Below are positions 1-42,383 of a stretch of 42,383 bases of DNA, piece after piece; positions within the stretch are counted from its first letter, which is position 1, and every line of letters begins with the position of its first letter. A program made the position numbers and the translations under genes. Below the pieces are notes generated by a model, which saw only the letters and a program-made list of their open reading frames with translations, searched no databases and was not told the origin of the DNA. This stretch comes from Jaapia argillacea MUCL 33604 (lineage: Eukaryota > Basidiomycota > Agaricomycetes > Jaapiales > Jaapiaceae). The DNA is taken from contig KL197789.1 in assembly GCA_000697665.1 (NCBI GenBank), positions 23,929 through 66,311 of the forward strand, written 5' to 3'.

Positions 1-1236
1 TTGTCAATGTCAGCGATGTTACCAAGATGCTTAAAACGACAGTACAATGAACCACCAAGGCTGTTCAGATGGCCTGGCTTCTTAGGGTGGCCATCAGGAG
101 TGAGTCGCACTGCATCCTGAAGTGCCAAGATTGAATTGTCAATGTCGGCAATATTGCTGAGATGATTGAAACGGTGCAACAATGAAGTGCCAAGGTTGTT
201 CAGATAGATGGACTTCTGGGGGTTGTCTGGGCAAGCCATCTCTACAGCATCAGCATAAACTGATACTGCCTGATTTAAGCTCTCCACCCCATGATGGTTT
301 TTGTAGTTTCTCAACCACATGTCACCCAAGATATCGAGCATCCCTGCTCTTTTATCTGCATCTGGTTCCACCAGTACTCTGCCATAGATGATATTGAGGA
401 CCTTGGGACTCAATCCATCAATGGTCTGAGAGAGAGCCTGAGATATCCTTTCAACATTGAAATAGTATGGTGTTTGTGTATTGTATATATCTGCTAACAC
501 ATGGGTAAGGCTGTCAATGAATCATAAACAATGAACTCCGTACCTGTGTTGGGAATACCAGTTGCTCCAGCAGGTTCGCAATTTGTGCTTTTCGGCAGCA
601 AAGAAGAATGTGCAGTGTTGGACCCATGGATGACGGAAAAATCCAATGCGAGGTTGAGACTAGCAAGGTCTCGAGTGACATCTGCAGACATTTGGATGAT
701 TAGAATGTGACCCCAGGTGATCAGAAGTCCATAGTACACACACAACATCCGCCCCTGGGCTGGAATATCTTGGCTGGTAAGCTCCATGGAAGCAAGTTGC
801 GTGGTGATATGGCTCGCTTTGTCAACCATCACTGTGATCAAGAAATGGGAAATATCATCCGAGTCAGGTCTACAGTGGTGGTTCAGCACATCGACCTGAC
901 TGCTTCCAGCTGCAAGACAGTAACTCACACATCAATGCAGTCTTGCACCCTCCACACCTGCTTGTTGGGTTCTTGCTCGCCTGGCACAGTCTCATATATG
1001 ACATTGCCATCCAGAGTGAGCTGGAGGAATATCTGGGCATCGTCAAGACTGAGAGGCGAAGAATGCCCGCCACGCAACAACGTGATTGTAAAGTCTAGTG
1101 AGTCGAGGGTTCAGACGCTTGCCAAGATCTGACTGCAAACTAGGAAGTCACCTGTAAGATGTATCACCCTGCAAAAGTGTCGCGAATTCAGTGGTTGTCT
1201 ATCAACGCAGGAAGGCACGTACGGAAGAGGGTCCAT
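1..1236 (-). CDS. TPR-CHAT family protein, CHAT-A (5' part; 3' end beyond the window)
   Basis: Partial gene whose upstream half is visible. Start ATG at 1236-1234 gives MDPLPVIHLTDFTI after splicing. Proposed exons: 1236-1223 (14 nt), 1168-1152 (17 nt), 1094-929, 869-742, 681-544 and 490-1 (continuing). These phases stay open with no stop and match CHAT-B exon by exon; introns 1 and 2 are 54 and 57 nt in both genes. Exons 1-5 encode a compact beta-rich, C2-like region (FLQLTLDGN, YETVPGEQ, KQVWRVQD). Exon 6 begins DIYNTQTP and enters the TPR array (LTPDGHPKKPGHLNSLGG). The CHAT domain expected at the C terminus lies outside the window, so the family call comes from close similarity to CHAT-B and CHAT-C. 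The visible part has no nonsense codon, so this may be the functional paralogue. The C2-like label is my inference from strand pattern and position. Confidence 0.85.
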
Positions 1237-1356
1237 GATGGTAGATGGGGAACAGGGCTGGGGGGGAGGCTTGGGCTTGACACCGACCAGCCACATCGCC
1301 ATGCAGCGCCGCATTTCATTCCCGAAGACTCGAATCGTCATTGCTGGTCCGAATAA

Positions 1357-1545
1357 GCGATTGCCGCCCATAACATGAGCACGAGTAGCGCTCATACAAC
1401 AAGGTTGCTTCATCGATTTGCTATGGCCATCACGGAAGACTCCCGTTCAATCACAGCATCAAAGCCTCGTTTCCTTGTGTCGTCGTCGCGTGAGTCCGAG
1501 CCTTGTTCACTCATGTGTATTCTCTGAATTCGTTGTTGCTGGTAT
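1357..1545. repeat. ~200-bp repeat in the CHAT 5' flank, copy r1
   Basis: Begins GCGATTGCCGCCCAT and contains GAGCACGAGTAGCGCTC, then a tract ending near GTTGTTGCTGGTA. Related copies lie at 1588-1793 and 26337-26531. This copy starts about 120 nt upstream of the CHAT-A ATG, and the copy at 26337 about 185 nt upstream of the CHAT-B ATG. It is therefore probably part of the duplicated promoter or 5' flank, and it is tandemly doubled at CHAT-A. No coding frame is conserved among the copies. Confidence 0.7.
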
Positions 1546-1587
1546 GAAGAACCAGCACTAATGCACGGTCGTGAACGAGAGCGATGC

Positions 1588-1793
1588 GCGATTGCCGCCC
1601 ATGTAGGCTCACGAGTTGCTCCACCATCCCCGAGCACGAGTGGCGCTCGTGCAACCGGATTGATTTGCTATACACTGTACCACGGAAGACTCCTGTTCGA
1701 TCACCGCCTCGTTTCCTCAGCGTGTCGTCTTCGCGTCAATCCGAACCTTGTCTCCTGGTACATGTATTTTCCGAGTTCGTTGTAACGGGTAAG
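1588..1793. repeat. ~200-bp repeat in the CHAT 5' flank, copy r2
   Basis: Second, diverged copy of the element at 1357-1545, in the same orientation and separated by about 40 nt. It shares the GCGATTGCCGCCCAT start, GAGCACGAGTGGCGCTC, GGAAGACTCCTGTTCGATCA and TCGTTTCCTC segments. The rest of 1794-2253 holds no recognised gene. It would be the upstream region of the plus-strand gene starting at 2254, and it contains a CRE-like TGACGTCG at about 1975. Confidence 0.65.
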
Positions 1794-2253
1794 AGTGAAA
1801 ATTCGAGTGATCCAGAGCGACACGTCGTTGACACTCCTAGCCAACAAGCCTCCGAGCTCGAGGGACACCTATCCAATTCCGGCTTTACAGATGGGCGGAG
1901 ACGCGTTCCCCATCGATCAGTTATCGTGATAGACGCCCGTGCTCTCACTCTGGTCATCTCGAGCCCCTGGGAAATGACGTCGCACAAACACATCGTAGGA
2001 GTGATTGAACTATTCGTTTCCCCCTGTGTAGGTTCGGCTGCTGTTTTGATTCGGCTGTTGTGATGGTTCACCTTGTTGCAGGCTCAAGTACGCACTCCGT
2101 CATCGGAACTTGGGACAATCCCCTCACACTCCACGTCTATATCGCTCCTATCCTGGAATCCTTCCCATATTCTGATCCCGTTTCGCCTCCGATTCACCTC
2201 ACAACGACGCTGCAAGTCCTTCATTCTCCACACCTCATTAAATTCTCGAAAGG

Positions 2254-3274
2254 ATGTCATCCCCTCTTTACATGCCCAGCTCACCACCCAGGATGTCAGA
2301 CTACGGATCTGGAGCCCCCAACAGCCTACTACCGGAATTCAAGACTATGACCCTCACTAATACCGGCTTCCCCGAAAGTAACTCCCCCGTCATTGTCCTC
2401 TGCCCAAGAAATGCAAATGCTACGAGAAATTCTATTCCCAGCGAGAAGTCACAATCTCCGCTTGCGAGGAGGACGCGGATTGAATGCTACTCTGCCTTGT
2501 TGAGACCTGATGGACTGGTATGATATTGACTACAGTTGCGGAAACTGGAGGAGTTGGGATGGGGGAGGAAGAACGGGACAGAGAAGGAGAAGGATGAAAA
2601 TGCGATTTGGATTGTGTTGGACCTGTTGGATGGGTGTGGTACGTTTCGTTTCTTCTCTTCGGACTTGTGATTCGGTTCATGGCTGACGCGTTTTTAGTGT
2701 AGCATATACGAGTCTTTTGGGGACCTTACACCTGCATTCCGGACCTCACTTCTCGTCTTCGTTCCTCGCTTGGCCAGCCTCGACTTCTTCCAACCCTTCC
2801 ACCCGTACTTCGAATCCATCGACGTCTTGCTCTGGATTAACCTCGAAGCCTTCATTTACAACTTCTTCCTTATCAACCGGGACCATTTCGTCGTTCTCTA
2901 CTATGTCCTCGATGTCCACGACAACGGCCACTTCGAAACTCTCTGCTCCAACGACCAATTCGAATCGTTCGGTTTCGAGTAAATCAAACTCGAATCCTAA
3001 TCCTAATCGTCCGGCTACGGCTTCTAATGCTGGGCTATCGGTCCATATGTGGACTGCATCTGCTTCGCCTTTGGATCGACCGTCTACGTCTGTGGGGTTG
3101 CCATCAGCTTCTGTCGGTGCTCGACCGAGTATAATCACTCGTTCTAGTCTTAATCATGCTGATGCTGATGGGAGGAGTGGGGCCAGGGAGCCGTATCCTG
3201 CTTGGAGGGTGTGGATGGTGAGGAAGGCAAGGAAGGTTGGAATGGGTGGGCTTGGAGGGTTGAGCGGTGCTTAG
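2254..3274 (+). pseudogene. Unrecognised Ser/Thr-rich protein, probably broken
   Basis: An ATG at 2254 opens MSSPLYMPSSPPRMSDYG, continuing in frame to ...LLRPDGLV at 2520. Two stops (TGA at 2521 and 2527) follow, then the same frame resumes at 2536 with LRKLEELGWGRKNG and AIWIVLDLLDGCG. An intron with a GTACGT-like donor near 2639 and acceptor TTTTTAG near 2697 leads into a long Ser/Thr/Asn-rich tract (TSSLSTGTISSFSTMSSMST) up to 3274. The 18 nt around the stops (GTATGA...CTACAG) look like a mini-intron but are too short for this organism, so they are more likely the scar of an intron deletion. I do not recognise the family; the layout suggests a regulatory or scaffold protein with a disordered second half. 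Confidence 0.45.
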
Positions 3275-3339
3275 TGTTGGGTTTTATTTGGGAATTCAGG
3301 GTTTGGTGGCGGGTTGAACAAGGAGTTGTTGTTGATGGA

Positions 3340-3530
3340 ACAAGGCAGCGGCGACTCTGGCTCGGACTCGGACTCCCCTCAACATTCCAGTAACGCATCC
3401 GATTCTGGCTCCGACTCGACGAAGCATCCGAACGACGGATCCAAGTCCGATGGCTCCGATTCGACAAAACATTCCAATCACCAATCCAACTCTGGTTCCA
3501 ACTCGATGAACTATTCCAAAAACACCGGCT
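3340..3530 (+). repeat. Imperfect tandem repeat encoding Ser/Asp/Lys-His units
   Basis: The frame at 3314-3532 encodes about four degenerate units resembling SGSDSTKHPNDGSK, with a DNA period near 45 bp (units centred about 3380, 3425, 3470 and 3510). The unit core (Gly-Ser-Asp-Ser-Thr-Lys-His-x-Asn) degrades to GSNSMNYSKN at the 3' side. It abuts the Old Yellow Enzyme fragment directly and may be the disordered tail of the preceding Ser/Thr-rich gene. Confidence 0.5.
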
Positions 3531-3531
3531 G

Positions 3532-4190
3532 ACGACGAAGGAGGCGATTGATCAGGTTGTGAAGGCTTTGAGGATGCTGCTCGATGGGCGGTCAAGGCTG
3601 GGTTGACCTCGTTGAGATTAGCTGTGGTTTGGGTATGTTGAGTTTAAGATTACATTTTTTCTGTCCGTTTGCTTAGGTTGGGTTTTGATTTAGAAGCCTA
3701 TTCAGGTTGTTCTTGGACCCGAATCGCCGGACGGATGGGTATGGACGGACGTTTGAGGGGGGGAGCGGGATTGGTTTTGGAGGTTGTTGACCGTGTGCGT
3801 GCTGTCGTTCCGGGTGGTATGCCGTTGTTCGTGCGGTAAGTTAGTTTCGAAACGTCAACCGTTAACCATAGATTGAAGGAGTTCTCGTGGTGCTTTGTAG
3901 GGTTTCAACAAGCGATGGACTTGAAGATGAGTTTCACGAACGGCCTTCGTGGACTATGGAGGATACGATCAAGTTGGCTGGGACACTCCCCGATCATAGA
4001 GTCGACCTTATCGAGGTCTCAGCTATTGGTGGCACCCTAGGTCAACCAAACCTGAACGTCGAAGAATTCTCGTTGTCTGATGCTTTAGCATTCTCAGCAG
4101 CTGTCAAGGAAACTGTGGGGATCAAATTGGTCGTCAGATCTGTGGATGGGTATACCGATGGAAAAGCGGTAGAAGAGACGTTGGGGCACA
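3532..4190 (+). pseudogene. Old Yellow Enzyme (NADH:flavin oxidoreductase, YqjM-type) fragment, copy 1
   Basis: Family signatures appear in order but in different frames. LTTKEAIDQVVKAL and DAARWAVKAG lie at 3530-3600. RTDGYGRTFEG (family consensus RTDEYGGSxEN) is at about 3731. LVLEVVDRVRAVVP and GGMPLFVR lie at 3773-3835, followed by a GTAAGT donor. After an intron ending ACCATAG at 3871, one open frame carries SWTMEDTIKLAGTLPDHRVD, LIEVSAIGG and KLVVRSVDGYTDGKAVEETL (to about 4186). Family members are FMN-dependent ene-reductases, and the visible part corresponds to the middle and rear of the TIM barrel. The N-terminal FMN region and the C terminus are missing and several frameshifts are present, so this is a relic. 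A second copy lies at 27780-28065. Confidence 0.8.
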
Positions 4191-4400
4191 TAGAGTGGAG
4201 ACAGGACTGGATTGTCAAGATATCAGTTGTCGAGATGAATTCGATCGTTCATGTCGACAGCTGCACCAACCAGGCGATGTGGCGGACATGTGTCCGAGTC
4301 CTTGTCCAAGATCCAAGAGTCAACAAGTTGAACAACCTCAGCCATTCGTCGCTATTGGTTTCTGCTTTTTCAATCTTGCACGTCCCTTAAACATCCAGAA

Positions 4401-5590
4401 TGTCCTCGCCGTCGTCGCTCTCGTCCTCGACGACCAGCACGTCTTGCAGCTTTCATTCATCCCTCACCACTTTGACTGGTCGGGCTGCTGCTCCCAGCAC
4501 TCGGAACATCATGGACTCAGACATGCCACCATAAGAAACCATCCCCCTGTCCTTCCCCGACATCCCGTACGACCTCGACATGATAACGCACGCAGACTCT
4601 TCCTGGAGGGTCAATCAACTCCAACTATACGTTCTGTCGAAATGGATTGATCCTGGTGCGTATAGACGGAGCAAAGTACCGGACCCCCAGTCACACAGAA
4701 CGCTTTCGCCTATCACGTTTGCTGGACTGTTGTCTGGCGGGAAGGGGAGGGGTGTTGAAGGAGACGAAGGGGAGGAGAGGAAGGGGAAGATGGGGGAGAG
4801 AAGTGAGGATGGATTGTTTGGAGGGTTGGATGATGAAGACGATGAGGACGAACAAAGGTCTTGTTTCGCAGATGGAAGTACTTATGCCAGGACCTCAATT
4901 CCCTCCTCCTATCCGTCGTCCTCCTCCTCTTTGCCTCCTCTCCTTCTCCACCGCCCGCATCCTCCAAGATAAATACACCTTGGCGTGGTATGGGCTACAG
5001 CCTTACGAGTCGTCGGGAATGCATCCTGTCGGTCGGCGGGATCGTCAAGATCGATAGGAGCATCGTTGCGGAGTAGGTCGAGCCGTGTTTCGAGGGCAGA
5101 GTTAGGACACTCAGAGCCGTGTGGAAAGAGATCAAGGACCCAGTGCGTACGCCTACGTCATCATCGATCTTCCGTCGTTTTGATTGACGGGCGATGTAGG
5201 CCGATCAACGAAAAGACACCTCATCAATAATCTCCAACAGACCAACGAAGTCAAAACCCGATTCTCTCCCTTTCCAGCTGGCGACAAAACGATAGTTGTC
5301 CTCCGATTTTCTTACGTTGGGTCGGAGTGAGGCCAACATTCCCAAACATGGAAATCACCCCTCTTCTTGCCCCACAACTGGGGTCGAAAGAGGAGTGCAC
5401 CGACCAAATCGAGGCATGTTGCGTCATAAATTGTGGGCTGCGAGAATTCCAACAGACGACTATCGCTTTGTCGCTAGCTGTCAAATGCATCGCCTACAAT
5501 ACCAGTTCGGAGCTCCCCTTCAGTTGATGAAGGGCACAACTGTGTCGCGACGCGTGAAACGAGTGCACCCCCAATCGGACCCTTCCGCCT
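4401..5590 (+). pseudogene. PH-like domain protein fragment, copy 1 (degenerate)
   Basis: Homologous at DNA level to 26560-27480. Traces: MSSPSSLSSSTTSTSCSFHS from 4401; PDIPYDLDMITHADSSWRVN and QLYVLSKWIDPG at about 4555-4652; an acidic run GGLDDEDDEDEQ at about 4820; VGGIVKID..., an in-frame stop and FEGRVRTLRAVWKEIKDP at about 5030-5140; then a GTGCGT donor with an intron to about 5200. The copy at 27 kb contains the better-preserved KKGNKVEWRERWMV and GGMLRLCKDRN, which resemble a PH-domain beta-strand pair. Here that stretch is reduced to ELPFQLMKGTTV near 5510. Both copies have TAG at the same codon before the FEGRVRTL motif. Family assignment is tentative. Confidence 0.4.
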
Positions 5591-5599
5591 CTCGAACTT

Positions 5600-6829
5600 A
5601 GTGGTTGGATGGGTCGAGCAAGTGTATTACAGAGGGTCCTTCGACTCGCAGACCCGCCTCTCGCCTCAATACTGGATCGGTGCGTTCTGATTCTCATGCT
5701 ACTGTCTTTTTCGGCCTCTCATCGTGGTGTAGACACGTGCCCCCTGCCTTTCAAACCTCCCAACGCTCTTCTCACGCAACGTCATCACCTCGCCGTTGAT
5801 AGAACACGTCTTTGATTATCTCCTGTGTCGACCACCCATTGCTGTGGTCTACCTCGCGGCTGCCGTACGATCATCATCTTATGTCTGTTTTACACCAGTT
5901 GACCAACATATTGTTCTATAGATCGATCAATCTCGCAAATCAGAAGTGGAACGATTGGAGGAAGAGGGAGAAGAGGGCGTAGTGCATTCTCTCCTCAGTG
6001 GCCCACCGGGTCTTTACGACGACTTAGTCTTGGGCGGCACCTGTTCTTCCAACACGACTAACACAAATGACTGCAGAATGACAGGCTTCGAGCCCTTCCG
6101 TCGACTAGAGAGCAGAAACTAAAAGTAAACCGACACTAGCCCACGACGCCCTCAGAGAGGGGATATTCATGTCGGAGAAGAACTATCCAGGTCCTACATA
6201 GGTTTGGCTTGGGAGGACCCTTTACACGACCACCAAAGTCGGAGCACTTTGACGACAAGACTCTACTTGATTCAAAAATAGATGACCCACACATAGAGAG
6301 TACCCACTCAGAGGACAAGGAACTGGTTTCTCAGCTATCGACGAGCCCCGCAACCCCTTCTTTCCTTCTTAAAGCAAGTCACGTCGGCACGAAGGTCCCC
6401 GATGCGACTCGTGCTTCTTCCCATCGCACTCGAGTCTCAATGACATCCCTCACACACAACTGATGAACCTTTCACTCTGTACCCGCCCACTCGCCCTTCC
6501 TTCTGCATCTCCGAGTTCATGGTGTGGCAAAGCATCATCCGCACCCGGTCAGACACACCTTCTGACTTGCTAGATGACGACGAAGCCGAAGCTACGGTGA
6601 CCCATCCCAAACTTATCATCCTTCCATATGGCGAAGAGCCTGATATGAACGACAAGGACGAAGGCAGGAAGGGGAGGCGGAAGTCGAGGAAACCCACTCG
6701 TTTGGGGGACGTGGTTGTCCAGAGAGCGCTCGTGTTAGCTAAGGCAGATTTGAATCTGAATGTGGCGATGGCGGTGGGGGTGTTCGTGCGGGTAGAGGAA
6801 ACGAAGATCGTTTGGCCGATCGACGTTTG
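5600..6829 (+). pseudogene. TBC domain Rab-GAP, TBC1D20/GYP8-type, copy 1 (frameshifted)
   Basis: Segments characteristic of the TBC1D20/GYP8 branch appear in order. LQRVLRLADPPLASILDR is at 5628-5680 and is followed by a GTGCGT...GTGTAG intron. Then HVPPAF, a frame change to LSNLPTLFSRNV, SPLIEHVFDYLLCRPPIAVV and YLAAAV at 5750-5865. After another intron come RKSEVERLEEEGEEGVVHSL and LSGPPGLYDDLV to about 6035. The C-terminal tail includes YPPTRPSFCISEFM and TPSDLLDDDEAEATVTHPKL at about 6480-6610. It ends with a basic patch and VAMAVGVFVRVE, the remains of the C-terminal membrane anchor usual in this branch. Members stimulate GTP hydrolysis by ER/Golgi Rabs. The N-terminal catalytic Arg region was not found. 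A second fragment lies at 11820-12260. Confidence 0.65.
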
Positions 6830-6843
6830 AATGTGTTTGGGGG

Positions 6844-8590
6844 CTAGGTTACTGCGATGCTTTTGGGTGCTAGTGAGTGGATCGTCGATGAGTTCGGCTT
6901 ATAATCGTGGGTAATCTTCTTCCGTCGCCACACCGTTGACGTACTGACGGCTGTGCAGGTGGCTATCACATCGCATCGTCCTTCATACGACCAACCCATC
7001 CTCTTATAACAGAGCGAGCCATTGAGAATAACGGAACGTAAGTTCGATCGTGTCGTGGGACAGGGAGGGTGGACGTTCGGGTCGTTAGATCGTTTCGGAA
7101 GTTGCAACGGCGTCGTGTTTGCGGTCGGCATCGAAAGACGACCGAGAACCGGGGGAGAAGCCGTATTTCGACGTTGTCATATTCGAAGGAGAGGTCGGTC
7201 GTTTGGACTGTATGCAGAGGAGGGTATCTGAAGGTAGTGAGATGGGTGTGGTTCGGTGGAGGGATGCTGGGGTTTGTAGTGGTCTGAGATGGGGGTGAAA
7301 CCTGAAGGGGAGGGTAAGTAGGAGCGGTGGATAAAGGGTGGAAGAGACGTACTCCAAGTAAAGTGACGAGTTGGGGTACGAATTCGGTATAATTTTGTAA
7401 CGGATCTCGGTCGTCTTTTCGTATGGAGGGGAGGAGAATAGTCGAGTGTGAATGCATAGTGGCGGGATAGCCGTCCCGCTCGCAACATCATCAACTACGT
7501 CGTCCACTGCGAAACAAAACCGTCCCCCGAGAATCCATCTCCCCCGAAACTCTAGAGGGGTCGCATGGAGTTAGTCGACGATATCGAGGGTACATCCCCA
7601 CGTCTTTGATCATCCTTCACAGGCATCGGGTACGTGACGCCGAGTCGTTGATGGGACTATGCGGCAAGATGGGTTGGAAGCGGGGAGCATGCGAAGGGTG
7701 CTTGGATCGGTTGGGGAGATGGAGTGCCCTCGGGCTATTCTCAACACGGAGGGATTCAAGCTCCTAGAGACCGCCTTAGATTTGATGAGCTTGATGCAGA
7801 ACAACCAACTACCGCCGAGATAGGCCCACGGGAAACCCCAATCTTGTTAGCAGAAAAGTAACTTTGTCGGTGCTTCCGATTGGTGAAACTGCAGCGAGTA
7901 TGTATGCGTAAGCGCCATGGCACTGAACGGTAGGTTGGCGGCCTCTGGAGTACTGTGCAAGCATAGCGACCAGCATGGAGTAGTCTAAGATTGCGTAGGG
8001 CCCTCTGAAATAAGTCGGGACGTAGGTCGCCAGGGGAGGTAATGAGACTTACATTCCATCCCAAGCCAATTGAACGCCGTTGCCCAGAGTTCAACCTCAC
8101 CCTCCTCCATTCCCAGCCAGTCGAGGACGCCGGAAGGCCGTCGGTGCTGGGCTTCGTGGGGACGTGTTTGCGTGCAATACATTTCAAAGTCGTACCTTCA
8201 GATATTTGGGCTGACAGGCGTCTCTTGTCCCATTTGTTTCGATTGTCTTCTGGTGAGGGAGGTGCGTGTGTTGGACGGGAGAGGGTGCAGGGTCTGGAGC
8301 GGAGGTGTTGTTAATGGGAAGGGGTGCGAGAATGACTGGTTGGGGATTTCGGCTTCGAGACAGGCGGGAGGAGGACTGAGGAGGAGGGTTATCTTCATGA
8401 GGCGCCTCGAGATCTGTGACGACATCCTCTTCGTAGGCCTTGTGAATGAGGTCATCGAAATCCAAGTCGATCGCCAATGGCAACAGGCGAGACCTCTGTG
8501 CCCAATCGGAGGTGGAGCCGAGATAAGATAAGATAAGGTTTCCCCAAAGTAGCCGGAAGACCAACACGACCACACCAAGCACCATGACAG
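6844..8590 (-). pseudogene. Family 'B' unknown protein, copy B1
   Basis: One of four related minus-strand segments (others 12241-12960, 15916-17620 and 34560-35900). From 5' to 3' on the minus strand: LILSYLGSTSDWAQ, IDLDFDDLIHKAYEEDVVTD, EAPHEDNPPP and SPVQHTHLPHQK (8560-8250); FCIKLIKSKAVSRSLNPSVL and RIARGHSISPT (about 7800-7700); DDRDPLQNYTEFVPQLVTLL (about 7430-7360); and SMARSVIRGW near the 3' end (about 7030-6990). Comparing B1 with B3 over the DFDDL segment, 5 of 8 visible differences are at third codon positions, which supports this frame as the ancestral coding frame. Here it is interrupted by stops and frame changes. Function not recognised. It is convergent to the TBC fragment and divergent from the RTA1-like gene. 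Confidence 0.5.
8522..8537. repeat. (GATAA)3-type array in B1
   Basis: GATAAGATAAGATAAG, three overlapping HGATAR motifs. The same 16-mer occurs at the equivalent place in B3 and B4. On the minus strand it can be read as codons for LILSYL at the start of the conserved B frame, so conservation may be coding rather than regulatory. Confidence 0.7.
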
Positions 8591-9870
8591 TGCAACCTCA
8601 GCTCCAACTCCAAGACATCCCCGAACACATTCTGATCTCGGATATACGCTCTCTTCGTCATCCTCTCCTCCTACTTCACCCGTAAGTCCTCTATCCACTT
8701 TACGCCCTCCATCACTTCTAACCAATAGAAGCAGTACTCGATAGAGTACCAGCTACACGCCACCGTCTCTGGTGGTTGTTCCCCTATTGGCTGGTTTCGC
8801 GGAAGTTGTTGGATGGTCAGGACGTCTGTGGTGAAGTCAAAATGTCTGACTGCTTGATCGTTGCCTTTTACAGTGAGTACCGTATCTTATCGAATTGCAT
8901 TACGAGGACCGAACGCTTACCTTCACTATTCGAATCACCACGTCCATCATCACAAGCACCCCGCTCGTCGCAGCCAATTTTATCATCCTCGGAAAGATCA
9001 TCCGCCGTGTCGGATGACAACACAGCCGCCTCAGCCCCAAGTGGTGTGATTCGACTGTAACTCTTGATTCGTGAGATAGACATGATCGTTTTCCGTCGTT
9101 GTGTAACCCATCGACCCTCCACTTATCGGGGATCGTGACTAACGTTCAATTAGCCTTTCCAGGATCTCGTCGCCCTTGTCGACCAAACTATCGTCGGCGC
9201 CTCTGCCTCACAAGCCACTCATCAACACAAGAACGTCGGGGCGGGAGGACATATCGTGTTGGGAGGTATCGTTTTCCAGCTGGGTACGTTTATCTCCTCT
9301 CCCTCTCCCTCTCCCTCTCCGTTTTCACGTTACTTACATCCAAGTATCTTTTGGCTGCGATTACAGTCTACTTCGCCTGCGCCATAGAGTTCTTCTGGCG
9401 TTTCTACCACACACCAGTCCGCAAAGTCTCGCCAACCGAAGTCCAATTGAGTAGCCTAGACAAATTCTCCAGAGCTATAGCTATTGATAAGAACATTCGA
9501 CTCATGGTATTGGGCCTTGCGCTTAGCTCTATTACCATTTTCATTCGGTGAGTGCCTCGCGTTTGGTATATGCTCTTCGATAGCCGAGTACTGATGGATG
9601 TTGTTGTAGGTCTGTGTATCGTACTGTCGAACTCGCGGATGGTTGGGCGGGTCATATCATCGGCACCCAAGTCTACTTCAGTACGTCTCATCAATCTCAA
9701 ACTCCAATCACGCAATCTAATCTAATCTTCCCGCGTAGACTTTCTCGATGGTGGGACAATAACCATCGTAATGTACACCCTCAATTCATTCCACCCCGGG
9801 CGTCTCCTCACCCCACTCCCCTCCTCAACTTACACTCCAGACGAGAAGAAGGACAAGATAGCTTCTATTG
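8584..9870 (+). pseudogene. RTA1-like seven-TM lipid-translocating family protein, copy 1
   Basis: RTA1-family motifs appear in order. DIPEHI (8613); ALFVILSSYF (8650-8683) after a frame change, with donor GTAAGT; RHRLWWLFP (about 8758) then, one frame over, LLAGFAEVVGWSGRLW followed by a TGA; ITTSIITSTPLVAANFIILG with KIIRRVG (8934-9018); DLVALVDQTIVGASASQATH and LGGIVFQLG (9164-9285); VYFACAIEFFWRFYH (9369); DKNIRLMVLGLALSSITIFI (9489-9548); SVYRTVELADGWAGHIIGTQ (9611); FLDGGTITIVMYTLNSFHPG (9743). It ends DEKKDKIASID at 9870. Members are plasma-membrane proteins linked to sterol/lipid and drug tolerance. Two frame changes, one nonsense codon and a lost acceptor (TTCG where copy 2 has TTAG) near 8930 indicate a pseudogene, although the second half is well preserved. 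Confidence 0.85.
9294..9320. repeat. (CCCTCT)n microsatellite in an RTA1-like intron
   Basis: Four to five copies of a pyrimidine hexamer directly after the GTACGTTT donor of the RTA1-like intron. It is absent from the copy at 11235. Confidence 0.8.
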
Positions 9871-9889
9871 ATAGCGTTGTGTAGGAAAA

Positions 9890-10445
9890 TGGCTTGGTTG
9901 TGCTTGCTTGTGGTGGAGATGGTTTGATAGCCGAACATCGTATCGTAGATTCACGTCTTCCTCGTAGGGGAGGGTGTACCAAATAGCCGTAATGCTCTTG
10001 TTAATTCTTGGTCTTGTTTTCCTACCTCTTGCTGGGAGGAGGGAAGTAACGACTGCTTACGAGTATCGCAGTGTAATTGAGGTGGGTTTTGTTTAGCTGA
10101 CGGTGAATGATCCCGGCTTGATGCACACCCACAATGGTTTCCTGGTCCACCTCGACGCTGACGATCCATTCGGTCTACAGTCTACTTGACAACACCATCG
10201 GCTTCAAATGACTATGTCTCACGGTCTGCTGGGATACACGACGATGCTCGTTCACCACCGAGGTCTCGTGAAAGTAGCCATGGAGCCAACACATCACCCA
10301 ACTTGAAGCAACATCAAGTCAAGCACTACGTCTGATCGATCTGGCTAGCCGCAGGTGAGCGTTTGTCCAGTTGTGCTTTCAAACACCTCTGTCACATATT
10401 CGAACGCTCTCTCCCCAACAGCCTCCAACAGCAGCTGATGCCAGC
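9890..10445. other. Intergenic, nothing recognised
   Basis: Spacer between the two RTA1-like copies. Both strands are broken by frequent stops, and I see no conserved motif, repeat or RNA gene. Confidence 0.4.
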
Positions 10446-10459
10446 CCTCTACACCTCGG

Positions 10460-11525
10460 ATCGCCCTCCCTTACGACTTGAACTACATCCCACCAAACGG
10501 ACCCACTTGTACGTCTCCATCCACAGCACTTCATTTCACTGAGGCTCTCGTTACTAACAAACAGAGACAGCCCTCCACGTAGGTAGCCCAAGCTAGTCGT
10601 TACCGTCTCTGGTGTTGGGGAGTCGTATTGGCTGGTCTCGCAGAGGTTCTGGGACGGTCACTGGCAGGGTAGCTGTGATCAAGTCGAAATGTCACTCTGC
10701 TCGATCGTTTCTTCTAGCAGTGAGTATTACCCTCATCTCCATCTATGCGAGTCGCACTTACCTTGTCTCTTAGAATCTCCCCGACTACTGTTGCACCCCT
10801 ATCGAGTCGCCGCCCAACTTGGAAGGATTATTCGTCGTCTTGGATCACAGCACATCATCCATCTCATCCCCAAGTGTTTCAAGTCCCATCTTCTAATTCT
10901 CGACGCACTCAGACTCATGGTCGTGAACAGGCGTGATCGTTGATTTGTTCTCTTCGGTCATTCTCTTGGATCGCAGTGCAGCTGCCTCAGCCCCAAGTAG
11001 TATAAGTTTCCTCTGATCGCCAACGCCTCCAAACTCAGGACGCCTTTCTGGAGCCGTGTAAGTCGTTGATTCCACTCCCGCTGGTGGTGAAAACTCATAT
11101 TCTCCCTTTTCAGCATTTGATCGCCCTCATCGCCCAAGCCAATGGTGGTGCCTCAGCCTCACAAGACGCTTGTAAAAGCAAGATCGCCGAGACGGCAGGA
11201 CGCATAACGTTGGGAGGTATCGTTTTACAAATAGGTATATTCAATTTCCTTCGTTCTCCTTTCCGTTGTCACTTTGCTTACATCGACGTTTACTTGTCAG
11301 CTGCCCTCACCGCCGACTTCGTCTGTGCCATCGAGTTGCTCTGGCGGTTCTGATGCAATACTAGCGTCCGTAAAGTCGAGTCAACACGTCCTCCTTCAAC
11401 AGACGTCCTCGACGGTCGGGATGATAACTCTCGCCATGTTCACGCCGAACTTCTTCCACCCCGACGTTGTCTCGTCTAGCAGGCGAGCAGGCTTACAACT
11501 GTAGGTCCACCACTCGTCCACCACC
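10460..11525 (+). pseudogene. RTA1-like protein, copy 2 (badly decayed)
   Basis: Tandem paralogue of 8584-9870. Recognisable pieces: DLNYIPPNGPT (10478); SRYRLWCWGVVLAGLAEVLG (10597-10655); after a GTGAGT intron ending CTCTTAG, ISPTTVAPLS and LGRIIRRLGSQH (10771-10860); HLIALIAQANGGASASQDAC and ITLGGIVLQI (11115-11235); DFVCAIELLWRF ending in TGA (11316-11353); and TVGMITLAMFTPNFFHPDVV (11413-11470). The block with DKNIRLMVLG and YRTVELADGW present in copy 1 is deleted. Several frame changes and stops are present. Confidence 0.8.
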
Positions 11526-11529
11526 CGAC

Positions 11530-11815
11530 CGACCTTTATCATTGCAACATCCCGTACCAACAAAATAGGAACGAACTCTCGCTTTCTAAAGCAGCATCCC
11601 GTGGAATGGCATACGTTGTATGCGACACTTCTTTGAAGCTCTGATGCTGTAACTCTACTTGGTCGTCTGGCCTGCCTTGATCACCATTTCTGGAACTCGG
11701 CGATACTACTCGCTGGGCCTATCTCGCTCGTACTCTCTCTCCGTCAGTCGAGGAGCGTGATTTCTTCAAAACCGATCTTGAGATTAGCTGGCCGCGACGG
11801 ACGAGGGAAATTTAC
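11530..11815. other. Intergenic, nothing recognised
   Basis: Between the RTA1-like copy 2 and the second TBC fragment. No convincing coding frame or repeat seen. Confidence 0.4.
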
Positions 11816-11819
11816 GGGG

Positions 11820-12260
11820 CTTGGATTGTTTTGAGGTTCTGAGAGGTGCACAGAACTCCTCCGACGGCTGGACACGTTGGACCCTGAAGTCGACTCTACT
11901 CGTCGAGCGAATGGTTGCTGCGGGGATACTTTTCGGCCACTTCCCTTTCGCAACAAAATACGACGACGCTGACTTCACAAGCAGTCAACCACCCGCATCC
12001 TTGTCGACCATACCCGTGACCCCTTGTTTCCCTCTTGAATCAAAAGACGCCGATGAGAAGGCCCGATTCGCCTCATGCTTCTTCCCATCAAACTCGAATC
12101 TCAACAACATCCCTCCTCACGCACGTTGATGAACTTTTCGCTCTGAACCCGCCCACTCGCCCTTCCCACTGTATGTCCGAGTTCATGGGCTTGCAAAGTG
12201 TTATCCCCTCCTGGTCAGAGACACCTTCTGACTTGCCAGATCATCTAGCCAGCGGATGAT
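11820..12260 (+). pseudogene. TBC1D20/GYP8-type Rab-GAP, C-terminal fragment, copy 2
   Basis: Carries only the tail of the gene found at 5600-6829: YDDADFTSSQPPAS, FPLESKDADEKARFASC, FPSNSNLN and, after a frame change, HVDELFALNPPTRPSHCMSE followed by FMGLQSVIPSW and SETPSDLPD (to about 12243). The copy-1 counterpart reads YPPTRPSFCISEFM and SDTPSDLLDDDE. The TBC catalytic core and membrane anchor are absent, so this is a relic. It is followed by B copy 2 in the same convergent arrangement as copy 1. Confidence 0.6.
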
Positions 12261-12960
12261 CAATGTGTTCGGGTTGTAGTTGCGGGTAATCTTTTTCCGT
12301 CGCTACAACGTTGACACACTGACGGCTGTGAAGGTTTCTATCGCGTCGCAACATCGCCCATACAATCAAGCCTATCCCCATTGAGACTGAGCGAGCCATT
12401 GATAACAATGGAGCACCAATCACATCGTGTCGCAATCGTATGGAGCTGTGGGTCACGCGTAAAACGGGGGAGGTAGACTCTTGGGTCCATAGACCGTTTC
12501 GGAAAGTCAGAACAACGCGTTTGCGGTCGGTATGGAAAAGTGGGCCAAGGACCGTAGGAGAGTTATATTTCTGCATTGTGAGATTTGAGGTCAGGGAGGG
12601 AGACCGTTGGGGGTGTATGTGGAGGGGACGTCTGAAGTTGTTGAGATGAAGGGATGTGGTTCGGTGGAGCGACGTTGGGATTTGTAGTAAGAGAGGGGAG
12701 AAATCTGACGGGAGGGCTAACTAGCAGTGGTGAATAAAGGGAGGGGGGGCGTGCGTCGAGCTGGGATAATGTTGGGAAAATCAACGAGTTCGAGGACGGT
12801 ATAATCTTGTAAATGGAACTCGGTGGTGTTTTCAAACGGAGGGGATGAGAACGGCCGAGTGAGAACATATATCGATGGGACGGCTAACCTGCAGCTAACC
12901 TGCAACGCACCTGTATAATGACCAGTTCTAGTGCTCCTGTATATCCATACGATGAAACTT
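12241..12960 (-). pseudogene. Family 'B' unknown protein, copy B2 (3' part)
   Basis: Minus-strand sequence related to B1, B3 and B4. It starts near 12880 with the stretch equivalent to KTTE...LQDYTVLELVDFPN, runs through Pro/Ser/Thr-rich sequence, then VVLTFRNGLWTQESTSPVLR, APLLSMARSVSMGIGLIVWA and NVVATEKDYPQLQPEHIDHP, ending at 12241. The hydrophobic SMARSVSMGIGLIVWAM run could be a membrane segment. The 5' part with DFDDL and the GATA array is missing; homology to the other copies ends near 12900. Confidence 0.45.
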
Positions 12961-14480
12961 GGGAGATAGGGAGTCATGGCGAAAGCAGTGGTTGAGAGGT
13001 GAACCACAACAGAGTATTAGGTTGTCAATTAACCAATAGCAAGGGCACATTGAGATGCGGAGACGTATGGATTTCGTTCGGCATGCTACACCGAGGCACT
13101 GCACTCCATTAGAACCCGCACAGCTCTGAGAGATTCCAGTCCGATCGCGAGCCGAAGGGCTTTCAGAAACTTTTTGAAGTCTAGGGTGCGGCGAAAGTGA
13201 ACATTGGAAGGTGAAACAGGGATCTATTGTTGAAGGCTTCAGGTCGTACAATGACAATACGCAAGTCGACGATTCGGCTCGACTTAGGCGTCACGGTCCT
13301 CACCGGCCCGGCACCACTTCGTTTATGCAGGGTGCCAGTGGTAGCATTGTTTTTGTTTCGCTTGCAATTCGCTTGATTGTCCTCCAGCCAGCTCCCCGAC
13401 CAATATCCCTGGTTACTCGTCCCATAATCTTCTTGAATCTTCTCTGTATCCTCGTTGTTGGAAATTCGTTGATTTGCAACTGTACACGAATGAAGTCCAC
13501 CCCCCAGATTGAGGATACAGAATGGGGACCGATCTTCTCCAGGGTACGATGCCTTTGAGGGTTCATTTTACGCGCTTGTCATTCATACAGCACGGCACCT
13601 GAAGCCATCCGGAGTCATGGTTTGCACCCCGACACGAGTGCAAGGCTGCGCCTGTCATGTAACCTCTCGAAGAACCCGACATATAGAAGGCGGGGGGAGA
13701 AGGTGGTACTCGGCGTCGAAGTCCGATCGGTGTTATTTCGTGATTCGCCATTATCACGCTGGTGGTCATGATCATGAGGGATGGAACCAGGAAACCATAT
13801 GGCTCTTCGATGTACCGCTGCGGGGTTGTTGCGGAAGGGTGAATCGCTTGTTGTGTGTTCAACTTGCTCATGCGACTTGGATAGTCCTGAGTTGGTTGAG
13901 AATTGAGACGGTGAGCCGAGTGGATGTGACCTGCTTTATGGATGGGCCTGGAAGCGTACGTCCAGGTAGGCTATAACTCTGGGAAACCAAACTCAAGCCC
14001 TCATGTGATTCTTCTGAATCGTATTGCAATAGGACATTCTTGAATGCTCCAATGGAAGGTGAACGTGATATGGTGACGCTTAAGCTCTAGCTGAGAGCTG
14101 TTTTTGAGTCCATGAGTGCGAGAATGTCACACTTCTGTGGAACATGGGCGAGAGGAAACTCCCAGGTATGCCTTGTTGCCATATCCCCGAGCGGGAGGTT
14201 GACTGTCACCATCCCATCCATGGTCTCTTTAGATGGATTGTTGGGAGTCAGGAATTTCCGACTCGCACTGACGCCTTAGCACCCTAAAATGAGTCTTCGC
14301 CCATAAGGATCCATCCATTCGCCGATTGGAAAGGTGCCGTGTGTCGAGAGGACAAAGTTGGACCCTGTATGCACTTATCCTGGTCCTGATCGTAGGTTGG
14401 TATTGAATGGCTCTAAGGTTTTGGGGTGTTGGACTATGGGAGCATCATCACGCCTTTTCGCGCACGTTCATACCTCGCCG
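12960..14480. other. Unassigned stretch with two open frames of unknown meaning
   Basis: Open plus-strand frames at 13211-13558 (with a hydrophobic run SLVTRPIIFLNLLCILVVGN) and 13509-13976 (YALVIHTARHLKPSGVMVCT, WIVLSWLRIETV) overlap in different frames. An antisense frame at 13300-13566 is equally open. No family was recognised and there is no paralogue elsewhere in the window. 13977-14480 has no frame of note. It may be a unique decayed gene or ordinary spacer. Confidence 0.3.
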
Positions 14481-14490
14481 ACCCCCCAAA

Positions 14491-14500
14491 ACATATATAA
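14491..14500 (+). promoter_or_regulatory. TATA box of the 14542 gene
   Basis: ACATATATAA lies about 45 nt upstream of the ATG at 14542, with a pyrimidine-rich CCCCCCATCCAC stretch between. It is the cleanest core promoter in the window. Confidence 0.65.
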
Positions 14501-14541
14501 TCCCCCCATCCACTTGAGCCCAACCCATCATCCCCCATTCG

Positions 14542-15327
14542 ATGACAACCGAAGCAATCATGTCTGACGATACACTTGGACTCGACCCCGCTATCCAGCA
14601 GCGCATCCAAGGAATCCTCTCCGCTCCTCTCGACGAAGAGGCAGTCGCCGCCGAGCTTGACAAAATCATAATTGGCCCGCCGTTCAGGCGCTTCCCAGCT
14701 GTGGCCTATTTCGAAGGGCCCAAAGTCGTCGTCAAAGTCGAGTTGAAGCCTGGAATTTTCCCGCTCGGTGGTGAAGAGTTTGATGGGATGATCCATCCTC
14801 CCGTTGAAGGTACGTCGCGTCATTATTATGTCTTCACGGTTCTTCACGGCAATACTTACCTCGTTTGGTTTGTTGTCTGAAGGGAAGAGCGTTGGAAACC
14901 TCTATGTCCGGCGCCCCCTCCAAGGGTCCTATAGGATCAAGGTCTCCATCACTCAGGAGCGTACAACTATAGTATTCAGGAAGCGCCTCATCAGGGACCA
15001 CAGGAGGCCTGGAGAGGAGGAACCAAACCCAGCCGAAGAACCAGACGAGTCGGAGTACCTTGACGACCCCATTCGCGTCGATGCAGTCGTGAGTCGTTTA
15101 TTCGAATTTGACTAACTTCTTTGGAACTCAACTGCGTTATTCTCTTATCGCCCACTAGTTTGTCGGTGAGTACAGTGGTGGTTGACAGATTCCGTGCAAT
15201 AGTTGAATGATTTTTTACTGATCCTTTTTCCTACTTAATAGGAACTGGGTTCGCCTCTTCTGTCAATGATACTAATGGTTTCGGTGTCTGGAGGCGCTCG
15301 GGCGTTCGCCCTCCTGTCCGAGCTTGA
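14542..15327 (+). CDS. Hypothetical 188-residue protein, apparently intact, four exons
   Basis: Proposed exons 14542-14809, 14883-15088, 15159-15165 and 15242-15327 sum to 567 nt in one frame. Exon 1 encodes MTTEAIMSDDTLGLDPAIQQ, a helical start, then FRRFPAVAYFEGPKVVVKVE and LKPGIFPLGGEEFDGMI. Exon 2 encodes SVGNLYVRRPLQGSYRIKVS and an acidic end EEPNPAEEPDESEYLDDP. Donors GTACGT, GTGAGT and GTGAGT and acceptors CTGAAG, CACTAG and TTAATAG are good. Exon 3 is only 7 nt (TTTGTCG). If it is skipped, exon 4 is read in another frame that is also open and ends at TAA 15329-15331, so two C termini are possible. A second in-frame ATG lies at 14560. A TATA box sits 45 nt upstream. No family recognised; no internal stops and no second copy here. 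Confidence 0.7.
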
Positions 15328-15334
15328 ATAAGTG

Positions 15335-15915
15335 CTCTCACGTAGTCCTTGCATTGGTAGGTCATACAGGCCGTCATTTTAGTTCCTTCATATTCTCTCC
15401 TACACCTCATCAGTTTTCTGATGTCGCTACATTTCAGGACTAAGGCATTCTTGTGAAGTTTCTCGTATTGAATGTTGTCGACTCTCCTTGTGACGGATGT
15501 CCCTCTCCTTCTACGATTGTTGTACGATTTGTGTTGCCCAGAATTGTTCGGTGTTGCGTTGATATCGTGTATGAGTTTTTACGACGCATGTCCCACTGCA
15601 AGGATACGACTTCGGGAAATCAAGTTAGTAAGTAGTAAGGGGCCACAGGCAGCCTTATGAATGAGCAACATTTTACATTCGTTCGAAATACCATATCCAC
15701 TTGACTGAAGCCTTGACACTCGTTTCTCGCTCCGCATATAGAGACATGAGATAAGAAATTTCTGAAAACTTCGAATACGATCTGTCAGACGGGGCTGCAG
15801 CCAAGTCCAACCCTTGCCATTGGTGGAGAATAAGGCAGCGCAAACAAAGAAGAAACTAAAGCAGGCAACCTCCCTTCGGCATATGAATAGACGCTGATTC
15901 ACCGACATACTGGGG
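15335..15915. other. Intergenic / 3' flank
   Basis: Follows the 188-residue gene. A minus-strand frame at 15579-15944 is open but resembles no family and overlaps the end of B3. Nothing else supportable. Confidence 0.35.
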
Positions 15916-17620
15916 TCAGGCGACCGCCGAGGCTCGAAATCCATAAACTAGAAACGCACACCACCCTTCCCACTGGGAGCTGCACTTCAACCCAATAGCT
16001 TTCACGAACTCTTCGACCCCGCCTCCAACTCCGAAGTAAACCAACTTTGCAGCCACCAAACACAAATAACCATCTGATTCGCTCCCAGTCACAGGATTAT
16101 TCACCTAGACATTCACATCTACACCAACGTCGACGCTTTAGGTCGTGAAGGAGGAAATCCATCGCCTCGCGGATGATGAAGACGGACATCTTGTGAAAGA
16201 GGCAGGCCGGTACGTGCGTTCCCCAAAAGACGGAGGTAGACTCTCAGGTCTGTAGATCGTTTTGGATGTAACGACGTCGTATTTGCGGTCGGTATAGAAA
16301 GAGGGCCAAGAGCCAGAGGAGAGTGGAGGAGATTTGAGGGAAGGGAGGAAGGCTGTTTGGAGTGTATGCGAGACGAGGAGGTGGGGTTCGGTGAGGGGAT
16401 GTTGGGAGTTGTAGTGGTAGGGGAGAGGGGAGAGACTTGATCGGGAGGGTAAGTAAGGGTGGTGGATAAATAGTGGGAAGGGGAGGGAGAGGCGTACACT
16501 AAGCTAGGGTGACGTTGGATAAAGTGATGAGTTCGAGGACTGATTCGATATAATCTTGTAAATGGGTCTCAGTTGTCTTTTCAGATGGAGAGACGAGAAC
16601 GGTCGAGAGAGAAGGTATAGCGACGGGATGGCCATCCCGCACCCAAAATACGAAGCTCCATCAATAACCATACTGTCCAACTAGGAAACAAAACCGTACC
16701 TCGAGAATCCGTCTACCCGAAACTCCAGAGGGGTCGAACGCAGACGATCGACGACATCAAGGCTAGATTTCCCGCGTCTTTGATCCTCCTTCATGGCATC
16801 GGGTCGAGATCGGATGGGACATCGAGGTGTGATGATGGCAGATTCGTCGATGGCGTTATCTGGTGAGATGGGTTGGGGTGGGCGTGGAGGAGGTCGTATC
16901 TTGCGGTAATTATTTGGACTGGATGGGGAGCTCGAATACCCTTGGACTATTTTCAACACGTAGGGCTTCAGGCTCCTAGAGACTGCGTTAGGTTTGATGA
17001 GTTTGATGCACAAGACAAACGTACCGCCGATCGGGACCCATGAGAAACCCCAACAGCTGGCACAAAAGCAACCTCGTACCGCTTCTCTCAATTCATCCAA
17101 ACCATACCCCTCCTCCAGGTCCTAAACTTCACAGTCCCTCCTTCCCAGAGAGTCGAGGATACCGGAAGGCCGTAGCGAGGTTCGTAGGCACGTCGTCTGC
17201 TTTAGCTTGGCGCTTGCATGCAACGCTTTTCAGGTTTGTCGTATTGGAGATTGGGGCCAACGAGCGTTTCTTGTCCCATTTGTTTCGAGTGCTTCTCTTC
17301 TGGCGAGGAAGGTGCGTGTGTTGGACGGGAGAGTTTAGAGGATCGGGAGAGGAGGATGTGTTGTGGACAAGGAGGTGTGAGAGAACGCATGGCCTGTGGA
17401 TTTCGGTTTGGAGGGAGGTGGGAGGAGGGTGGTCTTCATGAGGCGTCTCGCAGAGATCTGCAACGACATCCTCATCGCAGGCCTTGTGAACGAGATCGTC
17501 GAAATCAAAGTCGATCGGCACGCCAAAGGAAGTCTGTGTCCAATCGGAGCTAGGGCCGAGATAAGATAAGATAAGCTAAAGAGAACAGAAATTCAACGGG
17601 ATGAAGTCGACTTACTGCGT
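15916..17620 (-). pseudogene. Family 'B' unknown protein, copy B3 (best preserved)
   Basis: Minus-strand. A putative intron (GTAAGTCGAC...CTCTTTAG, about 17613-17574) precedes LILSYLGPSSDWTQ, IDFDFDDLVHKACDEDVVAD, ETPHEDHPPP and SPVQHTHLPRQKRS, in one frame from about 17575 to 17130. A second open segment (17100-16681) carries GCFCASCWGFSWVPIGG, FVLCIKLIKPNAVSRSLKPY, VLKIVQGYSSSPS and SLDVVDRLRSTPLEF. Then KTTETHLQDYIESVLELITL (about 16575) and, past 16104, NNPVTGSESDGYLCLVAAKL and VYFGVGGGVEEFVKAIGLKC, ending at 15916. Frame changes between segments suggest either introns I could not place or decay. Function unknown. It stands head-to-head with the UGGT copy at 18130, as B4 does with the UGGT copy at 36270. 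Confidence 0.5.
17560..17575. repeat. (GATAA)3-type array in B3
   Basis: GATAAGATAAGATAAG, identical to 8522-8537 and 35860-35875. On the minus strand it begins directly after a putative acceptor CTCTTTAG and reads LILSYL. Confidence 0.7.
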
Positions 17621-18129
17621 GAACCGGTGCTCAGGATAGGACTGGTCTGCGTAGAGGGTAAAGGGTGGGGTTAGACACATGTCGAAAGATCGACGTTTGG
17701 CCGCTGCTAGAGAGACTCAGCCTCACATTCCGTAGTCTCCAAGGTCGGGTCCACGTGCAGCTTAGGCGAGATGCCTAACCACGGCCAACTGCAACAGCGA
17801 AGAGATGAACTCACAACGAAAGCGCACGGTTGGGGTGGGTTGTTGGGAGAGGCAGCCTTCCATCGTGTTATGCAAGTCAGCACGTGAGTTCGTTGATTAT
17901 AGACGTGACGCGTTGGGTCGAGTCTAATTTATTGTATCCGCTCCGTTGATGCGCGAGGGCCGGCCATCGGGGTCCTAACCCTAACCGATCTGAACACACC
18001 CGTAAATGTGCAGAGGGCAGCTCAGAACGAAGCACCCACACGAACGTTCATAGTGAGGCTCCTTTTCGAATTCATATAATCAAAGTAGGTCCCTCAGTTT
18101 GTCAGAGCGATTTTGTTTAATTAATCCAA

Positions 18130-20680
18130 CAGAAAATATGGTGGAGATAATTCGGCGTTGCATATCAGTGGTGCGCCCAAATTAGAGGCGACGGTAGAGT
18201 GGTATAGAGACACGCAGAGTCAAAGATGGGAGGACGGGATGTGGAAAAGGAGTGTGGGAGCTGGGTTGATTGGTATGGGGAGAGGTTGTGTTGATAGATG
18301 CTTCATCTCTCAGTCCCAAACTTCAGGTAAGTTGGCGTTCTGCGCTTTGCATTTAGAACGATAGTTGACGAGTTGACCTGTAACTATAGCTCGTCGAAAC
18401 CGAAACCAAACACCCTCCCCATCGACCTCATCGACCCAAAAACCCACAATGTTCAGCGACCCTCTACGCCCTCCCGCTTCCTCCAATTTCCGTGCTCTTC
18501 GCCCGCATCTTTATTCATTATCGATCGCGAGTGAGGTGAATCTAAGGGTGGAGTACCCTGCTTCGAAAGATGCGGTTGGCACCAGGGAACGACCTGCTTG
18601 TCAGGATATGGTACCACTCTGCGCTGGAAAATGGATGGTCCATGTCAAATCCTTCCAGTACGTTTGCTCTGTTATCGATTCCCTATGCAGTCGTTTTTAT
18701 GACGACTTTATTTGAGCAGGGACAGAATCTGGAAATCGCACTGTCGGCGAGTCCTCAGCCTAGGAAATTCGATCTTGGAGTTGATCAAAAGCTTACCGAG
18801 TCCTCGATAACAACACTCTGCATTCAATTCACCCGTTGACGGAAGACGAGTCGCTAGGTTTGTCTCCCATCCCCTTCCATTTCTTCCTTGCTCACCCTCG
18901 CGCCTCTACCCTCAGCAATAGGCTTCTGAGCAACTCAACTTACTATCACCTCACTAAGCCTGCCACGACCCTAACTAAGCCAACTCAGAGCCTCCTCCCA
19001 TATCCTTCCTGGCTCGTCCCGTTGTCTTCTGTGAGGAATTAAGCCAAGAAATCAGGAATAATCAGGTTGGGAAGGTCCGGAGTGGAATTAGTGCGGCGTG
19101 GCTGAACGGAGGGGCTGTACGATAGGGAAAAGTAAACTCTTTCCGGTACGTCGTTCACCCCCCTTCTAACCACAATCCCTCTCAACTTCAATTCCGTTAG
19201 ACAATGGGCTCCTTCACCGTTTACATCGCGAACGCCCGCTCGTACTCTCGCTCGCTACCGCACCTCAGTCTCTGACACCTCGAAGCAATGGCTTTGTTAA
19301 CTCCGAAGGGCTATTTGATGCTGGTGATAGACAAGAGAAGGGCGGTGTGGTAGTTTGGTGGAATGGTTTGAGGGAGGATTGTTGGTCCCGGCTGTGAGGT
19401 GGAGTTTGAGCTGATAATGAGTGTAGGTGTAGGTATCAGAAATGGGGCAAGCCGTTGGAAGTCGTGAGCCCCCCCTGCCTCCTTTCTTCTCTCTTCCCAC
19501 TCACTAATCCAGGCGCATATACCTAGCTCCCCGCCCTTTTCACCCAACCACCTTCTCGTTTCCTTCGCTTTCTCAAAATTCTCAGTCGTATTATAGAACA
19601 ACCTCTCCACCTTCTTACCTACACCTCGATCTATCAACAACTAAAGATCCCCAACCTTCTGCTTGCCTATCAATGAAAGGCAAAAGCTTACCTTCATCAT
19701 TCGACCAAACAGGAACGACTCTACCTGAACCCAAAACCTTTGCATAATCCCACCTACCCTCCGACTCAAGAAGTTGGTACTGCTCATTTTTGCCGGTCGA
19801 GAACAGCGATGATGTTGGAGGGGTTGTGTTTCGTTTATTGGTTTGTTCTGAAGGTCAGGACGTTCTCATAGCTCACCAACGCACGAACACCGGCCTGACC
19901 TTTCCACGGTAACCTCAGGTATCACGAATTCAGATCCTTACCGACCCAAATCTTCCGTCCGTCAATCGGTATAACCTGATACCAGTGCCCTTGTTATTGC
20001 CGAGTCGGAGTCGGAGAATTTCGTTTCGCGCGATTTGGACGGTGTGATTGGGGACGGACACGGTGGGAAGAAAGAGGAGTTGGCGAAGGCTAGGACTTAT
20101 GCAAAGAGGTCAGCTGTAGACGTTAGTGAAAATGGGGAGTTGGAACACGGCTTTTGAACGGGATATGGATGATGTACGTCTCCGTTCCTTTTTTCTTTCC
20201 CTCCCTTCCGTTTTTTGCGTTGAGGCTTTCGGTCGGTGTTTGAGAATGTATGTGTCGTTACTCACTGGGCTTTTGTAGGATTTCTCGAGGAATATACGAA
20301 TCGAGACCGGACAGCGGTCTACGGTCATCTCTGTTTCCTCGCTGCGCTTTCGTCATCCGACCTTCCCTCGCTGAACGCTTGAACATATTGCTTGGATTGA
20401 CTTCATCCACAACCATTCAGACACCTCTCCGCCCCCTCCAACCACATGAACGAAATGTATTCATCACTCAAGTCGCATGCCCTTTATAACCCCCTCTCGC
20501 TCAAACCTTCGCAGTTGCATCTACTCCGTGTGTTATGCCTGTCTTCGTAACTCGCGTCACCCAACAATGGGCCGCAGATGACAGGCATGAAAGAGCACCA
20601 CCTGGCAGGTGGCGGCGTTCTTGAGGCTCATGTTTATGATGAATTCGTTAGGATGAGTGGGATCGTCGTCGACTGATTGG
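18130..20680 (+). pseudogene. UDP-glucose:glycoprotein glucosyltransferase (UGGT), N-terminal part, copy U1
   Basis: UGGT is the ER folding sensor that reglucosylates misfolded glycoproteins; its N-terminal half is a series of thioredoxin-like domains. Pieces seen: SGAPKLEATVEWYRDTQ (18164) then, one frame over, KECGSWVDWYGERLC (18257); SSNFRALRPHLYSLS (18480); the tract matching ALAKLTQNIPSYASLLARRV of copy U2 (about 18925-19040); GLFDAGDRQEKGGVVVWWNG (19311); the exon for NLFNIVAVLD and KVERLFYNTTENFEKAK, here in reverse orientation (19535-19860); GFLEEYTNRDRTAV (20280); and EAHVYDEFVRMSGIVVD (20627). Many frame changes and stops. The C-terminal GT24 catalytic domain is absent. The gap 17621-18129 shows only sequence shared with 35900-36270. 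Confidence 0.8.
19535..19860 (-). other. Internal inversion within UGGT copy U1
   Basis: Both flanks align with U2 and U3 on the plus strand, but this ~325-bp piece aligns only when reverse-complemented. Read on the minus strand it gives AACATCATCGCTGTTCTCGA (U2: AACATCATGGCCATTCTTGA), then GTCGTTCCTGTTTGGTCGAA (U2: GTCGTTCCTGTTTTGTCGAA), then GVGKKVERLFYNTTENFEKA (U2: QKMGRLFYYMIENVRRA). Plus-strand homology resumes near 19920 at TATCACGAATTCAG. Breakpoints are approximate to about 20 nt. Confidence 0.75.
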
Positions 20681-21433
20681 GTTTGAGTCCTGGAGCAGCA
20701 GCGCAGCGGTCAATGGTAAAGTGAGCAGCTTCATCCTTCGCTTCCTCAAGGTTCGGCTTGTCTGATCGCGTCGTGACCAGTTTGGTTGTGGGACCAGTAC
20801 TACTTGGAGAATTTGACGTAAGTATAGCCGATTTTAAGTTATTGGAAGCCCGTTGAAATGAAACCTGGAATCGAGTTCGTTTTTGAAGCACTGAAAGATG
20901 TGCTACAGGATGTTGGCGCCTATGACAAGTGAGTCTGTGCCAGCCTGCGTAGCAGGTGATTCTGACTCTATTATCTTGGTCAAAGGGCTGCACTTATCTC
21001 GTAGCTCTGGCTTCATCTCTTGTTTTGTCAATCTAGATCCCTGACCCAGGCAAAATTGGGTTGTTCAACGCACCCCAACACCCTCGAACTCGAAACCGTC
21101 ATCTTTTACATACCCAAGCCATGTTATGGTTGATCTTGTATTCCCACTGCGTTGGCTCATCGTCCTCATCGAAGATGTCAATATCTTCCTCCACTGTTGG
21201 ACTACGTACTCGAGGTTGAGATGAGAGCTTCAATCATTCACCGTGATTATAACTATGAGTCACCAATTGGAATTCAAATGCCAAAGTCACAATAGCACAC
21301 AACAAAGATACTGGCCCCTAATGTACATCCAGGCTACAACCGTGAGTACTCTCCTGAAGACCCCAGATCAGTTCCAGTTCAAAAAACCACAGTATCATCA
21401 GAATAATCCTCTTCATCTGAACATGCCTTTGAG
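20680..21433. other. Spacer between UGGT copy U1 and the CHAT-B 3' end
   Basis: Includes a minus-strand open frame at 20634-20993 (DKPNLEEAKDEAAHFTIDRC) with no recognised family, followed by about 440 nt of 3' flank of CHAT-B. The equivalent place by CHAT-C (38190-38674) differs in length and content. Confidence 0.35.
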
Positions 21434-24400
21434 CTACGCTTGTGCCCCAATATGTATGTAAGGGACCCAAGACAGAAAACTTGCACCACCAGACCGGAGC
21501 TGTTGCACAGCCTGGTGCAAGCCAAATGCAGCTTGAGTATGGTCCGGCTTATCTCCCCCCAAGACATGAGCATAAAACCTATCTGCAACACGAGGAGCAT
21601 CGTTGTCCCCTATGGACCACATAGTTGCAACAACCCCACAATAGCCAGCCAACAACATCCCTGCGGCCAGATGAACGGATTCCTCAGAGAGGTCTGCAGT
21701 ACCGGTAGCAGTCTGGCATGCAGACAGGAATGCTAACTCAGCATTTGGAAGGGATTGATCGATAATGGTGGAGAGCTTCAAGCGTCCATCCGCGAGGAGC
21801 AGTCCACTGTCCATGGGATTTTCGCGCTCCTGCACCCCATGACATGCAAAGTGGACCCAGTTCGACTGCTGCATGTGGTGGAGGACGGTCGTCATGGTGG
21901 CTGCGGCCCCTGTCAGTGACTCCGAAATAACCCCTCGGCGTTCAGCTTGTTTTTGGATCAGAGTCATCTCTGCCTGTGTCCCTGACAGTGGTACTCCGCC
22001 AGATGCATCTGACTGAGCGACCATGGAGAGCTTGAAATGCTTTGGTGGCATACAGTTGTGGCTGTCGATAAGTGCACTCAATGTTGGGGTATATGACGAG
22101 ATGACGAAGTCAGAGATGCAATTGCCGGGCTCAGATGTGCCATAAATACCAGCAGCGTGGATGGGAAGAAATGCGAGTGGACCATTTGGGCACCACCAAA
22201 TACGGGGAAGGTTATTGGCATGGGGTGGAGACTGCGGTGAGTCACTTACATCAGACACAAAGGTTTAGAAGGTATTGGAAATGAAACACAAACCGTGAAG
22301 GCAAGGCCGTCCAAAACAGGTTTCACCACATGCTCCCAAAGCTGAGCAAGGACCTGTTCCAAATTTGAATTGGGATCTGGGAACTCCTTCCGTCTGCACC
22401 CCCTCTCCGATGGAACTAGTCGACCAGACTCAGAAAGTAAGCTGTTGAGCTGATTGTGAAGTCCTTGGGCATCTGATTCAGTGAGAGTATGAAGGGGGAT
22501 GTGAAGTATGTCATCCAGGTCAGGGAGCATCACAAGGGCATCACATTGGGTGGTACTGGCATTGAGTATGACAACAGGGCCAGAATGAACAGCACCCTTG
22601 AGCTGTGAGAAGGGCTTTGGCAACAAAAACCTGTCAAAACCTTGGACTCCATGGATCTCTCCCAAAATTGCTTCCCACTGTGCAGTGAGCCAACGATGTT
22701 CCTGAGCAACCTCTTCCAAGGAGTGCTGGTTGCCAGCCTCAGATGTATGTGATGGAGTGCTTGTCTGCTGAAGTTGATTTGAGACCTGAGCAAACCGAGC
22801 TGCCAGCTGGGGTTGAACCTGCTGGAGCTCGTTGATTGGAGTGTGCAGCTGCAACAACTGACCCCAAACAACTGAACGCCCCTGCTCCAGCCATTCAACA
22901 GCAGTCTCAAATTTTCCAGCCTTGATTGCAGCTGATGCAGTATCTCTGGCCAAACTTCCTGCCTCTGTGAGTTCACGATGGCGTTCATGCATTGGAAGCC
23001 CTAGCCATGCAAATTGGGGTAGGAGGGTTAACAAGGTGGAATATGCTGTTAACAGGGATGTGTGGCAAGTTTTCTCAGCCTGTCAAGCCCACATGATTCC
23101 AGCATGAAAACGAACTGATGGAGAGCCTATATTGGACTGGGCAGCAATGGACAGTGTCTCAATGGCCAGTTCAAGAATACCCTGGTCACAGAGATATTCA
23201 AAACTAGTGAGCAATGAACCACCAAGGTTGCTCAGAAGGCCTGGCTTATGAGGGTGGCCATCAGGAGTGAGTTGCACAGCATCCTCTCGTACTCTGATTG
23301 AATTTTCCATGTCGGTAATGTGACCAAGATGCTGAAAACGATGGAGTAATGAACTACCAAGGTTGTCCAGACAGCCTGGCTTGTTAGGGTGGCCATCAGG
23401 AGTGAGTTGCACAGAATCCTCTCACACTTTGATTGAATTTTCCACATCAGTAATGTTACCAAGATGCTCAAAACGATGGAGCAATGAACCACCAAGGTTG
23501 TTCAGACGGCCTGGCTTGTTGGGGTGGCCATCAGGAGTGAGTCGCACAGCATCCTCTTGCATGCTGATTGAATTGTCCACGTCAGTAATGTTACCGAGAC
23601 GCTCAAAACGACGGTGCAATGAAGCACCAAGGTTGTTCAGACAGCCTGGCTTGTTAGGGTGACCATCAGGAGTAAGTCGCACAGCATCCTCTCCCACCCT
23701 GATTGAATTGTCCACATCGGTAATGTTACCAAGATGCTCAAAACGACAGAGCAATGAACTACCAAGGTTGTTCAGACGGCTTGGCTTGTCAGGGTGGCCA
23801 TCAGGAGTGAGTCGCACAGCATCCTCTCACACCCTGACCGAATTGTCCATGTCGGTAATGTTACCAAGACGCTCAAAACGACTGAGCAATGAACCACCAA
23901 GGTTGTTCAGACGGCCTGGCTTGTCAGGGTGGTTATCAGGAGTGAGTTGCACAGCATTCTCTCACACTCTGATTGAATCATCCATGTCGGTAATATTGCC
24001 AAGACGCTCAAAACGATAGAGCAATGAACTACCAAGGTTGTTCAGATAGCCTGGCTTGTCAGGGTGGCCATCAGGAGTGAGTTGCACAGCATCCTCTCCC
24101 GCCCTGATTGAATTGTCCACATCGGTAATGTTACTGAGACACTCAAAACGACTGAGCAATGAATCACCAAGGTTGTTCAGATAGCCTGGCTTGTCAGGGT
24201 GGCCATCAGGAGTGAGTTGCACAGCATCCTCTCGCATTCTGATTGATTTGTCCATGTCGGTAATGTTACCAAGATGCTCAAAACGACTGAGCAATGAACT
24301 GCCAAGGTTGTTCAGATAGCCTGGCTTGTCAGGGTGGCCATCAGGAGTGAGTTGCACAACATTCTCTCGCACCCTAATTGAATTGTCCACATCGGTAATG

Positions 24401-26151
24401 TTACCAAGACGTTCAAAACGACGGAGCAAGGAACCACCAAGGTTGTTCAGATGGCCTGGCTTGTCAGGGTGACCATCAGGAGTGAGTCGCACAGCATCCT
24501 CTCGCACTCTGATTGAATTGTCCATGTCTGTAATGTTACCAAGATGCTCAAAACGATGGAGCAATGAACTACCAAGGTTGTTCAGACAGCCTGGCTTGTT
24601 AGGGTGGCCATCAGGGGTGAGTTGCACAGCATTCTCTTGTGCTCTGATTGCATTGTCCATATTGGTACTGTTACCAAGATGCTGAAAACGAAGGAGCAAT
24701 GAACTACCAAGGTTGTTCAGACAGCCTGGCTTGTTGGGGTGGCCATCAAGAGTGAGTTGCACAGCATTCTCTCCCACCCTGATTGAATTGTCCACATCAG
24801 TGATGTTACCAAGACGCTGAAAACGACGGAGCAATGAAGCACTGAGGTTGTTCAGACGGCCTGGCTTGTCAGGGTGGCCATCAGGAGTGAGTTGCACAGC
24901 ATTCTCTCTCATCCTGATTGAATTGTTCACATCATTGAGGTTACCAAGACGCTCAAAACGATGGAGCAATGAACCACCAAGGTTGTTCAGATAGCCTGGC
25001 TTCTCAAGGTGGCTATCACAAACAAGTTGCACAGCATCCTGAAGCATCAAGATTGACTTGTTGATGTCATGAACTTCACCAAGATGCTTGAAACGGAGCC
25101 CCAATGAAGTGCCAAGGTCATTCAGATAGATGCACTTTTGGGAGCTGTTTGGAGTAGCCATTTGTGTAGCATCTTCAAAAGCTGAGACTGCTCTGTTCAG
25201 GTTCCCCAGCCCATGATTGTTTTGATAGTGCATCAAGAACATCTTGCCCAATGCATTCAGTGCCTCTGCTCTTTTCTCCACATCTGGTTCAACTGGCATA
25301 TGGCTGTGAATGGCATCAAGGTCCCCAGGGCTCAATTTCTCAATGAACTGAGATGGAGATCTTCTCTCATCATTGAGATGTGGTGTCTGTGTATTGTATA
25401 CATCTGCTGACACGTGGATAAGGCAGTCAATAAATCATAAATGTAGAAATCCATACCTGGATTAGGTGTACCAGTTGCTGTGGTGGGTTCATGGTGTCTT
25501 GTCGGTGACAAAGGAGAACCCAGACCATCAGATGTGCAGTTGATGGAAAACTCCAATATACTGTCAAGCCCTGCGAGATCTTGTGTGACTTCTGAAGATA
25601 TTTGGATGATTAGAATGCAATCAAAGGCAATCAGCAGTCTATAATACACACTTGATGTCTGCCTCTCTGCTGGAATATTGTGGCTGACAAGCTTAACAGA
25701 AGCAAGTGGTGTGACAATACGACTTGTGCTGTCAAGCATGACTGCAATTGAGAAGAGAGAAATATCATCCAACTTGGGTCTATGGTGGTAGGTCAACACA
25801 TCTACCCAAACTCCCCTAGCTGTACTGTAAGAGAAGGAATGTAACTCACACGTCGACACAGTCTTGCACCTTCCACACCTGCTTGTCGGCTTCTCTCTCG
25901 CCTTGCACTGTCTCATACATGACATCACCATCCAGTATGAGCTGGAGGAATATCTGGGCATCGTCAAGAAGCGAAGAATGTTCGCCCTGCAACGACGTGA
26001 TTGTAAAATCTAATACATCTGAGGGTTAGCCACTTGTTGAAACGGGACTGTAGGCTAGGAAGTCACCTGTAAGATGAATCACTCTGCGGATACGTCGGAA
26101 AATCAGTACTTGTCTAACAACGCAGGAAGGCACGTACGGAAGAGGGTCCAT
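21434..26151 (-). pseudogene. TPR-CHAT family protein, CHAT-B, full length with four in-frame TGA codons
   Basis: Proposed exons: 26151-26138, 26083-26067, 26009-25850, 25779-25652, 25591-25457, 25403-22294 and 22231-21434. They total 4362 nt, an exact 1454 codons including the stop, so splicing keeps one frame throughout. Layout: residues 1-150 C2-like (MDPLPVIHLTDFTI, FLQLILDGDVMYETV, DISLFSIAVMLDS); 14 units of a 45-residue TPR-type repeat (LTPDGHPDKPGRLNNLGGSL, LGNITDVDNSI); a helical linker (AWLGLPMHERHRELTEAGSL, EWLEQGRSVVWGQLLQL); and the CHAT domain with GPLAFLPIHAAGIYG, catalytic NWVHFACHG, LSACQTATG and GVVATMWSIGD. CHAT domains are caspase-like cysteine peptidases, and the His and Cys motifs are intact. 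TGA codons at 23964, 23829, 23424 and 23085 (first base) break it. Three replace the CGA of an RVRE-type repeat junction. Either a recent pseudogene or a truncated protein lacking CHAT. Confidence 0.85.
23154..25044 (-). repeat. 135-bp tandem array encoding TPR units of CHAT-B (14 units)
   Basis: Unit boundaries fall exactly 135 bp apart, for example at 25044, 24909, 24774, 24639, 24504, 24369, 24234, 24099, 23964, 23829, 23694, 23559, 23424, 23289 and 23154. The unit protein reads E(D/N)AVQLTPDGHPDKPG, (R/Y/C)LNNLG(G/S)SLL, RFE(R/H)LGNIT and D(V/M)DNSIRV(R/G). High DNA identity among units implies recent amplification or conversion. Confidence 0.95.
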
Positions 26152-26336
26152 GGTGGTAGATGGTGAGCAGCCGACTGCGAGGAGGGTTGGACTCTTCACA
26201 GCTGCATTGCCATGCAGCGACCGCATTCCATTCCCGAGGTGTCGTCTTCGTGTCTATCCGAACTTTATCTGTATCGATTTGCCAGGTTCGTCTATGCTGA
26301 CAAGCATGATGAAGCTGAAGGGCCAATCGCATCATC

Positions 26337-26531
26337 GCGATTGCCGCCCATGAACATGAGCACGAGTAGCGCTCATCCAACTCGATCGATTTTGTTATGT
26401 ATCACGCAAGGGTGCGCGTTCAATCACAGCCTTCAAGCTGTTTTCTCGTTTCCTCAGTGTGTCGTCTTCGCATCGATCCAAACCTTGTCTGCTCGTACGT
26501 GGATTCTCTGAGTTCATCGCCGCTGGTAAGG
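26337..26531. repeat. ~200-bp repeat in the CHAT 5' flank, copy r3
   Basis: Starts GCGATTGCCGCCCAT and shares GAGCACGAGTAGCGCTCAT, then TTCAATCACAGC, TCGTTTCCTCAGTGTGTCGTC and GGATTCTCTGAGTTC with r1 and r2. It lies about 185-380 nt upstream of the CHAT-B ATG. Confidence 0.7.
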
Positions 26532-26559
26532 GTCTACTGTGCGTCGATGCTGAGAATCT

Positions 26560-27780
26560 GTGTCAACCCAGGACGGGCAGCCTACTGGGCTATTAAAGCT
26601 CAATCACTTCCTCATTTTATCATCCTACCCATCCTCCTCTCCTCCGTCCACCCCAATCCCTGTCGCCACCAATACACCGCTCTCGCCATTCCACTCCCCA
26701 CTCTTCACCCTTCACCACCCGTATCCTCCAAGACGAATACACCTTGGCGTGGTGTTGGCTACGGCCTTACGGGTTGTTAAAGCGCATCCCATTGTGGGAT
26801 CGTCAAGGTCGATGGGGGCATTGTTATGGAGTAGGCTGAGCTGTATTTCGAGGGGAGGGTTAGGACACTCAGAGTCTCAAGGATCCAGTGCGTATACCCA
26901 CACCATTGTCCATCTTTCGCGTTTTGATTGATGGGCAATGTAGCTCGTCGAGAATGTCATCCTCCTCCAACAGACTATCAATGCCAAAACCCGATTTTCT
27001 CCTCCTTTAGATCCTTCGCTTTCCATCCAAGTTTGGAGTTCCCCTTCTTTCCCATAAAGAAGGGCAACAAGGTTGAGTGGAGGGAAAGGTGGATGGTTAT
27101 TTCGGGTGGAATGTTGAGACTTTGTAAGGACCGGAACGTATGTCTCTCGATTTGGTGTATTCTATTTTTTCGAGCCCCGTTGGCTCCAAGTTTCCGCCTG
27201 GCAGTTTTTGGCTACTGTTTCGACCCTTCCCTCTTCACGAACTAATCGTTCACCTCACCTTCCCTCTAGGATCTCGCCTCTGGTTAGTCGTGGCCACTCT
27301 TGACCCTTCACGCCCTCCGCAGCTCCAAACTTCTCTTCAAGGCAACAGTCCCATCCTCCTCCTCCATCCTTCAACCTCAGACGACTCGGCGAAATTGAAA
27401 CGTTCGATTGCATGTGCGAAATTCACTCGAAAGAAGAAGAGGGGGATGAAGAGGAAGATGAAGAAATGGAAATGAGAATGTCCCAAAGGGAAATGGCGAT
27501 AAACGGTTGGCTCGTTTCCCTCGTTTCCCGGGCCTTGCTGAGATTTCACGACTTTTAGGTCGCATAAACAGCCTGACGATGAAGACGACTTGATGCAAGT
27601 TGACAGAGAGGAAGAGTCATGAAACGAGGACGAGGAGATGGTCGAAGTGGAGGTCCGAAGCCGAAGCGTCGCGAGCCAAGGAAGAAGGCACGCAAATCGA
27701 AAATCAACGTCGCCGCTTTCAAGTTGACGGACGAACCTGCAACTGAATCTGACGAGGTACTCCATACGAATTTCATGAGG
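26560..27780 (+). pseudogene. PH-like domain protein fragment, copy 2
   Basis: DNA homologue of 4401-5590 (shared AATACACCTTGGCGTGGT and GGTTAGGACACTCAGAG). Traces: CGIVKVDGGIVME, then a stop, then AELYFEGRVRTLR (about 26796-26880); a GTGCGT intron ending CAATGTAG at about 26942; VENVILLQQTINAKTRFSP; LEFPFFPIKKGNKVEWRERW and MVISGGMLRLCKDRN (27030-27135) before a GTATGT donor. The KKGxxxEWRERWMVxxGGML pattern is like the first strands of a PH domain. After the acceptor near 27270 the frame is uncertain. 27420-27770 holds a charged stretch (EEEGDEEEDEEMEM, KPKRREPRKKARKSK) in several frames. Tentative. Confidence 0.4.
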
Positions 27781-28065
27781 GGTCTTCATTGCCTGTGGAG
27801 GATATGGTCAGCCTGAGCTTGGCTTGGATTCTCCGCGATTATGGCCCTGATCTGATCGATGTCTCGTTCATCGACGGCACCCCAGGTCAAACAAACCCAA
27901 ATGCCAAACAATCCTCGCGGTCAGATACTTCGTTGTTTTCAGCCAATATTAAGGAAGCAGTGGGGACCAAGTTGGTCGTCGGATCTGTGGGTGGCTATAG
28001 TGATGGGTTGCCGAGGGGACGCTGGAGGATGGTAAGGCCCGCGTGATCTTGTCGGGAGAGGGAGA
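27780..28065 (+). pseudogene. Old Yellow Enzyme fragment, copy 2
   Basis: Equivalent to the last part of 3532-4190. PVEDMVSLSLAWILRDYGPD, LIDVSFIDGTPGQTNPNAKQ and AVGTKLVVGSVGGYSDG lie in one frame (27790-28006), then, one frame over, VAEGTLEDGKARVILSGE (28008-28063), which is the FMN-phosphate-binding end of the barrel and is not seen in copy 1. It joins UGGT-type sequence directly at about 28065-28090, so the join is a rearrangement point. Confidence 0.75.
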
Positions 28066-28069
28066 AGAT

Positions 28070-30990
28070 GGAGGGGATGTGGATGTGGACAAGGGATGTG
28101 GGAGTTGGGTTGATTGATATGGGGAGAGGTTGTGTGAGGTAGAGGAACTGGTGAGGGTGGCCGGGCGTGAGACGATTGATGCTCGATCTGGTGGTTCCCA
28201 AACCTCCGGTAGGAGGTAAGCTGGCTTTGTGCTCTGTAAATTTAGAATGACAGTTGATGAGTTGAACTGTGACTCTAGTCGAAATCAAAGCCAAAAACCC
28301 TCCCTTGTCCACCACATGCAGCAATCCTCCGCCTCTACCACTTCTTCTAACTTCCGTGCCCTTCCGTCATACCTCTATTCGTTGTCGAGGAGGTGAATCC
28401 GAGGTTGGAGTATATCTTGAGGTGGGCTCCCCTTGTTTCGAAAGATGGGGTTGGTGCCGGGGAAAGGAGCTATTTGTCAGGGTGTGGTGCGACCCCGGAT
28501 CTGAGAAAGACGGACTACCTGGCCCTGGATGATAGACGATCTGGTTCGAAGTCATCTAGTACGTTCTCTCTTATCTTCAACTCCCTCCTCAGGCGTTTAT
28601 GACGAGTTTATTCTGAGCAGGTACTGAGTCTGCAGGTCGGGCTATCGACAAATCCTCAGAAGAAGTGGTAGATTCGGTCTTGGAGCTGATCGGAAGCTCC
28701 CTAGTCCCCGAGAAATACACTCTGGATTCAAGTCACCTGTAACGGAAGACGAGCTGCTAGGTCTTTTCCTCCATCCCCTACTATGTCTTCCTTGCTCACC
28801 CCGCACCCTACCCCACAGCGATATGCATCCAAGCGACTCGACTTATCACCTCCTCCACCAACCCTCTCGCGGCCCTGGCCAAACTTACTCAGAACATCCC
28901 CTCTTACGCCTCCTTACTGGCTCGCCGCGTCGTCACGGGCGAAGAATTAGACCAAGAAATCAGGAATAACCAAGTTGGGAAGGTCCAGGGGGTATCAGTG
29001 TCATGTGGTTGAATCGAGGGGTCGTAGGGAGGGAGAAGTAAAGCCTTTCGGGTACGTTATTGCCCAACCCTCCTCGTATCCCGTCTCAACTTCAATTTCG
29101 TGATACGTTAGGCTCCTCCGTCTTTTACACTGCAAACGTCCACTCGTCCTCTCGCTCACCTCAGAACCTCTGTCTGTAACACCTCGTCAAGCAATCACCT
29201 TGCTAACCCACCCTACTATCGCCGCACAAGGCAAGGAAGGAGGCGTGCTAGAAGGGTTATTTGATGCTAGTGATAGATAGGAGGGAGGGGGTGTTGTGGT
29301 TTGGTGGAATGACTTGAGGAAGGATTCTAGGTAAGTATTCTTGATTGTGCGCATGTGAAATGGGATTTGGGCTGACGATGGACGTTATATTTAGTTATAA
29401 GAAATGGAGCGAGTCATCGGAGGCTGTAAGCGGCCCGTCACCTTTTCATTTCTCTCCCTCTCATCACTAATTCGCGTGTATATTCCAGCTCCTCCGCCCT
29501 TCTTACCCTGGCACCTTCCTCAAAACCAAACGTAACCTCTTCAACATCATGGCCATTCTTGACCTTTTAAAAACGAGTAGTATCAACTTTTGAGTGAGGC
29601 TGTGAGTGGGACTACCCAGAGGTATTTGGGTTTAAATGGGGAGTCGTTCCTGTTTTGTCGAATGATGAAGGTATGTTTCTATCCCTCTTTGCGAGAGGAG
29701 CAGCAGGGAGGTATTTTGACTTGTCGATTGATTGATTGATTGATTGATTGGGGTGTATGTCAGAAGATGGGGAGGTTGTTTTATTATATGATCGAGAACG
29801 TTAGGAGAGCGACGACGATGGGGTTCTTCACGAAGGTCAGGATCTTCCCGTCACTCGCGAGCATCCGCGAATGCCGACATACCTTGTCCTTAATGGCTGC
29901 TAGGTATCACAGACTCAAAGTCTTACCCACCCAACTGCTACATCCATCATTCGGTCTCTCATATAATTCGAGTATGGCGCCCTCGTTCCCGCCGAATCGG
30001 AGTGGGAGAATCTCATTCCACGCGATTTGGACAGCGTGATTGGGGACGGTGAGAAAGAAGAGGAGTTGGCGGAGGCAAGCGCTTATGCGAAGAGGTTGGC
30101 TGTAGATGGGAGCGGTGGTGGGGGTTGGGACACGTATTTGTGAACGGGAAACCTTTTGATATGGATGACATCTGTCTTTTTTTCTTTCCTCTTTCCCTAC
30201 CCAGTTTGCTTGCAACTTGCGGTTGGGATTTGAGAACATGTGCGTTGAGGCTAATTGATTCTGTGCAGGTTTTTTTGAGGAATATCCAAACCGAGATCGG
30301 ACGGCAGTTACGGTTCCTTCAAGCTACGGTTCGTCTGCGTTTCCCCGTGTCACCTTTACCCGACTTAACCTCTTTTGTCTGTCTCAGGTATACGCCGGTG
30401 CCATCACTGACGGAGATGACGACGGCATCGATAGCTATTTTTACGACCGACCTACTGCAGCTCCGAAACAGAATAAACATATTTATCCTTCGAATAAACC
30501 TGGCCGGGGTTTGAAGATTATGGACCTGGGGAAAGTGTTTGGGAGTGATGGCGGGATGGAGGGTGGGCGATTCGTTTATCCTGGTGAGTTTGCTTTCATT
30601 GTCATTTGTGAGGGCTTGGTTGCTGATGGGCGTTTTAGAAAACAGCGACTTCATTCCAGTGACTGCGGACCTTGACAGCAATGATGGGTTGTTGCTCGTG
30701 AAAGAAGCATTGGAATCTGTGGTCGGTTCCCTTTCACCAATCGATTCGCCACACTCCTCTCATCCCCGACAGACACCGGAATCTCTCACTCGTATCGGGT
30801 TCATCCATAACCCTCAAGATGCCTCGCCACCTCCTCACCAGATCGACCAGATGGACTCCTCGCTAAAGTCCTTTCTAACCCCTTTTTGTACAAGCTCTCA
30901 TCGTCGCGGCTTCTCTGCGTCTTAGGCCTCTCTTCACACATCGCGACTCCCAGCAGTGGGCCACAAACGGCGATCATGAATGAGGAGTAC
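28070..30990 (+). pseudogene. UGGT N-terminal part, copy U2 (most complete)
   Basis: Pieces in order: GSWVD, stop, YGERLCEVEELVRVAG (28099); SSNFRALPSYLYSLS (28346); YILRWAP and DLRKTDYLALDDR (28411-28537); STNPLAALAKLTQNIPSYAS, LLARRVVTGEELDQEIRNNQ and VGKVQ (28855-28990); GVVVWWNDL (29292); YKKWSES (29396); LLRPSYPGTFLKTKRNLFNI (29488); QKMGRLFYYMIENVRR (29760); FLEEYPNRDRTAV (30272); VYAGAITDGDDDGIDSYFYD and KQNKHIYPSNKPG (30389-30512); LKIMDLGKVFGS; ENSDFIPVTADLDSNDGLLL and VKEALESVVGS (30640-30735); LTRIGFIHNPQD (30788). These match the thioredoxin-like sensor half of fungal UGGT/KRE5-type proteins. Stops and frame changes recur and no glycosyltransferase domain follows. Confidence 0.85.
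29726..29750. repeat. (GATT)6 microsatellite in a UGGT intron (U2)
   Basis: Six GATT units just upstream of the exon for QKMGRLFYYMIEN. U3 has the same tetranucleotide at the same intron position; in U1 this part lies in the inverted piece and lacks it. Confidence 0.85.
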
Positions 30991-31119
30991 TAGAAGGGCC
31001 AACAAGTCCGCCGTGAAACCCGAGTCGCAACTCGACGAATTTGAGCGGGTGACCCAATTATAGGAATGCCTGTTCTAGGGCTAACGCATTCACAGATATT
31101 GGATGAACATTGATAACAG

Positions 31120-31297
31120 GGAGAAGATCAGGCCTTTGAGAAGTGGGTGGAAAAGAAGGCTGCTGCCAAGAAAAGGGCCACCCGACGAGACGAAGTGAGC
31201 ATTGTTCTGATTCCGGGCTGCTTCATCTCACATAACTTCTTCCCAAACTACTCGGAAGAAAGCCCCAGTGGCGGTAGAGCCGGAGGATTCAGAGTAG
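31120..31297 (+). CDS. Two C-terminal exons of an unrecognised gene
   Basis: After an acceptor ATAACAG at 31119, an exon 31120-31194 encodes DQAFEKWVEKKAAAKKRATR followed by RDE and a GTGAGC donor. After acceptor CTCGGAAG at 31258 the frame continues KAPVAVEPEDSE and stops at 31297. Basic helix then acidic tail. The upstream exons cannot be placed; 30990-31119 carries stops. It might be the end of a gene fused behind UGGT copy U2 by rearrangement. Confidence 0.4.
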
Positions 31298-31699
31298 GTT
31301 TCTATTGTTCTTGAAGGTATTGAATACGTGTATGTATGTATTCTTCTTGTATGCTCAGTGTATCAGCAGTCGTAATAGGAAACGGCGTTTGCCTACTTAA
31401 TCTCTTCGGACAATATAGACATGGCTGTAAACCAGGCAAGGTCCAATGCTACGAGCGAGAAGGAGGAAGGGAAGTGGTCGTGCAACCGACTGGTACTCAG
31501 TCGACGAACATATATAATACGGAAATAGGAGAGTGGAGTGCGAGGAGCAGAGTCGCGAGGGTGAGCCCAAGGAAGAGACAAGGAACGTAAGGAAATAGGT
31601 TAGAGAATACATGATGAAATGCAGGAGTCCAAAGTGTTGAATGAGTGGATGATCCAAGTGGTTCCGAAGGAGGGACAACAAAACGGAAGGAATACGCAG

Positions 31700-33420
31700 C
31701 GTACTACTTCTCCTTGGGTCGTTCGCCGCCGCCTCCGCCGCGCATGATCGCTCTCGTGAAGGAGAAGAGACGATCGGAACGCGCTGGAGGACGGACGGGG
31801 CTGATTGTATGCTACGAAAATTCAACCAAAACATCAGTCTCACGCAAGTGAACATGCAAAACAAAGGACTCACCTGATCATCATTGAAACCCTGCCAAAG
31901 ATGCTCAATCTTCTTCAACGATTCATACGGCGTGAGGACATCGATAATGCCCAAGTGATAAATAGTATCCATCAAGTCGTTCGCTTCGTCCGCAGCTCGT
32001 AATCCACCTTTCTCTTGAGTTATTGACGGTCACGAGAGTTGACTTCAGGTAGGGTATCTGTAGACTGCTGGTGAGGTTGGGAGACGTTTTGGGTCAAATT
32101 CGCGCATTGCTCGACGGATGGCGATGGCTTCGAGTGAAAATCTTGAGTTCAGTGAGTTTCCGTTTGAGCGGTGGCGTATCCGGCTACACAAAGAAATATC
32201 TAAAAGTCAACGTTAGGACGGCTCTCATGAAACGATAGACGAAACGGGACACTCACCGAAAACACCTTCAAAGTATTCCTCCTGACATCGTCCCCATTCC
32301 CTCTCTGCATATTATGAATCTCCACCGAGAACTATAATCCATAACATCCACCTCCTAACAACTACGAATCCCTCCTTAACCGTTCCGTCAACAATGCCCT
32401 CTTCTCCGGCCCCAACTCCAACATCTTGCCCCTATGAACCCAATCCAAATCCTTCGAAGCAGCTCTCGGATTCTTCTCCGCCTTCTCCTCCAGATACTCC
32501 CCACCCACAGTAGACCCTTTCAAACCGTACGTCTGGTGAATATCTCGGTGGGAGGAAAGGGGTTCTTCATGATCACAAAATGAACCTTCTTCCCATGAGG
32601 TAGCTTGACCTGATGTAATCCATAAAACCTTGAAGTAGGGCATGTGGGTTACCCTTCACGCATTCGTAATACCTCCTCAAGATGGGTCGGAGGAAACTAT
32701 GTTCGGAATGGTGGATCGTTTTGATGATGAACCGATAATCTCGTGGATGAAAGAATGAACCAGATTTGTTGGGGGAGCCCAGTTCGGAGAGGATATCTTT
32801 TGCGGCGAGGGAGATGAGGTGAATTGAAGATCCGAGGTGGAAGTAGTTTTCGCGGAGTTTGCGGAAGACCCATGGTGAGTAGGTTTTGGATGTGAAGTCA
32901 TATTTGGCGGCTGGGGGCCAGCCCGATGCAAGGTGGTGGAGGTAAGCGATGTTCAGAGAGAAGGCGAAGGAAGAGACACACACATACCAAACGAGTATCT
33001 ATGACGTGGCGTGAAATCCTCATCCGTGAGCGGTCACCTGATCTTTGTCTGACACCATGATACCCGAACGCCAACACCATCAACAATCCGCATCAACAAC
33101 AAAGGTCCATGGGACCCACTCACCGGTATCCGAATCCCCATCAACACATGACTACCAAATCAAATTGCCCGCCACGACTATCATCCTCGCCTCTACCACC
33201 CGCAGCAGCCACAGTCAATTGCCCAATCAACGCAACCTCGGCTTCCTGCTGCGAGTTCGCCCTCTTGCTCTGCGTCTCCCTCCGAATTTGTTCCGCTTGT
33301 ATCCGGATATCGGTGGCGAGCTCCAAACCATCATCACCCACGCCGCCTGCTGCAACCTCCACGATATGGGAATGAGAACCGATTTGAAGGGGGGAGACGG
33401 AACGTCCGCCCGTCATCCAC
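31700..33420 (-). pseudogene. Phosphatidylinositol-4-phosphate 5-kinase (MSS4-type), frameshifted
   Basis: PIP5K makes PI(4,5)P2 at the plasma membrane. Minus-strand pieces in order: IRIQAEQIRRETQSKRANSQ (33320); RCQTKIR, stop, PLTDEDFTPRHRYSF (33050-33000); after an intron, AAKYDFTSKTYSPWVFRKLR, AAKDILSELGSPNKSGSFFH and RDYRFIIKTIHHSEHSFLRP (32905-32690); YGLHQVKLPHGKKVHFVIMK (about 32620); HRDIHQTYGLKGSTVGGEYL and LELGPEKRALLTERLRRD (32550-32365); VMDYS then VEIHNMQRGNGDDVRRNTLK (about 32330-32265); AIAIRRAMREFDP; GLRAADEANDLMDTIYHLGI and IDVLTPYESLKKIEHLWQGF (31995-31885); ISPVRPP (31810). GSPNKSGSFF and the KGS motif are intact. Two frameshifts fall within about 90 nt around YGLHQVKLPHG, and a stop replaces a residue after KIR, so the gene appears inactivated. 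Confidence 0.88.
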
Positions 33421-33429
33421 CTTCCATGT

Positions 33430-34030
33430 TCAGCTCAGTACAGCAACCGAAGTGTTCGGGAAGGTAGGGACCAACGCGTTGGGTGCATAACCTATATCCC
33501 AAAGGTCCACCGTGCGTCTGTGTTGGAAGCCGGCAATCAAGAATCGTCCACAGGAAAGTAGTCTCAGCATCGTCAAACGAGGGGGAGGTAAACCAGATTG
33601 ACGATCAAGGCTGACTCGTGGGGTGGAAATGGGTATCATCATCGCGTGTCGTTCCTTCAACGATTTTGGGATTAGAGAGACAAATCGGCGGGGAGCAATC
33701 GCAATGTATTAGAACTATGTCGAGGGCATTATCCCTGTTTGAGAAGACCGCCCGTCTCCTTTGGATGTCGGAAGGACGCGACGGGCAGGGTCTATCCAGA
33801 CTACTTGCCGAGGACTTGCTTCGTAAAGGGATTTACAAACTGGTGTGTGGATCGGTGACTGGGAGCGGGACGTATGATGATCTGGTGTACGCATCTGACG
33901 AAGATTGAGGACATCGTGAGAATCCGGGTGTGACAGGACTCGGAAGAGGATATCAGTGCAGACGTTTGGTAGCGAACTCGTCGCAACAAATCGCCCTCGC
34001 AGATATCCAGGTATCACGTTCAACATCCAG
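33430..34030 (-). CDS. F-box protein, partial or decayed
   Basis: Minus-strand. LPNVCTDILFRVLSHPDSHD with VLNLRQ (33960-33890) is the N-terminal F-box helix pair. An intron (GTGCGT...CACCAG) is followed by CKSLYEASPRQVVWIDPARR (33840-33780), the family's usual continuation. A later exon carries LTMLRLLSCGRFLIAGFQHR and TVDLWDIGYAPNALV (33570-33470), as in basidiomycete F-box proteins with a beta-propeller-like C-terminal part. Such proteins bring substrates to SCF ubiquitin ligases. The segment between 33770 and 33600 and the end after 33430 could not be followed, so the gene may be truncated. It is immediately upstream of the PIP5K relic on the same strand. Confidence 0.6.
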
Positions 34031-34186
34031 CGGCATGTCTGACAGACTCGATGGGGTGGACGATGGATAGATAGTCATTGACTCTAACTTGAAGTAGCCG
34101 AGTCGGTTCGGGAACCAGGAGGACGCCTAGAACTTGATATCTCGACTTGTGTTGTCTCCAACGACATCCATAACGTCCTTGACCAC

Positions 34187-34510
34187 TTGAACTTGCTTCG
34201 TCCTCGTCGTCTTCGTCACCCAACCTTCCAACAACCCATCCTCACTTCTCTTGCCCCTCTTCCCTCTATGCCCTCTCTCCCTTCCCTCGCCTCCACTTTG
34301 TCTCTTTCAACGCCCTTCCCCTTTCCGCTCGCCAACGGCCCAGCAAACGCGATAGGCGAAAGCGATCGATGCTTCGGCGGGTCCGGTGCTTTAATCCGTA
34401 TATATGCACCAGGATCAACACGTTTCGGTAAAACATATTATTTGAGTTGTTTGACCTTCCAGGAGTCTATATGCGTTGTCGTGTGGGATGTGGCGGAAAG
34501 AGAGGGGTAG
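34187..34510 (+). CDS. Hypothetical open frame, unrecognised
   Basis: Open from 34187 (MNLLRPRRLRHPTFQQPILT) through a Ser/Pro/Leu-rich part to GESDRCFGGSGALIRIYAPG and SICVVVWDVAERE, stopping at 34510. The last third looks like a genuine folded segment. No relative in the window; could be a lone exon between the F-box gene and B4. Confidence 0.3.
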   Translation: MNLLRPRRLRHPTFQQPILTSLAPLPSMPSLPSLASTLSLSTPFPFPLANGPANAIGESDRCFGGSGALIRIYAPGSTRFGKTYYLSCLTFQESICVVVWDVAEREG

Positions 34511-34559
34511 GGTTTGGTGTGGAGGTGTGTCTGAATCTGTGTTTCCAGCGTTCGTAACA

Positions 34560-35900
34560 AGTGGTCTGATTGGTGTAAGTGGTGCAGTAAGAAGGATGGG
34601 TGCAGGATAGCTAGTGTAGGATGGTGGTCGAGTTCAGGTGGTTGGGGAAGGGGATATCTGAAGGTTTTGAGATGAGAGGGCGTGTTTCGGTGGAGGGATG
34701 TTGGGATTTGTAGTGGTCCGAGAGGGGGGAGAAACCTGATGGGGAGGATAAGTAAGAGTAGTTAGGGGGTGCGAGGGGGAGGGAGGGAGAAACTCACACC
34801 GATTTAGTATGGCGTTAGGTAAAGCGACAAGTTCGAGGACTGAATCATTATAATATCGAAATGGATCTCGATTTCCTTTTGAGATGGAGGCGAGGATAAT
34901 CGAATGAGGATGCAGGGCGATGGGATGGCTATCCAGCACCCAACCTACGAAGCTTCATCAACGACAACGTCGACCAACTACGAAACGAAACCGCACCTCG
35001 AGAATCCATTTCCCCCGAATCTCCGAGGGGTCGAAGCCACATAGTCGACGGTACCGAGGCTAGACTCCCACGTCTTTAACCCTCCTTCATAGACCTCGGG
35101 TACCAGACCGGACGGTGCATCGAGGCGTTGTAATGCAGAGTCGTCGATGAGATCATCTGGTGAGATGGGGTGGAAGTAGGCGTCGAAGAGGTCGCGGTGC
35201 GCGATGGGTGCTTGGATTGGTTGGGGAGATGGAACGCCCTCGGGCTATTCTCGACACGTAAAGTTTCAGGATACTAGAGAATGCCTTAGATGTGATGCGT
35301 TTGATGCACAGAAAAAGACGTACCGTCGATGCAGGCGCACGAGAAACCGCAACGGCTAGCAGAAAATCAACCTCGTACCGCCTTGAACTCCACCTCTCAA
35401 TTCGTCCAAACCGTACTCCTTCTCCAGGTCCCTCAACTTCGCCCTCCTTCCCAGCCGGTCGAGGACACCAGGAGGCCGTCGGTATCGAGGTTCGTCGGCA
35501 CATCTTTTACTTTGCTTGGTGCTTGCGTGCAACGCTGTTCAGATTTGTCCCTCCGGAGATCTGAGCCGACAAGCGCTTCTTTTCCCTTTGTGTCGACTGC
35601 ATTTCTTCTGGTGAGACATGTGCGTGTGTTGGATGGGAGAGAATTCAGGATCAAGAGCGGAGGCGTTGTCGACGGGGAGGTGCGAGAGAATGGATGGTCG
35701 GGGATTTCGGCTTGGATGTGGATGGGAGGAGGTGGAATTCATGAGATCTCACAGAGATCTGCGAGGACGTCCTCTTTGCAACCTTGTGAACGAGGTGATC
35801 GGAACCCAAGTCGATCGAGACGCCAATCGAGGCAACAGGTGAGTCGGAGCTAGGGTCGAGATAAGATAAGATAAGCCAAAGAAATCCAACGAGTCGTCTT
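34560..35900 (-). pseudogene. Family 'B' unknown protein, copy B4
   Basis: Minus-strand relative of B1-B3: LVHKVAK followed by a frame change to EDVLADL (about 35800); SPIQHTHMSHQKKCSRHKGK (about 35635); LFLCIKRITSKAFSSILKLY and VSRIARGRSISPTNPSTHR (35310-35220); FDPSEIRGKWIL (about 35010); RDPFRYYNDSVLELVALPNA (34870-34810); then a Pro-rich tract ending near 34634. It retains the GATA array at 35860-35875. Stops and frame changes throughout. Confidence 0.45.
35860..35875. repeat. (GATAA)3-type array in B4
   Basis: GATAAGATAAGATAAG, identical to the arrays in B1 and B3, even though the surrounding B4 frame has decayed. Confidence 0.7.
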
Positions 35901-36269
35901 CCTGTGTGAGCCAGTGCTGAAGTGCTGAGGCCTGAGGCTACGGGCTGATCTAGAGAGTACGGTTAGCTATGCATCAATGGATGAGCGCTTGACTGGGGGC
36001 CTCAGCCGTCGCGTTCCGTGGTCTCCAAGGTCGGGTCCACGTACAGCTAAGACGAAGTCCCTCACCGCGGCCAACGGCAGCAGAAGAGAGAACTGACAAC
36101 AAAAATGCATGGCTGGGAGAGGCAGCCCTCCATCGCCTCAGACAAGTCAGCACGTGAGTTTGTTGATTTTAGACGCGACGTGTTCATGACGCGTCCAAAT
36201 TCGCCTAAATTCATTGGATCTGTTCCGTCGATGCGCGAGGGCCGGCCATCCGCCCCCTAACCCCCACAC

Positions 36270-38190
36270 CGTGACATCTGGTTACTTGGCGTTCTGCTCT
36301 TGTTCTTCTCTGGAAATTCAGAATGACAGTTGATGCTACGTTGATGATTTGGCCTGTAAATATGGCTCGCCGAAACGCAAACACAAGGACCTTCCTTTCA
36401 ACCACACCTTGCCAATTCTGAACTTCGCTCGTCCACAACAAACAGCAATCCTCTACGCCAGGTCCACATAAGGTGGGGTTGGCGCGCTGTGGTTCAATGG
36501 AGCGGTTGTAGAGGAGGGAGAGATTAATTCTTATGGGTACGTCATTGACCCTCCGTCTCATCTCAATCCATCCTAACTTCACATAGGCTTCGACACCGCA
36601 ATGCGATAGGCTGCTCCGGCTTTTACATCGCGAACATCCACTCGTCCTCTCGCCAGTGCCCGAACTTCTGTCTCTGACGTCTCGTCAAGCAATCGCTCTG
36701 TTAACTGACAAAGGGTTGTTCGTTGCCGGTGATAGACAAGAGCCTGGGGGGGGGGGTTGTGGTTTGGTGGAATGATTGGAGGAAAGAATCTAGGTGGGTT
36801 TTCGGTTCTATGAGTGTGAGGGGTTTGGGCTGACGATGTTGAGGTATAAGAAATGGAGCGAGTCGTTGGAAGTTGTGAGTGCCCCTCCCTTCCTCCTTTC
36901 TCTCCTTAATCACTAAGTTTGTGCGCATATATATAGCTCCTCTGTCGCTCATACCCAGACGCCTTCCCATGGACCAAACGTAACCTCTTCAACATCGTCG
37001 CCGCTCTTAACCGTTCAGAAACGATCGGCATCAATTTTTTGAGTCGGGCTGTGGGTGGGACTATCCAGAGTGGCTTCGAGTTCAGGTGGGGAGTCGTTCC
37101 TGTTTTGTCAAAAGAGCAAGGTATGTTTCTTCTGCCTTTTGTTTGTGAGAGAGCGGGAGGAAGGATTTTGACTTGTTGATTGATTGATTGATTGATTAGG
37201 GTATAGGTCAGAAGATGGGTCCGTTGTTTTGTTCTCTGATCAAGGACTTTGGGAGAGGGAAGATAGCAGGGTTCTTCAAGAAGGTTGGGCCCTTCTCGTC
37301 GCTCATCAACACACGCATCCTGACACCTTTCATTGTCACGGATTTGTAGGTATCACAAATTCAGTTTCTTACCGACTCGCCTACTCCATCTGTCAATTGG
37401 TCTACCATACGTTCCGAGCATGACACCCTCATTCTCACCGAGTCTCACTCAGAGAATTTCGTTCCGCGCGATTTGGATACCGTGATTGAGTACGGTGAGA
37501 AGGAAGAGGAGTTGACAAAGGCTAGAGATCCTACAAATCATTGAGCATAGACGTTAGTGGTAGTGGGGAGTTGCGATACGTGTTTATGAACGGGATACCT
37601 TTTGACATGGATGTTGTACGTCTCTGGTTCTTTTCTCTTTCCTCCACCTCCCTTTTATGCGTTGATGCTTTCGGTTGGTGTTGAGAAGGTGGGCGTTGTT
37701 ACTCACTGGGCTTTTGTAGGATTTCTTGAGGGATATGCAAACCGGGATTGGATGATGGTCGATGGTCAGTTTTGCTTCACCAGCCGCTCTCTCCCCATCC
37801 CGACCTCCCTGACTAGGCCCCTGAATCTCTCACTCGTATTAGCTTCATCCACAACCCTCGAGACGCCTCAGCGCCCTCCACCCACATCGACAAAATGCAT
37901 TCATCGCTCTCAAGTCGCACGTCTTTTCTAAACCCCCTTATCCAAACTCTCGCAGTCGCACCACTTCCACGTCCTAGGCCGATCTTAACAGATCACGACA
38001 TCTAACAATGGGCTGCAAACAGCGGTTGTGCACGAGGACGACCTGGAATGCGGTTGTGCTCTTGACGCTGATGTGTACCATGAATTTGCTGGGATGAGTA
38101 GGGTCATCGTCGTTGATCGACTGGGCCGGCGTCATGGGGCGGCAGCGTTTGTACTCGTCTCTTCAATTCATTCATTGCGCCCTTCAGGAC
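36270..38190 (+). pseudogene. UGGT N-terminal part, copy U3
   Basis: Aligns with U1 and U2. The leading flank 35940-36400 matches 17700-18430 (GTCTCCAAGGTCGGGTCCACG in both). GGVGALWFNGAVVEEGEINS (36475) gives the WLNG-type segment better than the other copies. YKKWSESLEV (36844), TKRNLFNIVAALNRSETIGI (36973), GPLFCSLIKDFGRGK and AGFFKKVGPFSS (37218-37300), GFLEGYANRDW (37722) and LDADVYHEFAGMSRVIVVDR (38059) follow. A central block corresponding to YAGAITDGDDD...KHIYP of U2 is missing. Not functional. 38104-38328 also holds a minus-strand frame (LREDQWQDPTLVLLRPGDSD) of unknown family. Confidence 0.8.
37177..37197. repeat. (TGAT)5 microsatellite in a UGGT intron (U3)
   Basis: Five tetranucleotide units at the same intron position as 29726-29750, preceding the exon for GPLFCSLIKDFGRGK. 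Confidence 0.8.
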
Positions 38191-38674
38191 TATCGGCTGA
38201 ATGGGACTAAAGTCAGAATCCCCCGGCCGCAGTAACACCAGAGTGGGGTCCTGCCACTGATCTTCTCGCAGAGTGAACAACACTCTTTTGAAGTTAACGG
38301 GCTGCGAAACAGTCAGCCTCCATCGCATTGATCAAGAAGTCGAGGAATCGTAGACCGATTGTTCACTCGCCTCCGACGAAACAATGCACTGCACCAAGTT
38401 AGTATCGTTAAGTATCTTAAATGACCTCACTCCCAACCCGACCAAACCAAATTCCGGTCAAATCATGACTTTTCATTGGTCTACACAGAGATTGACAAAC
38501 ACTTCAAGAGAGATACTACAGCAGACGTACATCCACACTACGATCCAAACAAAGTCCAGCACAAAAGAGAACCAAGTACTAGTGCTATCGTACTTAGTAG
38601 TGAGGGAGCCTTGGTACTAACACCCACACCGTTATCAGGGAAATCGGCCATCCCAACGTCGTTTCGAGCCGTCA

Positions 38675-41600
38675 CTAAAACCCAATATGAATGTATGGCA
38701 CCCAAGAGAGGAAGGATGCCCCTTTCAAACGGAGTTGCTGCACAGCTTGATGCAAGGCAAGTGCAGCTTGGGTATAGTCTGGTTTTCCTCCCATCAAGAT
38801 GCGAGAATAAACATCATCCGCAATGTGAGGAGCATCCCTGTCTCCAATCGTCCACATTGTCGCAATAACCCCACGATAACCAGCCAATAACATCCCCGCT
38901 GCCAGGTGAACAGCCTCCTCAGAAAGATCTTTGGAACCTGTAGCAGTCTGACATGCAGAAAGAAATGCCAACTCTGCATGCGAAAGGGAAAGATCAATAA
39001 TGGTGGAGAGTTTCAACGGCGATCCATTGGCAAGGATGAGGCAGCTGTCAGTAGGATGGGAAACATCTTGCACCCCGTGACATGCAAAGTGTACCCAGTT
39101 GGAGTTGTGCATGTGGTGAAGGACATTCTCCACAGTGGCCTCACCATCTATCAGAGATACAAAATGGATGCCTTTGGCATGATTTTTGATCTGGTTGAGC
39201 TCTTCCTGAGTCCCTGGAAGGGGATTGTGGTGAGGTGCATTTGGCTGTGCAATGGCAAGGAGTTGGAAATCATGTGATGTGGTAACCTCAGGCTGGCGGT
39301 TGTCAATGAGCATGCTCAACGTTGGTATATAAGATAAAACAACAAAGTCAGAGATGCAGTTCCCAGGATCTGAGGTGTTATAAACACCAGCAGCATGGAT
39401 GGGAAGGAATGCAAGTGGGCCAGTTGCACACCACCAAATGCAGGAAGGGTCACTGGGCAGAGACTGGAGGAAATCAGATCCCAAGAATGGCACAAGAAAG
39501 TTAAAATGAAAAACAGACCATCAAAGTTAGCACATCCAGGACAGGTTTGACCACATTGGACCAGAGCTGAGCAAGGATCTTTTCCAATTCAAAGTTGCCA
39601 TCAGGTGCTGGTGGCTTCTTCCCAGGCCTAAACTTTCTCTCCAATGGAGGCAGATGACCAGCTTCAGACAGCAAGTTGTTGAATGTACCCCGTAGTTCTT
39701 CTGCAGTGGTTTGGGTAAGAGTGGGGAGAGGAATGTGGAGCACATCATCCAGGCCAGGCATCAAAATAAGTGCATCGCATTGAGCACTGCTCACATTGAG
39801 GGTGACAACTGGGCCCAAATATGCAGCACCCTTGAGCTGTGAGAAGGGCTTTGGCAACAAAAACCTATCAAAACCTTGGATTCCACAGATCTCTCCCAAA
39901 ATTGCTTCCCACTGTGCAGTGAGCTGATGATGTTCCTGAGCAACCTCTTCCAAGGAGTGCTTGTTGCCAGCCTCAGATGGATGTGATGGGGTGCTTGTCT
40001 GCTGAAGTCGAGTTGAGAGCTGAGCAAACTGATCTGCAAGCTGGGGTTGGACCTGCTGGAGCTCATCGATTGGGGTGCGCAGCTGCAACAATTGACCCCA
40101 AACAACTGAACGTCCCTGCTCTAGCCATTCAACAGCAGTCTCAAATTGTTCAGCCTTAATTGCAGCTAATACAGCATCTCTGGCCAGATTTCCCACCTGT
40201 GTGAGTTCACAATGGCATTCACGCATTGGAAGCCCTAGCCATGCCAATTGGGGTAGGAGGGTTAACAAAGTAGAATATGCTGTTAACAGGGATGTGTGGT
40301 GAGTTTTCTCAGCCTGTCAAGCCCATGTGATTCCAGCTTTAAACCTAGCTGATGGAGAGCCCATATTAGACTGAGCAGCAGTGGACAGTGTCTTGATGGC
40401 CAGTTCAAGAATATCCTGGTCACCAAGACACTCAAAACTGGTGAGCAATGAATTTCCAAGGTTGGTCAGAAGGCCTGGCTTGTCAGGGTGGCCATCAGGA
40501 GTGAGTTGCACAGCATTCTCTTGCACTCTGATTGAATTGTCCATGTCGGTGATGTTACCAAGACATTGAAAACGATGGAGCAATGAACCCCCAAGGTTAT
40601 TCAGATGGCCTGGCATTTCAGGGTGGCCATCAGGAGTGAGTCGCACAGCATCCTCTCCCACCCTGATTGAATTGCCCAGGTCAGTGATGTTACCAAGATG
40701 CTCAAAACGACAGAGCAATGAACCACCAAGGTTGTTCAGATGGTGTGGCTTGTCAGGGTGGCCATCAGAAGTGAGTTGGACAGCATCCTCTTGCACTCTG
40801 ATGGAATTGTCCATGTCGGTGATGTTGCCGAGATGCTGAAAACGGCGGAGCAATGAACCACCAAGGTTGTTCAGATGACCTGGCTTGTCAGGGTGGCCAT
40901 CAGGAGTGAGTTGCACAGCATCCTCCCCTACCCTGATTGAATTGTTGACATCAGTAATATTACCAAGACGCTCAAAATGATGGAGCAATGAACCACCAAG
41001 GTTGTTCAGACGGCCTGGCTTGTCAGGATGGCCATCAGGAGTGAGTTGCACAGTATTCTCATACACCCTGATTGAATTGTCCATGTCATTGATATTACCA
41101 AGATGCTTAAAATGATGGAACAATGAACTACCAAGGTTGTTCAGACATCCTGGTTTGTCAGGGTGGCCATCAGGAGTGAGTTGCACAGCATCCTGAAGCA
41201 TTAAGATTGACTTGTTGATGTCATGCACTCCACCAAGATGCTTGAAACGGAGCCCCAATGAAGCACCAAGGTTATTCAGGTAGATGGACCTATGGGGGCT
41301 GTCTAGGGCAGCCATCTGTATGGCATCTTCATAAAATGAAACTGCCCTGTTTAGGATCCCCAGCCCACCATGGTTTTGGTAGTGCTTTGACAACCCATTG
41401 CCCAATGCATTGAGCAGCTCCACTCTTTTCTCCACATCTGGTTCAACCAGCATAAGGTGGTGGATGACATCAAGGCCCTCATGGCCCATCTTCTCAATGA
41501 ACTGAGACACACTGTCATCATTGGAAGGTGGTGTTTGTGTATTGTATACATCTGCTGATATGTTAGTAAGGCTGTCAATAAATCATCAACAAAAAAATCT

Positions 41601-41927
41601 GTACCTGTGTTGGGTGTACCAGTTGCTGGGGTAGGTTCACAATGTGGGCTTTTTGGCAACAAAGGAGAACCTGGACCATCAGACTCTTGCTTGATGCAAA
41701 ACTCCAATATGTTGAGACCTCCAAGATCTTGAGTGATTTCTGCAGATATTCAGATAATTAGCAAGCAATCAGAGACAATCAGAAGTCCATAAAACACACT
41801 TGATGTCTGGCCCTTGGCTGGAACATCTTGGTTGGTGAGCTCAATGGAACTGAGTTCTGTGGTGATGCAACTTGTGCTGTCAAGCATCACTTTGATTGAG
41901 AAGAGAGAAATATCATCCAACTCGGGT
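38675..41927 (-). pseudogene. TPR-CHAT family protein, CHAT-C (exons 4-7; 5' end displaced)
   Basis: Exons 41927-41800 (128 nt), 41739-41605 (135 nt), 41551-39519 and 39463-38675 reproduce the CHAT-B phases and the exact lengths of exons 4 and 5. Encodes the end of the C2-like region (ELDDISLFSIKVMLDSTSC), NTDVYNTQTPPSNDDSV, about six 45-residue TPR units, a linker (AWLGLPMRECHCELTQVGNL, EWLEQGRSVVWGQLLQL) and a CHAT domain with GPLAFLPIHAAGVYN, NWVHFACHG, LSACQTATG and GVIATMWTIGD. One TGA at 40319-40317, between WA and QAEKT, is at the same codon as the last TGA of CHAT-B. Exons 1-3 are not in the window: homology to CHAT-A/B stops inside intron 3 near 41985. Otherwise the best preserved of the complete CHAT ends. 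Confidence 0.85.
40386..41196 (-). repeat. 135-bp tandem array encoding TPR units of CHAT-C (about 6 units)
   Basis: Boundaries at about 41061, 40926, 40791, 40656, 40521 and 40386, again 135 bp apart. Same unit protein as CHAT-B but fewer than half the units, showing that array length varies between paralogues. Confidence 0.93.
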
Positions 41928-41987
41928 CTATAGTGGTGGTTCAGTAGGTCGAACTGAAATCTGCCAGGTGCAAGACAAGCAACACGA

Positions 41988-42383
41988 GAAACAAGCCCCA
42001 CTTTGTTGTGGCGAAAAACCCTGAATATGATGCGTAACATTGCCTCCATTTGCCGTATGTCTTGCGGCGCCGGTAGACCCGACAACATTCCTGAAGGATG
42101 ATGTCGGCTTTGTTGGGGTATCATAATCACCCAACAAAGCCTAAGTTTGGTGGTTTACAGCTTATTTTGGGTATGCCATCAGATTATGTCACCGGGACAT
42201 ACCCAACAGCGGATTAAAACTATTGTGTGGAGTATTACGCACCGAAAAAGTTGATGAATTTGTTGCGACGACAAAGTCGACAACAAATGCTAAAGAATGG
42301 ATCACATCATGGGATGCCCGTGCTATGTCAACAAAGATGGAAGTTGCGGTTGCATTTGTTATCACCACAAGCCCAAAATTCGC
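41988..42383. other. Foreign sequence joined to CHAT-C intron 3, possible mobile element end
   Basis: From about 41985 rightward the sequence no longer matches the CHAT 5' ends. It contains a 12-bp perfect inverted repeat (42106-42117 / 42130-42141) and, to its right, open frames on both strands to the window edge. The plus-strand frame from 42143 reads ...GLKLLCGVLRTEKVDEFVAT and SWDARAMSTKMEVAVAFVIT. No family recognised, no stop before the edge. Confidence 0.5.
42106..42141. repeat. Perfect 12-bp inverted repeat (hairpin), 12-nt loop
   Basis: GGCTTTGTTGGG and CCCAACAAAGCC flank a 12-nt loop, followed by TAAG. A related word CCCCACTTTGTTGTGG occurs at about 41996. Could be a subterminal hairpin of a transposable element. 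Confidence 0.8.

Follow-up and report, generated by a model that had tools for sequence, protein, structure and literature searches.

Disrupted copies of a small TPR-CHAT protease subfamily with CpG-depleted gene bodies in Jaapia argillacea

The analysed stretch of Jaapia argillacea DNA (42,383 nucleotides, hereafter the window) includes three neighbouring TPR-CHAT paralogues, CHAT-A, CHAT-B and CHAT-C, all on the minus strand, and the family assignment made in an earlier note on the same DNA was confirmed. The spliced model of CHAT-B covers positions 21434-26151 and has seven exons. Exon 1 (26138..26151, 14 nt, including the ATG) and exon 2 (26067..26083, 17 nt) are followed by exons 3 (25850..26018, 169 nt) and 4 (25652..25779, 128 nt), which encode the N-terminal domain, and by exon 5 (25457..25591, 135 nt). 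The TPR-CHAT exon, exon 6 (22294..25403), includes a linker, the TPR array, a C-terminal linker and the start of the CHAT region, with four TGA codons. Its array (23134..25158) consists of 15 TPR-like units of 45 residues with a period of 135 nt, confirming the unit length given earlier. The catalytic CHAT part with the motifs HFACHG and LSACQT is encoded by exon 7 (21434..22231), which ends in the natural stop. The intron phases are 2,1,2,1,1,0. The same exon order and phases were found in the loci C34a, C34b and C34e, and the length differences of exons 3 and 5 among these and CHAT-B are whole codons.

The spliced model of the 5' part of CHAT-A covers positions 1-1236 of the window, minus strand, with exons 1-5 and their introns at 491..1236: exon 1 at 1223-1236, exons 2 and 3 at 1152-1168 and 929-1094 (limits set by eye on the sequence), exon 4 at 742-869 (128 nt) and exon 5 at 544-681. 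The start of exon 6, with the linker and the first TPR units (1..490), runs past the window into an N-run, which interrupts the array. The CHAT region was located beyond the window by the genome profile search (C81:19251-20030, minus strand). CHAT-A matches the scheme of CHAT-B if intron 2, which the aligner had retained and which was read by eye, is taken in the 57-nt form known from C34e. The spliced model of CHAT-C covers 38675-41927, also on the minus strand, with exon 4 at 41800..41927 (128 nt, counted as 127 nt and one split-codon base), exon 5 at 41605..41739 (135 nt), exon 6 at 39519..41551 with an array of seven TPR units (40368-41312), and exon 7 with the catalytic CHAT part, HFACHG and LSACQT at 38675..39463. 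CHAT-C lacks exons 1-3, the homology ending within intron 3 at about position 41977 and the contig at 42383. Thus the fine exon structure proposed for the paralogues, with an exon 4 of 128 nt in all three, was borne out, and the seven-exon architecture applies to CHAT-B and, with intron 2 read by eye, to CHAT-A, but not to CHAT-C.

Profile searches confirmed the proposed C-terminal CHAT peptidase. The C-terminal part of C34a matched the Pfam CHAT family (PF12770) at 5.5e-41 and 141 bits, passing the family cut-off, which the three C81 copies also exceeded in the genome profile search. The His and Cys motifs, reported earlier as intact in the window copies, are indeed kept there, and HFACHG and LSAC[QE]T are present in A, B, C, C34a, C34b, C34d, C34e and C9b; the His motif of C34c reads CFACHG. 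The last exon of C34a matched the PDB chains 8d9g, 7x8a and 7zoq (CHAT domain protein or TPR-CHAT; E 4e-7 to 1e-4), which we take to be Craspase entries, and the suggested analogy to regulated TPR-CHAT proteases holds by the Pfam and PDB matches. As in the bacterial proteins, TPR precedes CHAT; the fungal copies differ by a separate domain at the N terminus and by a long array of similar units in tandem. The structure predicted for the last exon of CHAT-B alone, from a two-row alignment, was of low confidence (pLDDT 42.3). The repeat array is a predicted TPR solenoid, in agreement with the alpha-solenoid anticipated earlier: AlphaFold2 gave a helix pair for each unit (pLDDT of the five models 82.2, 77.2, 41.3, 40.6 and 37.0), and Foldseek matched the model to TPR domains such as those of SPY, LGN and kinesin light chain. 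Pfam TPR_10 matched the C-terminal part of C34a with an E of 3e-4, below the family cut-off. The mean nucleotide identity of units within a gene, edge units included, was 0.81 in B, 0.79 in C34a, 0.74 in C34e and 0.71 in C34b.

The front end, described earlier as C2-like, was not supported as such. In five subfamily proteins it matched no Pfam family at E<=10 except one DUF (E 0.22), it matched no PDB profile, and hhalign against five genuine C2 domains of the same genome gave a probability of 0.1, whereas the positive control, C2 against C2 of the same genome, gave 95.3. Membership in C2 (PF00168) was rejected as unsupported.

The Pfam CHAT profile search identified 50 CHAT places in the genome, of which 18 loci were modelled. 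Ten of these belong to the subfamily, whose full size is about 11-12 loci by reading of the match list. Stop-free seven-exon models, with N-terminal model, array and C-terminal model, were obtained for C34a, C34b and C34e (3/10). In an intact member, an N-terminal domain of about 130 residues is followed by a TPR solenoid, built of 15-18 similar units of 45 residues each, and by a CHAT cysteine peptidase at the C terminus. Six of the ten loci (A, B, C, C9b, C34c and C34d) are disrupted, and C9a is a divergent member. Homology modelling found no N-terminal exons in C34c, and in C34d about 2.6 kb of inserted sequence separates the array from CHAT. In a second CHAT clade (L018, L019) a front end occurs at the equivalent place; these two sequences had no Pfam match, and their joint alignment with the subfamily was poor and left unused.

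The window copies are genuine TPR-CHAT genes but disrupted, and not intact as the earlier note assumed: all three carry in-frame TGA codons, two in A, both beyond the window, four in B and one in C. Three of those in B lie at unit position 39 (23962..23964, 23827..23829 and 23422..23424), and the fourth, upstream of CHAT (23083..23085), is shared with the stop of C (40317..40319). Counted over A, B, C, C9b and C34c, all ten premature stops are TGA, with CGA or CAA at the same site in relatives, showing them to be CpG decay of CGA-type codons. One additional stop in each of the aligner's N-terminal models of A and C9b was excluded from the count because both fall in intron 2 as read by eye. Also outside the count is C34d, with three in-frame stops in the scanned units: TGA at position 44 fits CpG decay, and TAG at position 34 and TGA at position 42 show no clear fit.

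The CpG loss affects gene bodies and spares promoters. In the CHAT-B body (21251..26000) the observed/expected CpG ratio was 0.08-0.65 in 18 windows of 500 bases starting at 21251-25501, compared with 0.72-1.18 in the surrounding windows starting at 20001-20751 and 25751-27501. Across the subfamily the ratio was 0.14-0.54 in the arrays and 0.13-0.69 in the CHAT regions, each in nine of ten loci, C9a being normal (1.07, 0.82). The promoters of six copies had ratios of 0.87-1.09, and eight stretches of 4 kb between the CHAT genes of the window 0.84-0.98. The loss begins past exon 3 in B, C34a and C34b; exons 1-3 of C34e and C9b already show it (0.47, 0.44), and downstream of A and C34e it continues (0.32, 0.06). 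The depletion is confined to some CHAT clades. Exons resembling DNA methyltransferase genes were found at three places in the genome.

Identity patterns also show some copies to be mosaics of others. The 5' side of A resembles C34e (0.87-0.98) from 300 bases upstream to the end of exon 3, and its CHAT part is 89.6% identical to B and 74.4% to C34e. In the last 900 nt the CHAT of C belongs to the C34 class (0.78-0.93, with A/B reaching 0.63-0.77); C shares with B the stop and a linker identity of 0.88-0.91, which is only slightly above the likeness of the C linker to other copies. For 14 of the 16 units of C34e the nearest unit lies in another gene. Both the mosaic patterns and the nearest units thus indicate exchange between paralogues.

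The tallies of CpG codon states in the units took in the intact C34a, C34b and C34e (43 units) and, of the disrupted loci, A, B, C, C9b and C34c (46 units), with the divergent C9a and the insert-bearing C34d set aside; the first and the last unit of every array were excluded from the diversity, transition, periodicity and codon tallies. In helix A the differences between units lie on one face (100-degree periodicity, p 0.003), the face being assigned from the sequence pattern of the conserved L12, L15, L19 and F23; the variable positions were chosen from the same data as tested, and such periodicity is expected of any packed helix. At positions 11, 21 and 25 most residues are states that CpG decay of a single Arg codon produces (116/129 codons). 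CG was retained at 0.34 at these positions, at 0.27 in near-silent columns and at 0.83 at R22. Variation at positions 7, 13 and 17 does not involve CpG. Only 11-32% of the transitions between units of the three intact genes are of CpG type, and therefore most unit differences have another origin. No two of the 43 internal units in the intact genes have the same residue set over eight variable positions. The diversity comparison did not demonstrate positive selection: at the ten variable positions, replacement diversity was about the array-wide silent diversity (bootstrap shares above it 0.695, 0.435 and 0.685). At the CGA-type codons 39 and 44 the intact genes have 40 CAA and no TGA (p 5e-9); the disrupted genes have four TGA against 38 CAA, TGA being rarer than expected there too (p 1e-5). 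L12, L15, L19, F23 and mostly R22 are kept in the intact genes despite the CpG loss. Together with the avoidance of TGA, this argues that the arrays are kept working.

The model of the earlier note, in which the genes are intact and encode C2-TPR-CHAT proteases that sense membranes and act in death or defence, agrees with the domain order and the CHAT motifs, and at five genomic places a genuine C2 does precede NACHT, the two starts being about 1.4 kb apart, resembling the C2-Goodbye pairing described for agaricomycete NLRs (PMC9815663). With premature stops in all three copies and a front end recognised as C2 by neither Pfam, PDB profiles nor hhalign where the control succeeded, we regard that reading as quite unlikely. 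It is very improbable that the TGA codons are no stops in vivo, being read through or removed with short unrecognised introns. The stop common to B and C sits in an identical 23-mer found genome-wide only at these two sites (<=2 mismatches), as such a reading might have it, but seven other copies have Gln or Arg codons there, the sole GT-AG pair noticed by eye is 36 nt apart and would delete conserved residues, and B has four stops.

The CpG loss could also stem from a homology-driven RIP-like process instead of gene-body methylation. The genes are multi-copy, only some CHAT clades are depleted, and CpG-biased RIP-like change has been published for basidiomycetes (PMC4014442). Against this, the loss starts only after exon 3 in B, C34a and C34b, and the 1.35 kb upstream of A and C34e, alike at 80% identity, have CpG ratios of 0.99 and 1.06, this being a single pair near the identity threshold of 80% quoted for RIP (PMC1805685). 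We consider such a process possible but doubtful. RIP of the Pezizomycotina type, CpA-biased and affecting the whole duplicated stretch, was rejected: outside C9a there is an excess of CpA (1.3-1.7), CpG is lost and this duplicated promoter pair keeps its CpG. A real possibility, if not the favoured one, is that the units vary by neutral drift of relaxed exposed residues in a decaying repeat with no role in recognition, changes at CpG and elsewhere accumulating in the freed space. Equal replacement and silent diversity, the CG retention near that of near-silent CpGs and the six disrupted loci among ten all agree with drift, but the absence of TGA against 40 CAA in intact genes, the preserved structural residues and the distinctness of all 43 internal units do not.

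No gasdermin was matched genome-wide by PF04598, a weak negative as the model may miss fungal gasdermins, and the gasdermin neighbours envisaged in the earlier note were thus not found. Ten ORFs of the flanks and window scanned with Pfam gave one match, to PIP5K, and two further window ORFs a second PIP5K piece. As to the suggested NLR neighbours, no NACHT place among the 50 listed is inside these genes; one (C9:162343) is some 8 kb away from the C9a CHAT. Pfam found no NACHT or NB-ARC in the N-terminal parts or in the C-terminal 527 residues of C34a, and identity as fungal NLRs was rejected on these grounds.

Fungal CHAT proteases are not largely undescribed, as had been supposed: reviews already cover them, including a TPR-bearing CHAT protease that activates gasdermin in Podospora (PMC10197012, PMC12881547). 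That protease shares TPR and a CHAT peptidase with the present proteins and differs in having a gasdermin target, no gasdermin-like neighbour having emerged here from the PF04598 search and ORF scans. The HNWD/NWD genes of Podospora anserina (het-d, het-e) are likewise multi-copy; they have repeats in tandem, paralogues that exchange sequence, an interaction face with variable residues (here one face of helix A as judged by sequence pattern) and copies killed by a C-to-T process that has also been proposed as a source of variation (PMC1805685). They differ in combining NACHT-WD40 with a HET effector, in reported positive selection, which the diversity comparison here did not demonstrate, and in a RIP that is CpA-biased, extends into the flanks and leaves the WD repeats unaffected (PMC1805685); in the TPR-CHAT genes the change is at CpG, promoters are spared and arrays affected. 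Fungal NLRs with internally conserved TPR (criterion 85%) also have units similar within a gene; their selected and variable sites fall on helices, as the variable sites here fall on helix A, and models place them on the concave side (PMC4986451); in our proteins no NACHT was found and the protease directly follows the TPR. Among open-licence papers, a weak basis, no report was found of CHAT expansion in mushrooms or of CpG-driven change in TPR-CHAT-type genes.

We consider it likely that the three broken copies of the window belong to a small fungal TPR-CHAT protease subfamily shaped by CpG decay and recombination, whose intact members would act as sensor-proteases. Gene-body cytosine methylation would feed C-to-T changes, which would alter the TPR groove and, where they hit CGA codons, disrupt genes as well, and recombination would spread variants among copies. 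The results suggest that CpG loss both varies a likely recognition surface and kills gene copies. Intact copies may be sensor-proteases in which a ligand in the groove switches on CHAT, its substrate perhaps being a cell-death effector, and TPR-CHAT proteins may serve in recognition and defence. A further reading, speculative and rather unlikely, is a built-in mutation engine, in which CpG Arg codons at TPR contacts under gene-body methylation diversify receptors at the price of CGA-to-TGA death. Several contact residues per unit would be encoded by CGT or CGA, deamination of either strand would make a contact Arg, His, Cys, Tyr or Gln, the structural Arg 37 on AGG/AGA would be immune, and recombination would reshuffle the units.

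The disrupted copies warn that genes intact by motif may be dead. So far, NLRs account for most of the described cases of fast-changing repeats in fungal recognition proteins; the similar pattern here occurs on a protease without a NOD, with a mutation source that is partly traceable. This makes testable the idea that methylation-driven CpG change may supply diversity to immune-like fungal receptors.

The assembly of Jaapia argillacea MUCL 33604 comprises 43.7 Mb in 95 contigs, and the window occupies positions 23929–66311 of one of them, C81, which ends there (66,311 bases). A Pfam CHAT search of the genome identified at least 50 candidates, all 50 listed matches being over the cut-off. Three of the loci are on C81: CHAT-A, CHAT-B and CHAT-C (A, B and C below), the CHAT part of A lying outside the window. 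Eighteen CHAT loci were modelled with a purpose-written spliced protein-to-DNA aligner, and ten of them belonged to one subfamily: A, B and C, five loci on contig C34 (C34a–e; L014, L015, L022, L021 and L023, respectively) and two on contig C9 (C9a and C9b; L016 and L017). The N-terminal protein of C34a, used as a genome query, gave 31 exon matches confined to contigs C34, C9, C81 and C21, which were grouped by eye into 11–12 genes. Two other loci, L018 and L019, form a second TPR-CHAT clade with a different front-end domain at the same place and normal CpG.

The CHAT peptidase claimed in the earlier note was confirmed through C34a, the C-terminal 527 residues of which matched Pfam CHAT (5.5e-41), while its last exon matched TPR-CHAT chains in the PDB; the Pfam TPR_10 match of the same residues was weak (only 3e-4). 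Also the expected alpha-solenoid was predicted. The best of five models of the C array, made from the contiguous window translation of C with an alignment of B and A fragments, is a helical-pair solenoid (pLDDT 82.2; the other four 77.2, 41.3, 40.6 and 37.0), and Foldseek matched it to TPR domains, among them those of SPY, LGN and kinesin light chain. The C2-like front end was not supported. The N-terminal domain gave nothing in Pfam except one match at E 0.22, no match in the PDB, and an hhalign probability of 0.1 when compared with five C2 domains from this genome; as a control, aligning two of these C2 domains with the other three gave 95.3 at similar alignment depth. The C2 label was therefore dropped, and judging from these sequence comparisons the domain is treated as one without an assigned fold. 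By eye, its hydrophobic spacing resembles the C2 strand order, which may serve as a lead. At five places, three on contig C6 and one each on C40 and C5, a Pfam C2 match starts about 1.4 kb upstream of the start of a NACHT domain, fitting agaricomycete C2-NACHT receptors.

The seven exons thought to be shared by all three window genes were present in B: 14, 17, 169, 128 and 135 nt, then the long TPR-CHAT exon and the last exon, with intron phases 2,1,2,1,1,0. This order and these phases recur in C34a, C34b and C34e, where exon 4 is also 128 nt long, with whole-codon differences from B in exons 3 and 5; exon 4 of C9b has 125 nt. C begins at exon 4; its likeness to the other copies stops within intron 3, past which 403 bases had no match among the other sequences compared. 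An N-run lies within the TPR array of A directly left of the window (C81 about 22755–23928), and C34d has about 2.6 kb of frame-broken, dissimilar sequence between array and CHAT part that looks like an insertion. Between B and C, two exon-like ORFs on the minus strand (window 31397–32029 and 32573–32998) match PIP5K (E 2.3e-8 and 2.3e-18) and probably represent a phosphatidylinositol-phosphate kinase gene or remnant. The window also includes a 108-base repeat (7691–7798, 16903–17010 and 35201–35308; similarity of the later copies to the first 78% and 84%), adjoined by similar-looking ORFs near 8.2 kb (no Pfam match) and 17.1 kb, and a 187-base inverted repeat (4601–4787 and 34278–34464; 79% complementary) with 29 kb between its arms.

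Ten in-frame TGA codons were detected in five of the loci: four in B, two each in A (both beyond the window) and C34c, and one each in C and C9b. At every one of these sites, CGA or CAA is the usual codon in the remaining copies or in sister units aligned at that position of the repeat. C34a, C34b and C34e (the intact genes) were free of stops throughout their N-terminal models, arrays and C-terminal models; C9a was also stop-free, though its N-terminal model is doubtful. The window copies A, B and C probably make no full-length protein and may be donors of units. One stop is common to B and C within an identical 23-mer having no third site genome-wide at up to two mismatches; it was either exchanged or arose twice, the CHAT domains of B and C being of different classes despite it. 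The modelled C-terminal parts of L026 and L027, from another CHAT clade, had no stop.

Nine of the ten subfamily loci were CpG-depleted (observed/expected 0.14–0.54 in the array and 0.13–0.69 in the CHAT region), the exception being C9a (1.07 and 0.82). Of the eight other CHAT loci, six were normal (0.86–1.05) and two depleted, L026 (0.07) and L027 (0.17); GC in the CHAT regions of these two is 0.41 and 0.38. CpG was 0.84–0.98 in eight 4-kb stretches between the window CHAT genes, one of which extends 0.3 kb into C, and 0.87–1.09 in the promoters of six copies. Exons 1–3 still had 0.84–0.96 in B, C34a and C34b, and 0.62, 0.47 and 0.44 in A, C34e and C9b. Downstream of the gene the loss was soon over in C34a, C34b and C9b, partial in B (0.74), and continued in A (0.32) and C34e (0.06). 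The upstream 1.35 kb common to A and C34e (80% identity) is duplicated and yet keeps CpG at about 1, and this one promoter pair therefore favours gene-body methylation over a homology-driven process. DNA methyltransferase-like exons were found at three places in the genome.

CpG mutation of CGA yields TGA or CAA, depending on strand. At codons 39 and 44 of the 45-residue unit, the intact genes had 40 CAA and no TGA (p 5e-9, with the TG:CA ratio of CGT-type codons as expectation), and therefore selection keeps the frame of intact copies open during CpG decay. The disrupted genes had 38 CAA and four TGA, also below expectation (p 1e-5), as if they had died recently or taken up units from live genes. 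In the intact genes, 116 of the 129 codons at unit positions 11, 21 and 25 begin with CG, TG, CA or TA, and CG was retained in 0.34 of these 116, in 0.27 (42/158) at four columns with C as third base and in 0.83 (35/42) at R22; the corresponding values in the disrupted set were 0.28, 0.14 and 0.78. Arginine at 11, 21, 22 and 25 was CGN without exception, and at 37 AGG or AGA in all 30 cases. The view that CpG mutation alone produces the variation is weakened, because CpG changes make up just 11–32% of the between-unit transitions in the intact genes, and because at ten variable positions, themselves chosen from these data, replacement diversity is equal to silent diversity.

Exchange between copies is reflected in their shifting similarities. 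A and C34e are 0.87–0.98 alike between a point 300 bases upstream and the end of exon 3, while in its CHAT A resembles B at 89.6% and C34e at 74.4%. The approximately 600 nt after the TPR array are 0.76–0.93 alike across eight aligned copies; past them, A and B are 0.85–0.95 alike and differ from the rest (0.58–0.80). C sides with the non-A/B copies over the last 900 nt (0.78–0.93), its linker being slightly closer to B (0.88–0.91) than to most other copies. The nearest unit was in the same gene for 11 of 13 units in B and 13 of 14 in C34a, and in another gene for 14 of 16 in C34e.

The unit positions with the highest entropy in the intact genes were 21, 11, 25, 17, 7, 39, 13, 38 and 24. In helix A, placed at positions 8–26 by the C-array model (converted by hand), variability followed a 100-degree period (pooled p 0.003; C34a 0.031, C34e 0.001, C34b 0.008), which was not found in predicted helix B (29–45; p 0.93). 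When the unit is aligned by its L-x-x-L-G pattern, its positions 13, 17 and 21 would correspond to TPR positions 5, 9 and 13, which line the ligand grooves of known TPRs. In fungal NLRs, Dyrka and colleagues assigned the TPR sites under selection to the concave side (PMC4986451). No identical pairs occurred among the units compared. In the intact genes, each of the 43 internal units had its own combination of residues at eight variable positions, and 40 combinations were distinct at four positions. Mutation bias and tolerance are demonstrated, adaptive diversification is not.

By analogy to Craspase and to a Podospora CHAT protease, a ligand would most likely bind the TPR groove of an intact copy and thereby release the CHAT peptidase; we infer every step after the combination of TPR and CHAT. 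The Podospora protease has been reported as a gasdermin activator (PMC12881547). For repeat shuffling together with mutation through a fungal process, HNWD of Podospora offers a precedent (PMC1805685); the fungal TPR NLRs are another precedent (PMC4986451), and CpG hypermutation within genes has been described in a basidiomycete (PMC4014442). The combination of these features on NOD-less TPR-CHAT proteases was not found in the literature searched.
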